A model generated the notes under the pieces. It saw only the letters and a program-made list of their open reading frames with translations, was not told the origin of the DNA and made no database searches. A program made the position numbers and the translations under genes. From Comamonadaceae bacterium (GTDB taxonomy: Bacteria; Pseudomonadota; Gammaproteobacteria; Burkholderiales; Burkholderiaceae_C): a DNA stretch of 64,000 nt. This document shows, piece by piece, positions 1 through 64,000 of the stretch. Position 1 is the first letter of the stretch, and the number at the start of each line of letters is the position of its first letter. Where the stretch lies: the NCBI GenBank assembly GCA_947452785.1, contig CANGDZ010000001.1:1-64000 (forward strand). The letters run 5' to 3'.

Positions 1-1476
1 GGCGCAGCCGACGCCGCGCCCTACCAGGCCAGCGACTACTTCGACTTCATGTACCGCGCCGCCGAGGCGCTGATTGAAGCGGGTCACGCCTATGTGGACG
101 AGCAAAGCGCGGAAGACATGCGCGCCAACCGGGGCGACTTTGTCAAACCCGGCGTGGACAGCCCGTTTCGCAGCCGCACCGTCGCCGAAAACTTGGCGCG
201 ATTCAGAGAAATGCGTGACGGCAAGTTGGCCGATGGCGCTGCCGTGCTGCGCGCCAAGATCAGCATGCAATCCCCCAACATCAACCTGCGCGATCCGGCC
301 ATCTACCGCATCCGCCGCGCCACGCACCACCACACGGGCGACAAATGGTGCATTTACCCAATGTACACCTTTGCCCACCCGATTGAAGACGCGCTGGAGC
401 AAATCACCCACAGCCTGTGCACTCTGGAGTTTGAAGACCAGCGCCCGTTTTACGACTGGCTGATGGATCGTCTGTGCGAGCCTCGGACACTCCCCGACGG
501 GCGGGTAGTGGGCGCCCTGCTGGCCGCGCCCAGCCCCAAGCAATATGAATTTGCCCGCCTGAACCTGACCTATGTGATCACCAGCAAACGCAAGCTGGCG
601 CAACTGGTGAATGAAGGCAAAGTGAGCGGCTGGGACGACCCACGCATGCCGACCATCGTGGGCCTGCGCCGCCGGGGCTACACCCCGACAAGCCTGCGCC
701 TGTTTGCCGACCGCATTGGCGTGACCAAGAGCGACAGCTGGATCGACTACAGCACGCTCGAAGGCTGCCTGCGCGAAGACCTGGAAAACAAAGCCCACCG
801 CGGCATGGCCGTGCTCGACCCCGTCAAGCTGGTGTTGACCAACTGGGCCGAGGCTTTTGGCGCAGACGACTACACCGAGGCCTGCAGCCAACCCGCCCTG
901 CCCCACAGCGCCATTGCTGAAGGCCAAACCCCGCCAGCCGACCGTACATTCCTGATTGGCAAAGAAGTGTGGATCGAGCGCGAAGACTTTGAAGAAGTGC
1001 CGCCCAAGGGCTACAAAAGATTGTTCCCCGGCAACGTGGTGCGCCTGAAAGGCGGCTACGTGATCGAATGCACCGGCTGCGCACGCGATGCGGCGGGCAA
1101 AGTGACCGAAGTGCACGCCAAAGTCATCCCCGGCACCAAGAGCGGCACGCCGGGCGCCGACAGCGTCAAAGCCAAAGCCGCCATCACCTGGGTGGCCGTG
1201 GCCGACGGTGTGCAAGCCGAAGTGCGCCTGTACGACCGCCTGTTTGCCGACGCCCACCCCGACGCGGGTGGCAAAGACTTTTTGCAATCGCTCAACCCGG
1301 ACAGCTTGAAAGTGGTGAAGGCGTATGTGGAGCCGTCACTGGCCGGGGCGCAGCCGGACCAGAAGTTTCAGTTTGAGCGGTTTGGGTACTTCGTGGCGGA
1401 TCGGATGGATCACTTGTCTGGAATTAAGCCGGTGTTCAATCGGGTGACGGGGTTGAAGGATTCTTGGGGGAAGTAA
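1..1476 (+). CDS. glnS: Glutaminyl-tRNA synthetase, 5'-truncated by window edge
   Basis: Charges tRNA-Gln with glutamine in the cytoplasm. The frame is open from base 1 without a start, so the N-terminal part with the HIGH motif lies outside the window. The visible part carries the class I GlnRS core: a ring of conserved motifs around YRIRRATHHHTGDKW and YPMYTFAHPIEDALE, and the KMSKS-equivalent loop read as ITSKRK at about 577–594. It then continues into the beta-barrel anticodon-binding domain, ending near FNRVTGLKDSWGK, a normal GlnRS C-terminus. Nothing looks broken. The TAA stop overlaps the ATG of the following DUF924 remnant (TAATG), suggesting the two were once translationally coupled. 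GluRS is excluded by the GlnRS-type C-terminal barrel. Confidence 0.95.
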   Translation, partial: GAADAAPYQASDYFDFMYRAAEALIEAGHAYVDEQSAEDMRANRGDFVKPGVDSPFRSRTVAENLARFREMRDGKLADGAAVLRAKISMQSPNINLRDPAIYRIRRATHHHTGDKWCIYPMYTFAHPIEDALEQITHSLCTLEFEDQRPFYDWLMDRLCEPRTLPDGRVVGALLAAPSPKQYEFARLNLTYVITSKRKLAQLVNEGKVSGWDDPRMPTIVGLRRRGYTPTSLRLFADRIGVTKSDSWIDYSTLEGCLREDLENKAHRGMAVLDPVKLVLTNWAEAFGADDYTEACSQPALPHSAIAEGQTPPADRTFLIGKEVWIEREDFEEVPPKGYKRLFPGNVVRLKGGYVIECTGCARDAAGKVTEVHAKVIPGTKSGTPGADSVKAKAAITWVAVADGVQAEVRLYDRLFADAHPDAGGKDFLQSLNPDSLKVVKAYVEPSLAGAQPDQKFQFERFGYFVADRMDHLSGIKPVFNRVTGLKDSWGK

Positions 1477-2011
1477 TGTGTCAACACATCATCCACTTTT
1501 GGTTCACCGAGCTAAACCCCAAGCAGCACTAAGCTAAGGACGCGGCCTTGGACGAAGCCATCCGCACCCGCTTCGGTGCCACCCTAGATGCGGCGGCGCG
1601 GTGTGAGTTGTTTGACTGGCGCGCCAAGCCCGAGGGGCGTTTGGCCGAGCTCTTGGTGCTGGACCAGTTCTCGCGCAATGTGTACAGGGCACCGCCCAAG
1701 CCTTTGCGCAGGACGCGCTGGCCTTGGCGCTGTCGCAAGAGCTGGTGGCCAGTGGGCAGGACCACAGCCTTCCCTTGGCGCAGCGCAGCTTTGCCTACAT
1801 GCCCTACATGCACAGCGAGTCCGCCCTGGTGCATGCGCAAGCCGCCCTCCTGTTTGCGCAGCCGGGCATGGAAGACACCCTGCGCTTTGAGCTGCGCCAC
1901 AAAGCCATCATCGACCGCTTTGGCCGTTACCCCCACCGCAACGCCCTGCTGGGCCGCGAGTCTACGCCTGAAGAACTGGCATTTTTGAATGAGCCGGGGT
2001 CGGGGTTTTAG
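1476..2011 (+). pseudogene. DUF924 family protein, inactivated by stop and frameshift
   Basis: DUF924 proteins are small helical cytoplasmic proteins of unknown function, about 180 residues. The expected order is present: HFWFTELNPKQH near the start, LLVLDQFSRNVYR in the middle, FAYMPYMHSESALVHAQ, then the ending RFGRYPHRNALLGRESTPEEL. Two lesions break it. An in-frame TAA lies at 1530–1532, where the family normally has Trp. A single-base loss near 1689–1691 moves the reading frame, so the second half (from about 1690 to the stop at 2011) is in another frame. The start ATG overlaps the glnS stop. The protein fragments cannot be a working product unless the stop and shift are sequencing errors; two independent lesions make that unlikely. 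Confidence 0.8.
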
Positions 2012-2111
2012 TCTTTGTAGGCAACTACGCCTTGAAATAGCGATGCCAATTAACATGGCTTTGAAAGCGGCTTAAATGACCCTTGCCGCAGAACCTCGCT
2101 AAACTTGCTCA

Positions 2112-2420
2112 ATGCACCCCGCCATTGCCCAACACAGTGCCGATATTTCGGCCATTTGTCAGCGATACCAAATCCGCCGACTGGAGGTGTTCGGTTCGGC
2201 CGCCCGTGCCGATGACTTTGATGCAGAATGCAGCGACGCCGACTTTTTGGTGGAGTTCTCACCCGAGGCACCCTCAGACTTGCACCGATTTTTTGGCATC
2301 AAGTCTGAGCTGGAAACCCTGCTGGGCCATGGCGTTGATTTGGTCGAGCCCGGTGCTGTGCGCAACCCTTATGTGCTGGCAAGCATCAACCAGCACCGCG
2401 AGGCCATCTATGCAGCGTGA
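2112..2420 (+). CDS. MNT-type nucleotidyltransferase antitoxin (MntA-like)
   Basis: A minimal nucleotidyltransferase of 102 residues. In this family the enzyme neutralises a partner HEPN ribonuclease, in studied cases by adding AMP to the toxin. The signature is intact: GSAAR at residues 28–32 and SDADFLVEF at 41–49, with Asp42 and Asp44 as the expected metal-binding pair, followed by a third acidic strand around GVDLVEPG. The next gene begins inside its 3' end (11-bp overlap), the usual arrangement of MNT/HEPN modules. The ribosome binding site is weak. The partner toxin is frameshifted, so this may now be a solitary antitoxin. The fold assignment is firm; the antitoxin role rests on the neighbour. 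Confidence 0.85.
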   Translation: MHPAIAQHSADISAICQRYQIRRLEVFGSAARADDFDAECSDADFLVEFSPEAPSDLHRFFGIKSELETLLGHGVDLVEPGAVRNPYVLASINQHREAIYAA

Positions 2421-2728
2421 CCCTCGCGCATTTTTATGGGATGTGCGTGAAGCGGCCTTTGCCATACGAACCTTCACATACGGCATGGACGTTAGCGCCT
2501 ACGAAAACAATCAACTGGTTCAGGCAGCAGTTGAGCGCAAGTTGGAGGTGATTGGGGAGGCTCTAAACCAATTCTCCAAGTGGGATGCTGCCATGGCTGC
2601 CCGACTTGCCGCAAATCGTGGCGTTCCGCAACCAACTGATTCACGGCGACGCCACGGTCAAACCCAACACAGTGTGGACCATTGCTCAAAATTCTTTGCC
2701 CGACTTGATCACTGTTGTTCAAGGTTGA
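2410..2728 (+). pseudogene. HEPN (DUF86) toxin, frameshifted
   Basis: HEPN toxins are small all-alpha RNases; the catalytic motif is R-x4-6-H. The gene starts with ATG at 2410 inside the MNT gene and reads normally (DVREAAFAIRTFT, ERKLEVIGEALNQFSK) to about residue 65. An extra T at 2606/2607 (CTTGCC where CTGCC is expected) then shifts the frame. If the base is removed, the sequence continues as LPQIVAFRNQLIHGDATV and ends at TGA 2726–2728, restoring the R-N-Q-L-I-H motif and a family length of about 106 residues. As read here the product loses the catalytic motif and runs into an unrelated tail. Either the toxin has been inactivated while the antitoxin survives, or this is one sequencing error. 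Confidence 0.75.
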
Positions 2729-2812
2729 CTGGATGAGCAGGCATAGCCATTCGCAAACTTTCGCAAACCTCCACGATTCAGTCAGTGGCCAAGACTCTGA
2801 AGCCGCAAACTC

Positions 2813-3430
2813 ATGCACATCACCACCCTCCAAGCCCTGCGCGCCATTTACAAACCGGTCAGCGAGCGGGCGCTGAAAAAAGAAATCCCAAGCCTTGACG
2901 CGCATGCGGTGCAGTTCATTGGCTTGTCGCCCTTTGTGGTGCTGGCCAGTGGCGGGGCCGATACGAGTTTGGACGCATCACCGCGCGGCGGTGAGCCGGG
3001 CTTTGTCAAAGTGCAGGGCGCGAACACGCTGCTGATACCCGACTCGCCGGGCAACAACCGGCTGGACACGTTGGAGAACATCATTGCCACAGGCCGTCTG
3101 GGCATGCTGTTCATGGTGCCGGGTTTTGACGAAACGCTGCGCATCAATGGCCGGGCGGTGTTGTCGAACGATGCTGCGGATGTGCAGCCTTTCGCCGATA
3201 CCAAGCGCCCACCGGCGCTGGTGATTCGCGTGACGGTGGAGGCTGTGTACCTGCATTGCGCCAAGGCGCTGATGCGCTCACAGCTGTGGGACGCCACGCG
3301 TCACCTGGACCGCGCGGTGATGCCCACGATGGGCGAAATGCTGCGCGACCAAATTCAAGCCTTCAAGGGCGAGACGATTGACGTCGAACCGCAAGCGCAG
3401 ATGCTGGAGCGGTATCGGCAGTCGCTGTAA
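2813..3430 (+). CDS. PPOX-class FMN-dependent flavoprotein (pyridoxamine oxidase-like)
   Basis: A 205-residue split-barrel flavoprotein of the pyridoxamine 5'-phosphate oxidase-like superfamily, resembling the MSMEG_1061-type subgroup. The core runs from about residue 40 to 165: [14 protein letters not shown], the FMN-contacting stretch [40 protein letters not shown], and [17 protein letters not shown]. These proteins bind FMN, or sometimes F420 or heme, and the physiological substrate is usually unknown. It is cytoplasmic with no signal peptide. It is followed after 17 bp by a pseudouridine synthase gene and could be cotranscribed with it, with no obvious functional link. A vitamin B6 role is not supported beyond the fold. 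Confidence 0.8.
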
Positions 3431-3447
3431 AGCGCGGCCAAATAAAT

Positions 3448-3981
3448 ATGCTGATTCGTTTCAACAAACCCTATGGCGTTCTGAGCCAGTTCACGCCTGA
3501 AGGGCGGTGGCAAGGGCTGAAAGATTTCATCGACCTGCCCGGCGTTTATGTGGCCGGGCGATTGGACGCTGACAGCGAAGGCTTGCTGCTTTTGACCGAT
3601 GACGGTCAGCAGCAGGCACAGATTGCCGACCCGCGCTTCAAGATGGAAAAAACCTATTGGGTGCAAGTGGACGGCTTGCCCACCGAAGCCGCGCTGGCCG
3701 CGCTGCGCCAGGGCGTGCAGCTGAACGACGGGCTCACCCTGCCCGCCCGCGCACGCGAGGTTGCAGAGCCTGAGCAACTGTGGCCGCGCAACCCGCCCAT
3801 TCGCGTGCGGCAGAGCCAACCCACCTCGTGGCTGGAGTTGGTGATCCGCGAGGGGCGTAACCGCCAGGTGCGCCGCATGACAGCCGCGGTGGGCTTGCCC
3901 ACGCTGCGTTTGATTCGCACGGCCATTGGCCCTTACAGCTTGGACGGCCTGGCCTCAGGCACATGGCTTGAGGCGGGATGA
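3448..3981 (+). CDS. rluE: 23S rRNA pseudouridine synthase, RluE-type
   Basis: Isomerises a uridine in 23S rRNA; E. coli RluE acts on U2457. It is 177 residues, with no S4 domain in front, and begins directly with [17 protein letters not shown], as RluE does. The catalytic aspartate lies in [17 protein letters not shown] at about residues 37–53. The C-terminal conserved block [24 protein letters not shown] is complete. The short length and missing S4 domain separate it from RluB, RluF and RsuA. It lies after the PPOX gene with a short spacer and before two further + strand genes. The family is certain; the exact target base is inferred from family. Confidence 0.9.
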
Positions 3982-4033
3982 AAAAATCTGTGCGCTACCA
4001 TTTGGACATTCTTATTTTTCGCAGGACCCGCTT

Positions 4034-4312
4034 GTGAGCCTTTCTTCTTTGGCCTCCTTACGCCAAGCCTTGACTGATCTGCGCAACGACGCGATGAGCG
4101 TGAACGTTTTCAGCGCCACCGCCCGTGCGCAGGACGACTTGCTCCAGACCTTGCCGCCTGCATTTGGCCCGGTCTGGCATCAGTTGCTAGACCGTTTGGA
4201 GTCAAGCGCCTTGTTCAGCGAAGAAAGCTGCTCTTTCAGCCAACGTGATTTGCTGGACAGCCTGGCCTTGTGGCTCGACAAAGCCGAGCTGCGCTTGGTC
4301 AGTGCCGCATGA
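4034..4312 (+). CDS. Small hypothetical protein upstream of rluA
   Basis: A 92-residue protein that I do not recognise. The best start is GTG at 4034; an internal ATG at 4094 would give about 72 residues. It is predicted mostly helical, acidic and soluble, with blocks such as PPAFGPVWHQLLDRL and SFSQRDLLDSLALWLDKAE. There is no signal peptide or metal motif. Its stop overlaps the next start in an ATGA junction (4309–4312), so it is very probably translated together with the RluA-type synthase. That coupling is the main evidence that it is a real gene. Confidence 0.65.
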   Translation: MSLSSLASLRQALTDLRNDAMSVNVFSATARAQDDLLQTLPPAFGPVWHQLLDRLESSALFSEESCSFSQRDLLDSLALWLDKAELRLVSAA

Positions 4313-4980
4313 CCCCTGTTTTTGAAGACGCGCACCTATTGGTGCTGGCCAAGCCGAGCGGTTTGCTCTCGGTGCCCGGGCGTGGGCCCGACAAGCAAGA
4401 CTGTTTGTCCAAACGGGTGCAAGACCGTTACCCCGAAGCCTTGGTGGTGCACCGGCTGGACCAAGACACCTCGGGTCTGATTTTGATGGCGCGCGGCATT
4501 GAGGCGCAGCGCCGCTTGAGCCGCTTGTTTGAAACGCGGCAGGTGCACAAGCGTTACATGGCCGTGGTGCACGGGCAGCCCACGCCCACCGAGGTGGATG
4601 AGGCCGGTTGGCACACGATTGACGGCCCCATTTTGCTGGACTGGGAACGCCGCCCGATCCACATCATCAGCCCCGAAGGCAAACCCAGCCGCAGCCGCTG
4701 GCGTGCCCTGCAAAGCAGCGACACAGCCACGCTGTTGGACCTGGAGCCGGTGACCGGGCGCACCCATCAGTTACGTGTGCACTTGCAAAGCATTGGCCAC
4801 CCGATGCTGGGCGACTCGCTGTATGCACCACCCGAAGTGCGCGCCTTAAGCCCACGCTTGATGCTGCATGCGCGCGACCTGGGCTTTCCGCATCCGTTTA
4901 CAGAAGAGGCCATGTCCTTCAGCCTGCCGGTGGATTGGTCGGCCCTGCCGCCTTATTCGGCCAGTTTCAACGTCGCTTGA
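4309..4980 (+). CDS. rluA: RluA-family pseudouridine synthase
   Basis: Pseudouridine synthase of the RluA family; E. coli RluA modifies 23S rRNA U746 and tRNA U32. It has 223 residues and no S4 domain, starting almost directly with the core (VFEDAHLLVLAKPSGLLSVPGRG). The catalytic aspartate is in HRLDQDTSGLILMARG at about residues 49–64. The downstream binding block is LEPVTGRTHQLRVHLQSIGHPMLGD. The ATG at 4309 is chosen because it forms an ATGA overlap with the upstream gene and begins exactly where family members begin. The length and TGRTHQLRVH motif fit RluA better than RluC or RluD. Confidence 0.88.
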   Translation: MTPVFEDAHLLVLAKPSGLLSVPGRGPDKQDCLSKRVQDRYPEALVVHRLDQDTSGLILMARGIEAQRRLSRLFETRQVHKRYMAVVHGQPTPTEVDEAGWHTIDGPILLDWERRPIHIISPEGKPSRSRWRALQSSDTATLLDLEPVTGRTHQLRVHLQSIGHPMLGDSLYAPPEVRALSPRLMLHARDLGFPHPFTEEAMSFSLPVDWSALPPYSASFNVA

Positions 4981-5070
4981 AAAATCGGCGTTTGACGCTT
5001 GCGTGACCTGTGAGCCGGGGACTTCACGGCAAACTCAGCTGTGAAATTTCAAACACCCGCAGGAGACGCT

Positions 5071-5850
5071 ATGAACACCCAAGATCTTTTTTCTTTGCAA
5101 GGCCGCACGGCCATCGTCACCGGGGGCTCGCGCGGCATTGGCCGCATGATTGCCGAAGGTTTTCTGCGTCAAGGCGCGCGTGTGTACATTACCGCCCGCA
5201 AAGCCTCCATCTGCGAGCAGACCGCCAAAGAACTCTCAGCCCTGGGCCATTGCGTGGCCTTACCGCTGGACGTGTCCACCCTCGAAGGCGCACAGGCTTT
5301 GCTGGCCGCTTATTCACAGCACGAAAAGCAACTCGACATTTTGGTGAACAACGCAGGCGCCGCATGGGGCGCGCCGTTTGACCAGTTCCCCGAGTCGGGT
5401 TGGGACAAAGTGGTGGACCTGAACATGAAAGCACCCTTCTTTTTGACCCAGACCTTTGCCCCGTTGTTGCGCCTCGCGGCCAAGAGCCACTCAGCCAAGG
5501 TGATCAACATCGCCTCGATTGACGGCATCTCGGTCAACCCTTGGGAAACCTATTCTTATGCGGCCAGCAAGGCTGGCTTGATCCATCTCACACGTCGCAT
5601 GGCCACCCGCTTGATTGAGGACGGCATTGTGGTCAACGCCATTGCCCCTGGCCCGTTCGCTTCGGACATGAACAAAGACGCTCGCGACCATGCCGATGCC
5701 GTGGCACTGCGTGTGCCGGCCAAGCGGGTTGGCGGACCGGAAGACATGGCCGCTGCAGCCATTTACTTGGCCTCCCGTGCGGGCGACTACGTGCTGGGCC
5801 ACACCTTGGTGGTGGACGGCGGTGTGACGCATGTGCGCGGCGACGCCTAA
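5071..5850 (+). CDS. SDR-family NAD(P)-dependent oxidoreductase
   Basis: A classical short-chain dehydrogenase of 259 residues. The cofactor-binding motif TGGSRGIG is at about residues 17–24, followed by NNAG near residue 93. The catalytic Ser-Tyr-Lys set is visible as NIASIDG then YSYAASKAG. The Arg following the first beta strand (ITARK) suggests NADP(H). The sequence resembles RhlG/FabG-like 3-oxoacyl reductases, but the substrate cannot be fixed. The ATG at 5071 has an AGGAG site 5–9 bases upstream, so the longer GTG-started frame from 5041 is rejected. It stands alone between rluA and the TPR gene. Confidence 0.88.
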   Translation: MNTQDLFSLQGRTAIVTGGSRGIGRMIAEGFLRQGARVYITARKASICEQTAKELSALGHCVALPLDVSTLEGAQALLAAYSQHEKQLDILVNNAGAAWGAPFDQFPESGWDKVVDLNMKAPFFLTQTFAPLLRLAAKSHSAKVINIASIDGISVNPWETYSYAASKAGLIHLTRRMATRLIEDGIVVNAIAPGPFASDMNKDARDHADAVALRVPAKRVGGPEDMAAAAIYLASRAGDYVLGHTLVVDGGVTHVRGDA

Positions 5851-5961
5851 ACCAAAGCGATATTCCCGCATCGAAGGGGTATTGGATTTCATGGCGAAGC
5901 TATAAAGATGTCGTACGGCGGCTAAAATACGCATCTTCTGGGATGTGATTGAATATTTTTT

Positions 5962-7095
5962 ATGCCTTTCGAATTCTTATTGGTTCGCATTGCCAAGCCC
6001 TCCCCATGGAGGGGCTTGGCCAAATCAGTCGCTATGGCTGGATTTTGGGCGTTGTGGATGAGTCAGTCCGCCCTCGCAGCCAATGGCCCGGACACCATCA
6101 AACAATTGATCCAGTCGGGGCAACTGGATCAAGCCTTTAAAACAGCTCAACAAGAGCGTCAAACAGCGCCCAAAGATGTGCAACTTCAGTTTTTAGAAGC
6201 TGTTATTTTGGCCCAACAAGGTCAACATGACCGTGCGATCGATGCCTTTCGAAAATTGACGGAGGTGCACCCGGAGTTGCCTGAGCCCTATAACAATTTA
6301 GGCGTCTTGTATGCGGCCAAAGGGCGACTCGAGGACGCGCGCATGGTCTTCGAAAAAGCCATCCAGACGCATGCCAGTTATTCCGCAGCCCATCATAATT
6401 TGGCCGATGTGCAGGCGCAATTGGTGCGTCAAACTTATGGGCGCGCATTGCAGGTCGACCCCAAGGTCAAAGTCGCGCCCACACAGTTGACCCTGCTGGG
6501 CGCCATCACCACAGAACGAAGTGACGTGACCAAGTTGACCAGCACCTTGGACCGTCCAGCACCACTGCAAACGCCGGCTCCGGTGCTGACCCCTTCTGCA
6601 CCAACGGTCACGCCGCCAGCCCCACCAGCCAGCACCCCAGCCAAGACAGCTGCCGAGGAGGAAAAAGAAGCTGCAGCCAAGGCTGCCAAAGAGGCTTCAA
6701 AGGAAGCCGCGAAGGATGCAGTCAAGCAAGCGGCTGAAAAACACAAAGAACAAAACGCCGAAGAAGAATCGGTCAAATCCGCCATTCAAAACTGGGCTCA
6801 CTCTTGGAGCCAGAAAGACATTAAAAAGTATTTCTCAGCCTACGCCAGCAATTTTGAGCCGCCAGACCGACTGTCTCGGACCAAGTGGGAGGTCGAACGC
6901 GAACAACGAATCATTTCCAAAAAGAAAATTCAAGTGGCCGTAAGTAACTTTAAAATCGACATCAACGGCAATAAGGCGAAAATCAATTTTTCGCAGATGT
7001 ACGAGTCGGACAACTTCAAAGGCAGCAGTCGCAAATCCCTTGAACTGACCAAACAATCTGGTCGTTGGTTGATTACCCGAGAAACAGTGAATTGA
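5962..7095 (+). CDS. Exported TPR protein with NTF2-like C-terminal domain
   Basis: A 377-residue protein. An N-terminal hydrophobic stretch (AMAGFWALWMSQSALAA) ends in an AxA-type cleavage site, so export is likely; the start may be 5962 or the internal ATG at 6034. About residues 45–165 form tetratricopeptide repeats (QLDQAFKTAQQERQTAPKDV, PEPYNNLGVLYAAKGRLEDA). A Pro/Thr-rich linker (about 195–225) and an Ala/Lys/Glu-rich helix (about 225–262) follow. The last 110 residues look like an SnoaL/NTF2-type fold with NWAHSWSQKDIKKYFSAYAS. The stop overlaps the next gene's probable TTG start (TTGA), so it is probably coupled to the L,D-transpeptidase, which has a similar C-terminal domain. This suggests envelope work. 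Confidence 0.8.
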   Translation: MPFEFLLVRIAKPSPWRGLAKSVAMAGFWALWMSQSALAANGPDTIKQLIQSGQLDQAFKTAQQERQTAPKDVQLQFLEAVILAQQGQHDRAIDAFRKLTEVHPELPEPYNNLGVLYAAKGRLEDARMVFEKAIQTHASYSAAHHNLADVQAQLVRQTYGRALQVDPKVKVAPTQLTLLGAITTERSDVTKLTSTLDRPAPLQTPAPVLTPSAPTVTPPAPPASTPAKTAAEEEKEAAAKAAKEASKEAAKDAVKQAAEKHKEQNAEEESVKSAIQNWAHSWSQKDIKKYFSAYASNFEPPDRLSRTKWEVEREQRIISKKKIQVAVSNFKIDINGNKAKINFSQMYESDNFKGSSRKSLELTKQSGRWLITRETVN

Positions 7096-8477
7096 AATCG
7101 AAGTCTGTTCGTTACGAACAAACAACTCCCGAGTCTGCAAAACTAGTCGCTCAAAGGCTGCGCCCCCTGTTTTGGACCATCCCCTCGCTGCTCACCGTCT
7201 GCGCGATGGCTGCGGCATGGTTTTATACCCATGACGACAAGCCACGGCTGACAGCCCCACAGCAAGATGGTTTTTTTGCGAAGTCAGTTGCAAATACGTG
7301 GCGCGTTCAATTTGAACCCTCCCTGCAGTTCTCATCAACCAGCTTGCTCCCTCAAGGCAGCTCGGCAGAAGCTATTATGGAAAACGTCTACACCTTGCTG
7401 CGGCAAGGTGAGCGCTCGACCGCTATGGCGCAGACTGAGAAATTGGTCACCGATTTCCCCCATTTCCAACTCGGCCAACTCCTGTATGCCGAGCTTCTGA
7501 ACGAAGGTCTGGCACAGCCCATTGACCCCAAAGAAATACCAGGCAAAGAAACCGCATCCGGTCAAGATCGTTACGATGAACTGTTGCTCGAATCCAACCG
7601 CCGACTGAACCGCCCCGCTGTCGATACGCTCAAAGACTTGGTACCCAGCAACATCATCAGCTTGTCTCCACAAAATCCCTACCTGATCGCAGTGGACGCC
7701 TCCAAATCACGTTTGTACTGGTTTGCCAATAAAACGGTGGACCCTCTCAAACCACGGTTGGAGTTGCTGCTGGACACCTATGTTTCGGTGGGCCAAAAAG
7801 GCACGGGTAAATTACGCGAAGGCGATGGCCGCACCCCGCTGGGCGTCTACTTTGTGAACAAGAATTTAAAGGGACAGCCCCTGCCCGATTTGTATGGTGC
7901 CGGCGCATTGACCTTGAACTATCCCAACGCCATCGATGTGATGCGCGGCCAAACCGGCTCGGGTATTTGGCTGCATGGCACCCCCAGCACCCAATATGCC
8001 AGAGCCCCATGGGCCACCGACGGTTGTGTGGTCATGTCCAACCCGGAAATGAACCGGCTGTTGAGTTTGAAAAACCTAGAAAAAACACCGGTGCTGATCA
8101 CCGACAAGCTGGAATGGGTGTCCACCGATCGATCGGTGCCCGACCGCGAAACGTTTCAAAAAACCCTGAATCAATGGATTCGTGATCGTCAAACTGCCAA
8201 TCTGGACGGTTTGAAAAGCCTTTACAGCCCTCAGTACCAAAGGGATGGCAAAGGCTTGTCCGCTTGGTGGCCCGAGATTGCCGCCGCCGCGCAGGTGCCA
8301 GGCCCAGGTGGGCCGGTCAACCTGCTGTCGGTCCTGCATTGGAAAGACACCCAAGACTACATTGTGGTCAATGTGTCCAACCCGAATACGCCCAAAAGTA
8401 AAGCGCCGCAGCAATTGCGGATGTACTGGACCAAAGAAGGCAACCAGTGGCAGATCCTTTACGAAGGACCGATCTGA
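7092..8477 (+). CDS. L,D-transpeptidase (YkuD domain) with C-terminal NTF2-like domain
   Basis: Crosslinks peptidoglycan stem peptides or anchors proteins to the wall in the periplasm. The start is uncertain: a TTG at 7092 overlaps the upstream TGA, and the frame is open from 7065. A single membrane helix (PSLLTVCAMAAAWFYTH) near residues 31–46 anchors it. The YkuD domain spans about residues 200–335. From the 7092 start it has the catalytic His in WLHGTP (about 295) and Cys in ATDGCVVMSN (about 312). After it comes a segment with ETFQKTLNQWIRDRQTANL and YWTKEGNQWQILYEGPI, like the SnoaL/NTF2 tail of its upstream neighbour. Both genes look like one envelope unit. Confidence 0.85.
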   Translation: MKSKSVRYEQTTPESAKLVAQRLRPLFWTIPSLLTVCAMAAAWFYTHDDKPRLTAPQQDGFFAKSVANTWRVQFEPSLQFSSTSLLPQGSSAEAIMENVYTLLRQGERSTAMAQTEKLVTDFPHFQLGQLLYAELLNEGLAQPIDPKEIPGKETASGQDRYDELLLESNRRLNRPAVDTLKDLVPSNIISLSPQNPYLIAVDASKSRLYWFANKTVDPLKPRLELLLDTYVSVGQKGTGKLREGDGRTPLGVYFVNKNLKGQPLPDLYGAGALTLNYPNAIDVMRGQTGSGIWLHGTPSTQYARAPWATDGCVVMSNPEMNRLLSLKNLEKTPVLITDKLEWVSTDRSVPDRETFQKTLNQWIRDRQTANLDGLKSLYSPQYQRDGKGLSAWWPEIAAAAQVPGPGGPVNLLSVLHWKDTQDYIVVNVSNPNTPKSKAPQQLRMYWTKEGNQWQILYEGPI

Positions 8478-8498
8478 TATTGCTCAGCCTCGGTCGCC

Positions 8499-9284
8499 TT
8501 AAACGATTTTGACGCTCAGATTGGGCAGTCCATCGATGTGCATTTCGATCACATCACCGCGTACCACCGGTCCAACATTTTCAGGCGTGCCTGAGTAAAT
8601 GATGTCGCCCGGGAACAACTCAAACGCTTGCGATAACTTGCTGATCTGCTCGGCCACAGACCAGATCATTTGATTCAAGTTCGCGTTTTGCTTGATGTGG
8701 CCATTGACCTTGAGCCAAATGGCGCCTTGGGTGAAGTGACCGGTTTGTGCCACCTTGTGGATCGCGCCGATGGGCGCGGACTGATCAAAGCTCTTGCCAA
8801 TTTCCCAGGGCTTTTTCTCATCCCCCATGGCGCGCTGCAAATCACGCCGAGTCATGTCCAAGCCCAATGTGTAGCCGTACACCAGCTCCAGCGCCTTTTC
8901 GACTGGGATATTTCGCCCGCCTTTGTTCAGAACCGCCACCAACTCGGCTTCGTAGTGGTAGTTTTTGGTCAGCGGGGGGTAGGCATGATCAGGCGTGGTG
9001 CTAGCCGCCACGAACTGGATGGCATCCGTGGGTTTTTGGAAAAAAAACGGCGGTTCACGCGTGGGATCCGAGCCCATTTCGCGGGCATGCGCCGCGTAGT
9101 TGCGGCCAATGCAGTAAATGCGCCGCACTGGGAACATTTCGTCCGAGCCCACGATGGGCACATAGACCTGGGGGACCACAAACGGGGTTTTGACCTGTTG
9201 CTGCGCCATGCCGGGGGTCACGCAACCCACCAATGCGCCCGTAGAAACCAGCGCCGAGCTTTGAAAAAAATACCTTCTGTCCAT
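8499..9284 (-). CDS. Fumarylacetoacetate hydrolase-fold protein with export signal
   Basis: FAH-fold enzymes cleave C–C bonds or isomerise keto-enols such as fumarylpyruvate. The core is complete: YCIGRNYAAHAREMG, the metal-ligand region YHYEAELVAVLNKGG, YTLGLDMTRRDLQ, and GDIIYSGTPENVGPV at the C-terminus. It is 261 residues long. What is unusual is the N-terminus. MDRRYFFQSSALVSTGALVGC has a twin-arginine-like DRRYFF start, a hydrophobic stretch and a possible lipobox (LVGC), then GMAQQ, so the protein may be exported. A GGAG site sits before the ATG. Known relatives are normally cytoplasmic. It is divergent from the lipoprotein gene at 9470. Confidence 0.85.
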   Translation of the reverse strand: MDRRYFFQSSALVSTGALVGCVTPGMAQQQVKTPFVVPQVYVPIVGSDEMFPVRRIYCIGRNYAAHAREMGSDPTREPPFFFQKPTDAIQFVAASTTPDHAYPPLTKNYHYEAELVAVLNKGGRNIPVEKALELVYGYTLGLDMTRRDLQRAMGDEKKPWEIGKSFDQSAPIGAIHKVAQTGHFTQGAIWLKVNGHIKQNANLNQMIWSVAEQISKLSQAFELFPGDIIYSGTPENVGPVVRGDVIEMHIDGLPNLSVKIV

Positions 9285-9469
9285 TGATGATCTCCTAGTT
9301 GTAAAGGCATGATAAACGAGGCTTCAATGCCTTGCAGCACGTTATGCTCTGGAGTTGCACGCCTGTGATTGCCCTTTTTTGATATTCACGCATGGAAACA
9401 GTTGAAAGCGATGAGTCACTTAAAATGGGTTGATTGCTCTTGTTTTGCTATTGCGCCCTGGAACACCAC

Positions 9470-10876
9470 ATGTCTAAGTCCTCAGTCAAATCCCTGACCG
9501 CCTTGCTCGCTACCGCTGCCCTGATTTCCGCCTGTGGCGGGGGGCATGGCAGCTCAGCCCCGCCACCTGTGGGCGGTCTGCACGCAGAGGCTGGCGAAGG
9601 CGGCGTGACCCTCACTTGGACTGGGGTTGCCGGTGTGGACTACTGGGCTTACACCGGACAAACCTCCACCATCTGCAAAAACTGTGCGACCAATGACTGG
9701 AAGTCGACTGTCGGCGCCCAAAGCCGAGGTTGGGCGACACCGGTGACGAATCCGTATTTTTTCACGGGAACAACCATCCAAACCAGCTTGAACAATGGTG
9801 CTCTTTACTCGTTCATCATGGACGGCCGCATCAGTGGCGGACCCGGCGGAGATGCCACAGCCTCGGTTTCAGCAACCCCGAGGTTAAATGGTGACCACTG
9901 GTACAACGACGGCAACGCCATCGGCACAGGCGGCGTCGCGGGCTTGGCCTTTGGTCCTGTGCTGAACACCACGACCAACGTCTATGCCACCACAGGCACT
10001 TACTTGGGCTTGGGGACCGGAGGTATCAAATACCAAAGCACCAACGGTTTGAGCTGGACCCCGATCACCTCAACCGATACCAGCAATTGGAAAGCTGCGG
10101 TGTATGCCTTTCCGGGCTATCTAACGCTTCAGAAATTTGTCGGCGTCGGTGCCGGTGGCTCGGTGGTTTACAGCCCTGATCTGGTGACGTGGACCTCTGC
10201 GCCAACGGCCGCCACCGTCAGTGCCGGTCAAGACCTGAATGCCATCGCCAGCACCCCCGTCACCAGTAGCCCCATGTTGGTTGCCGTGGGTAACAACGGC
10301 ACCATTGTCAGATCCAACGATGGGATCACTTGGGTTGCCGCGAACCCCTTACCAAGTACCCCCCATCTTTACGCTGTGGCCTACACCACCGTCCCAAGCG
10401 GAAATTTTTGGGTCGCGGTGGGTTCAGGTGGCGCGGTGTTCGTCAGCTCAGATGCAGCCACCTGGACGGCAGTCACTTCCGGCACCTCACAAGACCTAAA
10501 AGGCATCGCCTCCGTGGTCAACGCCACCTACCCCAATGGCATCTACAGTCCCCTCATCGCCCCGACATACAGCTACTCGGTGGTGGCCGTTGGCAACAGT
10601 GGCACAGTCATCCAAACGGCTGACGAGATTAATTGGACAGCACAAACCCTGGGCTCAGGTGGCAATTTGAACGCCATTGTGGCCTCCAGCGCCCTGGTCC
10701 CTACCAACCAGTTCATGGTCGTGGGCGATGGCGGCAAGGCCTACACCAGCCCCGATGGTGTGACTTGGACGCCCCGGACCACGACCAGCACGCAAAACCT
10801 GACCGGTCTGATCCGCGGCTATAGCAACCAATACCTGGCTTGGGCCGCGAACGGCACGACCACCTACAGCAAGTAA
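9470..10876 (+). CDS. Lipoprotein with repeated propeller-like (sialidase/YCF48-type) units
   Basis: A 468-residue predicted lipoprotein: the signal peptide ends in LISACGGG, so Cys about 22 would be lipidated. A fibronectin-like segment (GGVTLTWTGVAGVDYWAYTG) follows. From about residue 150 to the end there are five or six repeats with the pattern V-A-V-G-x-G-G-x-V-x-x-S-x-D-x-x-x-W-T, for example VGVGAGGSVVYSPDLVTWTS, VAVGNNGTIVRSNDGITWVA and VVGDGGKAYTSPDGVTWTPR. This resembles beta-propeller blades of the photosystem-stability-factor/sialidase type. Thr, Ser and Gly dominate. The ATG at 9470 is chosen because it begins the signal peptide. Function unknown; probably surface-located. Confidence 0.8.
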   Translation: MSKSSVKSLTALLATAALISACGGGHGSSAPPPVGGLHAEAGEGGVTLTWTGVAGVDYWAYTGQTSTICKNCATNDWKSTVGAQSRGWATPVTNPYFFTGTTIQTSLNNGALYSFIMDGRISGGPGGDATASVSATPRLNGDHWYNDGNAIGTGGVAGLAFGPVLNTTTNVYATTGTYLGLGTGGIKYQSTNGLSWTPITSTDTSNWKAAVYAFPGYLTLQKFVGVGAGGSVVYSPDLVTWTSAPTAATVSAGQDLNAIASTPVTSSPMLVAVGNNGTIVRSNDGITWVAANPLPSTPHLYAVAYTTVPSGNFWVAVGSGGAVFVSSDAATWTAVTSGTSQDLKGIASVVNATYPNGIYSPLIAPTYSYSVVAVGNSGTVIQTADEINWTAQTLGSGGNLNAIVASSALVPTNQFMVVGDGGKAYTSPDGVTWTPRTTTSTQNLTGLIRGYSNQYLAWAANGTTTYSK

Positions 10877-10879
10877 TTT

Positions 10880-11857
10880 TTACTCAGGGGTGATGTTGGC
10901 CGCTTTGACCCACATTGCCCATTTCTTGATTTCTGTGTCAATGGTCTTGGCCAGCTGCGCGGAGTCTTCCACATCCAGGTCAATGCCTGCGGCCTGAATT
11001 TTCTCTCTCACCTCAGGCTTGGCCAACACGGCCAACAGCGTGCTGGTGGCTTTTTTCTGCACGTCGGCAGGCAAGCCAGCCGGTGCCATCAGGCCGAACC
11101 AAGCGCCCACCGCATAGTCCTTGACCACATCACCAATCGGCGGCACGTTAGGCGCTTTGCTGGCGCGTTTGGCCGTGGTCACACCCAAACCGCGCAAGCG
11201 CCCACCGTTCATTTGCGACACGGCGTTGCCCACGTCGGCAAAAGCAAATTGAATTTGCCCACCCAGCAAATCGGTCAAGGCGGGAGGGATGCTCTTGTAG
11301 GGCACATTGATGGTTTGCAAGCCTGCCATCTGTGAAATCATCGCGGCCGACACCAGCGAGCCCGAAGAGCCATGGCCGAAGGCCAGTTTATCAGGATGGG
11401 CTTTGCCATAGGCAATGAATTCTTTCAGGTCTTTGGCCGGAAAGTCATTCCTCACCATCAAGATGAACCCCGTCTCACCCATTTTGCCAATGGGTGTGAA
11501 GTCTTTCACGGGGTCATACGGCAGCTTTTTGTACAAGCTCACATTGGCCGCTTGGGTGGTGCTGGTGGTCACCAAAAAAGTGTAGCCGTCGGCCGGTGCG
11601 GTCTTGACCGCCTCCGCGCCCAAAATACCATTGGCGCCGGCTTTGTTTTCCACGGTGATGGTTTGCCCCCAAGCATCGCCCAGGGCCTGCGCCACGATGC
11701 GCCCAACGTTATCGGTCGCGCTGCCTGCCGTGAACGGCACCACGAATTTGATGGGCTTGTTGGGGTAGCTTTGCGCCTGCGCGCCCATCGAGGTCATGGC
11801 GCCGAGCACCAAGGCGGAAGTCAGCACCAAGGTGTGGCGGCGATTCAGAAAAAACAT
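10880..11857 (-). CDS. Bug/TctC-family periplasmic substrate-binding protein
   Basis: A 325-residue extracytoplasmic receptor of the tripartite tricarboxylate transporter (TTT) family. The signal peptide runs to AQAQS at about residue 30. Mature family marks are PNKPIKFVVPFTAGSATDNVGR (start), ENKAGANGILGAEAVKTAPADGYT, the loop LAFGHGSSGSL, and the VPYKSIPPALTDLLGGQIQFAF stretch. The ligand is normally a carboxylate. A good AGGAG lies before the ATG. No TctA/TctB membrane genes are nearby, so it is an orphan receptor, as is common in Burkholderiales. It converges on the lipoprotein gene, leaving only 3 bp between stops. Confidence 0.92.
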   Translation of the reverse strand: MFFLNRRHTLVLTSALVLGAMTSMGAQAQSYPNKPIKFVVPFTAGSATDNVGRIVAQALGDAWGQTITVENKAGANGILGAEAVKTAPADGYTFLVTTSTTQAANVSLYKKLPYDPVKDFTPIGKMGETGFILMVRNDFPAKDLKEFIAYGKAHPDKLAFGHGSSGSLVSAAMISQMAGLQTINVPYKSIPPALTDLLGGQIQFAFADVGNAVSQMNGGRLRGLGVTTAKRASKAPNVPPIGDVVKDYAVGAWFGLMAPAGLPADVQKKATSTLLAVLAKPEVREKIQAAGIDLDVEDSAQLAKTIDTEIKKWAMWVKAANITPE

Positions 11858-11954
11858 GGGATCTCCTGTCGAGCAATCATTTTGATACCGTCAGTATGCC
11901 CGACCCCTTGGCCCCGCAAACTAGGACGAACCCAGTCCCGCTAAACTTCAGAGC

Positions 11955-12245
11955 ATGAGTTCACCCATTCCATTTTTCACACTGCGTGTGCAGCCGCAAG
12001 GCGATACAGCCGATGCCTGGCCCGAGCAAAGCTTACTCACCTCAATGGAGATGGGGGGCTTGAATTGGCCGAGCTCCTGCCGCTCAGGCACTTGCCGCAC
12101 CTGCATGTGCCAAATGACGGCGGGGCAAGTTCGCTACGAGATGGATTGGCCCGGTTTGTTACCAGAAGAAAAGGCCGAGGGCTGGGTGCTGCCCTGCGTG
12201 GCCTTCCCCCTCCAAGACGTGGTGCTCTTAGACCCACAGGCTTGA
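11955..12245 (+). CDS. Small [2Fe-2S] ferredoxin
   Basis: A 96-residue plant-type ferredoxin. The cluster ligands are Cys42, Cys47, Cys50 (CRSGTCRTC) and Cys81 (WVLPCVAFP), the CX4CX2C…C pattern. No signal peptide, so it is a cytosolic electron carrier. It stands alone between a Bug receptor (opposite strand, divergent) and ntrC (convergent). The redox partner is not in view; the Rieske oxygenase at 61682 is far away, so no link is claimed. Confidence 0.88.
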   Translation: MSSPIPFFTLRVQPQGDTADAWPEQSLLTSMEMGGLNWPSSCRSGTCRTCMCQMTAGQVRYEMDWPGLLPEEKAEGWVLPCVAFPLQDVVLLDPQA

Positions 12246-12282
12246 AGAAACAACCGCACGCTCGGGAACGGATGCAGCACGT

Positions 12283-13851
12283 TCAATCTTCAATACCCAG
12301 TTCTTGAATTTTGCGGGTGATGGTGTTGCGGCCAATACCCAGTTTCAGCGCAGCTTCAATGCGGCGCCCCCTTGTTGTGGCCAATGCAGCCTGAATCAAG
12401 CAAGTTTCAAATCGGTTCGTCAGCACGTCCCACACATCTTGCCGGTCGGTGGCCAACAGACTCAAGGCTTCCAATTCGAGGTCGCTTTCCCAACCCGCGG
12501 ACCGTCCTTTATCGCCAGACAAAACCACCGCAACAGGCTGTGGGCTAGAGGCCTGAGGCGCCGCTGTTGCGGCGATGGTGCCGCTGAAGGATGAAGCGCC
12601 TTCAGCCTGCTCCGCCGCAAGAGGCAAGGCCACGGCATCGTTCACGACGGGCGCGAATGAAGTGACCATCCCCTGTGCTGAGCCGCCCAGACCGAGCACT
12701 TCAGGCGGCAGGTCTTTGGTTTCAATCACTTGAGCCGGTGCCATTACCGTCAACCAATGGCAAATGTTTTCCAGCTGGCGCACATTACCCGGGAACTGAA
12801 AGGTGGCCAATAAGTCGAGTGCAGATTCTGAAATGCGCTTGGGCTCCACGCCCAGTTGCTGTGCGCTTTGCAGCAAAAAGTGACGCGTCAACATGGGCAC
12901 GTCCTCTCGCCGCTCGCGCAGGGCGGGCAAGCGCAAACGGATCACGTTCAAGCGGTGAAACAAATCTTCGCGAAACACGCCTTGCTTGACGCGCTGCTCC
13001 AGATCTTGGTGCGTCGCGGCAATCACGCGGACATTGGATTTGACGGCGTTGTGGCCACCCACGCGGTAAAAATTCCCATCGGACAACACGCGCAGCAAAC
13101 GCGTTTGCAAGTCGAACGGCATGTCGCCTATTTCGTCCAGAAACAAGGTGCCGCCATCGGCCTGCTCAAAGCGACCACGGCGTGAGGTTTGCGCGCCCGT
13201 GAACGCGCCTCGTTCGTGGCCAAACAGTTCGCTCTCGAGTAAATCCTTCGGAATCGCTGCGGTGTTGATCGCCACAAACGGGCCACTGGCGCGGGGCGAG
13301 TGTTTGTGCAAAGCACGTGCCACCAATTCTTTGCCAGAGCCTGACTCGCCAGTGATCATGACCGTCACATTGCTTTGCGACAAGCGGCCAATTGCACGAA
13401 ACACATCTTGCATGGCACTCGCTTGGCCCAGCATCTCGGGCGTGGCAGCCATCTTCACTTCGGCCACTTCTTCACGCTGGCTTTCTTCCACCGCGCGGCG
13501 AATCAACTCCACCGCTTTGGGCAAATCAAAGGGCTTGGGCAAATACTCAAATGCTCCGTTTTGAAATGCGGAAACTGCGCTGTCCAAGTCGGAAAACGCG
13601 GTCATGATGATGACCGGCAAACCGGGCAAACGTTCCTTGATGGAAGTGAGCAAATCCAAACCCGAGCCCCCGGGCATGCGGATGTCGCTGACCAAGGCCT
13701 GCGGACCATCGGCGTCATCCAAACCGTCCAGCGCCTTCAAGACCTCGCGCGGATTGGTGAAACTGCGCGTGGGCAAACCTTCACGCAACAGTGCTTTCTC
13801 AAGCACGAAGCGAATGGATTGGTCATCGTCTACGATCCAGATCGACTTCAT
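12283..13851 (-). CDS. ntrC: Nitrogen regulation response regulator NtrC
   Basis: A sigma-54 enhancer-binding activator of nitrogen-responsive genes, 522 residues. The receiver domain covers residues 1–120 with acidic pocket DDD at 8–10 and phosphoacceptor Asp56. The AAA+ domain covers about 145–380 with GESGSGKE (Walker A) and the sigma-54-contacting GAFTGA loop. A variable linker follows, and a Fis-type helix-turn-helix ends the protein (EAALKLGIGRNTITRKIQELGI). It lies 25 bp after ntrB in the same direction. The sigma-54 promoter of glnA in this same locus is the expected target. Confidence 0.96.
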   Translation of the reverse strand: MKSIWIVDDDQSIRFVLEKALLREGLPTRSFTNPREVLKALDGLDDADGPQALVSDIRMPGGSGLDLLTSIKERLPGLPVIIMTAFSDLDSAVSAFQNGAFEYLPKPFDLPKAVELIRRAVEESQREEVAEVKMAATPEMLGQASAMQDVFRAIGRLSQSNVTVMITGESGSGKELVARALHKHSPRASGPFVAINTAAIPKDLLESELFGHERGAFTGAQTSRRGRFEQADGGTLFLDEIGDMPFDLQTRLLRVLSDGNFYRVGGHNAVKSNVRVIAATHQDLEQRVKQGVFREDLFHRLNVIRLRLPALRERREDVPMLTRHFLLQSAQQLGVEPKRISESALDLLATFQFPGNVRQLENICHWLTVMAPAQVIETKDLPPEVLGLGGSAQGMVTSFAPVVNDAVALPLAAEQAEGASSFSGTIAATAAPQASSPQPVAVVLSGDKGRSAGWESDLELEALSLLATDRQDVWDVLTNRFETCLIQAALATTRGRRIEAALKLGIGRNTITRKIQELGIED

Positions 13852-13876
13852 GGTGGAACTTGCTTTCTAAAAGAGG

Positions 13877-14995
13877 TCAGGGCAACGGGATCAGAATTTT
13901 GAAATCCGTTCGGCCCGGCATGCTTTCACACTCAATCAAGCCATGGTGTTGCTGAACAAAGGTTTGCGCCAACGTCAGCCCCAGACCGGATCCGCCCTCC
14001 CTTCCCGAAATCAACGGGAAGAAAATACGGTCCTTGATCGAGTCTGGTACACCAGGCCCGTTGTCTATGACATGCAATTCCAATGCCAGACGATAACGCT
14101 GCTTGCCAAAAGTCACCTGACGCGCAATCCGGGTGCGTAAAACGATCTCCGCATCCCCTTCGGCGCGGCGTTCGGTCAAGGCTTGCGCGGCATTGTGGGC
14201 GATGTTGAGAACGGCCTGAATCAACTGCTCCCGATCGCCCCTGAATTCAGGAATGGAAATGTCGTAGTCACGCACAACCTTCAAACCCTTGGGGAACTCG
14301 GCCAAAATCAAGGAGCGCACGCGCTCGCAGACTTCGTGCATGTTCACATCGCCCACCACATGCGGTCTACGATGTGGGGCCAACAATCGATCGACCAAGG
14401 TCTGCAAGCGATCGGCCTCATGGATGATGACCTGGGTGTATTCCCTGAGGTCTTTGCTGTCGAGCTCCATTTCCAGCAATTGCGCCGCGCCGCGAATACC
14501 GCCCAAAGGGTTTTTAATTTCGTGGGCCAAATTGCGAATCAACTCTTTGTTGGCCTGCGCCTGATCAATCAAACGCTCCTCCCGCTCCTGCCGGGTTTGC
14601 TGCTCAATGGGCAGCAACTCAACGATCACTTCATCGGGTTGGTCGGTCTGCGCCACGATCACATGCACCGGCAACAAGTCCTCATGGTTGGCACGCTGCA
14701 GCGACGCCTCATAGCGCAACGCAGCAAACTCGTTGGCACGCACGCCCTCCAAGGCGATGGCCAAGGGCTTCTTGTCGGCAAAGTAATCGGCCAAGTGAAC
14801 GCCCTGCAAGGTACGTCTTGACAGACCAATGGTGTCTTCCAAGGCTGCGTTCACAAAAAGCACCAAACCGCGGCCATTGATCACTGCCACCGGCGTGGCC
14901 AATAAATCGAAAGCGTGAAAGCGCAAGCCCCACGGCGTGGTATGTGCGCGCACAGGCTGACCGGTTGGCCTTGGGGAATCTGAAAATTGGCTCAT
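13877..14995 (-). CDS. ntrB: Nitrogen regulation sensor kinase NtrB
   Basis: A cytoplasmic histidine kinase that phosphorylates NtrC when nitrogen is short, under PII control. It has 372 residues. A PAS domain (about 28–135, ATPVAVINGRGLVLFVN) precedes the HisKA dimerisation domain with His158 in NLAHEIKNPLGG. The HATPase domain has the N-box NIAHNAAQAL, DNGPGVPD (G1) and GREGGSGLGLTLA (G2). No membrane helices are seen, as expected for NtrB. The start overlaps the stop of the upstream unknown gene by 4 bp, so the three genes (unknown, ntrB, ntrC) look like one operon after glnA. Confidence 0.95.
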   Translation of the reverse strand: MSQFSDSPRPTGQPVRAHTTPWGLRFHAFDLLATPVAVINGRGLVLFVNAALEDTIGLSRRTLQGVHLADYFADKKPLAIALEGVRANEFAALRYEASLQRANHEDLLPVHVIVAQTDQPDEVIVELLPIEQQTRQEREERLIDQAQANKELIRNLAHEIKNPLGGIRGAAQLLEMELDSKDLREYTQVIIHEADRLQTLVDRLLAPHRRPHVVGDVNMHEVCERVRSLILAEFPKGLKVVRDYDISIPEFRGDREQLIQAVLNIAHNAAQALTERRAEGDAEIVLRTRIARQVTFGKQRYRLALELHVIDNGPGVPDSIKDRIFFPLISGREGGSGLGLTLAQTFVQQHHGLIECESMPGRTDFKILIPLP

Positions 14996-15558
14996 GGCGG
15001 GGACACCGGGTTGGAAGGTAAACGCGACAGCTCTCGCTGCAAACTGTCCATGTCGCGCTCTGCACGGGCAATGCCCGCTTTAAGACGGGCCAATCGGTCA
15101 AGGTATTTTTGATGGTTACGCGCCTCGCCACCCAATAAGTCGGGCTCACCGGCGTTGTACTCGAGAACCAATTGGGCATGCCGTTCACGGGTTTGTTGCA
15201 ACTCGGCCACCAGTATCGCCCTCTTTTGCGCATCCCTGACTTTGGCATCGACCGGCTCAGGCGCCACACCTCCCAATGAAGGTGCACCATCCGCAACAGG
15301 CGGCGTCATTTTGGTGCGCGCGGTGGCATTGGACGTGGCCGACCCTGCCTGCGCACCAGAGGGGCGTGTACCGGGTATCACCGTGATGGATTGCCCCTGC
15401 ATCACTTGGCAATCCTTGGGCTGGGCGGGCGCGTTGGTGTACTCGTTGCCGCATCGGTAAATCCGTTCGGGCGCATCCCCGCCTGCCATCACCACGCTGC
15501 TGCAGGCGCAAAAGACGCTGACCACGCCACACCCCATCAAACCGAATGTGAACCTCAT
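14992..15558 (-). CDS. Unknown exported coiled-coil protein between glnA and ntrB
   Basis: A 188-residue protein with a lipoprotein-like signal (GCGVVSVFCACSS; lipobox not clear). A DUF4124-like start follows (IYRCGNEYTNAPAQPKDC), with paired cysteines that may form a disulfide. A Pro/Ala/Thr-rich linker (about 65–105) leads to a long charged helix, about residues 105–180 (QKRAILVAELQQTRERHAQL, LKAGIARAERDMDSLQRELS), a likely coiled coil. The 4-bp overlap with ntrB implies coupled translation. A protein of this kind is often annotated hypothetical at this locus in Burkholderiales (recalled, not checked). It may be an envelope component, with no proven nitrogen role. Confidence 0.7.
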   Translation of the reverse strand: MRFTFGLMGCGVVSVFCACSSVVMAGGDAPERIYRCGNEYTNAPAQPKDCQVMQGQSITVIPGTRPSGAQAGSATSNATARTKMTPPVADGAPSLGGVAPEPVDAKVRDAQKRAILVAELQQTRERHAQLVLEYNAGEPDLLGGEARNHQKYLDRLARLKAGIARAERDMDSLQRELSRLPSNPVSPP

Positions 15559-15612
15559 ACTGTGCTCTTTGAAAAACCCATGTCAACCAGCATCATGCCT
15601 TGTCTTTGCATA

Positions 15613-15642
15613 AAAAAAGGACGGCTTGTGCCGTCCTTTTTT
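15613..15642 (-). terminator. Rho-independent terminator after glnA
   Basis: A perfect 13-bp inverted repeat, AAAAAAGGACGGC (15613–15625) and GCCGTCCTTTTTT (15630–15642), with loop TTGT. Read on the minus strand it gives a GC-rich stem followed by a run of Ts, right after the glnA stop at 15659. It separates glnA from the downstream ntrBC unit, perhaps with partial read-through. Confidence 0.9.
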
Positions 15643-15658
15643 GCTCATCCATGAAGGA

Positions 15659-17074
15659 TCACAGTGAGTAGTACATGTCGTACTCAACCGGCGACACTTC
15701 AACGCGGCTGCGGTTAACTTCTTGCATCTTCAAATCGATGTAAGCATCGATCCAAGAGTCGGTGAACACGCCACCTTTGGTCAAGAAGGCGCGGTCTGCG
15801 TTCAATGCGTCCAAAGCTTGGTCCAAGCTGGAGCAAACGGTAGGCACCAATTTGTCTTCTTCTGGAGGCAAGTGGTACAAGTCTTTGGTGGCAGCTTCGC
15901 CGGGATGGATCTTGTTTTCGATACCGTCCAAGCCGGCCATCAACAAGGCCGCAAAGCCCAGGTAAGGGTTGCACAATGGATCGGGGAAGCGAGCTTCCAC
16001 GCGGCGACCCTTGTCGCTGGCCACGTTAGGAATACGGATCGAAGCGGAGCGGTTCTTGGCCGAGTAAGCCAATTTCACCGGTGCTTCAAAATGCGGCACC
16101 AAACGCTTGTAGCTGTTGGTTCCGGGGTTGGTGATCGCGTTCAAAGCACGTGCGTGTTTGATGATGCCGCCAATGTAGAACAAAGCGAATTCAGACAAAC
16201 CAGCGTAGCCATTGCCTGCGAACAGGTTCTTGCCGTCTTTCCAGATGGACTGGTGCACGTGCATGCCCGAACCGTTGTCGCCAGCGTAAGGCTTAGGCAT
16301 GAAGGTAGCGGTTTTGCCGTAAGCGTTGGCCACGTTGTGGATCACGTACTTTTGCAACAAGGTCCAGTCGGCGCGCTCAACCAAGGTCGAGAACTTGGTG
16401 CCGATTTCGCACTGACCTGCGCCAGCTACTTCGTGGTGGTGCACTTCAACCGGGATGCCGACAGATTCGAGTAACAGGCACATTTCGCTGCGCATGTCGT
16501 GGGTGCTGTCGACCGGAGGCACTGGGAAGTAGCCGCCTTTGACGCGGTTGCGGTGACCGCGGTTGCCGCCTTCGATCTTTTCGCCGCTGTTCCAGGGCGC
16601 TTCGTATTCGTTGATAGCGTAGAACGTGTTGTTCGGCTCGGTGCTCCAACGCACTTCGTCAAACAAGAAGAATTCAGGCTCAGGACCAAAGTACGCGGTG
16701 TCACCCAAGCCCGATTGCTTGAGGTATGTCTCAGCGCGCTTGGCGATCGAACGTGGGTCACGCTCGTAGGCTTTGCCGTCGGTGGGTTCGATCACGTCGC
16801 AAATCATGACCAATGTGATCTCTTCAAAGAAGGGATCGATCAATGCACTGTTCGGATCGGGCATCAACAACATGTCAGAGGCTTCAATGCCTTTCCAGCC
16901 GGCGATCGAAGAACCGTCAAAGGCTTGGCCTTCTTCAAATTTGCTCTCGTCAAACTGGGACACGGGCGCTGTAATGTGCTGCCATTTGCCACGGGTATCT
17001 GTGAAACGGAAGTCAATGAACTTGACTTCATTGTCTTTCACCATCTTCATCACGTCTGCGACGGTCTTTGCCAT
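15659..17074 (-). CDS. glnA: Glutamine synthetase type I
   Basis: Makes glutamine from glutamate, ammonia and ATP in the cytoplasm; dodecameric GSI. It has 471 residues, normal for the I-beta class. Visible marks are [17 protein letters not shown] (N-terminal), FDGSSIAGW, the metal and ATP sites [19 protein letters not shown], and [10 protein letters not shown], and [11 protein letters not shown]. The adenylylation site is intact in [10 protein letters not shown], so activity should be controlled by GlnE. The ATG at 17074 has AGGAG upstream. An extra upstream codon (TTG) is not used as the start. It is preceded by a sigma-54 promoter and followed by a strong terminator. Confidence 0.97.
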
Positions 17075-17121
17075 CAAATTCTCCTGGTTGGAACGGGGTT
17101 GATCATTGGTATCAGGTTCAT

Positions 17122-17137
17122 TGCAGTTTCTGTGCCA
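17122..17137 (-). promoter_or_regulatory. Sigma-54 promoter of glnA
   Basis: On the minus strand the sequence reads TGGCAC AGAAA CTGCA. This matches the -24/-12 consensus TGGCAC-N5-TTGCW with the GG and GC pairs exactly 12 bases apart; only the first base of the -12 element differs. Transcription should start near 17111, giving a leader of about 37 bases before the glnA ATG. NtrC, encoded 3 kb away, is the expected activator. Confidence 0.85.
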
Positions 17138-17169
17138 ACGTAGGGCTTGAAACAGCGCTTTGCGCCGAC

Positions 17170-17233
17170 TCCCCGATTGTGCCTTGGGTCAGAGCCATCC
17201 TGAATCGGGGAATATGAAAAAACCCCTGACCCA
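17170..17233. repeat. Two interleaved inverted repeats upstream of glnA
   Basis: TCCCCGATT (17170–17178) is complementary to AATCGGGGA (17203–17211). TGGGTCAG (17185–17192) is complementary to CTGACCCA (17226–17233). The arms alternate a-b-a'-b', the order of an H-type pseudoknot with connecting stretches of 6, 10 and 14 bases. It lies upstream of the sigma-54 promoter, so it would be in RNA only if a second promoter lies further upstream. It could instead be two DNA operators. Confidence 0.5.
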
Positions 17234-17266
17234 GCCCCACAAATACGCACTGTTATCGGCAATTTA

Positions 17267-17283
17267 TGCACCAATTTGGACGT
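17267..17283. promoter_or_regulatory. Candidate NtrC enhancer site
   Basis: TGCACCAATTTGGACGT matches the left half and the central TGG of the NtrC consensus TGCACCAAAATGGTGCA, while the right half is degenerate. It lies about 130 bases upstream of the sigma-54 promoter, a normal enhancer distance. A weaker candidate (GCAC-N7-GGCA) lies at 17247–17261. The assignment is inference from the motif and position. Confidence 0.5.
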
Positions 17284-17290
17284 ATCGCTG

Positions 17291-18130
17291 TTAGCGCACC
17301 ATTTCAGGGCCAAATTCTAAATGAAAAGGCTCCAGACCCTTTTTCAAATCGGCAAATGCCGAATCGACCGCGGCAGAAGGGCCTTTGACCCCCAATTCAA
17401 TGTGCCGGCCCCATTGCGGGTGATCCACGCTGGGCAAGCTGAAAACCTTGATCTCGGGATGCTGCAACTCAATCGCCAACATCAAGGGGGTCAGTGTGGC
17501 CTCCATGGAGCCAAACAGAATCACCGACTTTTCGATTTTGGGCTCGGTTTGGAACCAGGGCGCGTAATCAAAGTCCAACACAGCTTCCATCATCGGCCAG
17601 GCCATGACCGGAAAACCGGGCACAAAATGCACCGTGCCGCCCCCCTCACCCGTGCAGGTGAAGCCGGGAATCTTGTTGTAGGGGTTGCGGATGATGGTGC
17701 AGCCCACAGGGAACATGCCCATGTTCAGGCGGTGAATGTTGTCTGGCCGGTCGGGCTCGTACACCGTGCCCTGCTCACGAGCCGTGTCTTGCATGCGCTC
17801 ACGAATCAAGGCTTCCGCCTCAGGATACAAGTGCAATTCGCGGCCTAAAGCTTGACCAGCACATTGCCGCGTGTGATCGTCGGGCGTGGCGCCAATGCCG
17901 CCAAAAGAAAAAATGACCTGCCCCGAGGCAAAAGCGCGTGCCAGCGTGGCGGTGATGCGCTCGGGCGAATCACCGACGTAATCGGCCCAGGACAGGGACA
18001 GGCCTCTGGCCGACAACAACTCGATCACTTTGGGCATGTGCTTGTCGGCGCGTTTGCCCGACAAAATTTCGTCGCCAATGATGATGGCGCCAAATTCAGG
18101 GCATGTACGACGATCGTTGGGGTGTTGCAT
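17291..18130 (-). CDS. CinA-like molybdopterin-binding (MoaB/Mog fold) protein
   Basis: A 279-residue protein with the N-terminal domain shared by CinA and MoaB/MogA: FGAIIIGDEILSGKRADKH at about residues 13–31, FSFGGIGATPDDHT at about 73–86, and a C-terminal competence/damage-type extension with FVPGFPVMAWPMMEAVLD. The PncC deamidase part of full CinA is absent. In relatives the domain hydrolyses ADP-ribose or FAD-type pyrophosphates, or binds molybdopterin; the substrate here is unknown. The ATG at 18130 starts the conserved part; an in-frame ATG at 18163 is the alternative. It is the last gene in a minus-strand run with EI24 and the desaturase-like gene. Confidence 0.8.
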   Translation of the reverse strand: MQHPNDRRTCPEFGAIIIGDEILSGKRADKHMPKVIELLSARGLSLSWADYVGDSPERITATLARAFASGQVIFSFGGIGATPDDHTRQCAGQALGRELHLYPEAEALIRERMQDTAREQGTVYEPDRPDNIHRLNMGMFPVGCTIIRNPYNKIPGFTCTGEGGGTVHFVPGFPVMAWPMMEAVLDFDYAPWFQTEPKIEKSVILFGSMEATLTPLMLAIELQHPEIKVFSLPSVDHPQWGRHIELGVKGPSAAVDSAFADLKKGLEPFHLEFGPEMVR

Positions 18131-18200
18131 GTCAGCCTGTGAGAGTTGGAAGAATCCCTGCATGCTAACGCTGGATCGGCTCAAGCCCCCAGCCCCACTG

Positions 18201-19046
18201 TCACACCGGCGGCGCGTCCAAGGCGTCCACAGCCTCAACCACCACCACGCCCTGAGCGCGGCGCAAGGCCGCTAAGGCCGAGAGCCCAAAGTGCGCGAAC
18301 CACAGCGAAGAAAAAGCAAACACCACCGTATACAGCCACACCGCCAAAGGCACCAACACCACAAAGGCTGCGGCAAACAACGCGCCCGAGGCCCAGACCA
18401 AGCTGGGCGCAGCCCCCATCAAACCGGTCAAGACGCCCATGGCGAGCAGGGTCAAACGGTTTTCACGGGTAATGGTCAAGCGCTCTTCACGGCTCGCGTG
18501 AGCAGCCAAGACATCAAAAGTCAGCACGCGGTAGGTAAGCCAGCCCCAAATCAGGGGCGGCAACACCAAGGCCACAGGCGGCACCAACCACAAAGGCAGG
18601 GTCAGCACCAAGGCCATCAGCGCCAGCAGCACCGACAACAAGGACCAACCCACGCTGGCCCAAAAACCACCGCCTTGCTTGCGCTCCAGATCGACAAAGC
18701 GCCGCGAGGCCACCCAGTTGACCAAGGCCGGCGTCATCAAGATCGAGACCGCCAACAGGCTAAGCACCACCACCAAGGGTGTGACCGTAAAAATAACCAC
18801 CAAGGGCGCCACCACGGACTTGAGGTCGCCCACGCCAAACAGCTCAAACCAATGCCAGACCATGGCAAAAATAGACGAGGTCTCTAAGACGTCCTTGACG
18901 CCGGCGACCGCTTGGTCCCAAAACCAGTAACTGGCGCCCCAGGCCAGCGCCACCATCAGCAACAAAGGCAAGAGAGACAAGACCATCGCGCGAGGGTGCA
19001 GGCAGTACGCAAACGCACGCCAAAAAGAATCCATAACTTGTTTCAT
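18201..19046 (-). CDS. EI24 (CysZ-like) membrane protein
   Basis: A 281-residue polytopic inner-membrane protein. Hydrophobic segments at about residues 19–41, 77–105, 125–160, and a final pair at about 207–255 fit the EI24/CysZ fold. Recognisable pieces include FWRAFAYCLHPRAMVLSLLP at the N-terminus and WGWLTYRVLTFDVLAAHASREE before the last helices. CysZ is a sulfate importer in E. coli, but many EI24 proteins are uncharacterised, and no cysteine genes are nearby. It follows the desaturase-like gene by 26 bp. Confidence 0.82.
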   Translation of the reverse strand: MKQVMDSFWRAFAYCLHPRAMVLSLLPLLLMVALAWGASYWFWDQAVAGVKDVLETSSIFAMVWHWFELFGVGDLKSVVAPLVVIFTVTPLVVVLSLLAVSILMTPALVNWVASRRFVDLERKQGGGFWASVGWSLLSVLLALMALVLTLPLWLVPPVALVLPPLIWGWLTYRVLTFDVLAAHASREERLTITRENRLTLLAMGVLTGLMGAAPSLVWASGALFAAAFVVLVPLAVWLYTVVFAFSSLWFAHFGLSALAALRRAQGVVVVEAVDALDAPPV

Positions 19047-19072
19047 CTGCCTAGCCTAAGCCCTATCCCTTT

Positions 19073-20035
19073 TCAGGCGCGGCCGATTAAGCGCAGCAAA
19101 CCCAAGCGCTGTTGCGCCCAAAAGCCGGCGCCGTAGTCGCGCCCTTGCTCCACCTGATCGCGCACACCCGTGGCGTCAAAGCGGTCTTCAAAATTGGCGG
19201 TGCCGCACAGCATGTCCCACACCGGCAGCAGCACGCCGAAATTGCAGCCACCCAGCACGGTTTTGTGCGCCAGCACGGTTTCATGGCCCAAGCCAATGCT
19301 GTGATGCAAACGGTGAAAGCGCGGGCTGACCCACAAGCGTTCGCCCATCTTGCCAAAGGCGATGCGCACATTGGCATGCTGAAAACTCTCGCTCAACTGC
19401 CCCAACACCACCAACGCCACAAACTGGCCTGGCGCCACACCCAACACCACGGCGGCCACCGAGAAAATGAGGCTGGTGATGACGTCGTCGAGTAAGTGGT
19501 TGCGGTTGTCACTCCACATCGACATCTTGCGTTGCGAATGGTGCAAAGCATGCAGCGCCCACCAAGGCTCAAACTGGTGCTGGGCGCGGTGAATGGCGTA
19601 ATGCAGAAAATCAAAAACGACCAAGTACAAGACAAAGCTGACCCAAGCCCCGTCCGTCACGCCTGGCCAAATTTGGTCCAAGTGAAAGGTCGGCACCCCG
19701 TGCACGCGCAGCCAGCCCCAGACCTGGTCCAAGCCGTATTCGAGCGTAAAAAACATCACCAACTTGAACAAGCCCAAGCGGTGAATCAGGGTGTAGATCA
19801 CATCCACCCGCACCGCGCCGCGATCGGACCAGTGCTCCACCGGCTTGAATTTTTCTAGCGGCGCGATCAGCGCCAGCATGATGGCGATTTGCAGCAAACC
19901 GGCCAGCAGCCAACCCGTGCCTTCATAGGCTTGCTCCAGCAAATTGTCTGCGCCCACCCACAAGGCCACAGGCTGAACCACCGCCTCGTACAGCACTTGC
20001 TGTGCTTGGGCAAACCAGTCGGTCAAGGTGTCCAT
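19073..20035 (-). CDS. Sterol desaturase/fatty acid hydroxylase family membrane enzyme
   Basis: A 320-residue di-iron membrane hydroxylase-like protein. The three histidine boxes are complete: HYAIH (145–149), HALHH (162–166) and HRLHH (241–245), plus the family segment ESFQHANVRI near 216–225. Four or five hydrophobic segments surround them (about 41–60, 88–100, 133–147, 186–212). Relatives hydroxylate lipids, ether lipids or carotenoids; the substrate is not predictable. It sits 2 bp downstream of the polysaccharide deacetylase gene, indicating cotranscription. Confidence 0.88.
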   Translation of the reverse strand: MDTLTDWFAQAQQVLYEAVVQPVALWVGADNLLEQAYEGTGWLLAGLLQIAIMLALIAPLEKFKPVEHWSDRGAVRVDVIYTLIHRLGLFKLVMFFTLEYGLDQVWGWLRVHGVPTFHLDQIWPGVTDGAWVSFVLYLVVFDFLHYAIHRAQHQFEPWWALHALHHSQRKMSMWSDNRNHLLDDVITSLIFSVAAVVLGVAPGQFVALVVLGQLSESFQHANVRIAFGKMGERLWVSPRFHRLHHSIGLGHETVLAHKTVLGGCNFGVLLPVWDMLCGTANFEDRFDATGVRDQVEQGRDYGAGFWAQQRLGLLRLIGRA

Positions 20036-20037
20036 AT

Positions 20038-20862
20038 TCAGCCTTTGTTGTGCTGTGCGATCCAGCGCCGGTAATCGGGGTGTTCACGCAAGGTGGCAAA
20101 GCAAAACCCTTTGGCCTTGAGTTGCTCAATCAGCGGCTCCAACACGGTCGGAGCCCAAGGGTCGGTGCGCGACCAAATGCCCAAGTGGGCCATCAGCACA
20201 TCGCCTGTGCGAATCTTGCTCGCTGCTTGCGCCAACAAATGGTCGTTGCTGAATTTTTCACTCGGCAACTCGTCGCCCAAAAAACCAGCGGGGGCCCAGC
20301 CCACATGCGCGTAGCCACAGCTCTTTGCTGCGGCCAACAAACGGGGCGAGGTTTTACCGCCAGGCGCGCGGAACAAGGGCAAGCTGGCGCGGCCGGTCAA
20401 GGTCTCGATGCGGGTGCTGGCTTGCTTTAAGCTATCGCAGTAGTCATGGGCTGACCATTGCAGCGTTTGCCCCATCTGCGCACCGGCGGATGGGCGCATT
20501 TTGAAACGCGGCTCATTCCCCGGCGCATGCTCCGGCAGATCGCTTTGCCAATACACATGGTCCATGGTGTGGCTGGCAAACTCGTGGCCTTCAGCCGCAC
20601 GCGCAGCCCACCAGGGCGCCCAGGTGGCGCCCAAGGTGCCGTCGCCTTGTTGGGTTTTTTCTTGCGCCACAAAAAAAGTGACTTTGACTTGTTGCCGCTG
20701 CAACACCTGGGCGATCAAGGGGGCCACGCCCATGTGGCCGGTGTCGAACGTCAAATACACCGGCTGCGGGCAAGCAGGCGCGGACTGCGCTGGGCTTGAT
20801 GCAAGGCCTGACAGCAGCGCCGCCAGAGCCGTGGCCAGTCCAGTTTTACTGGCGCGTTGCAT
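20038..20862 (-). CDS. Exported polysaccharide deacetylase (NodB fold) with altered motif 1
   Basis: A carbohydrate esterase family 4-like protein of 274 residues. The signal peptide ends around SPAQSAPA (about residue 30). Motif 1 reads TFDTGH at 38–43, with Thr41 where the usual TFDDG motif has its second Asp. Motif 2 is HTMDH (98–102) and motif 3 is RAPGG (165–169), both normal. Asp40, the usual catalytic base, is retained, but a metal ligand is altered. It overlaps the upstream beta-propeller gene by 17 bp, and the desaturase-like gene follows by 2 bp. It may act on cell-wall or capsule sugars, but its activity is uncertain. Confidence 0.85.
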   Translation of the reverse strand: MQRASKTGLATALAALLSGLASSPAQSAPACPQPVYLTFDTGHMGVAPLIAQVLQRQQVKVTFFVAQEKTQQGDGTLGATWAPWWAARAAEGHEFASHTMDHVYWQSDLPEHAPGNEPRFKMRPSAGAQMGQTLQWSAHDYCDSLKQASTRIETLTGRASLPLFRAPGGKTSPRLLAAAKSCGYAHVGWAPAGFLGDELPSEKFSNDHLLAQAASKIRTGDVLMAHLGIWSRTDPWAPTVLEPLIEQLKAKGFCFATLREHPDYRRWIAQHNKG

Positions 20863-21832
20863 GGTCCAGTGTCCAGACCCCGTGCGGCGACTTGCCTACT
20901 TTGACCTGCTGCACCACTTTGCGGCTGGCGATGTCGATCACCGTGAGTTTTTTCGCCCAACGCGAGGCCACCATGATGCGCTTGCCGTCCGCGCTCACAT
21001 CCATGCAATCGGGCCCCGAAGGCGCAGGGAACTTGGCCATCACCTCAAAGCTGGTGTAGTCAATCTGGCTGATGGTGTTGGCCACGCGGTTGCTCACCAG
21101 CACATGTTTTTTGTCACCCAGAGCCCTGAACGCGTGCGCGCCCTGCCCGGTTGGGATTTTTTTCACCAACTTGGGGGTGCCGGTGGAGATGTCGTACACC
21201 TCCACGCCGTCACTGCCGGTCAAGCCGATCAACAGGCTTTTGCCATCTGGCGTGCCAAACACGTCGGCCGGCATGGAGCCCACAGGCGTGCGCGACTTCA
21301 GTGTTTGCGTGGCCAAGTCAATGGCCACCAACTCGTCGCTATCTTGCATGGTGGACCAAATGGTGGCGCTCTTGGGGTCGATCCACAAATGGCTGGGCGT
21401 TTTGCCAGTGGCGATGCGTTTGGCCAAGGTGGGGGTCTGCCCGTCCCATCGGTAAATGTCGATGTGGTTCAAGCGGTTGGCGGCTGTGACAAACCACTTC
21501 ATGTCAGGAGAAAAACGCAGCTGGTAGGGGTCCAAAATGCCGGTCACCGTGCGCTGAATTTTGGCCGTGCGCGGATCGATGAAGGTCAAAGAATCACTCA
21601 AGGCATTGGCCACGATCACCGACTTTTCGTCGGGCGTCAAATACAAGTGGTGCGGCTCTTTACCCGTGGGGATGCGCTCTTTTTCAGTCCATGTCACGGG
21701 GTCGATCACGCTGACGTTGCCGTCCAGCGAATTGAGAACAAAAACCGGATTGTTTTGGGCGTTTGCGGTTCCGGAAATGACCAAAACTGCCCAAATCACC
21801 ACACGCCATAAAGATCGAAAATAAATCACCAA
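20846..21832 (-). CDS. Exported YVTN-type beta-propeller repeat protein
   Basis: A 328-residue protein with a signal peptide (VVIWAVLVISGTANAQ, cleavage near residue 26). It has about seven repeats of the YVTN/surface-layer propeller type, each like SLDGNVSVIDPVTWTEKERI or PTGKEPHHLYLTPDEKSVIV. The final blade reads WAKKLTVIDIASRKVVQQVK. No heme or PQQ site is evident. It is the first gene in the five-gene minus-strand run reaching CinA, and overlaps the deacetylase gene by 17 bp. Periplasmic; ligand unknown. Confidence 0.85.
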   Translation of the reverse strand: MVIYFRSLWRVVIWAVLVISGTANAQNNPVFVLNSLDGNVSVIDPVTWTEKERIPTGKEPHHLYLTPDEKSVIVANALSDSLTFIDPRTAKIQRTVTGILDPYQLRFSPDMKWFVTAANRLNHIDIYRWDGQTPTLAKRIATGKTPSHLWIDPKSATIWSTMQDSDELVAIDLATQTLKSRTPVGSMPADVFGTPDGKSLLIGLTGSDGVEVYDISTGTPKLVKKIPTGQGAHAFRALGDKKHVLVSNRVANTISQIDYTSFEVMAKFPAPSGPDCMDVSADGKRIMVASRWAKKLTVIDIASRKVVQQVKVGKSPHGVWTLDHATRQ

Positions 21833-21888
21833 GTGCTTTCAGAATCCGCATTAGTGTACAAGGGACTCCCTTTTAATTCGGGATTACC

Positions 21889-22716
21889 ATGACGACCATG
21901 CTAATTTTGAATATTATGGGCGTGCCCTTGGAGGTCATGCACATCCCGCCCGCCCCCACTTGGGCGCCCGGCCCCGCCCTGGTTTTTCTGCACGAGGGTT
22001 TGGGCAGCGTCAGCCTGTGGCGCGACTGGCCTGCGCAACTGTGCCAGCAGCTGCAGCTGCCCGGCCTAGTGTATTCACGCCAGGGCTATGGCGGCTCTGC
22101 TCCGGTGGTAGATGTGCGCGGCGAGCCTCGCGTTCTGAACGGCGTGCGCCAAGGGCGGCTGCAACCCGACTACATGCACCACGAAGCGCTGACGGTGCTG
22201 CCCGCCCTGCTGCAAACCCTGGGCATTCATGCCCCCATTTTGGTCGGCCACTCAGACGGCGGCACCATCGCCCTGATTCACGCCAGCCAGCACCCGGTGA
22301 CCGCCGGCATCGTCATGGCCCCGCATGTCATGGTCGAAGACATTTCGGTCAAGGCCATCACCCAGGCCCGCGAGGCCTTTAGCCAAGGCGCATTGCGCGA
22401 TCGCCTGGCTAAATTCCACGCCGATGTGGACGGCGCTTTTTGGCAATGGAACGAGGTGTGGCTGAGCGCGGGCTTTCGCAGCTTCGACATTCGCCAAGAG
22501 ATTGAAAGTATCACAGCCCCGCTGCTGGCCATTCAGGGCGAAGACGACGCCTACGGCACCCTGGCGCAAATTGACGAGATTGCGCGCCATGTGCCGCACA
22601 CGCAACTACTCAAGCTGGCGAAATGCGGGCACTCACCGCACAAAGACCAACCTGAACAAGTCAACGCGGCGATTGCAGGGTTTATTAAGCCCTTGGTTTC
22701 AGGCCTTGCTGGCTGA
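21889..22716 (+). CDS. Alpha/beta-fold hydrolase
   Basis: A 275-residue alpha/beta hydrolase. The oxyanion region is LVFLHEGLGSVSLWRDWP at about residues 31–48, and the nucleophile elbow GHSDGG places the catalytic Ser at about residue 122. The acid is probably in QGEDDAYG (about 218–221), and the His in KCGHSPHKDQP (about 245). The substrate is not predictable. The ATG at 21889 is the first of two close starts (MTTM). The 3' end overlaps the 3' end of rsuA by 18 bp on the opposite strand, so the two genes converge without a terminator. Confidence 0.85.
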   Translation: MTTMLILNIMGVPLEVMHIPPAPTWAPGPALVFLHEGLGSVSLWRDWPAQLCQQLQLPGLVYSRQGYGGSAPVVDVRGEPRVLNGVRQGRLQPDYMHHEALTVLPALLQTLGIHAPILVGHSDGGTIALIHASQHPVTAGIVMAPHVMVEDISVKAITQAREAFSQGALRDRLAKFHADVDGAFWQWNEVWLSAGFRSFDIRQEIESITAPLLAIQGEDDAYGTLAQIDEIARHVPHTQLLKLAKCGHSPHKDQPEQVNAAIAGFIKPLVSGLAG

Positions 22717-23439
22717 CATCAAAGCCAAGTCTGCCGCGCCCAGCCAGCGCCAGTGCCCAGGGGCCAGATCGCAGGGCAAGCTCAAACCGCCAATGGCCGA
22801 GCGGTGCAGCCCCTCTACCCGGTTGCCCACGGCGGCCACCATGCGTTTGACTTGGTGGTACTTGCCCTCGGTCAGCGTCAAGCGCAAATGCAGGGGCGAC
22901 ACCGCTTCACAAGCCGCCGCCTTGACGGGCTTGGGGTCATCGTCCAGCACCACACCGGCCAGCAAACGCTCGACCTGATCGGGCGTGAGCTCGTGCTTTA
23001 CAGTCACCTCGTAAACCTTGGGCACATGGTGCTTGGGCGAACTCATGCGGTGAATGAACTTGCCGTCGTCGGTCAGCAGCAGCAAGCCGGTGGTGTCTTG
23101 GTCCAAGCGCCCGACCGCCTGCACGCCCTGCACTGCCGCCTTTTGCGGGCGGGTGCGCAGCGGCCCGGGCAGCAAGGTGTAAATGCTCGGCCAGGTGGAC
23201 GGCTTTTGCGAGCACTCGGTGCCAGCCGGTTTGTGCAGCATCAAATAAGCGCGCTCGGCAAACGGCCAGTCCACGCCTTGCACGGTAAACGTCAAATCCT
23301 CAGGCTGAAAAAAAGTGCCCGGGTCCTCACACACCGCACCGGCCACTGACACAAAGCCTTGCTGCACCAAACCCGCACACACGCGGCGAGTGCCAAAGCC
23401 TTGGCTGAACAAAATATCTTCTAAACGCATGGGTTTCAT
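22699..23439 (-). CDS. rsuA: 16S rRNA pseudouridine synthase RsuA-type
   Basis: Predicted to make pseudouridine 516 in 16S rRNA. An S4-like RNA-binding start (MRLEDILFSQGFGTRRVC) is followed by the synthase core with HKPAGTECSQKP and the catalytic motif [19 protein letters not shown]-terminal block TEGKYHQVKRMVAAVGNRVEGLHR completes it. The Glu-Cys-Ser form (AGTECSQKP) after the Lys-Pro is typical of RsuA. About 246 residues from the ATG at 23439; an ATG at 23430 is the alternative. It diverges from the P1 peptidase gene, with 31 bp between starts. Confidence 0.9.
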   Translation of the reverse strand: MKPMRLEDILFSQGFGTRRVCAGLVQQGFVSVAGAVCEDPGTFFQPEDLTFTVQGVDWPFAERAYLMLHKPAGTECSQKPSTWPSIYTLLPGPLRTRPQKAAVQGVQAVGRLDQDTTGLLLLTDDGKFIHRMSSPKHHVPKVYEVTVKHELTPDQVERLLAGVVLDDDPKPVKAAACEAVSPLHLRLTLTEGKYHQVKRMVAAVGNRVEGLHRSAIGGLSLPCDLAPGHWRWLGAADLALMSASKA

Positions 23440-23470
23440 GGGGCATGATTGTCGCAGCGAAAGGACGTCC

Positions 23471-24505
23471 ATGAACACCAGCGCCCCAGATTCCGACTCA
23501 CCAGATCAAGGCTCCATCACCGACGTGCCCGGCATCGAGGTTGGCCACTTCACCGACTCGCGCCGCCCAACCGGGTGCAGCGTGGTCATCACCCGCCAAG
23601 GCGCGGTGGGCGGCGTGGCCGTGCGCGGGGCTGCGCCCGGCACGCGCGAGACCGACTTGCTCGAACCCGGCAACACCGTGAACCAGGTGCATGCCGTGCT
23701 GCTGTCCGGCGGTAGCGCCTGGGGCCTGGACGCGGCTGGCGGCGTGATGCGCTGGCTGGACGAGCACGGCATTGGCCTGAACGTGGGCCCAGCCCGCGTG
23801 CCCATCGTGCCTGCAGCTGTGCTGTTTGATTTGACCTTGGGTGACCCCACCATTCGCCCCGACGCCCAAGCCGGTTACGCCGCCTGCCTGAACGCTAGAT
23901 CCCAAGCACCTGCGCAAGGCAATGTGGGCGCGGGCAGCGGCGCCAGCGTAGGCAAACTGTTTGGCATGCACCGCGCCATGAAAGGCGGTATCGGCACCGC
24001 GTCAATCAGCGTAGGCATGGGCGTGGACCGCGTGACCGTGGGCGCTTTGGTGGCCTGCAACGCCCTGGGCGATGTGATCGACCCCGACACCGGCGCCTTG
24101 ATCGCGGGCGCGCGCCATGTGGGCGGCCTTGGCAAGGAGCAAGGCCTGTGCGACACCCGCCGCAGCCTGCTGGCCGGCGTGCCGCCTTTGCCCATACTGG
24201 CGGGCACCAACACCACCATCGGCGTCATCGCCACCGACGCCAAGCTCAGCAAAACCCAAGCCCAACGCTTGGCGCAAATCGGCCACGACGGCCTGGCCCG
24301 CAGCATCAACCCGGTGCACACCCTGTCTGACGGCGACACTCTCTTTGCCCTGTCCACCGGCCTGGCCACCACATCCCCCGGCATGACCGTGCTGTGCGTG
24401 ATGGCCGCCGAAGCCGTGGCGCGCGCCACAGTGCAGGCGGTGAAAGCTGCGCAGGGTTTGCAGGTGGGGGCGATGTGGTTGCCGGGAGTGGGGGATTTGA
24501 AATAA
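23471..24505 (+). CDS. P1-family (S58) self-processing aminopeptidase/NylC-like hydrolase
   Basis: A 344-residue member of the DmpA/NylC group, which cleaves itself to create an N-terminal nucleophile and hydrolyses D-aminopeptides or amide oligomers. Family marks are the start SITDVPGIEVGHFTDSRRPT, LLSGGSAWGLDAAGGVMRWL, and NVGAGSGASVGKLFG. The predicted self-cleavage is at Asn-Thr in GTNTTIGVIATDA. The ATG at 23471 follows an AAGGA site; the longer frame from 23315 is rejected. It is divergent from rsuA. The substrate is unknown, and the NylC-type cleavage site is inferred from family memory. Confidence 0.85.
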   Translation: MNTSAPDSDSPDQGSITDVPGIEVGHFTDSRRPTGCSVVITRQGAVGGVAVRGAAPGTRETDLLEPGNTVNQVHAVLLSGGSAWGLDAAGGVMRWLDEHGIGLNVGPARVPIVPAAVLFDLTLGDPTIRPDAQAGYAACLNARSQAPAQGNVGAGSGASVGKLFGMHRAMKGGIGTASISVGMGVDRVTVGALVACNALGDVIDPDTGALIAGARHVGGLGKEQGLCDTRRSLLAGVPPLPILAGTNTTIGVIATDAKLSKTQAQRLAQIGHDGLARSINPVHTLSDGDTLFALSTGLATTSPGMTVLCVMAAEAVARATVQAVKAAQGLQVGAMWLPGVGDLK

Positions 24506-24556
24506 GCGGCGCAGGGGATGAAGTGTGACGCCTGACACTACTTGGGCTGACGAACC

Positions 24557-24580
24557 ACTTTCTCTCTCACTTTCTCTCTC
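24557..24580. repeat. 12-bp tandem duplication at the end of vapC
   Basis: ACTTTCTCTCTC occurs twice in direct tandem (24557–24568, 24569–24580), touching the stop codon of the PIN gene on the minus strand. It is CT-rich and may have arisen by slippage. No other role is evident. Confidence 0.7.
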
Positions 24581-24974
24581 ATGCCATGAGGGTCATCCCT
24601 GCGTGCTTGGACGCCCCCACATCGAATGTCATGGTTTGAGCGCAACCTGCCCCCGATGCAGCCCGCTCGATCAAGCAGTCCGAAAAATCGGCTTTGCCTT
24701 GGCCAAACACGCGCAGCGCACGCATGACCTGATCGGCCCGTTCGACCCACAATTGCTTGCTACGAAGCATGACCTCAAGAGCCTTCGCCACCTGAGGGCC
24801 TGTCAGTTCATAGCTGGAAGTCAGCACCCAATACAACTCCACCACTGAAACCAGGGTGATGTAACCTGGGTTATCGCTGTCTAACGACTCGATCAAACGG
24901 GTTGCTTTGGGTGATTGTTTGGGATCGTCTTGCATGATGTAGCGCACCAAGACATTGGTATCCAAGCCAATCAT
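24579..24974 (-). CDS. PIN-domain toxin (VapC-like)
   Basis: A putative metal-dependent RNase toxin of 131 residues. The PIN acidic residues are visible: Asp5 in MIGLDTNVLVRY, Glu in SVVELYWVL (about 46), Asp in KADFSDCLIERAA (about 95–98), and a final Asp in TMTFDVGASKHAG. The ATG overlaps the upstream antitoxin TGA by 4 bp, so the two are cotranslated. The PIN core is complete with no lesion. The target RNA is unknown. Confidence 0.9.
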   Translation of the reverse strand: MIGLDTNVLVRYIMQDDPKQSPKATRLIESLDSDNPGYITLVSVVELYWVLTSSYELTGPQVAKALEVMLRSKQLWVERADQVMRALRVFGQGKADFSDCLIERAASGAGCAQTMTFDVGASKHAGMTLMA

Positions 24975-25213
24975 TTTGCAGCCGCCCCACGCTGGGCGAT
25001 GGCTGCGTTCATGGCCTCAATGGACACCGTTTTGGGGGCAGAGCCAAACATCCCCTTGAGTTCGGTGACCTCGCTGGTGGCCGCCACAAACTCGTAACGG
25101 CCCGGTGAAATCAGAACAAACTCGACACGATCACCGGCATCGACCTTGAGGTCGTTGCGGACCTCTGCGGGGATGGTGATCTGGCCTTTGGAAGTCAGGG
25201 TTGCGGTTGCCAT
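24971..25213 (-). CDS. AbrB/MazE-type antitoxin (VapB-like)
   Basis: An 80-residue DNA-binding antitoxin. The N-terminal swapped-hairpin AbrB fold is clear: ATLTSKGQITIPAEVRNDLK at about residues 4–23, then AGDRVEFVLISPGRYEFV. The C-terminal tail would neutralise the PIN toxin. It has an AAGGAG site before the ATG. Upstream sits a perfect inverted repeat overlapping a strong promoter, presumably for self-repression. Confidence 0.9.
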   Translation of the reverse strand: MATATLTSKGQITIPAEVRNDLKVDAGDRVEFVLISPGRYEFVAATSEVTELKGMFGSAPKTVSIEAMNAAIAQRGAAAK

Positions 25214-25223
25214 AATGGGCTCC

Positions 25224-25260
25224 TTTTCCTTACTTTAGCGTAAGGAAAATACCATGTCAA
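25224..25260 (-). promoter_or_regulatory. VapBC promoter and overlapping operator
   Basis: On the minus strand a perfect -35 TTGACA (25255–25260) and a -10 TAAAGT (25232–25237) are separated by exactly 17 bases. A perfect 10-bp inverted repeat, TTTTCCTTAC (25224–25233) and GTAAGGAAAA (25240–25249) with spacer TTTAGC, straddles the -10 and runs into the ribosome binding site. It is therefore a likely operator where the VapB/VapC complex would block RNA polymerase. Confidence 0.85.
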
Positions 25261-25356
25261 GTTCGGATATGGCCCCCTGCCGGATGCGTCAAATATGGCC
25301 TCTTGGGCATGCCATGCAATTAATTTAGGACTACCTCAATCAGGCTGAAATCGAAT

Positions 25357-25641
25357 TCAGTTGGGACAAACAAGCTCACCCGAAGGCTGGCGCTTAAAAC
25401 ACAGGACATTGGGCTTCGCAGGGGCTTCCCTATCCGCCTCGCGCTGCGCTTTTTTGTCTTGCTCTTGTTGCTTGTTGAAGTCGCTCAAGGCCTGTCGATG
25501 ACGTTGCTCGCAGTTGGCACGCGCCTCAGGCGTGGGGTATTTAACGCAAGACTCTTCGGCCCTGCCCAAAAAAGTATCCGTCCCACAGGCGCTCAGCAGT
25601 CCAGACACGGACAGTGCGGCAAGAAATGCAATCGGCTTCAT
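25357..25641 (-). CDS. Small lipoprotein of unknown function
   Basis: A 94-residue predicted lipoprotein. The signal is MKPIAFLAALSVSGLLSAC with the lipobox LSAC, so Cys19 would be lipidated. The rest is highly charged and helical (AEESCVKYPTPEARANCEQR, ALSDFNKQQEQDKKAQREAD), ending in LCFKRQPSGELVCPN with two more cysteines. Paired cysteines (about 32 and 43; 81 and 92) suggest disulfides. No homologue is recognised. It stands between the toxin module and ettA. Confidence 0.7.
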   Translation of the reverse strand: MKPIAFLAALSVSGLLSACGTDTFLGRAEESCVKYPTPEARANCEQRHRQALSDFNKQQEQDKKAQREADREAPAKPNVLCFKRQPSGELVCPN

Positions 25642-25770
25642 AAGATCACTTTTAATTTAAATCTAATTTTTAAAACTACTTTTAAACCCAATTTACTACA
25701 ACTGAACCCTAGGCCGCTTCTGGCGCAGAACCGCCGAATTTCAACTCTCAAAACCCTTCGCACAAAAGAA

Positions 25771-25793
25771 AACCCCCGAGTTCATCGGGGGTT
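25771..25793 (-). terminator. Rho-independent terminator after ettA
   Basis: AACCCCCGA (25771–25779) pairs with TCGGGGGTT (25785–25793) around a GTTCA loop, a perfect 9-bp stem. Read on the minus strand it is followed by TTTTCTTTTG, giving the T-run. It lies 47 bases beyond the ettA stop. Confidence 0.88.
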
Positions 25794-25839
25794 GGCTCCG
25801 GCCCTGGCAAACAGCCAAAGCATCAAAGGCTGAAAGAAA

Positions 25840-27501
<1,662 letters not shown>

Positions 27502-27615
27502 GGTGCTTTAGAGAAATGTTCAACCGGCCCGCCAGCGCCAGGGTGGCACTACAGGCGAAGCCGTCAAACCAACATTATCCCAGCAACACTGCTCACCAGC
27601 GCAAAACCTGCCTAA

Positions 27616-30285
27616 TTACAGGCCAGCGCGCTGCACTTGCGCCTGCAGCGCGGTCTGCAAAGTGTTCAAACTCTCAGCGAAATGGGCCTGGGTTTCAGGG
27701 TTCAAACGCCCTCGGCTCAGGGCCTTTTGCAGCTGCGCAGCCAGGGTTAGCGCATTCATGCGCATCAGGCTGCGCGCATCGGGAGGCAAAGTGGCGGGCG
27801 GTTTGACCAGCACATCGGTCATGCGGCGCAGATGTTCGCGCTGCACATTGCGGCGCAGCAGGCCTGCGTCTTGGCCTTGCAGCGCCTCTGACCAGATGGC
27901 GTTTTGCAAACTGTCGTGCAGCTGCGCCAAGCTCAAAGGCACGACGCCTTTGGGCGCTTTGAGCGGCGCTTCAAGCAAGCGTGCGGCCACGGCTGGCGAA
28001 AACAAAGGGTCCAAAATGGCCCGCTGCAACGCCAACACGCTGCTCACCACCGAGACCTGTGGGGCGCCCCGGCGTTCAAAGGGATCGACCGCCAAGCGGT
28101 TCAGCAACTGCGGATCAAAGCGAAAACTCTCGGCGCGGAAAAAATCTTGCGTGATCAGTTGCAAGGCCTCGCGCTGGCGTGCGGCGGGCACGGCCTCAAA
28201 CAAGGCGCGGCCCGAACCAGCGCGGTCACGCCGGATGAGCACGCCACCCACGTATTTGGCCGCCAAGGGCGCCACCTGCGACAAGGCTCTGAAACCGCTG
28301 TTGAAACTGCGGGTCAAACGCTCATAGCTTTCCCCGTCGGCCAGCTTCAAGGTTTGCAATCGGTCCCACAACTGGCGCGACAAGGTCATACGGCGCCTGT
28401 AGTACGCCAGCGGGTCAGAGCCCAAGTCAAAGCGGTTCACGTCCGGGTCGATGCCTTCGGTCATGCCATAGCCCGCGTCTTCGTCGGTGGCGTAGGCCAA
28501 TTCGGGCCGGGTCGATTGCGATGTGATCTGCGCCAGCCCTGCGGCCTCTTGCGCCGATTCAAACAGGCTGTAGCCGTAGGCAATCGCCCAGTGATCGTAG
28601 ACGCCCAGAGCGCCCATCACATAGTCGCCCTGGTTTTCGTTGGCGGGTGAAAGATTGAACGGCAGATAGTCCATGACCGAGCTGGACAGCCCATGCTCGC
28701 GGGTAAAGCGCGGGTCTTGCATTTGCGCCAGGCTGTAAACGGTGGAGCCGCGAAAGTTGTGGCGCAGGCCCAGGGTGTGGCCTACCTCATGCATGATCAC
28801 GTCTTTGACATACTGCTGCGCCAGCTTGTCAGCTTGCGGGCCGTCCATGGCCACGCCCAGGCTTTGCAGCCAGTCCATCGCAAAGTGCAACTCGTGGGTG
28901 GCGTCATGGGCGTAGTTGCAGAACTGGGCGTCATGGCCGGCATGCACATGCGGACGCTGCGCGGCACTCTCCCAATCTTCGACAAAGGTGCGCCTGGCAC
29001 TGCGCGCAAACACATCCGACATGCCAATGTCGGCGCGCAAAATCTCACCCGTGCGCGGATCGGCCTGCGAGGGGCCAATGGCAAAGCCCACATCGGCGCC
29101 ACTGAACCAGTGAATGATGGCGTGCCTAGCGCCCATGGCGGTGAGCGCGTCACTCGGGGTTTGCTGCTGGACTTGCAAGGCGCCTTGTAAACCAAGTTTT
29201 TCAAACGCGAGGTTCCAGGCCAACACGCCCTCACGCACGGCTTGGCGGTATTTTTCAGGAATGTTTTTGTCCAGCCAATAAACGACCGGTGTTTTCACGG
29301 GCGATGAAGCGGCTGCGGGGTCTTGCTTTTCCAAACGCCAGCGTTTGATCAACTGGCGACGCGGTTTGACCTGGGTGTCTTCGGTGTAGTCGACCCGGCC
29401 CACGGTAAAGAAACCCACCCGCTCGTCGGCCACGCGCGGCGTCATGGGTTCGGGCAAAAGAGAAAAGCTGTAGTCAAAGTGCACAAACAGGCTGCGCGGA
29501 TCGGGCGTGGCCTGGGGCGGGGGCGGCATGGGCACCAAGGATGGCGTCAAAGGCGGCGCCGACAATTTGGGCACCGAAAAATGCGCCTGCACTTCCAGAC
29601 CGGTGAGCTGCGCGGAGTTGCGCAGAGCCGCAAAGCTGCTGTTGCGCGTGTCCAGCGCAAAAGGCATGCGGTAGGCGGCTTCCAAGTTCGTCAGGTAGCC
29701 GGGGATGTCGGTCATCAGCAAGGCCTGGGCCTCGATCAGGACCGCTTGGGTGGTAGGGTCCGGCGCGGCCACCAGCGGGGCGCTGGCCAGCAAGCTGTCT
29801 GAAAACGATTCGGCCACAAACTGCGCTTGCGGCGTGCCGGGCTGGGCAAAGAACTCGGTGTTCTTGGCGATCAGTTGCACCTGGTTGCCCACCTTGCGCC
29901 AAACCACCGCTTGCGCACCGCCCATTTGCCCGCCATACAAACCGCGCTCGCCCACCGAGCGCGGCACGTTGTAGGAGAAAAACATCAGCTGATTGAACTG
30001 CTCGGGCCGGATCGTGATCCACACTTTCTCGTCTTTTTGATGCAGGGTGAGCAGGCCTGGGATCGCTTTGGCGTCTTTCAACAACTCTGACATAGGCTTG
30101 AGGGCGCCGGGGGCCGGGGGCGCGGCCAATGCGGGGGGTGCGGCCGGTTTGCTGGCAGGTGTTTCTGCAGCCGCTGTGGGTTTGGCGGCCGCAGGTGCCA
30201 CGGGTGACTGCGCCAAGGCAGAGGCAGCCACGGCAGCACCCAAGGCCAGGGCTGAAAAACGAATCCAAACAAATGAGAAAAGCAT
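27616..30285 (-). CDS. Exported zinc-dependent metalloprotease (DUF5117/DUF4953-type)
   Basis: About 889 residues. The signal peptide runs through FSALALGAAVAASALAQS, then a Pro/Ala-rich linker. The zinc site HEVGHTLGLRHNF is present, so HEXXHxxGxxH gives three ligands (gluzincin/metzincin-like), with the catalytic Glu. The long propeptide-like N-terminal region has LLTLHQKDEKVWITIRPEQ and a TPVVYWLDKNIPEKYRQAVR block that are typical of this large family. Physiological substrates are not known. The ATG at 30285 follows a CGGAG site and starts the signal peptide; the upstream extension to 30327 is rejected. Confidence 0.85.
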   Translation of the reverse strand: MLFSFVWIRFSALALGAAVAASALAQSPVAPAAAKPTAAAETPASKPAAPPALAAPPAPGALKPMSELLKDAKAIPGLLTLHQKDEKVWITIRPEQFNQLMFFSYNVPRSVGERGLYGGQMGGAQAVVWRKVGNQVQLIAKNTEFFAQPGTPQAQFVAESFSDSLLASAPLVAAPDPTTQAVLIEAQALLMTDIPGYLTNLEAAYRMPFALDTRNSSFAALRNSAQLTGLEVQAHFSVPKLSAPPLTPSLVPMPPPPQATPDPRSLFVHFDYSFSLLPEPMTPRVADERVGFFTVGRVDYTEDTQVKPRRQLIKRWRLEKQDPAAASSPVKTPVVYWLDKNIPEKYRQAVREGVLAWNLAFEKLGLQGALQVQQQTPSDALTAMGARHAIIHWFSGADVGFAIGPSQADPRTGEILRADIGMSDVFARSARRTFVEDWESAAQRPHVHAGHDAQFCNYAHDATHELHFAMDWLQSLGVAMDGPQADKLAQQYVKDVIMHEVGHTLGLRHNFRGSTVYSLAQMQDPRFTREHGLSSSVMDYLPFNLSPANENQGDYVMGALGVYDHWAIAYGYSLFESAQEAAGLAQITSQSTRPELAYATDEDAGYGMTEGIDPDVNRFDLGSDPLAYYRRRMTLSRQLWDRLQTLKLADGESYERLTRSFNSGFRALSQVAPLAAKYVGGVLIRRDRAGSGRALFEAVPAARQREALQLITQDFFRAESFRFDPQLLNRLAVDPFERRGAPQVSVVSSVLALQRAILDPLFSPAVAARLLEAPLKAPKGVVPLSLAQLHDSLQNAIWSEALQGQDAGLLRRNVQREHLRRMTDVLVKPPATLPPDARSLMRMNALTLAAQLQKALSRGRLNPETQAHFAESLNTLQTALQAQVQRAGL

Positions 30286-30376
30286 GTGCGCTCCGGGGTC
30301 AGGCTGGCTCATTCTAGAGAAACTCAACGCCTGCCACCCTTAGCGGCCCTTCGTCCTTTTTGTGAAGTTATCAGTT

Positions 30377-30408
30377 ATTGTGTCCACAATCAAATTTGTG
30401 GACACAAT
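30377..30408. repeat. Perfect 13-bp inverted repeat
   Basis: ATTGTGTCCACAA (30377–30389) and TTGTGGACACAAT (30396–30408) are exact reverse complements separated by TCAAAT. It lies 92 bp upstream of the metalloprotease start in a 420-bp stretch without a convincing gene (30286–30706). A frame from GTG 30380 would encode only 33 residues, which I do not recognise. It is probably an operator or the end of a lost element. Confidence 0.75.
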
Positions 30409-30505
30409 CTTGCAAGACCTCGCAACCAATCTCAATATTACTTTGCTGGACGCTTACCGAGGGCGCACCCAACGCCATTAAATTCATGAAGCGGCATGAC
30501 GGACA

Positions 30506-30540
30506 GGCCGGGGAACATTCTGGGATCCCCGGCCGTAGTT
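30506..30540 (+). terminator. Terminator-like hairpin in the 30.3–30.7 kb gap
   Basis: GGCCGGGGA (30506–30514) pairs exactly with TCCCCGGCC (30526–30534) around an 11-base loop, followed by GTAGTTTT on the plus strand. It could end a short plus-strand transcript beginning near the inverted repeat at 30377. The T-run is short, so efficiency is uncertain. Confidence 0.5.
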
Positions 30541-30706
30541 TTGGTGTCGATCCGAAGGGTGGCTTGATCCTCCGGGTGGAACTGCCTGAGCTTTACAAAC
30601 AGAGTGCAGCCCTTGGTTAGATCTGGGGCGTGGTGACTGCCTGGTGGATTGCGAATGTATGTCTCAAATTATCAAAAATGAAAATCAACGGATTGCAACT
30701 TGTTTT

Positions 30707-31033
30707 CTATTTCTTGCCGTAGGTACTGTCATGGTCAGTAGCCACAGTGAGCAGTCGCATGTACTGACCATCTCGAAATGCCGTTGCCCTGCGCGCCTGA
30801 GTGATGCGCAACGAATAGATCGCATCAATTCCTGCTGGTGGGCGAATGCTGACGATCTTCTCCCACTTTAGGCCGTTGTCTCGGTAGATCTGCGCCCAAG
30901 TCAGCTGACGGATTTTGTTCAAGGTATCAAGAGCCGCATGTCTTTCAGGCTTTTGCAACCCAAACAGATCTGCCTGAAAAGTCGGGTTGTTCAGGTCGAG
31001 CAATACCTTGTCAATTGGCTCACTCGATGCCAT
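30707..31033 (-). CDS. RelE/ParE-like toxin candidate
   Basis: A 108-residue basic protein. The second half (LNKIRQLTWAQIYRDNGLKWE then IYSLRITQARRATAFRDGQY and MRLLTVATDHDSTYGKK) resembles RelE-type mRNA interferases: a central Arg-rich beta strand and a C-terminal basic/aromatic end. Start ATG at 31033, 14 bases inside the 3' end of the upstream AbrB-like gene. Family placement is from pattern memory; catalytic residues cannot be checked without a structure alignment. Confidence 0.6.
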   Translation of the reverse strand: MASSEPIDKVLLDLNNPTFQADLFGLQKPERHAALDTLNKIRQLTWAQIYRDNGLKWEKIVSIRPPAGIDAIYSLRITQARRATAFRDGQYMRLLTVATDHDSTYGKK

Positions 31034-31301
31034 CACTCAGCCGTTTCATCAAGGCGTCTGTATTGCTATCTGTTGCCGGGTTTGCTGCAGCCCAAGTCAA
31101 GGCAGTGCGCAGGTCAGTCGCTGCCTGAGGCTCGTGCAGCCAGCGTTCGTTGTCAGGGATGACTGTGGCAGTTCGGACCATCCAGACACCTGGCTCGCGC
31201 TCTTCGACCAGCACTTGCCGACCAGCGAACTGTTTACCAAGTGAGATCTGACCATTGGCGCCAACGACTTTGACGGTGGAATGTGATGCAAGGGCAGTCA
31301 T
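31020..31301 (-). CDS. AbrB-like antitoxin candidate
   Basis: A 93-residue protein. The N-terminal half fits the AbrB/SpoVT fold: TVKVVGANGQISLGKQFAGR at about residues 8–27, then VLVEEREPGVWMVRTA. The C-terminal half (PDNERWLHEPQAATDL and onward) would contact the toxin. It overlaps the RelE-like gene by 14 bp, the normal antitoxin-first order. The start ATG at 31301 begins the fold; an open extension upstream to 31562 crosses IS sequence and is rejected. No clear operator was found upstream. Confidence 0.65.
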   Translation of the reverse strand: MTALASHSTVKVVGANGQISLGKQFAGRQVLVEEREPGVWMVRTATVIPDNERWLHEPQAATDLRTALTWAAANPATDSNTDALMKRLSDGIE

Positions 31302-31394
31302 TTCGTGCCTTATTAAATTAGTGCTGAACGAATTTTGATCCTGTTCACTACTCTTGTCAAGCCACCAATCTCGCTGTGTCGGGAGTAAATAGGT

Positions 31395-31515
31395 TGTCCG
31401 GTTATTAGCAAGTAATCTGTCCGGTTTGTGGAGGAGCGATGCAACATGCCCCCATAAGCCGGGCCCGCTACGTGCAGGAGAACCGGAAGAAGAGATTTCA
31501 AGAAGCCTACGATGG
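31395..31515 (+). mobile_element. Left end of an IS1202/ISNCY-like element, truncated transposase start
   Basis: Two copies of TGTCCGGTT (31395–31403, 31418–31426), spaced 23 bases apart, then a GAGGAG ribosome site and ATG at 31439 opening a frame that reads ISRARYVQENRKKRFQEAYDG. This matches my memory of the N-terminus of IS1202-group transposases and of their repeated GTCCGG left end. Similarity stops at about 31515; the rest of the transposase and the right end are missing. It is a decayed remnant, not mobile. Confidence 0.55.
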
Positions 31516-31612
31516 CAGAACAGGGGTTGCCCGACGACAGTCTCGACCCGACCCAGAGACAAACCCCGTTAAACTGCAAGCTGAATCACGCACAGTTGAG
31601 CAAAGGACTGCG

Positions 31613-31834
31613 ATGAGCGTTTCTTCCGTTTCCCACCGCCCAGCGCCACCACCGGTGCAGCGTCAGCCTGAGCGCGAGCCGGTCAAGGCTGCGGCCAAAG
31701 AAACGCAGCCCAAGCCCAAAGTCGAGGCGCATGCCCAGCATGCTCAGCCCACGCACACCCAGCAGACCTATAGCCACGCCAAAGAAAAACCCGCTGCCCC
31801 TGCCAAGGGTCAAAGGGTCGACGTTCAAGCCTGA
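31613..31834 (+). CDS. Small Pro/Gln/Ala-rich hypothetical protein
   Basis: A 73-residue low-complexity protein (PVQRQPEREPVKAAAKETQP, HAQHAQPTHTQQTYSHAKEK), predicted disordered and basic. ATG 31613 has an AAAGGA site. The same frame is open upstream to ATG 31439 inside the IS remnant, whose own ribosome site is better, so a 131-residue fusion could also be made. No known family. It converges on the exonuclease gene with 12 bp between stops. Confidence 0.5.
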   Translation: MSVSSVSHRPAPPPVQRQPEREPVKAAAKETQPKPKVEAHAQHAQPTHTQQTYSHAKEKPAAPAKGQRVDVQA

Positions 31835-31846
31835 ACGCGGCAGTCT

Positions 31847-32959
31847 TTAAAGCTGCAACTCCGAGACCATGCCTGGGCGGGTCGAAAACTGCACCAGGCT
31901 GTCCAAGGCCTCGATCACCACGCGGGCTGACCGCGAGCCATATACCTCCACTTTGAGCCAAGCACCTTCGGCCTGCAAAGCCTCCTGACTGGGCAAGGTG
32001 GTCGACCAAACGCGGCCTTCGGCATCCCAGCGGTAACCCCGGGCCTTGAGTTTTTCTTTGCTCTCAAACGGAGCGCCCACGGCGCGCAGTTTGTAGCGGG
32101 TGTTTTGCGCCGCCGCCATCAAGCACGCAAGACCTGTTTGCGGCTCTTTGGGCAAGGGGCGCGCCAGCACCTGTAGCAAGGCATGACAGTCGACTTGGGC
32201 ACGGTGCGCGTCGTAAAAAACCCCACATTCATGCGCCAAAAATTCGAGCTTGGCAGAGCCTGTGCCCTGCGCTTTCCAATCGATCCCGGCAAAAGAGCAA
32301 GCCCATGACTTGCCCGCAAACACAGGCAAACGCGCCTCCACAAAAGGGCGATCAAAGCCGGCGTTGTGCGCCACAATCAAATCGGCACGCGCCACCATCT
32401 CGTTCACGCGTTCATCGTTCAAGCGGTGGCCCTGCACCATGGCGCTGTCAATGCCGGTGATCTGCACGATGGCGGGCGGGATCGGTTTACCAGGATCTTC
32501 AAAGTCTTCGTAAATTTCGACCTCACCCACGGGCAAACCAGTCGAGGTGTCCACCTGCACCGCCAGCATGGCCAACTCAATGATCTGCTCGTTGCGCGCG
32601 TCCAGTCCGGTGGTCTCGGTGTCCAAAATCAACACGCGGCGTGTCACCGCGCCGGGCGTGGCCGGACCGTAATCCGTGCATGGCACCAAGCGGCGCAGCA
32701 CTTTGTAGTCGGGGTGGGCTTGCAGGGTTTGCGCCATGCGCGAGGCCTCGTCCGAATCGGGCGAGTCGGGTGAAACAGGCACAGGCGAAGGCAAAGCGAC
32801 AGGTGAGGCCACCACGGGGGCGACGGGTGCAAGCGCTGGTGTCACCATGGGTGTGGCAGTTTGTGCCGCCGCTTTTTTCCGAGGTTTAGCGCGAGCGCGC
32901 GGCTTATCCGGCTCCACATGGCCCTCGGGCACTTCAAATCCGAAATGGAGTTGGCTCAT
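31847..32959 (-). CDS. DEDDh 3'-5' exonuclease (DnaQ/epsilon-like)
   Basis: A 370-residue protein. A disordered Pro/Ala/Lys-rich N-terminus (1–75) precedes an exonuclease domain with the DEDDh motifs: ILDTETTGLDARNEQIIELA (Exo I), LIVAHNAGFDRPFVEARLP (Exo II) and HRAQVDCHALLQVL (Exo III, His and Asp). The C-terminal 100 residues include YKLRAVGAPFESKEKLKARG and a tail of unknown role. It starts directly after recD (adjacent bases), so it is the fourth gene of the recCBD operon. Similar exonucleases are reported as stand-alone DnaQ homologues; a link to recombination repair is inference from position. Confidence 0.88.
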   Translation of the reverse strand: MSQLHFGFEVPEGHVEPDKPRARAKPRKKAAAQTATPMVTPALAPVAPVVASPVALPSPVPVSPDSPDSDEASRMAQTLQAHPDYKVLRRLVPCTDYGPATPGAVTRRVLILDTETTGLDARNEQIIELAMLAVQVDTSTGLPVGEVEIYEDFEDPGKPIPPAIVQITGIDSAMVQGHRLNDERVNEMVARADLIVAHNAGFDRPFVEARLPVFAGKSWACSFAGIDWKAQGTGSAKLEFLAHECGVFYDAHRAQVDCHALLQVLARPLPKEPQTGLACLMAAAQNTRYKLRAVGAPFESKEKLKARGYRWDAEGRVWSTTLPSQEALQAEGAWLKVEVYGSRSARVVIEALDSLVQFSTRPGMVSELQL

Positions 32960-34870
32960 TCAATTCTCTTGGGTCAGTTGGGACAAGCCGCCGCTGCGCA
33001 ACACGCGCGTTGCGGTCGCTTGCAACAACACCGATTGTGACGCAAGCAACAAGCTCAGGCGCATTTTGGCGCGGGTAATACCTGTGTAAATCAACTCGCG
33101 CGTCAGCACGGGGGACGCGCTGTCTGGCAGGACCAGCAGCACATGCGCAAACTCTGAGCCCTGTGATTTGTGCACCGTCATGGCCCACACGGTTTCCACC
33201 GCGTCCAGGCGCGAGGGCAAGACCCAGCGAATATGCCCGGCTTGCACAAAGGCCACGCGCAGCCCGTTGGCAGTGGGCAAACAGAGGCCCACATCGCCGT
33301 TCATGAGTTTCAAATTCGCGTCGTTGCGCGTCACCATGACCGGGCGACCGCTGTACCAAGGCTCCGTGCCCCAACCCAGCCAACGGCTGATGCACAGATT
33401 AAGGTTCTCTACCCCCCAAGGGCCGCTGCGCAAAGCGCACAGCACTTGAAAATCGGCAAAGCGGTCGATCAGTTGCCGCGCTTGGTCGTCGCTGCAAACG
33501 GCTTGGGGCTGACGCAAAGGGCGCAGCATCTCCAACCAGCGGGACCAGCCTTGGCGCACAGCGTGTGCCACCGCCGGGTGCGGTAAGCGCTGCACGCTGA
33601 GCAGGTCCACATCGGGCGGGAACAAAGCGTCTTGTACGGATGAGGCATGAGGGCATTGCGCCAGCAAAGTTTTCATGGTGCTCACATCGCCCGCATTCAC
33701 CGCTTGCGCCCATTGACCAATGCCGCTGTCATGCGCAAAGCGCCGCGAGTGACGCAGCATGACGGTGTGCTGCGCCAGCGCCGCACTGGGGCCTGAGGGC
33801 GTCACAAACGCGCGAACGTCTTGGTCTGTGTGGGCGTGAATCCAATCGGCGGTCACATGGGTGTAGCCGCCCAAGGCGGCACCGTCGCACAGTTGGGCCA
33901 TGACCGCGCCGGCCTCGACCGAGGCCAGTTGGTCTTTGTCGCCCAGCAAGATCAAACGCGCGGTGAGCGGTACAGCGGCCAGCAAGCGGGCCATCATTTC
34001 CAAATCGATCATCGACGCTTCATCGACCACCACCAGGTCACAAGCCAACTCGGGCACCTCGCGCAGCGGCGCGTCTGGGGTGAACTGCAGCAAGCGGTGC
34101 AGGGTCTCTGGCGCGGCAGGGGGTTCGATGCGCAAGTCCTGCGGCAAGCGCGCGATGGCCGACTGGATGGCTTCGCCCAAGCGGCTGGCCGCTTTGCCCG
34201 TGGGCGCGGCCAAGCGAATGCGCAACGGTTGGTGTTGCAAGCGCGCCTGCGCCGTCAACAGCGCCAGCAATCGCACCACCGCGGTGGTTTTGCCAGTGCC
34301 CGGCCCGCCCGTGATCAAGGTGAGCGATGAGCGGGCCGCCAAGGCGCAAGCCACTTTTTGCCAATCAATCGGGTGGGGCTGTTGTGGATCGGCCTGAGGT
34401 TCGTCGGGCGGAAACAAGGCATTCAAGTGCGCCACAGAACCGGTGGTCTCCAGCCGCGGTTGGGCCCAGCGCGCGCGCAAGGCATGCATCACTTCTTGCT
34501 CGGCTTGATAGGTCCTGCGCAAATACAAGCGCTGCGACGGCGCGCTGCCGGTCAACACCAATGGCGCACCCTCGCCCACACACCAAGGCAAACTGGCCAC
34601 CGCCGAACACAAGTCGGGGGGCAAAGTCTGTGACTGCGCCGCGGTCCAACCCAATAAAGCGGCAGCTTGGTCTTGCAAGGCCTGCAGATCCAGGCAGGTA
34701 TGTCCGCGCCCCATTTGGTAACTGGTCAAGGCCGCCAGCCAGTGGTGACGCGAATCGATTGATGGCGCCTGCGCTTGCAAAAAATCGGCGAAAGCACGGT
34801 CCAAGGCCGTGCAGGCGTCTAAACCCAAAGGCTTGAGCTGAGGCTTCATGGACGGTGCGGCGCTCTTCAT
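32960..34870 (-). CDS. recD: RecBCD subunit RecD, DNA helicase
   Basis: The fast 5'-3' helicase subunit of RecBCD. It has 636 residues, near the normal length. Walker A GGPGTGKTT at about 188–196, motif II VVDEASMIDLEMMARLL, and the C-terminal UvrD-like motif TVHKSQGSEFAHVLLVLP are all visible. The N-terminal domain that contacts RecC is present. The start (ATG at 34870) overlaps the recB stop by ATGA, so translation is coupled. Confidence 0.94.
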   Translation of the reverse strand: MKSAAPSMKPQLKPLGLDACTALDRAFADFLQAQAPSIDSRHHWLAALTSYQMGRGHTCLDLQALQDQAAALLGWTAAQSQTLPPDLCSAVASLPWCVGEGAPLVLTGSAPSQRLYLRRTYQAEQEVMHALRARWAQPRLETTGSVAHLNALFPPDEPQADPQQPHPIDWQKVACALAARSSLTLITGGPGTGKTTAVVRLLALLTAQARLQHQPLRIRLAAPTGKAASRLGEAIQSAIARLPQDLRIEPPAAPETLHRLLQFTPDAPLREVPELACDLVVVDEASMIDLEMMARLLAAVPLTARLILLGDKDQLASVEAGAVMAQLCDGAALGGYTHVTADWIHAHTDQDVRAFVTPSGPSAALAQHTVMLRHSRRFAHDSGIGQWAQAVNAGDVSTMKTLLAQCPHASSVQDALFPPDVDLLSVQRLPHPAVAHAVRQGWSRWLEMLRPLRQPQAVCSDDQARQLIDRFADFQVLCALRSGPWGVENLNLCISRWLGWGTEPWYSGRPVMVTRNDANLKLMNGDVGLCLPTANGLRVAFVQAGHIRWVLPSRLDAVETVWAMTVHKSQGSEFAHVLLVLPDSASPVLTRELIYTGITRAKMRLSLLLASQSVLLQATATRVLRSGGLSQLTQEN

Positions 34871-37800
34871 GCATGCTCCTTGAATGCGTCGTCCAGCGCT
34901 TCGATCATGGCTTGCGGTGGGCAGTGAGCGAACACCCCGGCGCCGGCTTGGTCAATGCCTCGGGCAAACAGATACACCGCGCCGCCCATGTGCGTCTCGT
35001 AGTCATATCCGGGTAAACGCGCTTGCAGCAACCGGTGCAGGGCCAACAAGTACAGGCTGAACTGCACGTCATAGCGGTGCGCCAGCAGGCCTTGCGCCAG
35101 GTCGGCCGGCGCATAGCCGGCGAGTTTGTTCGACTTGTAGTCCAACACGTAATAACGACCCGCATGTTCAAACACCACGTCCATGAAGCCGGTAAGCAAA
35201 CCTTGCAAGCTGCGCGCTTGTAAGGGCTCACGCGGCTGACCCGGCAAGACATGGGCGCCGATGATGGCATCCAAAGTCTGGGCCTGAACGCCGTGGGTGA
35301 GCAAGGTGAAATTCATTTCCGCCCAGGCCGACGCCGCAGTCAAATCAGACAGCACCAGCGAGGGTGTTGTCGCAGTCACTGACGCCTCATTCAAAGCCTG
35401 AGCCAAAGGCAAAGGGGTTTGTGCAATGTGCCGTAACCATTGCAGCAGCAACGCGCATTGCGCTTCGTCCAAGGCCAATGCGGCGGTTTGGCTGTTGAAG
35501 AGTTGCAGCCAGCGCTGACCCGTTTCTGAAGCAGGGCTTTGCGCCTCTTCGCGGGCGATGGGCCAGCCTTCATGCAGTTGCCACTCGAGCAGGTCGTGCA
35601 GCAAAGTGCCATAAGCGCTGCCGGCTTTGAAATCATTGAAGGGCAGGAGCGGCGCGGTCACGGCCAGCGCCGTTGCCGCCCATTCCTGCGAGGCGTTGCT
35701 GTCGGTCTGAGCGTCTTGTTGGGCGTCTTGTTGAGCATCTGCCCAGCGCTCATCATTTTCGCTGGGCAAGGTCCATGACGCGGCATGATCGAGCTGTCGC
35801 GTTAGCGCACTGAAACTGGCCATCCACCAAGCATTGCGGTGCTGGCGCATGGGGGTCAATGCCGCTTGGGGCAAGGGTGGCACCACGTTCGGCCGGTACA
35901 GCGCATCGCTCGGCTCTGGGGCGGACATCACTTGAATCGCTGGGCAATCTGCCCACGCTTGCAGCTTCGCCTGCAGATCGTCCGCGCTTGTGCGGCCCAG
36001 CAAATCGCTCAAGGCACTGGCCGGGGTTTTGCTTTTGGCGGTGAAGTCTTGGCTGCGATGGACCACACCCAAAAACAGCGCCCTCTCGGCGCGGGTCAAG
36101 GCCACATACAACAGGCGCTTGTCTTCGGCCAGACGCTCGGCATCGCTGCGCAGCGAGTCCTTTTTTTCTTTTTTGAAGTTCGAAGCAAACGGCACATACA
36201 CCCAAGGAAACTGCAAGCCCTTGGCCTTGTGCATCGTGATCACCTGCACCAAGTCGGCATCGGTTTCCAGCCGCATCTGCGCGGCATCGCCACTGGCTTG
36301 CGGGTTGTGCAATTGGTCGGCCAGGTAACGCAGGACCGCACCCTGCCCTTGCAGGTTCAGGCTGGCTTTTTGCAGCAGATCGCCCAGGTGCAGCAAATTG
36401 GTCAAGCGGCGCTCAGGGTCGTTGGTGCTGGCGGTCAGGCGCTGGGCAATCTGCTGCTCATGCAGCCATTGGTAGAGCATGGGCAAAAAGCCTTGGCGTT
36501 GCCAAGTCTGTTGCCAGCGGCCAAAACGCTCCACCTGCGCGTCCCACGCCGCCTCGTCTTGCAACAAGTGTTCGATTTCAAACGGCCCCAAACCCAAGGT
36601 GCGGCAACTCAGGGCCGAGCGCAGGTGCTGCACCGACTGCGGCTGCGCAATGGCATGCAAGATGTGCCACAGGTCCAGCGCTTCGCGTGTGGCAAAGACA
36701 CTGTCGCGGTCGGACAAATACACGCTGCGCACGCCCCGCGCCTGCAGCGCCAAGCGTATGGCGCGTGCCTCTCTGCCCTCGCGCACCAACACGGCCAGCT
36801 GCGCCGGTTTCGCCGCGCCGCTTTGCAGCAAGGTCACCATTTGGCTGGCGCAAATCGCGGACATGCGCTGCAGGTAATGCGGTGCACTCAGCGGTGCCTC
36901 GGTGTGTAAATGCCAGATCGTCACGGCCGGTTCAGCAGCCTCCACGGCAACAGACGTCTGTGAGGATTGCGGTGGGTGAGCAGGCAAAAATTCCAGCGCA
37001 CCAAAGGGTTGGATCGCATGGCTGAACACATGGTTCACCGCAGCAATCACCTGCGGCGTGGAGCGGTAGTTGTGCAGCAGAGTGTGCACCGCTTGCGCGC
37101 GATCACGCGCTGCCAAATAGGTGGGCAGGTCTGCACCGCGAAAACTGTAAATGGCCTGCTTGGGGTCGCCGATCAGCAGCAAAGCCACATCACTGGCTTG
37201 CGGGTCGGGGTAAATTTTGGACAGCGCCCCCCATTGCCAAGGGTCGGTGTCTTGAAACTCATCCACCAGCGCCACAGGGTACTGGCGGCGAATCACCTCG
37301 GGCAAGCGCGAACCAGGCAAGTGCAAGGCCGCGTGCAAGCGGGTGAGCAAATCCGAAAAATCAAATTGACCGCGTTGTTGTTTGCTGCGGTCGTAGCTGT
37401 GCGCAATCGCCTGCGCGGCATGGGCTAGCAAGGCCTCTTGCGGAGATTCGGCACCGGCTTGCGCATCGCTCCACACCTGCATGGCGCTCAAAGCGCCTGT
37501 ACTGTCCACCGGCTGCGGACGGCTGGCCTTGGTTTTGCCCATCAGTGCTTGCAAACCAAACTTTGCCGCCAGCTTCTTGTCTAAATCCGCACCCTGCGTC
37601 CAGGCCTTGAGCTGCTGCAAGTAAGCGGCGCGCTGAGCCACCTTGAAGCTGTTGCCATTCAAGTCCTGGTCCATGGCTTTGGCCAATTGCGCCAGCAGCG
37701 CATCGACGTGGGCCGCCCACAACACGCGTGCCTGTACTTCACAAGCGGCTACGAGCTGCTGCGAGGCAGACCACTGCCGCATGATCTGCGCTGGCGTGGC

Positions 37801-38481
37801 GAGCGCTGACCCGGCGGGGGCCTCTGCAGCCGGGTCGGCTACCGCCGTGTCGGTGTCTGCAGGCGGGGTCCGCTCTTGCGCACGCCACAGCGGCTGCAAT
37901 TTTTTGACCAAAGCTTGTGGCGTTTTGGCGATCGGCAGCAAGGCGCTCAGCTGGGCTTCCTCCAAAGCGTAATACCACTGTCGCCAGTAATCGGCAGCGG
38001 CTTGCAGGCGCATGGCCTCGCTGTCTTCCACCGTACTTTGCTCAAACAAACTCGACGAATCGAAAGCGTGCTGGCGCAGCATGCGCGAGCTCCAGCCGTG
38101 GATGGTGAAAATTGCGGCCTCGTCCATCCACTGCGCCGCCGCATCCAGTCGTGCCGCGCAGCCAGGCCACTCTGACGCAGCGATGCTGTTTTTCAAATCG
38201 CGCAAAAACGCATCGGTCGGTTCATGCGCCAGGCGAAAGTCCTGCGCCGCCTGCGTCAGACGCAAACGAATACGGTCGCGCAATTCGGCGGTGGCTGCTT
38301 CGGTGAAGGTCATCACCAAAATCTCAGGCGGCGTCAAGGCGCCCTGCGCGCGGCCATGACCCAACACCAAGCGCACATACAAAGCGGCCAGGGTGTAGGT
38401 TTTGCCGGTGCCCGCACTGGCCTCGATCACCTGCAGCCCTTGCAAGGGCAAGGTGATGGGGTTCAAGGGCTGCAAGCTCAT
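34867..38481 (-). CDS. recB: RecBCD subunit RecB, helicase-nuclease
   Basis: The 3'-5' helicase and nuclease subunit that cuts at Chi and loads RecA. It has 1204 residues. Walker A is VIEASAGTGKTYTLAALYV at about 19–37, motif II is ALVDEFQDTDPWQWGAL, and motif IV–VI blocks follow (VITMHKAKGLQFPWVYVPF). The C-terminal nuclease domain shows LLTGFMDVVFEHAGRYYVL then DYKSNKL, the Asp-x-Lys catalytic pair. It overlaps recC upstream and recD downstream, each by 4 bp (ATGA). Confidence 0.95.
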   Translation of the reverse strand: MSLQPLNPITLPLQGLQVIEASAGTGKTYTLAALYVRLVLGHGRAQGALTPPEILVMTFTEAATAELRDRIRLRLTQAAQDFRLAHEPTDAFLRDLKNSIAASEWPGCAARLDAAAQWMDEAAIFTIHGWSSRMLRQHAFDSSSLFEQSTVEDSEAMRLQAAADYWRQWYYALEEAQLSALLPIAKTPQALVKKLQPLWRAQERTPPADTDTAVADPAAEAPAGSALATPAQIMRQWSASQQLVAACEVQARVLWAAHVDALLAQLAKAMDQDLNGNSFKVAQRAAYLQQLKAWTQGADLDKKLAAKFGLQALMGKTKASRPQPVDSTGALSAMQVWSDAQAGAESPQEALLAHAAQAIAHSYDRSKQQRGQFDFSDLLTRLHAALHLPGSRLPEVIRRQYPVALVDEFQDTDPWQWGALSKIYPDPQASDVALLLIGDPKQAIYSFRGADLPTYLAARDRAQAVHTLLHNYRSTPQVIAAVNHVFSHAIQPFGALEFLPAHPPQSSQTSVAVEAAEPAVTIWHLHTEAPLSAPHYLQRMSAICASQMVTLLQSGAAKPAQLAVLVREGREARAIRLALQARGVRSVYLSDRDSVFATREALDLWHILHAIAQPQSVQHLRSALSCRTLGLGPFEIEHLLQDEAAWDAQVERFGRWQQTWQRQGFLPMLYQWLHEQQIAQRLTASTNDPERRLTNLLHLGDLLQKASLNLQGQGAVLRYLADQLHNPQASGDAAQMRLETDADLVQVITMHKAKGLQFPWVYVPFASNFKKEKKDSLRSDAERLAEDKRLLYVALTRAERALFLGVVHRSQDFTAKSKTPASALSDLLGRTSADDLQAKLQAWADCPAIQVMSAPEPSDALYRPNVVPPLPQAALTPMRQHRNAWWMASFSALTRQLDHAASWTLPSENDERWADAQQDAQQDAQTDSNASQEWAATALAVTAPLLPFNDFKAGSAYGTLLHDLLEWQLHEGWPIAREEAQSPASETGQRWLQLFNSQTAALALDEAQCALLLQWLRHIAQTPLPLAQALNEASVTATTPSLVLSDLTAASAWAEMNFTLLTHGVQAQTLDAIIGAHVLPGQPREPLQARSLQGLLTGFMDVVFEHAGRYYVLDYKSNKLAGYAPADLAQGLLAHRYDVQFSLYLLALHRLLQARLPGYDYETHMGGAVYLFARGIDQAGAGVFAHCPPQAMIEALDDAFKEHA

Positions 38482-41400
38482 ACGCCCTCCCCTGATGGTT
38501 CAGTGGCTTCTACCGCGCGCGTCAACTGCACCTGTGTGATCAAGGCGCCATACAAGGTGTTGGCCCACTGCGGCAGGTTAGGGGCAATGTCTTCAAAGGA
38601 TTCAAACGAGCGTTGCAAATAAGGCGATCTCGTCCACTCACCCTCGGTCGAGAAACCACCTTCAAAAATGTCCTGGGCTTGACGCAAAGCAGCTTCGGCC
38701 GACGACTCGTCACCTTCGGCCTCTTCCTGCAACCTTATGGGATCTGGCTCCACTATTGCAGCGGCTCCTTGCATGGCCTGCAAATAGGCCAAGCCGGTAC
38801 GCAGTGCCACAGGCAAAGGCGCTTGCCAGGCTTGTTCATAAGCTTGGAGCCAGGAACGCAGTTGCGCCACAGCCTGCGCTGGCGACAGCGGCGGCATGGT
38901 CGTTTCACCATCGATCCCCAAGAGCACGCTGTGCAGTGGGTGTGCACTGGCGCAGGCCAACACATGCACCACCCACAGGTTCACCCACTTGTCCCAGCGC
39001 GGCAAGGCATTGCCTTTGCCGTGCGTCACGGCGCCAGGTTGCAGACTCAATTGGACCCAACCTGCAGGGCCTTGGCGCAGATCGCGCAAGGCGCCGGTCA
39101 CCGTCCAGCCATCCACCACCCAATCCAGCGCTTGCGGCGGCAAGAGCTCAGGGTACTGCATCAACCAAGGCGCTGCGCGCTCGCGCACTGCTTGGGCTTT
39201 GTGCAGCACATCATGACCCAGCTTGCGGCCGAAGGCGGCCATGGGCAGTTCGCCCTGACCTTGCAAGGACTGCAAGGCATCTTCGGCGCGTTCAGCGTCT
39301 GGGGCTTGCAACAAGACTTGCCCCAGCTGGTATTGCGCCAAGCCATCCAATTCAAACGGCTCGTCTTCTGGCGCCGCCGCTTCGGGCTGCGCAATGCGCA
39401 CGGCCAGGCGTTGGCGCCAATACACCTCGACCGGGTGCCGCAAAAAGGCTTGCAGGGCTTGCACATCCAACGTCGGTTCGGGCATGTCGGGCTGCGCTGC
39501 ATGGACCGAGGCAAGCGCTTCAACGCCGGTTGAAACACCTGCAGACTGCGCCGCGCCCATGGCGAGTTGCCAGTCGGTGGCGTAGGTGCAAAAGCCACTG
39601 CCCGCTTCAAAATAGCGCGGCGAAAAAGCTTGTAAGGGTTGCAGCACAGGCTCGGGCGCATCTGCAAAGCGGGCTCGCAGCACGTCCCTCAATTGCGACA
39701 CCAAAACCGAGGTGGGTTGCTCGGCGTTGTCGGTGGCGCGGTGGCTCTGCCAGCTGATGTACAGCTTGTCGCGCGCCGACAACAGGGCTTCAAGAAACAG
39801 ATATCGATCGTCTTCGCGGCGCGAGCGGTCCCCGGCGCGCCACTGCCAGGCCATCAGGTCAAAATCGCGCGGCAGGGTTTGGCGCGGATAGTCTTTGTCG
39901 TTCATGCCGAGCAAACACACCACTTTGAAGGGAATGGAGCGCATGGGCATCAAGGTGGCGAATTGCACACCGCCGCCCAAAAAGCGCTGGTGCAACCCCG
40001 GCGCCTCAATCTGCGACAGCCAATGCTCGCGCACCACCACCAGGGGCAAGGCCGAGCTCAATGCGGCTTGCTCACACAGCAACAACCATCGCTGCAAGTC
40101 GCGCTGCAGCTGGGCCAGCAGGCGCTCTTCGGTGTCGTCACTGGCTGCAAAAAATTGCGCCAGCAAGGTTTGCAAGGTGTTCACCCACTGGCTGGGGACC
40201 TGCTCACGCGACAAGGCCTGCAAGCTGTGCGTCATGGCTTGCACCCATTGCGCCAAACAACCCAGCAACTGGGCGCTCAGGCCGCCCACCTCGGGCAAGG
40301 GCTCCACGCCCTGCCAGGCCGGGCCCTGGCCCGTGGCGTAGCCCATCAGCAAACGCCGCAGGCCAAAGGCCCAGGTGTTTTGATCGATACCGGCCACCTC
40401 AGGCACGCCCCAGGTTTTGCGATGGGCTGCGTCCAAGCCCCAGCGCACACCGGCGCGGGTCAGCCAGTTTTGCAGCACACGCACATCGGTAGCTTGCAGG
40501 CCAAAGCGCTTTTGCACGGCCGCGACTTCAAACAGACTCAGCCAATCGGCCAGACTGATGCGCGAGGTGGGCAGGCCGAGCAAGCGCTCCAAGGCTTGGA
40601 CCAAAGGCATTTCGCGCGACGTGGTGTCGGCCACCGAAAACGGAATGTGTCGCGCCGTGCCCGGCGCGAAGCGTCCAAACACTGCCTGAATATGCGGCAC
40701 AAATTGCGCCATGTCAGGCACCATCACCATCACGTCGCGCGCTTGCAAGTCGGGCTCAGCGTCCAGCCAGGCCAAGATGTGATCGTGCAAAACCTCGACT
40801 TCGCGCTGCGCCGAATGGCTGGTCACCAGCGTGATTGCGCCGTCATCTGCAGGCTCGGGCTGCGGCGCAGCGGGCAAGGGCTCCAAGTCCAAAATGTCAG
40901 CTTGCAATTGCTGCAACTGGTTCAGACCCTGGCCTGGCTTGGGCTGCGGCAGCTCAAACACCTCGATTTTTTGCAGCACCTGGGCATAGCTTTCGGGCTG
41001 GTCATAGCCATCGAGCAAATGCAAATAGTCGCGGCCCTGCTTGCCCCAGGACGCGAGCAAGGGATGGGCCTGGTCATGCAAAACGGCCAGGTCGGTGGGC
41101 AGCGCCTGCACCGGCACGCCGGATTTGGTTTTCTGGCGCGTGCGAGGATTTAAGCCGGCCCGCCCATCGACCACATGGCCCCAGTAATGGCGACACGGGT
41201 TTTGCACCACCATCAGCACTTGGCTGAAACGCCCCAGCGCCGCCAGGGCTTCAACCGCCTGCATGGGCAAGGCCGAAATACCGAACACCACCACGCGGTG
41301 CGGCAAACCCACAGGCCGAGCCGAAGGGGCCAAGGTTTTGAGCGCCTGCATGAACTGCGCATGCACCGCCGATCGGGAGGCTTGGGCCTGGCTCAAGCCC

Positions 41401-41996
41401 ACATCGTTTTGCAAGGCCCGCCACAAATGGGCTTGCCAGACTTGGTCTTCGGCCAAGGGTTGGGCTGGCCCGGCGCTGGCCTGCAGCACATCGCGGCCTT
41501 GCGCCCAGTCGGCCAGCCAATCGGCGCGGTAGCTTTGGTAACCGTCCAGCACGTCTGCCACTTGCTGCGCCAGCTGGTACAGCTTGCGGCCATCGCTGTC
41601 GCTGGCCAGGTAACGCACCAGGGGCTGGTACACAGTGTCTTGCACGGCCACCTCGGGCAGCAGGCGCAGCAGTCGCCAGACCAAGGCGGACTTGTCAAAC
41701 GGCATGTGCATGGGCACCGCCTGCGCGCCCAGCACGCTGCGGTACATCTGCCACAAAAAGGCCGAAGGCAACTCCATGCGGGTGGCAGCGCAAATACCCA
41801 AAGCCGACTCGTCGGCCAGCGCCAACTCCAGCCAGTGCTTCATGCCATTGCTTTGCACCAAAAAGACTTCGGGCTGCAGGGGTGGCAAGGGTCGGTGTTT
41901 GACAAAGTCCACCGCCAGATCGCGCAGGTCCTCCAGCCGGTTGCCATGCACCACCATGAAGCCGGGTTGAAGCGAAAAGGAGGATGGAGCGGTCAT
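38478..41996 (-). CDS. recC: RecBCD subunit RecC, Chi recognition
   Basis: The RecC subunit splits the strands and reads the Chi sequence. It has 1172 residues from ATG 41996; the longer frame from 42101 has no support. The family start reads FMVVHGNRLEDLRDLAVDFV, the helicase-like motifs include LVTSHSAQREVEVLHDHILA and PMRSIPFKVVCLLGMNDKDY, and the C-terminal domain has PVEVYWRQRLAVRIAQPEAA. Gene order recC-recB-recD with 4-bp overlaps is a compact operon. No good ribosome site is seen at recC; the promoter lies upstream, divergent from rhlE. Confidence 0.94.
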   Translation of the reverse strand: MTAPSSFSLQPGFMVVHGNRLEDLRDLAVDFVKHRPLPPLQPEVFLVQSNGMKHWLELALADESALGICAATRMELPSAFLWQMYRSVLGAQAVPMHMPFDKSALVWRLLRLLPEVAVQDTVYQPLVRYLASDSDGRKLYQLAQQVADVLDGYQSYRADWLADWAQGRDVLQASAGPAQPLAEDQVWQAHLWRALQNDVGLSQAQASRSAVHAQFMQALKTLAPSARPVGLPHRVVVFGISALPMQAVEALAALGRFSQVLMVVQNPCRHYWGHVVDGRAGLNPRTRQKTKSGVPVQALPTDLAVLHDQAHPLLASWGKQGRDYLHLLDGYDQPESYAQVLQKIEVFELPQPKPGQGLNQLQQLQADILDLEPLPAAPQPEPADDGAITLVTSHSAQREVEVLHDHILAWLDAEPDLQARDVMVMVPDMAQFVPHIQAVFGRFAPGTARHIPFSVADTTSREMPLVQALERLLGLPTSRISLADWLSLFEVAAVQKRFGLQATDVRVLQNWLTRAGVRWGLDAAHRKTWGVPEVAGIDQNTWAFGLRRLLMGYATGQGPAWQGVEPLPEVGGLSAQLLGCLAQWVQAMTHSLQALSREQVPSQWVNTLQTLLAQFFAASDDTEERLLAQLQRDLQRWLLLCEQAALSSALPLVVVREHWLSQIEAPGLHQRFLGGGVQFATLMPMRSIPFKVVCLLGMNDKDYPRQTLPRDFDLMAWQWRAGDRSRREDDRYLFLEALLSARDKLYISWQSHRATDNAEQPTSVLVSQLRDVLRARFADAPEPVLQPLQAFSPRYFEAGSGFCTYATDWQLAMGAAQSAGVSTGVEALASVHAAQPDMPEPTLDVQALQAFLRHPVEVYWRQRLAVRIAQPEAAAPEDEPFELDGLAQYQLGQVLLQAPDAERAEDALQSLQGQGELPMAAFGRKLGHDVLHKAQAVRERAAPWLMQYPELLPPQALDWVVDGWTVTGALRDLRQGPAGWVQLSLQPGAVTHGKGNALPRWDKWVNLWVVHVLACASAHPLHSVLLGIDGETTMPPLSPAQAVAQLRSWLQAYEQAWQAPLPVALRTGLAYLQAMQGAAAIVEPDPIRLQEEAEGDESSAEAALRQAQDIFEGGFSTEGEWTRSPYLQRSFESFEDIAPNLPQWANTLYGALITQVQLTRAVEATEPSGEGV

Positions 41997-42178
41997 TGTT
42001 TTTGAGTGTACCCAAGGCCAGGCGCACAGGGCGAGCCCACACATTGCAATTTCGTGCGACAATACAAACGTTGCCGCCTCCAGTTGCCGCAACATCAGCA
42101 CTTCTGCTGGGGTCTGACCCGAACGTTCTGTTTGTGGTTTCCATGCCCACCTGTGAATCCTATCGGTCTTTGACTGGC

Positions 42179-42228
42179 GGCTGTCATCAACAGCCTGACA
42201 AACCGATGCCCTGCGCTGGAATCAGCGC
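42179..42228 (+). promoter_or_regulatory. Two hairpins in the rhlE leader
   Basis: GGCTGT (42179–42184) pairs with ACAGCC (42190–42195); GCGCT (42213–42217) pairs with AGCGC (42224–42228), 7 bases before the rhlE ATG. The second hairpin would partly hide the start region. The ribosome site (GCGCTCC then AAATG) is poor, so structure may govern translation. The 42002–42235 gap otherwise shows no ORF; it holds the divergent promoters of recC and rhlE. Confidence 0.35.
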
Positions 42229-42235
42229 TCCTTAA

Positions 42236-44104
42236 ATGAACTTTATTGATTTGAATCTGGCTCCGGCCATCCTCCAAGCCGTGCAAGAGCAAGGCTACGA
42301 AACTCCTACGCCCATTCAGGCCCAAGCCATTCCGGCCGTCCTGGCAGGCCAGGACTTGCTGGCCGGCGCACAAACCGGCACCGGTAAAACGGCAGCCTTC
42401 ACCTTGCCCATGCTGCACAAGCTCACGCTGAGCGAGGCGGGCAAAAACAAATTTGGCGGCAAAGCCATTCGCGCCTTGGTGCTCACGCCCACCCGCGAAC
42501 TGGCCGCCCAGGTCGAAGAGTCCGTGCGCGACTATGGCAAATACACCGAACTGAACTCCACCGTGATTTTTGGTGGCGTGGGCATGAAACCCCAGATCGA
42601 CCGCATCAAACGCGGCGTTGACATTCTGGTCGCCACACCCGGCCGTTTGCTCGACTTGGCCGGCCAAGGCTTTCTGGATTTGTCCAGCATTGAGATTTTG
42701 GTGCTCGACGAAGCCGACCGTATGCTTGACATGGGTTTTATCCATGACGTAAAAAAAGTCTTGGCCATGGTGCCCAAAGACAAACAAAGCCTGTTGTTCT
42801 CGGCCACCTTCTCGGACGAGATCCGTGAACTGGCAGCCAACTTGCTGAAGAACCCACAAAGCATCCAGGTCACGCCCAGCAACACCACGGTGCAACGCAT
42901 TTCCCAGGTGATTCACCCGGTCGGTCGCGGCAAGAAAAAAGAAGTGCTGGTGCACATCATAAACAAGCACAACTGGAGCCAGGTGCTGGTGTTCACCCGC
43001 ACTAAGTTTGGCGCCAACAATGTGGCCGACTACCTGACCAAAAACGGCATCAAAGCCATGGCGCTGCACGGCAACAAAAGCCAGACCGCACGCACCCAGG
43101 CCTTGGCTGGCTTCAAAAGCGGTGAGATCCGTGCCTTGGTGGCCACTGACATTGCTGCCCGCGGTATCGACATCGAAGACTTGCCGCATGTGGTGAACTT
43201 CGAAATTCCGAACGTGTCTGAAGACTACGTCCACCGCATTGGCCGTACCGGACGTGCCGGTGCCAGCGGCGAGGCGGTGAGCCTGGTCTGCTTGGACGAA
43301 GAAGGTTTCATGATGGAAATCGAACGCTTCACCAAGCAAGAAATTGCCGTGGAACTGCTTGAAGGCTTTGGGCCTGAGCCAGGTGAAAAGGCCGAGCCTA
43401 TTGCCATGGGTCGCCAGACCCTGTGGGGCGGCGCCGGTCGCCCACCGAGCCGTGACGTGATGCAAGCTGCAGCCAAAGCCGCACGTGGCGACATGATGCA
43501 ACGCATCCGCGAATCCAAAGCGCCACAAGGCGAAGGCGGCGGCGGTGGTGGACGCTCAGCGGGTCCACGTCCTGCACGCAGTGGCCCTCCTCCATCACGC
43601 CGGGGCGGCCCACAGGGCGGCGGCCGAGGTGATGGTCGCAATGAGGGCCGTGGCGATGGTCGTGGTGAACTCCGTGGCGACGGTGACAACCGTGGCGATG
43701 CTCCGCGTTTTGAAGGTGGCCGCAACGACAGTCCGCGCCCAGAAGGCCGATTCGACAACCGGGGCGACAACCGCCCACCGCGTCAAGCCGCACCACGCGG
43801 TGACCGCGGCCCACGTCGCGATGGCGATGAGTTGCCCCGCCACATCGACCCTTTGATGACAAACCAATTTGCCTCGCGCCGCGATCAACCGCGCCGCAGC
43901 AACGGCAACGCCGGTGGTCAACCGGATCCCACACGCACCAGCATTGACAGCTTGGCCGCAGGTCGCGGTGGACCGCGTCGCCACGGCGGTGGCGGTGGTG
44001 GTGGCTACGGCGGCGGTAACGGTGGTGGTGGTGGTGGTGGTGGCGGCTACGGCGGTGGTGGTGGCAACCGCAGCGGTGGCGGCGGACGATCGTTCGGTCG
44101 CTGA
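42236..44104 (+). CDS. rhlE: DEAD-box RNA helicase, RhlE-type
   Basis: ATP-dependent RNA helicase for rRNA maturation and mRNA turnover. It has 622 residues. The Q-motif ([14 protein letters not shown]), Walker A ([11 protein letters not shown]), PTRELA, the DEAD motif (VLDEADRML), SAT (LLFSATFSD), and [10 protein letters not shown] are all in place. The C-terminal 180 residues are RGG-rich, starting near [12 protein letters not shown] and ending in long glycine runs, typical of RhlE RNA-binding tails. The tail is coded by repeated GGT/GGC triplets (43980–44100), prone to slippage. The gene has a strong terminator. Confidence 0.93.
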
Positions 44105-44129
44105 TCAATCACGCTGATCCCAAAAATTG

Positions 44130-44154
44130 AAAAGGCCGCGAAAGCGGCCTTTTT
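44130..44154 (+). terminator. Rho-independent terminator after rhlE
   Basis: AAAAGGCCGC (44130–44139), loop GAAA, GCGGCCTTTT (44144–44153), a perfect 10-bp stem closed by a GNRA-type tetraloop with a T-run at the end. It begins 25 bases after the rhlE stop. It could also serve the convergent mscS transcript. Confidence 0.92.
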
Positions 44155-44206
44155 CATGAGCGGGCCGTGTAAGTGTGCACCTTTAGGAATCATTCGTTCG
44201 TTACGC

Positions 44207-45022
44207 TCAGACCGGATATACCTTGACGGGTCTAGTGGCCACCGGGAAACCCGCGCCGCCCAAGGTGTCGGCAATGGCTTTGTTGGTATCGAAATAAACT
44301 TGCCAATAGTGATCGGTGTGGCAATAAGGGCGCACCGCCAACTTCGGTCCAAACTCGTTAAACTCGGCAATCTCCACATCCACGCCCTGCGCGGCATTGA
44401 TGTTCGCCACTTTGGACACGGCCTCCTTCAACAAGGCCATGGCCTTGTGCACATCGGCACTGCCGGCCAGTTGGGCCGCCAAATCGACGCGGCGAAACGG
44501 ATGGGCCGTGAAATTCTTGATGTCACCGCCCATGATCTTGCCGTTGCCCACAATGGTTTTGACGTTGTCGGGCGTGTTGATGGTGGTGCCAAACAAGCCC
44601 AGTTCCACCACCGTGCCTTCTATGCCGCCAATAGCCACATAGTCACCCACCTGATAGGGACGCAGCACTAATAAAAATATGCCCGAGGCGAAATTGCCGA
44701 GCAAGCCACTCCAGGCCGCACCAATGGCGACACCAGCACCGGCGACCAAAGCTGCAAACGACGTGGTTTCTACGCCAAAGTAACCCAGAATCGCCACGAC
44801 CAAAATGATGTTCAAGGCCACCGAGATGAAGCTCACCAAATAGCGTTGCACTGTGGGGTCGAGTTTTTGTCGGGTCATGCCCGCACCCAGTAAACCCGTG
44901 GCCATATTGATCAGCCAACGACCCGCCACAAAAACCACAATCGCCCCCAAGGCCTTCAGGCCAAAGGCGATCAAGATGGGTTGCGCCTGGTCTATCCAGC
45001 GCGTGATGTTTCCTGTATCCAT
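44207..45022 (-). CDS. mscS: Small-conductance mechanosensitive channel MscS
   Basis: A 271-residue MscS-family channel that releases solutes under osmotic downshock. Three membrane segments lie at about residues 18–39, 60–80 and 90–115. TM3 is the pore helix with the Gly/Ala pattern AALVAGAGVAIGAAWSGLLG, followed by the beta domain GDYVAIGGIEGTVVELGLF and the cytoplasmic cage with NGKIMGGDIKNFTAHPFRRV. The ATG at 45022 has GGAG upstream; the earlier TTG (45034) is not needed. Convergent with rhlE. Confidence 0.93.
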   Translation of the reverse strand: MDTGNITRWIDQAQPILIAFGLKALGAIVVFVAGRWLINMATGLLGAGMTRQKLDPTVQRYLVSFISVALNIILVVAILGYFGVETTSFAALVAGAGVAIGAAWSGLLGNFASGIFLLVLRPYQVGDYVAIGGIEGTVVELGLFGTTINTPDNVKTIVGNGKIMGGDIKNFTAHPFRRVDLAAQLAGSADVHKAMALLKEAVSKVANINAAQGVDVEIAEFNEFGPKLAVRPYCHTDHYWQVYFDTNKAIADTLGGAGFPVATRPVKVYPV

Positions 45023-45830
45023 TGCGTTCTCCAAAAGAGTTAAGAATGACTTCGCGCCCGTCGGCGATGTACCGCTGACCTGATATTTTCCGGGTCAGCG
45101 ATGGGCGCGATTATGTCTCTTTGGAATTCGTAACGGATGTATTTGTAAATCTTATATCGTATTTATTACATATTTTGATCAGGCAGCGCAGGACACGGGA
45201 TTAAGGGCCGGGGGTCGGCATTTGAGGTGGGTACGCCACCGGCGACTCCAGGCCCTAAGCGGTCATTACCCAATCCCAGCCACTTTTTCGAAACTCGATG
45301 AGCAGTCATTCGGAATGACTGCTTTGGTCACTTCCAGTGTGATTCCAGAACGCCAACCGTTGCCGCTGATTTAGACAGCCTCAAATATCCATTTCTTCCG
45401 ATATTTCCAAGGCGTCGTCCACATCAATTCCAAGACTCGGATTTGCTTGCAACGATCCAAAAAATCGCTGACATGTCCCTTGATTAGCATTTTGTTGATG
45501 CATGCGCCATGCCGGTTATGTCGCGCTACAAATGCTGTTTGTCCCATTGCGGCAATTCTGAGGCTGAGCGAGCGCCTGAAATACGGGGATTCTCGTGCCG
45601 GCCTTGGAAGCGAGCCACCGTCGGGTTGCGCTTTCATGTCGGCTTTGGTGAACCCTGCGCGCTGCTGAACTAACATCAAAAAACTTATTGCTAACCTTCT
45701 ATGTCGGTAAGTAGCTTTTTACAAGGTCAGTTTTGGTTTTTCAGTCGCGTTAGGCGTGGTTGGAAAATCTGCCTCCAAAACGGTTTTCCTCCATAGCAGT
45801 CATCGGGATTAAAACAGGATCACCTGATGA
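45023..45830. other. Long noncoding gap with structured sequence
   Basis: No gene is convincing here. The ORF at 45371–45679 has no recognisable motif. A composite hairpin runs from 45204 to 45256: AGGGCC pairs with GGCCCT, then GGGGTCG with CGACTCC (one G·T), and GGTGG with CCACC. A near-perfect palindrome, AGCAGTCATTC-G-GAATGACTGCT, lies at 45301–45323. The rest is unremarkable. Possible roles are a small RNA, a promoter region, or old mobile-element remains. Confidence 0.5.
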
Positions 45831-46619
45831 TTAACTTCCTTTGAAGACGGGTTTACGGCGCTCCATAAAAGCTGTCCGTCCTTCCAGAAAGTCTGCGCTT
45901 TTACTTGTGAGAAGCTGTCTTTCATGTATGACCCTCAAATCCATTTGGCTGGCCATGATTTCGTTCAAAGACTTTTTGGTTTCTTGCGTTGCCAGGGGAG
46001 CCAACGCGAGGATGTCTTGAGTTAATGATTCCAATTTGGAATGCCAATCATCCATGGTCAAGAATTCTTCAAACAAGCCTAGTTTTTCCAAATCTTGCCA
46101 CGTAAAAGGCCTCGCTGATAGAAAGGCTCGTTTTGTTGCCGAGACCCCAAAACGACTGATGTAACGCTGCAAACCGCTGGGATAGTAATGCAGGCCCAGT
46201 GCTGTCGCTGGCATGCGCCATTCAATGCCTTGCAAGCCAAGTCGAAGATCACAAGCCAACACCAAATCTGTGGCGCCCCCATACACGCTGCCATTTAAAG
46301 CACAAACTGTGACAGGCCTGAGGATGGCCAAAGCATCGGGCACTTTTTCAAATGGAGTTTTATCTTGGCTCATTTCACTGAACCCGCCAATGTCATACCC
46401 CGCACAAAAAACTGGCTTGGGTTGCCCTGATGTGTTGGCCGTCAGAAGCAAAACGCGCACATCGGCAGAACGATTAACAACTTCGAAGTGTTCCATTAAG
46501 GTTTTTAAATCGCTGTTTTCCAGTCGATTCCGTTGCGCCGGACGGTTCAGAGTAATGGTAGCAACACCGTCTGCAATCTGCAGGACCGGTGAGCTAGGGG
46601 AGGCAAAAAGATCTGACAT
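45831..46619 (-). CDS. Enoyl-CoA hydratase/isomerase family protein
   Basis: A 262-residue crotonase-fold protein. The oxyanion-hole segments are FCAGYDIGGFSEM (about residues 71–83) and ALNGSVYGGATDLVLACDLR (about 108–127). The usual hydratase Glu pair is not obvious, so hydration, isomerisation or retro-Claisen action cannot be chosen. It is the last gene of the minus-strand catabolic operon, 40 bp after the Bug gene. Confidence 0.85.
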   Translation of the reverse strand: MSDLFASPSSPVLQIADGVATITLNRPAQRNRLENSDLKTLMEHFEVVNRSADVRVLLLTANTSGQPKPVFCAGYDIGGFSEMSQDKTPFEKVPDALAILRPVTVCALNGSVYGGATDLVLACDLRLGLQGIEWRMPATALGLHYYPSGLQRYISRFGVSATKRAFLSARPFTWQDLEKLGLFEEFLTMDDWHSKLESLTQDILALAPLATQETKKSLNEIMASQMDLRVIHERQLLTSKSADFLEGRTAFMERRKPVFKGS

Positions 46620-46659
46620 TAGGGTTCGAAACTTTTAAAAAGGAAAAGGAAACCGAGTC

Positions 46660-47655
46660 TTAATCTTCGGGTGAGAAGCCGGAAAGTTTAACCATCTCAC
46701 CCCAACGATTCAGGTCCGACTGAAATTGTTGGGTGAACTCTTTCGCACTTTCACTGGCCGCTATTTCAAATGAGGCTTTGGCTAAGGCGTCTTGAAGTGG
46801 TCGTGCTTTCAGAGCTTCGCGCAAGGCAGCGTTCAAACGGGTGACCACATCACCAGAAGCTTTGGCTGGCAGAAACAGGCCGAACCATTCGACTGCTTGC
46901 GCAGCACGGTAGCCGGCCTCAGCCATGGTGGGTGTATCGGGCAGAGCAGTGCTCCGAACAGGACCACTGACAGCCAGTGCACGCAGCTTGCCCGAAACGA
47001 TGTGAGGCAATGCATTCGAGATGACGCCGACATTGGCCGCCACCTGACCTCCCAGTAGATCTGTCATGGCCGGTGCAGCGCCCTTATAGGCTACATGCAT
47101 CAATTCAATGTTTGCGGCTTTAGCCAGAGCCACTCCGGTGAAATGTGGGATTGAGCCAGCGCCGGATGAACCATAAGCGGCCAAAGTTGGATTGGCCTTG
47201 GCCCAAAGCACAAATTCACCCAGAGTTTTGACCGAAGCTGGTACTTGGGGGCCGATGGTGAAAACAAATTGGGCCGAACCCAACTTGCCCACGGGTGCAA
47301 AGTCTTGCAACGGTTGATAGCTCAGTTTGCGGTAAATATGCGGATAAACCACCATCATCGACGCGGGAGTCACAGCCAGTACCGAGCCATCGGCTTCTGC
47401 GCTTTTGAGCTGCTCCAGTGCAATACGTCCACCAGCACCAGGCTTGTTATCCACAATGACTTGTGTGCCGTAATTGCCCAGCTGCTGAGCCAATGCCCGG
47501 GCCAGCAAATCGGCTGAGCCTCCTGGCGGGAAACCCACCAAAATGCGCACTGTCTTGTTCAGAGTTTGCGCCTGAGCGTGGCCGCTCAGCGTCAATGCGC
47601 GGATGCCGGCCAGTCCAGCTGCAGCCAAAGTGAAGTTACGGCGCTTAACCATCAT
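46660..47655 (-). CDS. Bug/TctC-family periplasmic substrate-binding protein
   Basis: A 331-residue orphan TTT receptor. The signal peptide starts KRRNFTLAA, twin-arginine-like, and ends GHAQAQ near residue 30. Family marks are VRILVGFPPGGSADLLARAL, VDNKPGAGGRIALEQLKSAE, AAYGSSGAGSIPHF, and HVAYKGAAPAMTDLLGGQV. AGGAAA precedes the ATG. Its position in the operon suggests it binds an acid degraded by the pathway; the membrane partners must be elsewhere. Confidence 0.92.
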   Translation of the reverse strand: MMVKRRNFTLAAAGLAGIRALTLSGHAQAQTLNKTVRILVGFPPGGSADLLARALAQQLGNYGTQVIVDNKPGAGGRIALEQLKSAEADGSVLAVTPASMMVVYPHIYRKLSYQPLQDFAPVGKLGSAQFVFTIGPQVPASVKTLGEFVLWAKANPTLAAYGSSGAGSIPHFTGVALAKAANIELMHVAYKGAAPAMTDLLGGQVAANVGVISNALPHIVSGKLRALAVSGPVRSTALPDTPTMAEAGYRAAQAVEWFGLFLPAKASGDVVTRLNAALREALKARPLQDALAKASFEIAASESAKEFTQQFQSDLNRWGEMVKLSGFSPED

Positions 47656-47670
47656 GGTTTCCTGAAATAA

Positions 47671-48336
47671 TCACGCAGCCCAACCATACACTGACAAGCT
47701 GGTCTCGCCGGCTTGCAAGCGTTTACAGATTGCCGCTTCTTCTTGCTCGCGACGCACACCGGCGGCCACGACCTCAGCGGCCTTGGTCTGGGGAATCACC
47801 ACCACGCCATCGCCATCACCCACCACCAGATCACCCGCATGCACGGTGATGTCGCCGATCATGACCGGATGGTTGATCCAGCCTGTGGCGCCAAAGTCCT
47901 TGCCCGTGCCACGGATGCACAATCCCCGAGAAAACACAGGAAAGCCCATCTCGGCGATCAGTGCACCATCGCGCACACAAGCATCAATGACCAATCCAGC
48001 CAGGCCCCGTGTCTGCGCCATGGTGCCCATGATCTCGCCCCAGTAACCATGCTCGTAAGCGCCGTTGGCAAACACCACCATCACATCACCAGGCTGCGAA
48101 ATCGCCAGCGCACGATGCAACCACAGGTTGTCGCCGCCGGGTGAATGCACGGTGAGCGCCTGACCGCAGGTCTTGAAGTCGGCAGATACCGGCTTGATGG
48201 CCGAGGGCAACGCACCAATCTTCTTGCCTGCTTCATGCAACGTGGCTGTGGGCAGAGTACGCGCCTGTGCCAGCAGCGCTGCACTTAAACGAGGCACATC
48301 GGTGCGCGTGGTCAGCGCCGGGTTGACTTTGTTCAT
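47671..48336 (-). CDS. RraA/HMG-CHA aldolase-family protein (third of three)
   Basis: A 221-residue protein of the RraA fold, which includes 4-hydroxy-4-methyl-2-oxoglutarate and 4-carboxy-4-hydroxy-2-oxoadipate (CHA) aldolases. The key segment MAQTRGLAGLVIDACVRDGA retains the Arg-Asp pair needed for pyruvate enolate chemistry, and the C-terminal loop VGDGDGVVVIPQTKA is normal. The start overlaps the previous paralogue's stop by 4 bp. The low identity between copies suggests separate roles or mixed oligomers. Aldolase function is inferred from the neighbours; RraA-like RNase E inhibition is a less likely alternative here. Confidence 0.85.
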   Translation of the reverse strand: MNKVNPALTTRTDVPRLSAALLAQARTLPTATLHEAGKKIGALPSAIKPVSADFKTCGQALTVHSPGGDNLWLHRALAISQPGDVMVVFANGAYEHGYWGEIMGTMAQTRGLAGLVIDACVRDGALIAEMGFPVFSRGLCIRGTGKDFGATGWINHPVMIGDITVHAGDLVVGDGDGVVVIPQTKAAEVVAAGVRREQEEAAICKRLQAGETSLSVYGWAA

Positions 48337-48995
48337 TTCTCGCTCCGTGTTTGCAGTTGGTGGTACTTGAATTGTTTGCGTGCTTCATCCAGTCGCATAC
48401 CGCCTCGGGCAGCTGCGCGAATCTGGTTTTCTGCCGCCTCGATCTCTTCGGCCACATTCAGTACTTCATCCTCGTGTTCTTTAGGAATCACCACCACGCC
48501 GTCGGTGTCGCCCTTGAGGATATCGCCAGGGGCCACACGCGTCTCACCGATATTGACCGGAATGCCGGTGGCTTCGACCTGCACACGATCCTTGCCGGTG
48601 CGCATCCAACTGTCTTTGGAAAAGATGGGGTAGCCCAGAGTCAGGCACAGGTGCGTGTCGCGATTGATGCCGTTGATGACGGTGCCTGCGATGCCCCGGC
48701 GGTGCGCAATTTCGGTCAGGATGTCGCCCCACACGGTGCAGTCGTCGCGGCCGTTGTTGTCGAGCACGATGACACTACCCGGTGCCACATCGTCGATGTA
48801 ATCGCCCACCGTGCCGCAAGGCTTGCCTGCTGGGCCGTATTTGAGCGTCCAAGCGCGACCGGCCATACGAAATTCAGTGTCACGCGGCTTGATCTTGTAG
48901 CACTGGCCGATGATGCCCAGTTTGTCGAGCGCGTCCGACAAGGTAGCGGTGTCGAGTTTCGCGGCGCGTGCCACGTTGGTATCTTGAGTGCTCAT
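48333..48995 (-). CDS. RraA/HMG-CHA aldolase-family protein (second of three)
   Basis: A 220-residue paralogue. The active-site segment reads IAHRRGIAGTVINGINRDTH, keeping Arg-Asp but with Asn where the others have Asp or Gly. The N-terminal ATLSDALDKLGIIGQCYKI and LKGDTDGVVVIPKEHEDEVL are typical. The C-terminal helix (EEIEAAENQIRAAARGGMRL) is longer than in the third copy. Start ATG 48995, 3 bp after the first copy's stop. Confidence 0.85.
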   Translation of the reverse strand: MSTQDTNVARAAKLDTATLSDALDKLGIIGQCYKIKPRDTEFRMAGRAWTLKYGPAGKPCGTVGDYIDDVAPGSVIVLDNNGRDDCTVWGDILTEIAHRRGIAGTVINGINRDTHLCLTLGYPIFSKDSWMRTGKDRVQVEATGIPVNIGETRVAPGDILKGDTDGVVVIPKEHEDEVLNVAEEIEAAENQIRAAARGGMRLDEARKQFKYHQLQTRSEK

Positions 48996-48998
48996 TTT

Positions 48999-49682
48999 TC
49001 AGTTCTCCAGCATGTGTTCATAGTTGCCACCCATGACCTCGCCAATGGGTGTGCCTGACAAAATCGCTTTGGCCATGGCCGCTTCTTTGGCCACGATCAT
49101 CTCGGCGGCTTCGAGCACACGTTCGATGTGCTCGGGCGAGATGAAAATCACAGCGCTGCGGTCGCCCAGTACATAGTCGCCAGGGTGAACAACGACTTCG
49201 CCGCCCACTGTCGCGCCAATGGTCACCGGCACCTGCGTACCCAGCTCCACCACCCGGGTGCGTGCGGTGCGCGAGGTCAGGCTGCGGCTGTAAATCGGGA
49301 ACTCATAGGCGATGGCTTCATCCACATCACGCAGCGGGCCGTCGGCGATCACACCCGCCACGCCGCGCACTTTGGCGCCCAGCGTCAGCAAGCCGCCCCA
49401 GCAACCGGCCTCCACCCCCGACCGCTGCTCGACCACGATCACGTTATCAGCGCCCGACTCCTCGATGGCGGTACAGCCCAAGTGTTTGGTGGGACCCGCT
49501 GGCGGTGTGCCGGGCCCGACCTTCATGGTCACGGCACGGCCCGCGATGCGGCTTACGCCACCCGGGGCGCTGCTGCGCTGGGGCAAGCCGGTCACTACGC
49601 CTGGCAGTTGCAGTTTATCGAGAGCGTCAGAGACGGCGCACACATCGAGGCGACGCAGACGTAGAACTTGGGGATCGGTCAT
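48999..49682 (-). CDS. RraA/HMG-CHA aldolase-family protein (first of three)
   Basis: A 227-residue paralogue with the most canonical aldolase signature: GGLLTLGAKVRGVAGVIADG then PLRDVDEA, i.e. G-x20-R-D. VCAVSDALDKLQLPGVVTGL lies at the N-terminus, and DYVLGDRSAVIFISPEHIER at the end. ATG 49682 is chosen because it begins the family core; an open extension to 49790 overlaps the dioxygenase gene. It lies 23 bp after the ring-cleavage dioxygenase, fitting the order cleavage then aldol fission in gallate-type pathways. Confidence 0.86.
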   Translation of the reverse strand: MTDPQVLRLRRLDVCAVSDALDKLQLPGVVTGLPQRSSAPGGVSRIAGRAVTMKVGPGTPPAGPTKHLGCTAIEESGADNVIVVEQRSGVEAGCWGGLLTLGAKVRGVAGVIADGPLRDVDEAIAYEFPIYSRSLTSRTARTRVVELGTQVPVTIGATVGGEVVVHPGDYVLGDRSAVIFISPEHIERVLEAAEMIVAKEAAMAKAILSGTPIGEVMGGNYEHMLEN

Positions 49683-49705
49683 GTCAGAGGGTTCCGGATC
49701 AGGTT

Positions 49706-50707
49706 TTAAAAAATTGTTTTCCAGGCGGCAAAAGCCAAGCCCGTGCCGGTCAACGCAGGGGTGCGGTAACCGGGCACGTACTCGACCCATTCCAGATCGA
49801 GGTCTTTGGCCATTTCACCGACAACCAGCCAATTGCGGATTTCGGAGCTGCCCGCTTGCAGGCGCAGAGGGTCAAAGTCCGCCAGCGCCGCGCTGTCTTT
49901 GGTGCGGATGGCCGTCAGCACCTGTTGGTCGAGTTCCTCGTCCACCACAAAGTGACTCAGCCCCCCAGAAGCAATCACGCCCACCCGCAGGTCTTGCGGC
50001 CACAGCGCAATCAGCTCACGCAATGCTTTGCCCAAAGCCACACATCGGCGCGGCGTCGGCTGATTGGGTGGGTCAAAGGTGTTCAGGATCACCGGGATGA
50101 CTGGTAGTTCATGGCCCTTGAGTAATCGACGGTGAATGAACTGGAAAGCATGCCCTTCGGACTGCCCGGGCTCCAGACCGTCCATGGCAGCGATGTCAAA
50201 GTCACGGTCGCACAGCTGGCGAATCAGCCACTCAGCCAGATCGCTTTTGATGGGGTATTCGCGGTCCACTTCGGGCTCATGCCTCCACATGCGAGCGGTC
50301 TTGGGCCAGGGGTCATTCGGGGCGGCCGGTTCACGCGCCGTGTTGCGGATGGTGGGGCCATAAAAAATGGCCATGGCCGGGTTGTTGCTGGTGCGAAACA
50401 GCTCGGTTTGGTCATCACCCACGATCAGCAGAACGTCCAGACGAGCTGCCACGATGCGTTCGTGCAGGGCATCCATCGCGATCTGGCTGGCATCAAAGCG
50501 TTCGTCCATCTTCTCGGACGTGACCATGGCCTCTGTGCCCGGTGGCGCCGCCGCCAGCAACGCGTCGTAGTCGGTCTTTCGCCCTTGCTTATCGTAATAG
50601 TGCGCGTTTTTGGTGTCGATCACCTTGAAGCCGTGCTGCCAGTCTTCACGTTGCGATACCAGCATGATGCTGTGTGAAGAGCCAAATGCGGCGACGAGTT
50701 TTGCCAT
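49706..50707 (-). CDS. LigB-type (class III) extradiol ring-cleavage dioxygenase
   Basis: A 333-residue protein of the protocatechuate 4,5-dioxygenase catalytic subunit superfamily, which opens catechol-type rings with Fe(II). His12 in AAFGSSHSI fits the first metal ligand, and GVIASGGLSHFVVDEELD (about 243–260) is the conserved GGLSH block. Where many relatives have an Asn-Asp-His strand, this one reads IVGDDQTELF, and the other metal ligands cannot be placed by eye. No separate LigA-like small subunit is present. Ring cleavage is therefore likely but not certain. It sits between the CoA transferase and the first RraA gene. Confidence 0.8.
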   Translation of the reverse strand: MAKLVAAFGSSHSIMLVSQREDWQHGFKVIDTKNAHYYDKQGRKTDYDALLAAAPPGTEAMVTSEKMDERFDASQIAMDALHERIVAARLDVLLIVGDDQTELFRTSNNPAMAIFYGPTIRNTAREPAAPNDPWPKTARMWRHEPEVDREYPIKSDLAEWLIRQLCDRDFDIAAMDGLEPGQSEGHAFQFIHRRLLKGHELPVIPVILNTFDPPNQPTPRRCVALGKALRELIALWPQDLRVGVIASGGLSHFVVDEELDQQVLTAIRTKDSAALADFDPLRLQAGSSEIRNWLVVGEMAKDLDLEWVEYVPGYRTPALTGTGLAFAAWKTIF

Positions 50708-50731
50708 GGTGTTGTCTTTCTGCGTTACCGC

Positions 50732-51934
50732 TCAAACGACGAATTGGGTGCGCAGTTGCACAATTTGCTCTGCGCTGTAACCCAGGCCAGTCAGAATCGC
50801 ATCGGTCTGGTCACCCTGGTACGGCGCAGCTTTCATCGGACCTTCGTCGCGCGGATGACGCGAAAACTGCATCGGCAAGTTGACGACTTCGATTTCTCCT
50901 AAATCCGGGTGTTGCATCTTGCGGGCCATGCCCAGGTGCTTGACCTGCACATCGTCAAACATCTTGTCGATGCTGTAGATCGGCCCACAAGGCACTCCAG
51001 CTTTCAGCAAGATCTCAGTCCAGGCCGCCGTGGTGCGGGTTTTGAAGGCCGCACCGACGGCCGCGTTCACACGTAAACGGTTTTTTACCCGCTCGGGGTC
51101 CGAGCCAAAGCCCGGTTCGTCGATCAGCTGAGGCACCTCGAGTGCCACACACAAGCGCTTCCACATGTTTTGACCAATGGCCGCCAGGTTCAGGTAACCA
51201 TCGCTGGTTTCAAAAACGCCGGTGGGCACGGTCAAAGGGTGCTCGTTGCCGGTGGACTGGGGCACTTTGTGGTCAATCAGCCATTGCGCTGCCTGGAAGT
51301 CGAGCATGGCGATTTGAGATTCCAGCAGCGAGGTATGAACCCACTGGCCCTCGCCGGTGACTTCGCGCTCCAACAAAGCGGCCATGATGGCCTGAGCACA
51401 AAAATGCCCTGAACACAAATCGGCAATCGGAATGCCCGCACGCATCGGACCTTCACCGGGCTTGCCCGTCACACTCATCAGGCCGCCCATACCTTGCGCT
51501 ATCGAGTCAAATCCAGGCCAATTTGCGTAAGGGCCGTCCTGACCAAAACCTGAAATGCTGGCATAGACCAGCCGCGGGTTAATGCGGCGAAGTTCCTCTG
51601 GGCCAATGCCCAGGCGGTACTTCACGTCGGGACGGTAGTTCTCGATGAAGACATCGGCCTCTTTCACCAACTGTTCCAAAATGGCCTTGCCCTCAGGCTC
51701 TTTCATGTTGAGCGTCAGGCTTTCTTTATTGCGATGCAGGTTTTCGTAGTCTGCGCGGTTGTGGTCACGGCTACCGATCATGTCGTCACCTCCGGGCGCA
51801 CCGGGGGGTATTTCGAGTTTGATCACGCGTGCGCCCAAATCGGCGAATGTGCGAATAGCCGTGGGACCCGCTCGTACCCGCGTGGCATCCAATATGGTGA
51901 AGCGCGACAGAGGGCCCTTGCGTTCAGTGTTCAT
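50732..51934 (-). CDS. CaiB/BaiF-type (class III) CoA-transferase
   Basis: A 400-residue CoA-transferase that moves CoA between acids. Family marks are the start FTILDATRVRAGPTAIRTFA, the stretch HRNKESLTLNMKEPEGKAIL, and the active-site segment IPIADLCSGHFCAQAIMAAL with the catalytic Asp. The C-terminal VVNLPMQFSRHPRDEG is normal. ATG 51934 has AAGGA upstream. It lies between the DUF35 and LigB genes, so it probably activates a pathway acid to a CoA thioester. Confidence 0.9.
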   Translation of the reverse strand: MNTERKGPLSRFTILDATRVRAGPTAIRTFADLGARVIKLEIPPGAPGGDDMIGSRDHNRADYENLHRNKESLTLNMKEPEGKAILEQLVKEADVFIENYRPDVKYRLGIGPEELRRINPRLVYASISGFGQDGPYANWPGFDSIAQGMGGLMSVTGKPGEGPMRAGIPIADLCSGHFCAQAIMAALLEREVTGEGQWVHTSLLESQIAMLDFQAAQWLIDHKVPQSTGNEHPLTVPTGVFETSDGYLNLAAIGQNMWKRLCVALEVPQLIDEPGFGSDPERVKNRLRVNAAVGAAFKTRTTAAWTEILLKAGVPCGPIYSIDKMFDDVQVKHLGMARKMQHPDLGEIEVVNLPMQFSRHPRDEGPMKAAPYQGDQTDAILTGLGYSAEQIVQLRTQFVV

Positions 51935-51945
51935 AGGTGGATCCT

Positions 51946-52326
51946 TCAAACAGGCGTGAACATGGGCACGGCGTGGCCACCTTCGGTGGGCTGGAAAACC
52001 ACGCGAACTTTCTGACCAATATTGACTTTCTGAGGATCACAATCGACCAAATTAGTCATGACTGTAATGCCCTCATCCAGCGTGACATAGGCCATGGTGT
52101 AGGCGGCATCGTCTTTGCCCATGGTGCTGAATGAATACACCACACCGGTGCCGGGCGAGTCTTGCCAGACGGTGTCGACGCTCAGGCAAAACGGGCAAAT
52201 GTCACGCGGGTAATGGTGCACCTGACCGCAGCTCTGGCATTTTTTGACCAGATAGCGACCTTCGTCAGCGGCTTGCCAGAAAGGCAACGACTCGGGCAGC
52301 ACGCGAGGGGCTGAAATTTTTCTCAT
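51946..52326 (-). CDS. Zn-ribbon/OB-fold DUF35 protein, thiolase partner
   Basis: A 126-residue DUF35 protein. The N-terminal helix (PESLPFWQAADEGRYLVKKC) leads to the rubredoxin-like zinc ribbon, C-QSC-G…DICPFC (two CxxC pairs), then an OB fold. In steroid catabolism DUF35 domains bind acyl-CoA and pair with thiolase-like aldolases. Here its gene follows the thiolase-like gene by 2 bp. ATG 52326 is used; the earlier TTG (52332) is not needed. Confidence 0.9.
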   Translation of the reverse strand: MRKISAPRVLPESLPFWQAADEGRYLVKKCQSCGQVHHYPRDICPFCLSVDTVWQDSPGTGVVYSFSTMGKDDAAYTMAYVTLDEGITVMTNLVDCDPQKVNIGQKVRVVFQPTEGGHAVPMFTPV

Positions 52327-52328
52327 GG

Positions 52329-53546
52329 TCAAACCCTTTCCAAGATCAAAGTGCCTGCGGTGTGGCGTGAGGCCAGTGCGCCGCCAATGCCATTGGCGAG
52401 CGCCCAGGTGCAGTTAGGCACTTGCACCAGCGGGTGGGCTTCGCCACGCAATTGACGCACAGCTTCGATGACCTTGGTCACCCCCCCCCGGTTGGCAGGG
52501 TGGTTGTTGCACAGGCCACCTCCGTCGGTGTTGAAGGGCAGTTTGCCCACACCCGAGATCAGGTTGCCATCCATCACGAATTTGCCGCCTTCGCCTTTTT
52601 TACAAAAGCCCAAGTCTTCCAGCTGCATCAGCACGGTGATGGTAAAGCTGTCGTACAACGATGCATATTGGATGTCGGCCGGGGTGATACCTGCTTCGGA
52701 AAAAGCGACCGGACCCGAAAAGGCAGCGGCCGAATAGGTCAGGTCAATTTGACCACCCATGCCATGTTTAGGCGCTTCGCCGGTGCCGCGCACCATGACG
52801 AGCGGGCGTCCGTTTTTGCGCGAGAGCTCTCGCGCAATTTCAGGACGCGCCACAATTAAGGCGCCACCGCCATCGCTCATCACGCAGCAGTCCAGACGGT
52901 GCAGCGGATCGCTCACCATCGGTGAGTTAACCACCTCCTCGACCGTCACCAAATTGCGCAGCACGGCGTTGACGTTGTGCTGTGCATGGTGCGATGCTGC
53001 AACCTTGATCCAGGCCAGTTGTTCGCTGGTAGTGCCAAACTCGTGCATGTGTCGTTTGGCCACCAATGCGTAAAGATTTTGCGTGGCTGGGCCATAGGGC
53101 AACTCAAAGGCCAGTTCGGGCGCATCGGGGTCTGGTGGTTTCAGGGACAAGGGCGACTTGCTGGGCCGCCCCTCTTTGGCTGCAGCCTGAGCGGCCATCA
53201 TCTGCGCACGCGGCCTGCCCGCCAGAGTGATAAGGGCAATGTTGCATCGGCCTGCGGCAATGGCCTCAGCTGCATGTGCAACATGCAAGATAGGAGCAGA
53301 GCCTCCGCACTCGGTCGAATCGACGTGGCGCAATTTAAGGCCCAAATACTCGGCCATCGTTGTCGCGCCCAATCCAGGCGCGTCACCGGCACAAAAGTAG
53401 CCGTCGATGTCGTTCTTGGTCAGTCCTGCATCTTCGAGAGCACCCTTGGCCACATCGGCATGAAGTCGAACCACTGACAAATTTTCAGCCAATCGAATCG
53501 GGTGCTCATAAGCGCCAACGATGCAGGCTTTTCCATTCAAGCTCAT
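52329..53546 (-). CDS. Thiolase-like (lipid-transfer/SCP2-type) acyltransferase or aldolase
   Basis: A 405-residue thiolase-fold protein of the SCP2/Ltp group. Blocks: IVGAYEHPIRLAENLSVVRL, DSTECGGSAPILHVAHAAEA at 76–95, and NTDGGGLCNNHPANRGGVTK near the end. Cys80 is placed one or two residues away from the usual VNGACASG position, and the final GHPxGASG is replaced by NHPANRGG, so it may be a CoA-dependent retro-aldolase rather than a true thiolase. It is cotranslated with DUF35 2 bp downstream. A run of nine G lies inside the coding strand at 52491–52499 without breaking the frame. Confidence 0.85.
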   Translation of the reverse strand: MSLNGKACIVGAYEHPIRLAENLSVVRLHADVAKGALEDAGLTKNDIDGYFCAGDAPGLGATTMAEYLGLKLRHVDSTECGGSAPILHVAHAAEAIAAGRCNIALITLAGRPRAQMMAAQAAAKEGRPSKSPLSLKPPDPDAPELAFELPYGPATQNLYALVAKRHMHEFGTTSEQLAWIKVAASHHAQHNVNAVLRNLVTVEEVVNSPMVSDPLHRLDCCVMSDGGGALIVARPEIARELSRKNGRPLVMVRGTGEAPKHGMGGQIDLTYSAAAFSGPVAFSEAGITPADIQYASLYDSFTITVLMQLEDLGFCKKGEGGKFVMDGNLISGVGKLPFNTDGGGLCNNHPANRGGVTKVIEAVRQLRGEAHPLVQVPNCTWALANGIGGALASRHTAGTLILERV

Positions 53547-53584
53547 TAAAATTTCCTTTACGTGTAACTGAAGTCAATGCGCCA

Positions 53585-54568
53585 TCAAGACTCTGGCTTG
53601 AAATTCGATTCTTTGATGATGGGCGCCCAGTAATGCAGTTCCTTACGCTGCAAGGAGTCCATTTCAGAAGCAGATCGGAAGTCGGGATGGAGAGTTGCTT
53701 TGTTGATCAACTGATCGCGCACCTCAGGCAACGCCAGCACATGCTTCAGTGCGTTTTGCACACGATCTAGTTCGGCCACTGGTGTTTTACTGGGCGCCCA
53801 CATTCCCGTCCAAGCATCTCCCGTGTCTAAGTTGTATCCTTGTTCGATCAGGGTGGGTACATCGGGCATCAAAGGTGAACGTGTGGCTCCAAACTGACCC
53901 AAAACACGCACTTTCCCTGTTTTTTGGTACTGCAGTACATCGCCCGCAGTCATGATGCCCGCCGGCACTTGTCCGCCCAGCAAGTCAGTCACCATGGGGC
54001 CATTGCCGCGATAAGGAACGACCTGTAAAGTTTGACCGATGGCCTTGCCGAGTTGCAAACCTGAAAAGTGGGTGTGTCCGCCTGCACCGGCCGTACCAAA
54101 TGAGCCTTCCTTTGGATTGGCCTTGACCCATGCCGCGTATTCCTTGATGTTTTTCACCCCCGATTGCGTATTCACGGCAATGGCCAGTGGGTAAGACACC
54201 AGCACCGCCACGGGCGTAAGGTCCTTGAGCATGTCATATTTCAAAACATCCAGGGGGTAGAGCAAGGTTTGCATGACGGGTGTGGCATTGGGGGCGATCA
54301 TGTAGGTCAAACCATCTGGCGCACTGGCCTTCAGTGCTTGCGCGGCCATACGACCACCTGCACCGGGTTTGTTGTCCACGATGATGGGTTGTTTAAGTAC
54401 AACGGCCATTTTTTCTGCCAGCAACCGTGCCACCAGATCGGTGGAACCGCCAGGCGGAAAGCCCACCAGGATTTTGATCGGTGCTTTGTCTTGTGCCTGC
54501 GCGGCCTGACCTAGACCGAGGCTCAACATCACCATGGTCGCTAGTTTGAGAACTGTTTGACGTTTCAT
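53585..54568 (-). CDS. Bug/TctC-family periplasmic substrate-binding protein
   Basis: A 327-residue orphan TTT receptor with a Sec-type signal peptide (MKRQTVLKLATMVMLSLGLG then AQAQ). Family marks: IKILVGFPPGGSTDLVARLL, VDNKPGAGGRMAAQALKASA, SFGTAGAGGHTHFSGLQLGK, and VVPYRGNGPMVTDLLGGQVP. ATG 54568 has GGAGAT just before it; the upstream extension is rejected. It lies 37 bp after an acyl-CoA dehydrogenase gene. It is closer in feel to the receptor at 62989 than to the one at 46660 (compare TYMIAPNATP in both). Confidence 0.92.
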   Translation of the reverse strand: MKRQTVLKLATMVMLSLGLGQAAQAQDKAPIKILVGFPPGGSTDLVARLLAEKMAVVLKQPIIVDNKPGAGGRMAAQALKASAPDGLTYMIAPNATPVMQTLLYPLDVLKYDMLKDLTPVAVLVSYPLAIAVNTQSGVKNIKEYAAWVKANPKEGSFGTAGAGGHTHFSGLQLGKAIGQTLQVVPYRGNGPMVTDLLGGQVPAGIMTAGDVLQYQKTGKVRVLGQFGATRSPLMPDVPTLIEQGYNLDTGDAWTGMWAPSKTPVAELDRVQNALKHVLALPEVRDQLINKATLHPDFRSASEMDSLQRKELHYWAPIIKESNFKPES

Positions 54569-54605
54569 TTTTATCTCCATTAATTCTGAATGACGTGTTG
54601 AAAAC

Positions 54606-55739
54606 TCATACTTGATGCAAGGAACGTAGGCGTTTCAAATGCCAGGCAGCATCACCCAGGCTCTGACCAATCACCATCAGCCGCTTGGCGTAGTGGCCCA
54701 CGCGGCATTCGTCGGTCATGCCCATGGCGCCATGCAGCTGAATAGCAGCCAAACCGATCTCGCGGCCCTTTTGGCTGGCCAGCACTTTGGCAGCCGACAC
54801 CAAACGGCAGCGCTGAACGAAATCATCGGCCTGCATCGCCATGGCCGCAGCGCAAGCCATGGACTTGAGTTGTTCCAGGCCAATGGCGATGTCAGCGACT
54901 CGGTGCTGCAAGACTTGAAATTTAGCAAGTGAGACACCGAACTGTTTGCGCGTGCGCAAGTGCTCGGCTGTATGTGTCAGCAGCGCATCGACCGCACCCA
55001 CTGCTTCGGCGCACAAGGCCGCAGTGGCCGCATCCAGAGCTGCCTCAACTGAATCAGCGGCTTGCCCGTGTAGTCCTAACAGCCGGTCAGCGTCCAATTG
55101 CACATCCTTGAGCGTCACATGGGCGGCACGGCGGTTATCCAAGGTATCAAAACCCTGCACTGTCACACCGGGGGCCGCGGCATCGACGGCAAACACCGAC
55201 AAGCCAGCGCGATCGGTCACGCCACCTGCGGTGCGCGCCACAACCAGCAGCACATCCGCGCTATCGCCCTGCAACACCAGCGTCTTGTGGCCATTGAGCA
55301 CCCAGCCTGCGCCCGAAGGCGTGGCCCGGGTTTCGGTGCGCTGCCAGTCATAGCGGGCACCTGCTTCGTAAACCGCTACGGCCATCTGCTTTTGGCCACT
55401 GGCCAGACCGGGCAGCCATTGCAGTTGTTGCGTGACACTGCCCAGACGGGTGAGCAATTGTCCGGCCATGACGGTGCTGGCTACGAAGGCCCCATCGCCC
55501 AAGGCGTTGCCCAGTTCTTGTGACACCAGCATGACTTCAATCGCACCTAGCTCGCTGCCGCCGACATCGGCACTGAAGGGCAGGCCCAGCAAACCGAGTT
55601 CGGCCATGGCGGCGCGGCGCCGCTGCGACTGAGCCGGTGTGGCGGCGTTACCGCGTTGTTCGGCGGTGTATTCTCCCGCGCAAAAACGCTGCACAGCTTC
55701 GCGCAAAGCCAGGTGATCGTCGTTGAATGAAAAATCCAT
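54606..55739 (-). CDS. Acyl-CoA dehydrogenase, short subunit
   Basis: A 377-residue flavoprotein of the acyl-CoA dehydrogenase fold: an N-terminal helical domain (MDFSFNDDHLALREAVQRFC), a central beta domain with AVAVYEAGARYDWQRTETRA, and a C-terminal domain ending AIQLHGAMGMTDECRVGHYA. It lies 9 bp after the second dehydrogenase gene. Adjacent long and short subunits often form alpha2beta2 enzymes in steroid and alicyclic acid degradation, where one FAD and one active site are shared. Whether this copy is catalytic alone is uncertain. Confidence 0.88.
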   Translation of the reverse strand: MDFSFNDDHLALREAVQRFCAGEYTAEQRGNAATPAQSQRRRAAMAELGLLGLPFSADVGGSELGAIEVMLVSQELGNALGDGAFVASTVMAGQLLTRLGSVTQQLQWLPGLASGQKQMAVAVYEAGARYDWQRTETRATPSGAGWVLNGHKTLVLQGDSADVLLVVARTAGGVTDRAGLSVFAVDAAAPGVTVQGFDTLDNRRAAHVTLKDVQLDADRLLGLHGQAADSVEAALDAATAALCAEAVGAVDALLTHTAEHLRTRKQFGVSLAKFQVLQHRVADIAIGLEQLKSMACAAAMAMQADDFVQRCRLVSAAKVLASQKGREIGLAAIQLHGAMGMTDECRVGHYAKRLMVIGQSLGDAAWHLKRLRSLHQV

Positions 55740-55748
55740 GTCTGTCTT

Positions 55749-56942
55749 TCAATACGCGTCGAGCGTGGCTTTGGCGATCAGGTTGCGCTGCACTTCATTC
55801 GTGCCGCCATAAATCGTGACCTTGCGCGAATCCAGACAGTTGGCCGCCAGCGTGACCAGGGTTTCGTCCTGCGCAGCTGCGTCCAGGTGTTCCAAAAACT
55901 GTGCTTCTGCCGAAAACGGCACGGCATCGGGTCCGGCGATATCCACCAGGATTTCGTAAATCGCTTGGCGCAATTCGGTGCCTCGCACCTTGAGCATCGA
56001 GGCTTCGACGCTGGGGGTCTTGCTTTGCTGGTGGGCGCTGAGCAGGCGCAAGGCGGTGAACTCGAGCGCCATCAACTCAACCTCGAACTGAGTCAGCTTG
56101 TTTTGCAACAAGGGATCGTCGCCCAGGCCTTGTTGCTCAGCCAGCTCACGTGCACGGGCCAGTTGCTGCTTGCAAGAGCCAATGCCCGCGATGCCGGTGC
56201 GCTCATGGCCCAACAGGTATTTGCCATAGGACCAACCCTTGTGCAGCTCACCCACTAGGTTGTCCACGGGTACACGCACGTTGTCAAGATAGCACTCGTT
56301 GAGATCGTTGCCACCTTCAAGCATGCGGATTGGCCGCACGGTGAGGCCGGGCGTTTTCATGTCGATCAGTAAAAAGGAAATTCCTTCTTGCGGTTTAGCG
56401 GCATTCGGGTCGGTTTTGACCAGCGCAAACATCATCGAGCACCAGTGGGCATAAGACGTCCAGACCTTGTGGCCATTGACGACAAAGTGTTGGCCATCGG
56501 GCTCCAGCACGGCGGTGGTGCGAACCGCCGCAAGATCGGAGCCGGCACCGGGTTCGGAAAAGCCTTGCGCCCACCAAGTGTTGCTGCTCAGGATGTCGGG
56601 CAGGTATTGCTGCTTTTGTGCTTCGGTCCCAAAAGCAAGCAGTACGGGGGCGAGCATCTGAATGCCGCTGGCGATGATGCGCGGCGCGCCGCCCAGGAGG
56701 GTTTCTTCATCAAAGATAAAACGTTGCACATGGTCCCAGCCGGGACCGCCATGTTGCACCGGCCAACCGGGCGTGAGCCAGCCACGTGCTTGCAAGATGC
56801 GAAACCAGGTCACGTAATCAGCCTGTTCAAGCCGCAGGCCCAGCTCGACCTTGCGGCGGATATCGACCGGCAAGTGGACCTTGACGAATCCGCGCACTTC
56901 CAGGCGAAAGGCCTCTTGATCGGGGGTGAAATTCAATTGCAT
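55749..56942 (-). CDS. Acyl-CoA dehydrogenase, long subunit
   Basis: A 397-residue acyl-CoA dehydrogenase. It has the standard FAD-contact segment WWAQGFSEPGAGSDLAAVRT, NGHKVWTSYAHWCSMMFALV, and the C-terminal YGGTNEVQRNLIAKATLDAY. It starts 7 bp after the CoA ligase-like gene's stop and precedes the shorter dehydrogenase. Together the pair would oxidise a CoA thioester. The catalytic Glu is not placed with confidence by eye. Confidence 0.9.
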   Translation of the reverse strand: MQLNFTPDQEAFRLEVRGFVKVHLPVDIRRKVELGLRLEQADYVTWFRILQARGWLTPGWPVQHGGPGWDHVQRFIFDEETLLGGAPRIIASGIQMLAPVLLAFGTEAQKQQYLPDILSSNTWWAQGFSEPGAGSDLAAVRTTAVLEPDGQHFVVNGHKVWTSYAHWCSMMFALVKTDPNAAKPQEGISFLLIDMKTPGLTVRPIRMLEGGNDLNECYLDNVRVPVDNLVGELHKGWSYGKYLLGHERTGIAGIGSCKQQLARARELAEQQGLGDDPLLQNKLTQFEVELMALEFTALRLLSAHQQSKTPSVEASMLKVRGTELRQAIYEILVDIAGPDAVPFSAEAQFLEHLDAAAQDETLVTLAANCLDSRKVTIYGGTNEVQRNLIAKATLDAY

Positions 56943-56949
56943 GTCCGTC

Positions 56950-59109
56950 TCACTTCACTCGTGCCACGACCAGGGCATCCAACGCCAGCGCGGGAATGGC
57001 GGAACCCAGCGGGTAGGCTACCAAGGGGTTGATGTCGATTTCTGTAATGTTGGGATTGGCCAGCATTTGCGCGCCCACTTGTGCTACCACGCGGGCAATG
57101 GCTTTAACATCGACCGCTGCTGCGCCGCGAATGCCTTGCAGCATTACGGCGGCTTTGAGGCGGGTCAGCTCGACGAGGATGTCCTCTTCGGCCATGTCGG
57201 CAGGAATCAGACGTACGTCCTTGAGCGCTTCAATCCAGATGCCCCCCAAGCCGACCAGTACGACGGGCCCCCAGTCCTCGTCGCGTTTGGCACCCACCAC
57301 CAGCTCAAGCCCACGCGACCCCATGGCTTCGACCAGCGCGCCATCCAGTACCAGCTCGGGGCGGTGGTGTTTCACGCTGGCGAACAGCTTCTCCCACCCG
57401 GCGCGCAGCGCAGCTTCGTCGGCCAAGCCCACCAGTACGCCGCCCACATCGCTCTTGTGCGGCAGTTCACTGGCTTGCGCTTTGAGCACGACCGGAAAGC
57501 CAATCCGCTGGGCCACACTGACGGCTTGATCGACCGTTTGAGCCAATGCGCCATGCGGCACCGCAAGGCCTGCTTTGGCCAGCCAGGCTTTGCCTTGATA
57601 TTCAGCAAAGATGCCGTTGGGCGGCACGGCGCCGGGCAATGGAATCGCCTGGTTTGTGGTGGTCTGTGCACGTGTCGCACGCTGCAAGGCTTCACCGTAT
57701 TGCGCAACACGGCGCATAGCACGCAAGGCGCGATCTGCCGAACGAAACAAGGGCACACCGCTTTGCTGAATCGCCTCCAAAAAGAAAGGCTCCACGGGAC
57801 TGCTGTCACCGGTCAACACCAGCACGGCAGGTTTGGTGGCTTTACCTATGGTGGGGATGATGTGGTCAGCTTTGTCCCGCTGGGCCATAGTGGGGCCGAC
57901 AGGAATAGCCAGCACAATGTTGCCGATGCGCTCGTCATCCAGCATGGTGAGCAGCAACTCGCCAATCAGGCCAGGCTGGCGGATGCCGATGGTGGTGTAG
58001 TCCAGTGGGTTCTCGGCCACGGCGTAAGCAGGCAGCATAGCCGTGAGTTGGTTCACCGTGGCGGTCGTCAACTCGGGCAAATCCAGACCCAGATCATCCG
58101 CAAAGTCCAGTGCAATATTCTTCATCGCGCCTGAGCCAGTCATGAATGCGGTTCCTCCGACAGGTGGGTGCGGGTAGCGCAGCAGCACCACCGTGGTGTC
58201 GAGCAATTCATCGAGCGACTCCACCACCACAACCGCCTCGCGCAGCAAGAGAGCCGTGGCAGTGGCGTGGTCACCAGCCAATGCGCCGGTGTGCGACTGC
58301 GCGGCCTCGCGGGCTCGTGCACTTCGTCCGGGCATCAACAACACCAGTGGTTTGCCAGCGGCGCGCGCCTGGGCGGCCAGTTTCAAAAAGACCTGGGGGC
58401 GGCGGATCTGCTCCACATACACAGTGATCACGCGTGTTTGCGTATCGCCGATCAGTGCGGCCAGCACGTCTTCAACGCATACCGACACCTCGTTACCTGT
58501 CGAAAACACTGTGGTTACTGGCACGCCTCGACCCAAATAAGCATCGCGCAGGTTGGCCGCCATAAAGCCACTTTGCGCCACCACGCCCACACCGGGACGT
58601 GTTTCAGGCTCGCGCGCAACCAAAGGCTCAAACGTGACCGGAATGCCTGCAGCCAGGTTGGTGAACCCCATGCAATTGGGACCCACCAGCAAGATCCCCA
58701 CTTCTTGAGCCACACGCGCGAGTTCAGCCTGCTTGTGCTGACCTTTCTCTCCAGCCTCTGCGTAACCCGATGCAAAAAGTACGGCCGCCTTGCAATGACG
58801 AGCAGCCAAAGCCTTCACTGCGTCCAGTACGCCCGACTCGGGAATGGCCAACACAGCCAGATCAATGCCTTGAGGAAGTTCATCCACCGTTTTGACACAA
58901 GGACGGCCATTGATTTCTTCGCTACTGCGGCTGATCAAGTGCAAATCACCACGGTAGCCAAAACGTTCCAAATTGCCCTGCACAAAACCACCAAACGAAC
59001 GTGGGTCTGCAGAGGCCCCCACGATCACGATGGAACGTGGATGGATGATGTGATGTACATCCTGAACGCCATTCATGGCATCCGCAGGCAAGGCGGTCGA
59101 GTGGGACAT
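56950..59109 (-). CDS. ADP-forming acyl-CoA synthetase (acetate--CoA ligase-like), fused subunits
   Basis: About 719 residues, the length of fused ADP-forming acyl-CoA synthetases. The N-terminal CoA-binding domain has IHPRSIVIVGASADPRSFGG. The succinyl-CoA-ligase-like middle has AAQSHTGALAGDHATATALL with the catalytic His. The C-terminal ATP-grasp domain has AKAGLAVPHGALAQTVDQAV and KAQASELPHKSDVGGVLVGL. It makes an acyl-CoA from an acid and ATP, or the reverse. ATG 59109 is chosen because the upstream extension to 59307 is AT-rich intergenic DNA. First gene of the minus operon, divergent from the GntR gene. Confidence 0.87.
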   Translation of the reverse strand: MSHSTALPADAMNGVQDVHHIIHPRSIVIVGASADPRSFGGFVQGNLERFGYRGDLHLISRSSEEINGRPCVKTVDELPQGIDLAVLAIPESGVLDAVKALAARHCKAAVLFASGYAEAGEKGQHKQAELARVAQEVGILLVGPNCMGFTNLAAGIPVTFEPLVAREPETRPGVGVVAQSGFMAANLRDAYLGRGVPVTTVFSTGNEVSVCVEDVLAALIGDTQTRVITVYVEQIRRPQVFLKLAAQARAAGKPLVLLMPGRSARAREAAQSHTGALAGDHATATALLLREAVVVVESLDELLDTTVVLLRYPHPPVGGTAFMTGSGAMKNIALDFADDLGLDLPELTTATVNQLTAMLPAYAVAENPLDYTTIGIRQPGLIGELLLTMLDDERIGNIVLAIPVGPTMAQRDKADHIIPTIGKATKPAVLVLTGDSSPVEPFFLEAIQQSGVPLFRSADRALRAMRRVAQYGEALQRATRAQTTTNQAIPLPGAVPPNGIFAEYQGKAWLAKAGLAVPHGALAQTVDQAVSVAQRIGFPVVLKAQASELPHKSDVGGVLVGLADEAALRAGWEKLFASVKHHRPELVLDGALVEAMGSRGLELVVGAKRDEDWGPVVLVGLGGIWIEALKDVRLIPADMAEEDILVELTRLKAAVMLQGIRGAAAVDVKAIARVVAQVGAQMLANPNITEIDINPLVAYPLGSAIPALALDALVVARVK

Positions 59110-59187
59110 GGGATAAAAAACCTTGTAACAAATCAGAATTAGAAATTTTGCACACCACGGAGCTTTATTTCTTAATTTAAATTTGAT

Positions 59188-59200
59188 TCTGGCATACAAA
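59188..59200 (-). promoter_or_regulatory. Candidate GntR half-site, minus-operon side
   Basis: On the minus strand this reads TTTGTATGCCAGA, 79 bases upstream of the CoA ligase-like start. It matches TTTGCATGCCACA at 59418 with two differences. Pairing of the same motif with both divergent promoters suggests an operator for the GntR-family regulator encoded at 59456. Confidence 0.45.
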
Positions 59201-59417
59201 AACATATATATCAATACACCACAAGCGAATTTCACAGGCTTTAAGGGTTTATACCGATCGTCTGCAAAAGTATCGCAAAGAACCATAACGCCAGTTCTTA
59301 ATAGCAAGAAAAGACACTATTTATAAAAAAATCATTTAATAACAATAGCTTGTATGATTTTAGTTCAAGGAAAAGCATGGCCTAAAACGGAATTCATCCT
59401 GATTTCTTGAAATTTTA

Positions 59418-59430
59418 TTTGCATGCCACA
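59418..59430 (+). promoter_or_regulatory. Candidate GntR half-site, plus-operon side
   Basis: TTTGCATGCCACA, ending 26 bases before the GntR start codon, the partner of the minus-strand copy at 59188. Its GCATGC core is palindromic. Position between promoter and start fits autoregulation. Confidence 0.45.
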
Positions 59431-59455
59431 GATGATTTGTTGCATAATTAAATCC

Positions 59456-60208
59456 ATGAACACGCCTAACTCTTCCCCTCCCATCGAAAACATCGACTTA
59501 GAAGGCAACTTGATCGCTGAAGAAAGCCGTCCACGGGGTGGACGAGCCAACGAAATTCGCAATGTTTTGCAAGAAGAGATTGAAAGCGGCAACCTGCAGC
59601 CAGGTACAACCTTGGATGAGCGCGCTTTGGCCGCGCGCTTCAATGTGTCTCGCACTCCCGTGCGCGAAGCACTGCAACAACTGGCCGCACGTGAACTGGT
59701 GCGCATTGCTCCGCGCCAAGGTGTCACAGTTTCGCGCCTGACCATCAGTCAGGTTCGGTCCATCATGGAATCGGTGGGTGAACTTGAAGCCCTGTGCGCC
59801 AAACTAGCTGCACGCCGTGTTGATGATGCGTTGCGCAAAGCTCTGGATAAGGCCATAGAACGCTGCCAGGACGCGGCGGTGCAAGGCGGACACGCTGAAT
59901 ACTCCATGGCTAACACCTATTTTCATGAAACAATTTACTCAGCAAGTCGCAATCCCTATTTGGCGGATTTGATTCGCAACGCCCGTCGTCAAATCCAGCG
60001 CTACCGCATTCGTGACTTTCAAACCAAAACACAAATCAGCAAATCGCTGAAAGAGCACCAACAGGTTGCTCGCGCCATCCAAGATGGCGATGAATCCTTG
60101 GCCGCTAGTGCGATGTTGTTGCATGTACCTTCAGGTTCGAGCGGGTTTTCTGAATTTTTGGCACGCATGCCCATGAGCTTCTTTGAGACTGATGCGGCGG
60201 ACCACTGA
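59456..60208 (+). CDS. GntR-family regulator, FCD (FadR-like) subfamily
   Basis: A 250-residue transcription regulator. The winged helix includes TLDERALAARFNVSRTPVRE then ALQQLAARELVRIAPRQGVT. The C-terminal FCD domain is all-helical, with a likely metal/ligand site around ANTYFHETIYSASRNPYL and LKEHQQVARAIQDGDESLAA. Such regulators respond to acids or CoA thioesters. Placed exactly between the divergent operons it is the obvious local regulator. The start ATG 59456 is preferred over 59423, which lies in the control region. Confidence 0.9.
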   Translation: MNTPNSSPPIENIDLEGNLIAEESRPRGGRANEIRNVLQEEIESGNLQPGTTLDERALAARFNVSRTPVREALQQLAARELVRIAPRQGVTVSRLTISQVRSIMESVGELEALCAKLAARRVDDALRKALDKAIERCQDAAVQGGHAEYSMANTYFHETIYSASRNPYLADLIRNARRQIQRYRIRDFQTKTQISKSLKEHQQVARAIQDGDESLAASAMLLHVPSGSSGFSEFLARMPMSFFETDAADH

Positions 60209-60237
60209 ACAACCTTCCTTGAACTTTGGATTCCTTC

Positions 60238-60633
60238 ATGACTTCATCTCAACGCTCCCTCGACATTCCTGGAGCTGGCCACAACGCCCCGATCCCCTTA
60301 GGTGCCCGCGTTGGTCCGCTGATTTGCTCCTCCGGCATTTCAGGCAAGGATCCCGCTACAGGGCAATTACCCGCCGACCCATCCTTGCAAGTGCGCATGG
60401 CGTTTGCCAACATGGACGCGCTACTGGCGGCTGGCGGTGCCACCTTGGCCCATGTGGCCAAGCTGCACATCACCTTGAAAGACAACGCCGCCAGGGAAGC
60501 CATCAACACCGAGTGGCTGTCGCGATTTCCTGACCCACTAGACCGACCCGCACGGCACATCGTGTTGCAGGACCTGCAACACGGCATGGTGCTCCAGCTT
60601 GAAGTCACCGCCTTTGTCACACCGGCTTTGTGA
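60238..60633 (+). CDS. RidA/YjgF-family enamine deaminase-like protein
   Basis: A 131-residue RidA-fold protein, trimeric in the family. Recognisable parts are LGARVGPLICSSGISGKDPA and PDPLDRPARHIVLQDLQHGM, with the conserved Arg in RPARHIV and the C-terminal LQLEVTAFVTPA. RidA proteins hydrolyse reactive enamines or imines, and some degrade pathway intermediates. ATG 60238 begins the core. The amidohydrolase starts 20 bp after its stop. Confidence 0.85.
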   Translation: MTSSQRSLDIPGAGHNAPIPLGARVGPLICSSGISGKDPATGQLPADPSLQVRMAFANMDALLAAGGATLAHVAKLHITLKDNAAREAINTEWLSRFPDPLDRPARHIVLQDLQHGMVLQLEVTAFVTPAL

Positions 60634-60653
60634 AGCCTCACAGAAAGACCCCC

Positions 60654-61658
60654 ATGATCATTGATTCCCACGCCCACCTTGTCATGCCCCCCGAGAGCTT
60701 CCGCTTCATGGCCGAACTCATCGGTGGCCGAGCCAACCCTAATACCTTGCCCAAAATACCTGAAGCCTCGGTGCGCAAAGCCGCCGAGGAGCTGGTGCGG
60801 TCCATGGACTCGGTGGGAACTGATATTCAGTTCATCTCGCCACGCCCCTATTTGCAGATGCATTCGGTCAAGCCCGGTCGCGTGACCGAGCTGTGGTCCA
60901 TCCACTGCAACAACCTGATTGCCGAATTCGTCAAGATGTTCCCAGACCGTTTTCGTGGCGTGGCCGGTTTGCCGCAGTACATGGACGAAGCGCTTGATGT
61001 GCGGGCCATCCCCGAGCTGCGCCGCTGTGTCAACGAATTGGGTTTTGTGGGCTGCTTGATCAACCCGGACCCCACGGAAGGCGCTGGGCCCACACCGCCA
61101 GGCCTGGGCGATCCCTTTTGGCATCCGCTTTACAACGTCATGACCGAACTCGACGTACCAGGCCTGATCCATTCCGCAGGCAGCTGCAGCGCGCGCGAGT
61201 CGTACACGCTCAAATTCATCAACGAAGAGAGCATTGCCATCATCTCACTGCTGGGTGCCAAAACGTTCGATCAGTACCCGAACTTGAAGATCGTGGTCGC
61301 CCATGGTGGTGGCGCCATTCCGTACCAGATGGGCCGTTTCCGGTCGTGGACCGTACGCAAAGGCGACAAGGAAACTTTCGACGAACAACTCAAGAAGCTG
61401 TACTTCGACACCTGCAACTACAGCAAGGAAGCCATTGAGCTTTTGCTCAAAGTGGCCGGCACTGACAACGTTTTATTTGGCACTGAAAAGCCCGGCACCG
61501 GCAGCTCTCGCGACCCGATCAGTGGCCGCGACTACGACGATATGAAGCCGGTGATTGAGAGCATCGAGTGGCTGACCGAAGCGCAAAAGGCCGACATCTT
61601 TGAATGCAACTGCCGCCGCGTATATAGCAAAGCTTTTCGCACCGACGAACAGTGCTGA
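60654..61658 (+). CDS. LigJ-like amidohydrolase (putative 4-oxalomesaconate hydratase)
   Basis: A 334-residue amidohydrolase-2 protein. The metal-site start is MIIDSHAHLV (His6, His8). Later come NEESIAIISLLGAKTFDQYP, LKIVVAHGGGAIPYQMGRFR, TCNYSKEAIELLL, and a closing DNVLFGTEKPGTGSSRDP. The pattern FDTC…DNVLFGTE and YDDMKPVIESIEWLT recalls LigJ, which hydrates 4-oxalomesaconate to CHA in protocatechuate and gallate degradation. ATG 60654 begins the metal motif; GTG 60630 is possible. Related decarboxylases (ACMSD type) are the main alternative. It would supply substrate for the RraA-type aldolases. Confidence 0.8.
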   Translation: MIIDSHAHLVMPPESFRFMAELIGGRANPNTLPKIPEASVRKAAEELVRSMDSVGTDIQFISPRPYLQMHSVKPGRVTELWSIHCNNLIAEFVKMFPDRFRGVAGLPQYMDEALDVRAIPELRRCVNELGFVGCLINPDPTEGAGPTPPGLGDPFWHPLYNVMTELDVPGLIHSAGSCSARESYTLKFINEESIAIISLLGAKTFDQYPNLKIVVAHGGGAIPYQMGRFRSWTVRKGDKETFDEQLKKLYFDTCNYSKEAIELLLKVAGTDNVLFGTEKPGTGSSRDPISGRDYDDMKPVIESIEWLTEAQKADIFECNCRRVYSKAFRTDEQC

Positions 61659-61681
61659 CCCCCTGACTCTTAGGAAACACC

Positions 61682-62917
61682 ATGGCACTGAGCAAAGAAG
61701 ACAACGAACTGTTGACCCGTGTTGAACATGGCGCCCCGATGGGCGAAATGGTCCGCCAGCATTACTGGCTGCCCGCCGTGCCCTCCATCAAACTGGAAGC
61801 CGATGGTGCGCCCGTGCGCATCCGTTTGCTGGGCCAGAACTTCATCGCTTTTCGGGTGACCGACGGCACGGCCGGGGTGATTGACGAGCAGTGCCCGCAC
61901 CGCAAAGCCTCGTTGGCGCTGGGCCGTAACGAAGACAACGGCATCCGCTGCCTGTACCACGGCTGGAAATTCAACGTGAAAGGCGAAGTGACCGAGGCGC
62001 CCAACCACGCCGGTGACCAGACGCAGTTTTGCAAGCATGTGCGCATCAACCGCTACACCACGGTGGACCGAGGCGGTATCGTCTGGGTCTGGCTGGGCAC
62101 AGGCGAGACACCGCCGCCATTCCCTGCATTGCCGTTTGTGGATTTGCCCGTACACCAGCGCTCAGTGACCAGCGTGGAAGTGCCCACCAATTGGGTGCAA
62201 GGCGTTGAGGCTTCCATGGACTCTTCGCATGTGGGCGTGCTGCACGAATCGACCACTCAACTGACGTCCGGCGGCGGCAACGAACGCATGCTGATGACCA
62301 AGGCACTGGCCCCTAAGCTGGAATTTGAAGACCGTCCCTACGGTTACCGCTATGCTGCACTGCGCAGCTTGCCCGATGACAAGGTCTATGCCCGGGTCAA
62401 CAACTTCGTGATGCCCTGGTTTGGCATCATTTGTCCGCCCGACGCCAACGGCCCGACCACGGTGTTTTTCTCCACCCCGGTGGACGATGTGACGCACCGC
62501 GCCTGGTTTGTGCACTACAACCCGCACCGCGATTTAGGCATGACCGTGATGTCAGCCTCGCCCGATGTGTGGAACTTTCCGCCGCTGCCGCCCGGTGAGG
62601 CCAAAGACAACTGGGGTCAGAACCGCGACATCATGAAGCGTGGACATAAAACCGGCTTTCCGCAGCATCTGGGCACAGAAGATTTTGCAATGTTTTTGAG
62701 CCAGGGCCCGACCTATGACCGCACCGATGAGCAACTGTGCTCGGCTGATGGAGCCGTAATCCGTGTGCGGCAGTTGCTGATTAAGGCAGCCAAAGAGTTC
62801 ATTGAAGGTAAGGCACCAACGCTGGCATACCACCCTGAGCTGAACTACCCGAGCATTCAGTCAGTAGGCGGCGTTGTGGTCGCAGGCACAGACTGGCGCA
62901 CGCTGGCCGACAAATGA
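61682..62917 (+). CDS. Rieske ring-hydroxylating oxygenase, alpha subunit (phthalate dioxygenase-like)
   Basis: A 411-residue Rieske oxygenase of the phthalate 4,5-dioxygenase (Pht3)/demethylase group. The Rieske ligands are Cys71 and His73 (CPHR), Cys90 and His93 (CLYHGWKF). The mononuclear iron site is near residues 180–188, DSSHVGVLH (His183, His188). AGGAAA precedes the ATG. Such enzymes add two hydroxyls to a ring or remove methyl groups from methoxy aromatics. No reductase partner is seen up to the window edge. Confidence 0.9.
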   Translation: MALSKEDNELLTRVEHGAPMGEMVRQHYWLPAVPSIKLEADGAPVRIRLLGQNFIAFRVTDGTAGVIDEQCPHRKASLALGRNEDNGIRCLYHGWKFNVKGEVTEAPNHAGDQTQFCKHVRINRYTTVDRGGIVWVWLGTGETPPPFPALPFVDLPVHQRSVTSVEVPTNWVQGVEASMDSSHVGVLHESTTQLTSGGGNERMLMTKALAPKLEFEDRPYGYRYAALRSLPDDKVYARVNNFVMPWFGIICPPDANGPTTVFFSTPVDDVTHRAWFVHYNPHRDLGMTVMSASPDVWNFPPLPPGEAKDNWGQNRDIMKRGHKTGFPQHLGTEDFAMFLSQGPTYDRTDEQLCSADGAVIRVRQLLIKAAKEFIEGKAPTLAYHPELNYPSIQSVGGVVVAGTDWRTLADK

Positions 62918-62988
62918 ACCGCAACAGGTTCCGCACGCAGAAGGCGGACCTAACTCCCCTAAACAGGCCCCGTACACCGGAGACAAGC

Positions 62989-63960
62989 ATGCCCATTTCA
63001 CGACGACAAATGCTACTGGCAAGCAGTACTTTGCTGGCACCCGCACTGAGCAGGGCGCAGGACAAGCCGACCATCCGTATCCTGATGGGCTTGCCACCTG
63101 GGGGCGGCACCGACTCGATCGCCCGTTACATCGCCGAAAAATTGCGCGAACAATTGGGCCAACCGGTGATCATTGAAAGCCGCGTGGGCGTGGGTGGACG
63201 CCTGGCCGCCGATGCGCTGATGAACGCCAACCCCGACGGCCTGACTTACATGATTGCGCCGAACGCCACGCCGACTTTTCAGACGCTGGTATTTGGCCCG
63301 CAACTCAAATGGAACATCTGGCGCGACTTTGCGCCGGTTGCCGGTCTGGTGTCCTACCCGCTGGGCATGGCAGTGAACGCCGATCTGGGTGTGAAAAACG
63401 CCAAGGAATTTGTGCAGTGGGTCAAAGCCAACCCTGGCAAAGCCAGCTTTGGCACCCCCGGAACAGGCGGCCAGAACCACTTTTTGGGTGTTCAGTTTGC
63501 CAAACTCGCCGGCATTGACCTGCCCATGGCCCCTTACAAGGGCACCCCTCCCATGATCACCGACCTGCTGGGAGGACATGTACCCTCGGGCATCTCGCTG
63601 ATGGACGAACTGATCAAGCATCAGAGAACTGGCAAGCTGCGCGTGATCGGCATTTTCAGTGACAAGCGCTCAGAGATGATGCCCGACATCCCGACCTTCG
63701 CCGAGCAGGGCTTTGCGGTTTCGTCCGGCGACGGTTGGACAGCCATGTGGGCCCCCGCCAAAACGCCACAGTCAGAAATCGCGCGCGTGCAGCAGGCTGT
63801 GCAGAAAATTTTGGCCAACCCGCAAGTCAAGGACTTTCTGATGACGCGCTTGGCGGTTGAGCCCCACTATCGCAGCGCCGAAGAGATGGCCAAAGCCCAA
63901 CGCGAGGAGCTCGCCACCTGGGAGCCCATCATCAAGGCTTCGGGCTTCAAGGCTGAGTGA
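62989..63960 (+). CDS. Bug/TctC-family periplasmic substrate-binding protein
   Basis: A 323-residue orphan TTT receptor. The signal peptide MPISRRQMLLASSTLLAPAL is twin-arginine-like, cut near SRAQ. Family marks: IRILMGLPPGGGTDSIARYI, IIESRVGVGGRLAADALMNA, SFGTPGTGGQNHFLGVQFAK and MAPYKGTPPMITDLLGGHVP. ATG 62989 has GGAG just upstream, so the longer open frame from 62914 is rejected. It lies 71 bp after the Rieske gene and probably collects an aromatic or other organic acid. Confidence 0.92.
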   Translation: MPISRRQMLLASSTLLAPALSRAQDKPTIRILMGLPPGGGTDSIARYIAEKLREQLGQPVIIESRVGVGGRLAADALMNANPDGLTYMIAPNATPTFQTLVFGPQLKWNIWRDFAPVAGLVSYPLGMAVNADLGVKNAKEFVQWVKANPGKASFGTPGTGGQNHFLGVQFAKLAGIDLPMAPYKGTPPMITDLLGGHVPSGISLMDELIKHQRTGKLRVIGIFSDKRSEMMPDIPTFAEQGFAVSSGDGWTAMWAPAKTPQSEIARVQQAVQKILANPQVKDFLMTRLAVEPHYRSAEEMAKAQREELATWEPIIKASGFKAE

Positions 63961-63981
63961 TCCCTACAAAATGCCCTGACT

Positions 63982-64000
63982 ATGCTCAGCAAGGAAAAAA
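63982..64000 (+). CDS. Possible start of next gene, cut by window end
   Basis: ATG at 63982 opens MLSKEK before the window ends. The first residues recall the MxLSKEDNELL start of the Rieske oxygenase at 61682, so a second oxygenase of this kind may follow. Six codons are too few to be sure, and no ribosome site is visible. Confidence 0.25.

Follow-up and report, generated by a model that had tools for sequence, protein, structure and literature searches.

A conserved gene island of Burkholderiales linking a LigZ/LigY-type ring-cleavage core to CoA-thioester genes

Composition and conservation of the island

The catabolic gene island at the end of the window (the 64,000-nucleotide stretch of Comamonadaceae DNA analysed here) is one conserved unit and not a chance assembly, because four of its markers, an Ltp-type protein, DUF35, CaiB, and a LigZ-like dioxygenase, are linked in 58 of 80 related loci, and because in all 58 of these clusters the eleven minus-operon genes, as far as present, keep an identical order on a single strand. 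Its roughly twenty genes look like the equipment for consuming an aromatic acid that is carboxylated, bears a side chain, and may derive from lignin; the side chain would be trimmed and the ring then broken. We favor the reading that the island is one regulon for degrading a carboxylated, ring-substituted aromatic acid, to which we give slightly less than an even chance.

A preliminary description, made from the sequence of this DNA, had listed about 13 minus-strand and five plus-strand genes around a GntR/FCD regulator, and its counts, coordinates, and most of its families are borne out (13 genes at 45831-59307 and five at 59423-63960). Its view that the island mixes meta-cleavage and CoA-thioester chemistry is upheld; such mixing is in itself not new, being found in the ibuprofen and steroid pathways. 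It had also proposed a search for conserved synteny, which recovers the island in Cupriavidus, Paraburkholderia, Variovorax, Ramlibacter, and Acidocella, and knew of no described pathway with this gene set; none of the literature matches listed concerns the set, as judged by titles and the beginnings of abstracts.

The regulator (59423..60208, plus strand; PF00392, PF07729) is divergent to the CoA-ligase operon, and an operator search between the divergent operons returned nothing beyond weak inverted repeats. The plus-strand operon continues for ~5.2 kb beyond the window, at approximately 64036-69226 of contig C1, with genes for a second Rieske oxygenase (Rieske2), a reductase, a second enoyl-CoA hydratase (ECH2), a 3-hydroxyacyl-CoA dehydrogenase (3HCDH), and an SDR. 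Three Bug-type solute-binding proteins are encoded: TctC1 (46660..47655, minus; PF03401, 4.7e-60), TctC2 (53585..54580, minus; 1.2e-53), and TctC3 (62914..63960, plus; 1.1e-57). TctC1 has a match in just five of the 58 clusters, and its position is not constant.

Automatic ORF clustering of neighboring genes produced many antisense ORFs, and the counts given here use Pfam-named families alone. An ECH gene lies downstream of the RraA genes or LigZ in 52 of the 58 clusters. A 4HBT thioesterase occurs in 30 and a GMC alcohol oxidase and/or an aldehyde dehydrogenase (ALDH) in 15, with both kinds together in just two; the window copy has none of these, and the GMC protein scores closest to choline-dehydrogenase models. 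Among 12 extended loci, the first Rieske oxygenase (Rieske1) is found in all and the reductase in 11. In two clusters (L025 and L089), one gene has an additional, diverged copy on the opposite strand.

A ring-cleaving core consisting of LigZ, LigY, RidA, and RraA types is also present in Bradyrhizobium and Rhodococcus, and the core can occur without the CoA genes, as would be expected if two unrelated pathways, the core and a separate CoA pathway, merely lay side by side. We consider this very unlikely, as the CoA and LigZ/RraA genes follow one another on the same strand in all 58 clusters, those of different genera and of Acidocella included, and their divergences correlate: distances of seven island proteins over 46 loci gave r values of 0.51-0.94, in a comparison made without housekeeping control genes.

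The linkage of LigZ and LigY recurs in diverged copies, including module B on contig C14 of the same genome, L019, the alphaproteobacterial Rieske-LigY-LigZ groups L119/L120, and plasmids of Bradyrhizobium, Rhodococcus, and Aminobacter. LigZ-like genes are not bound to the core everywhere, many of the more distant ones lacking it as neighbors: of the 22 loci that do not belong to the 58, 12 show LigZ with none of LigY, RidA, and RraA in the flank retrieved, some flanks being short (L083, L084, L085, L087, L088, L090, L091, L092, L093, L095, L097, and L098). Four others (L094, L096, L099, and L101) have RidA and lack LigY, with RraA3 also present in L094 and L096, and LigY, RidA, and RraA are all missing from the pCAR3 relative L106.

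Module B encodes a LigY 66% identical to that of SYK-6, a CoA ligase, and an ECH, with acyl-CoA dehydrogenase, Ltp, and DUF35-3HCDH genes divergently adjoining, as well as an FAD monooxygenase, a cupin, and FAH. We considered whether contig C14 is contamination, the contamination figure for the genome being 4.08%. This reading is weakened by another genome of the same genus (G758), in which Ltp copies at 94% and 66% are both present.

The ring-cleavage core

The amidohydrolase-superfamily protein encoded at 60630..61658 (plus strand) had been called a LigJ-like hydratase, an assignment that we replace: by sequence comparison it is LigY-like, not LigJ-like. Its best PDB match is LigY (5vn5, 269 bits, versus 219 for LigJ), it is 44% identical to SYK-6 LigY and 37% to LigJ, and it shares the motifs SPRP, TLxF..EE, and E.PG.G with LigY. 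In a tree, LigJ (6dwv) and a LigJ-like protein from contig C8 of the same genome form a clade of their own with a support of 1.000, while the branch order among LigY-like groups is weak (0.075). The LigY metal-site pattern of HxH, His, and Glu is present as H14, H16, H181, and E286, which we take to be the metal ligands and which align with those of LigY; of 30 loci with 55% identity or more, which include some genes fetched twice, 29 retain all four, and the 30th does not cover the first two residues. The protein thus looks like a meta-cleavage-product hydrolase.

These results bear on the earlier assignment of the island to gallate/protocatechuate ring opening, by which LigB-, LigJ-, and LigK-type enzymes would carry out 4,5-cleavage. 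The LigB fold of the dioxygenase and the passing of one CHA-aldolase model by RraA1 speak for it. However, RraA1 falls below the ligK cut-off, the island lacks a LigA subunit and has LigY in place of LigJ, and contig C8 carries a genuine protocatechuate 4,5-cleavage set (LigA, LigB, LigK, and the LigJ-like gene). On the strength of the tree placement and the genes on C8 we rejected this pathway, and give it almost no weight.

The LigZ-like dioxygenase (49706..50707, minus; PF02900, 1.2e-11) is placed among class III (LigB) extradiol dioxygenases by fold only: its AlphaFold2 model (pLDDT 92.6) best matches DesB and LigAB, with TM scores of 0.62-0.64 over the query. H12, H252, and E289 are kept. 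The class III pattern of two metal-binding His and a Glu is incomplete, as H12 and E289 are present and the second His is Gln100; we presume these three positions to be the class III metal ligands. The substitution could mark an altered or inactive metal site. The 80-locus set is biased to Gln, since one of the two search patterns behind it contained GDDQ. In a comparison of 17 sequences, 14 were obtained by other routes, some of them close relatives of one another, and of these 13 have Gln and one (L120) has His. Over all covering alignments, in which some genes were fetched twice, Gln occupies the position in 102 of 107; of the remaining five, four belong to second LigB-type proteins and read PDH (L018 and L093 being the same gene), and the fifth is L120.

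The three RraA-type aldolases previously noted are indeed present, each with an Arg-Asp motif, the Asp of which presumably has a catalytic or metal role in RraA-fold aldolases. RraA1 (47671..48336, minus) is of the HMG/CHA-aldolase type, scoring 183.4 bits against NF006731 (cut-off 179) and 156 bits against the ligK model TIGR02798 (cut-off 304.5). RraA2 (48333..48995, minus; PF03737, 1.7e-34) represents a second subfamily, which adjoins LigZ/LigY in Rhodococcus, Aminobacter, and Bradyrhizobium, and RraA3 (48999..49682, minus; PF03737, 5.8e-27) a third. The RraA3 ORF is open to 49790, but its start is probably 49682, with which an 85-bp overlap with the dioxygenase gene disappears. A recent tandem duplication was rejected, as the three copies fall in three separate subfamilies that recur elsewhere. 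In one study, RraA-fold aldolases split HMG into two pyruvates, and Arg-123 has a role in the HMG/CHA aldolase (PMC5065237).

The plus-strand operon further encodes a RidA-like protein (60226..60633), which scores 29.2 bits (8.4e-07) against TIGR00004, below the cut-off; the copy on contig C14 matches PF01042 (1.5e-14). We know of no role for RidA in a pathway of this sort. Rieske1 (61682..62917, plus; PF19301, 6e-31; PF00355) is a LigXa-type oxygenase containing the Rieske motif and D-x2-H-x4-H. Its best solved relatives are 7fjl and 7fhr, and one is annotated as a phthalate 4,5-dioxygenase, so Rieske1 could be a ring dioxygenase instead of an O-demethylase.

The CoA-thioester module

The preliminary description had noted a thiolase-like/DUF35 pair. 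Both members are present, as an Ltp-type thiolase-fold protein (52329..53546, minus; PDB relatives 4u4e, 9myr, and 6ok1) and a partner resembling the C-terminal part of ChsH2 (51946..52332, minus; PF01796, PF12172) with a zinc-ribbon pattern of Cys32, 35, 46, and 49; the implied thiolase chemistry is not supported. Our main evidence is an alignment with 59 homologues, used in place of a smaller five-sequence one in which the thiolase Cys lies opposite Thr78. In the larger alignment the Cys of thiolase 7yvy is opposite Gly82 and a CtSal Gly, and Tyr298 (Y298-D-S-F) aligns with CtSal Tyr302 and Ltp2 Tyr294. Gly82 and Tyr298 occur in 59 of 59 distinct homologues, and Cys80, two residues ahead of Gly82, in 57. 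With Gly82 at the nucleophile place and an aldolase-type Tyr298, a conventional thiolase was rejected as less likely, and the protein looks like a steroid-type retro-aldolase. The second catalytic residue is absent in comparison with both models, His349 lying opposite Tyr344 of Ltp2 and Ser300 replacing Cys304 of Sal. CtSal is inactivated when YDCY is changed to YDSY (PMC12329534), and the window Ltp has YDSF.

Two adjacent genes encode acyl-CoA dehydrogenases, the PimD-like ACAD1 (54606..55739, minus; TIGR03203, 311 bits, below the cut-off of 652.7) and the PimC-like ACAD2 (55749..56942, minus; TIGR03204, 385 bits, below 623.9; best PDB match 4x28_A). ACAD2 has a candidate catalytic Glu247 in GHERTG; by alignment, ACAD1 has neither catalytic-Glu place filled. 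ECH1 (45831..46619, minus; PF00378, 4.4e-30) is an enoyl-CoA hydratase/isomerase of the crotonase type, and no MaoC domain was found among the proteins scanned, the hydratases of the unit being crotonase-type ECHs. CoA esters could be formed by an NDP-forming acyl-CoA ligase (56950..59307, minus; PF13549, PF13607, PF13380), whose start is probably 59109 or 59076 and whose best PDB match is 4-hydroxybutyrate-CoA ligase, or by a CaiB-type (family III) CoA transferase (50732..51949, minus; PF02515, 4e-115).

This module resembles the steroid/bile-acid side-chain cassette (Scd/ChsE ACAD pair, Sal/Ltp2 plus DUF35) in its adjacent ACADs, one with a candidate Glu, and in pairing DUF35 with a thiolase-fold protein whose nucleophile place is taken by Gly. 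It differs in having crotonase ECHs instead of a MaoC hydratase (ChsH1/ChsH2 or Shy), YDSF and His349 instead of YDHF/Tyr or YDCY/Gln, and linkage to an aromatic ring-cleavage core.

The ibuprofen ipf pathway, compared here by enzyme type, also combines a CoA ligase, a Rieske-type oxygenase, a thiolase-like retro-aldolase, and an extradiol dioxygenase, acting in the order ligase, dioxygenase, retro-aldolase, and then extradiol enzyme (PMC9195938). By the same logic, the island's Rieske oxygenase would attack an aryl-acid CoA ester and Ltp-DUF35 would cleave it by a retro-aldol reaction to a catechol for LigZ, in keeping with the constancy of Rieske1 and the reductase in the extended loci. However, no role would be left for the two ACADs, the two ECHs, and 3HCDH, which along with LigY and RraA genes set the island apart from ipf, and Rieske1 is LigXa-type; we regard this route as improbable.

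A proposed pathway and its relatives

From the families, residues, conservation, and linkage observed we infer the reactions, their order, and the substrate of the favored regulon. The divergent operons would be controlled around the GntR/FCD regulator, and TctC-type proteins would serve in uptake. In copies that have them, GMC oxidase and ALDH may oxidize a side-chain alcohol to the acid, from which the ligase or CaiB would make the CoA ester. The side chain would be desaturated by ACAD1 and ACAD2 as one heteromeric enzyme, hydrated by the crotonases, and shortened by an acetyl-CoA-type unit through 3HCDH and/or the Ltp-DUF35 pair, and the 4HBT thioesterase or CaiB could then free the shortened aromatic acid. 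Rieske1 with the reductase would hydroxylate or O-demethylate this acid to a 5-substituted 3,4-dihydroxybenzoate, the LigZ-like dioxygenase would cleave the ring beside the substituent, and the LigY-like enzyme would convert the product to R-COOH and 4-carboxy-2-hydroxypenta-2,4-dienoate (CHPD), the product of LigY (PMC6874591).

The substrate had been called unpredictable. The enzyme set does point to a class, carboxylated aromatic acids that bear a side chain and are substituted at ring position 5, most likely a condensed lignin unit keeping its phenylpropanoid side chain (5-5' type); the earlier caution, which concerned the substrate itself, is overcome only in part. Several observations count against the favored pathway: the scan of the cluster genes brought up no LigW-type decarboxylase, a single simple route hardly accommodates both 3HCDH and an aldolase-type Ltp, and the window copy is missing GMC/ALDH and 4HBT. 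The phthalate 4,5-dioxygenase annotation, YDSF, the Cys close to Gly82 and the Thr78 placement of the smaller alignment, the choline-dehydrogenase scores of the GMC protein, RidA, for which we know of no such role, Gln100, and the LigZ loci without the core weigh in the same direction.

The CoA genes may alternatively work after ring cleavage, with an aliphatic or alicyclic R-COOH activated by the ligase or CaiB and degraded by ACAD, ECH, 3HCDH, and Ltp in steroid-pathway fashion. This order is suggested by a CoA ligase near LigZ even where other CoA genes are lacking (Rhodococcus L103; L099 and L101), by the best scores of the ACADs with PimC/PimD models, and by 3HCDH and two ECHs, which would complete beta-oxidation. 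Conversely, the FAD monooxygenase, cupin, and FAH of module B could handle R-COOH, so that the CoA genes would act earlier, and the 4HBT thioesterase of many clusters is what one would expect if an aroyl acid were set free. We judge the later placement unlikely, though it is the most serious of the alternatives.

Under the favored regulon, a close known relative is the pathway by which Sphingobium (Parasphingobium) SYK-6 degrades the lignin biphenyl 5,5'-dehydrodivanillate (DDVA), in which a LigXa-type Rieske protein, LigB-fold dioxygenase, and LigY-type hydrolase are likewise grouped and from which a CHPD-type product is expected for the island too; LigZ and LigXa are likened here by enzyme type. 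The island unit differs in containing the CoA side-chain module, GntR, RidA, and RraA genes, in a single Fer2-domain reductase as opposed to separate LigXc ferredoxin and LigXd reductase, and in Bug proteins, no DdvT/DdvK-type transporter being among the genes annotated (SYK-6 components from PMC12997858 and PMC6874591).

As a broader and more speculative conjecture, doubtful in its entirety, the clusters may represent an unreported, horizontally spread pathway of Burkholderiales and some Alphaproteobacteria in which CoA-dependent side-chain cleavage of the steroid type is joined to ring fission of the DDVA type, acting on condensed, 5-substituted lignin-type units with a propanoid chain. Its core (LigZ, LigY, RidA, and three RraA subfamilies) would be portable and common to Actinomycetota, and the His/Gln/Glu metal site of its dioxygenase clade would be functional in spite of departing from the class III rule.

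Most characterised lignin-dimer pathways come from two sphingomonads, with a few recent ones elsewhere, according to a review (PMC12997858). Cultured members of Cupriavidus, Paraburkholderia, and Variovorax, among them Cupriavidus pinatubonensis HN-2 and Variovorax sp. YR216, carry this strongly conserved gene set, which offers directly testable candidates for condensed aromatics, and the Gln-for-His metal site of the LigZ-like clade and the RraA types recurring with RidA raise enzymological questions. Many bearers of the island are water, soil, and plant-associated bacteria.

Content, conservation and distribution of the island

The island at 45831-63960 is a real, conserved catabolic unit and apparently an undescribed one. 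Its 13 minus-strand and five plus-strand genes are as first described, each belonging to a clear family except the RidA-like gene, which scores weakly with the TIGR model and whose copy on contig C14 of the same genome matches the Pfam family. The left border is placed at about 45831 because genes for a DEAD/DEAH helicase (42236-44104) and a mechanosensitive channel protein (44207-45034) stand to the left. Beyond the window, the plus strand (~C1:64036-69226 in total) encodes a second Rieske oxygenase (Rieske2), a Fer2-type reductase with the Fer2 domain at its C-terminus, a second enoyl-CoA hydratase (ECH2), a 3-hydroxyacyl-CoA dehydrogenase (3HCDH), and an SDR. The view of the preliminary description that the system is undescribed holds for the open-licence papers listed, among which, judged by title and abstract start, we found no description of the gene set; an unseen description is possible.

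Scanning the LigZ alignment against named genomes gave 235 relatives, of which the best 80 were retained; Ltp, DUF35, CaiB, and LigZ stand together in 58 of these 80. Where present, eleven minus-operon genes keep a single order on a single strand in all 58 clusters, two of which carry an additional diverged Ltp or CaiB copy on the opposite strand. Per-gene counts are lower bounds, as many loci are cut by contig ends or flanks: at least 56 clusters encode RraA3, 56 RraA2, 55 RraA1, 55 ACAD1, 53 ACAD2, 52 ECH, 47 the CoA ligase, 46 GntR, 44 RidA, and 39 TctC2. GntR is divergent in 46/46 and RidA in 43/44, the exception being Acidocella. Hosts among the best 80 of 235 include Cupriavidus, Paraburkholderia, Burkholderia, Variovorax, Ramlibacter, Hydrogenophaga, Polaromonas, Azohydromonas, Malikia, Caldimonas, and Limnohabitans, as well as the alphaproteobacterium Acidocella aquatica. 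A LigY homologue (72–89% identity) adjoins the CoA-linked cluster in all 13 chosen genomes, that of locus L031 being counted by position, 4.5 kb past the retrieved end. The 12 extended loci from these genomes all contain Rieske1, ECH2, and 3HCDH, with the reductase in 11 (33–87% identity), TctC3 in nine, SDR in five, and Rieske2 in place in five.

The distribution is rare and patchy: LigZ matches occur in 6 of 300 genomes of the order (at 1e-20) and 11 of 299 of the family (at 1e-90), and Ltp matches (at 1e-100) in nine of 90 genomes of the genus, the window's own among them, five of the nine at ≥91% identity (one partial).

Contig C14 holds a second copy spanning Rieske2 to LigZ (79–93% amino-acid identity), with SDR, 3HCDH, ECH2, and reductase farther out (83–90%). 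It also holds a third, different set, module B (loci L013, G000 C14:34901-54900, and L014), comprising a CoA ligase, ECH, Rieske, peptide-type ABC transporter, LigZ-like and LigY-like proteins, FAH, cupin, TctC, FAD monooxygenase, HMGL, and CaiB, then RraA3, RraA2, and RraA1; an ACAD, a DUF35-3HCDH fusion, and Ltp adjoin it, divergently oriented. The module B RraA proteins are 90–94% identical to those of the window, its LigZ-like protein 36%, its LigY-like protein 43%, and its Rieske 47% to Rieske1.

The predicted ring-fission enzymes

The amidohydrolase at 60630-61658, initially described as a LigJ-like hydratase, is instead LigY-like, scoring 269 bits with SYK-6 LigY versus 219 with LigJ. 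In a small tree, LigJ and a LigJ-like protein from contig C8 form one clade with full support and the window protein falls outside; the order in which the LigY-like groups branch has little support (0.075). The window protein shares only 44% identity with SYK-6 LigY; for the module B protein the figure is 66%.

The proposed gallate/protocatechuate ring opening thus falls away for the island: the genuine protocatechuate genes are on C8, and window RraA1 gets no further than 156 bits against the model for ligK. C8 encodes LigA (TIGR02792, 234.6 bits; cut-off 108.6), LigK (TIGR02798, 407.7 bits; cut-off 304.5), a LigB subunit, and a LigJ-like protein 64% identical to LigJ. A second LigA-type subunit gene lies apart from these, at G000 C26:3709-3969.

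The predicted model of the class III dioxygenase (LigZ-like, 49706-50707; mean pLDDT 92.6) matches gallate dioxygenase DesB and LigAB. His12, His252, and Glu289 are retained, and Gln100 aligns with the family's second metal His. Gln occupies this place in 102 of 107 covering alignments of the LigZ-like clade, and in 13 of 14 LigZ-like sequences obtained without a Gln-containing pattern. The dioxygenase of module B, encoded together with the LigY most similar to that of SYK-6, also has Gln, and activity of the clade with this residue is therefore probable.

The conserved unit does combine meta-cleavage and CoA chemistry as originally proposed, with a ring part that is DDVA-like rather than of the gallate/protocatechuate type. 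The island would operate as a ring-fission pathway of the DDVA type (LigX/LigZ/LigY) coupled to a CoA module for side chains of the kind known from steroid degradation. We do not assign it to the DDVA pathway or the Ltp2/Sal family, because it lacks defining features of these, and we infer its substrate class with moderate confidence. The mhq-gene DDVA route outlined for Paenibacillus (PMC12673573) is different from the island.

The CoA module

For the two ACADs, the highest-scoring models are PimC/PimD, but the cut-offs are not reached. The best solved relative of ACAD2 is 4x28, which we take to be a heteromeric steroid ACAD from mycobacteria. In ACAD2, a GHERTG motif contains candidate catalytic Glu247; in ACAD1, Ala stands at this place and the YxGT motif is without counterpart, both places presumably being catalytic-Glu sites. 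With a candidate Glu in one member only, the pair resembles heteromeric ACADs, outlined as having one active Glu per pair (PMC8399759).

Ltp (52329-53546) aligns with CtSal and Ltp2 (6ok1); chain 9myr, having a YDCY motif, is taken to be CtSal. Aligned with 59 distinct homologues, the Cys of thiolase 7yvy lies opposite Gly82 and opposite a CtSal Gly, and Tyr298 aligns with the catalytic Tyr; Gly82, Tyr298, Ser300, and His349 are retained in 59/59. Thiolase activity therefore appears unlikely, although a smaller alignment places the thiolase Cys opposite Thr78 instead, and Cys80 is retained in 57/59. Known aldolases have His or Cys at the Ser300 place and Tyr or Gln at that of His349, so that YDSF with His349 differs from both YDHF/Tyr (Ltp2) and YDCY/Gln (Sal) and makes a third type of active site. 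As CtSal with Ser at the Cys place is reported to lose activity (PMC12329534), Ltp would either use this third arrangement or catalyze a different reaction.

We place CoA chemistry before ring cleavage mainly because of accessory genes. A GMC oxidoreductase and/or aldehyde dehydrogenase (ALDH) occurs in 15 of the 58 clusters (preceding Ltp in eight and following ECH1 in six; in Acidocella, an ALDH lies ~6 kb downstream), and a 4HBT-type thioesterase in 30, after ECH1 or after ALDH; two clusters have both types, and the window copy neither. GMC/ALDH would convert an alcohol to the acid that enters the pathway, and the thioesterase would hydrolyze the acyl-CoA at the end of the CoA steps. The cluster GMC protein scores nearest to choline dehydrogenase models; SYK-6 PhcC and PhcD are GMC-family proteins outlined as oxidizing a phenylcoumaran alcohol (PMC11323797).

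RraA proteins and the proposed ring-fission core

Window RraA1-3 represent three subfamilies, all with the Arg-Asp motif. SYK-6 LigY is summarized as yielding CHPD (PMC6874591), which would be hydrated to HMG, with RidA as a possible tautomerase; RraA-fold HMG/CHA aldolases are summarized as converting HMG to two pyruvates (PMC5065237). Three RraA counterparts each adjoin LigZ/LigY in Aminobacter and in Rhodococcus koreensis; in Bradyrhizobium, those of types 2 and 3 do. The type 1 clade includes C8 LigK, to which the Aminobacter member is closer than to RraA1. RidA lies beside the RraA genes in Bradyrhizobium and Rhodococcus; the stretch from Aminobacter gave no RidA match. Locus L086 contains LigZ, RidA, LigY, and RraA3, the other queried genes being absent. 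The ring-fission core thus spans two phyla without being universal: of the 22 loci that do not belong to the 58, 12 have LigZ but none of LigY, RidA, or RraA in the retrieved flank.

A diverged group in another genome of the order (L019, 9280-17750) encodes RraA3-type, LigZ-like, Rieske2-type (61%), and LigY proteins, the last 66% identical to module B LigY. In an alphaproteobacterial Rieske-LigY-LigZ group (L119), a class II aldolase gene (PF00596; 723-1463) lies between LigY and Rieske, where RraA genes might be expected. LigZ and LigY with two or three RraA types also occur on plasmids of Bradyrhizobium (L102, 12079-15993), Rhodococcus (L103, 14252-22075), and Aminobacter (L105, 10928-14994), with RidA in L102 and L103, near genes for P450s, a CoA synthetase, or 4-hydroxybenzoate 3-monooxygenase.
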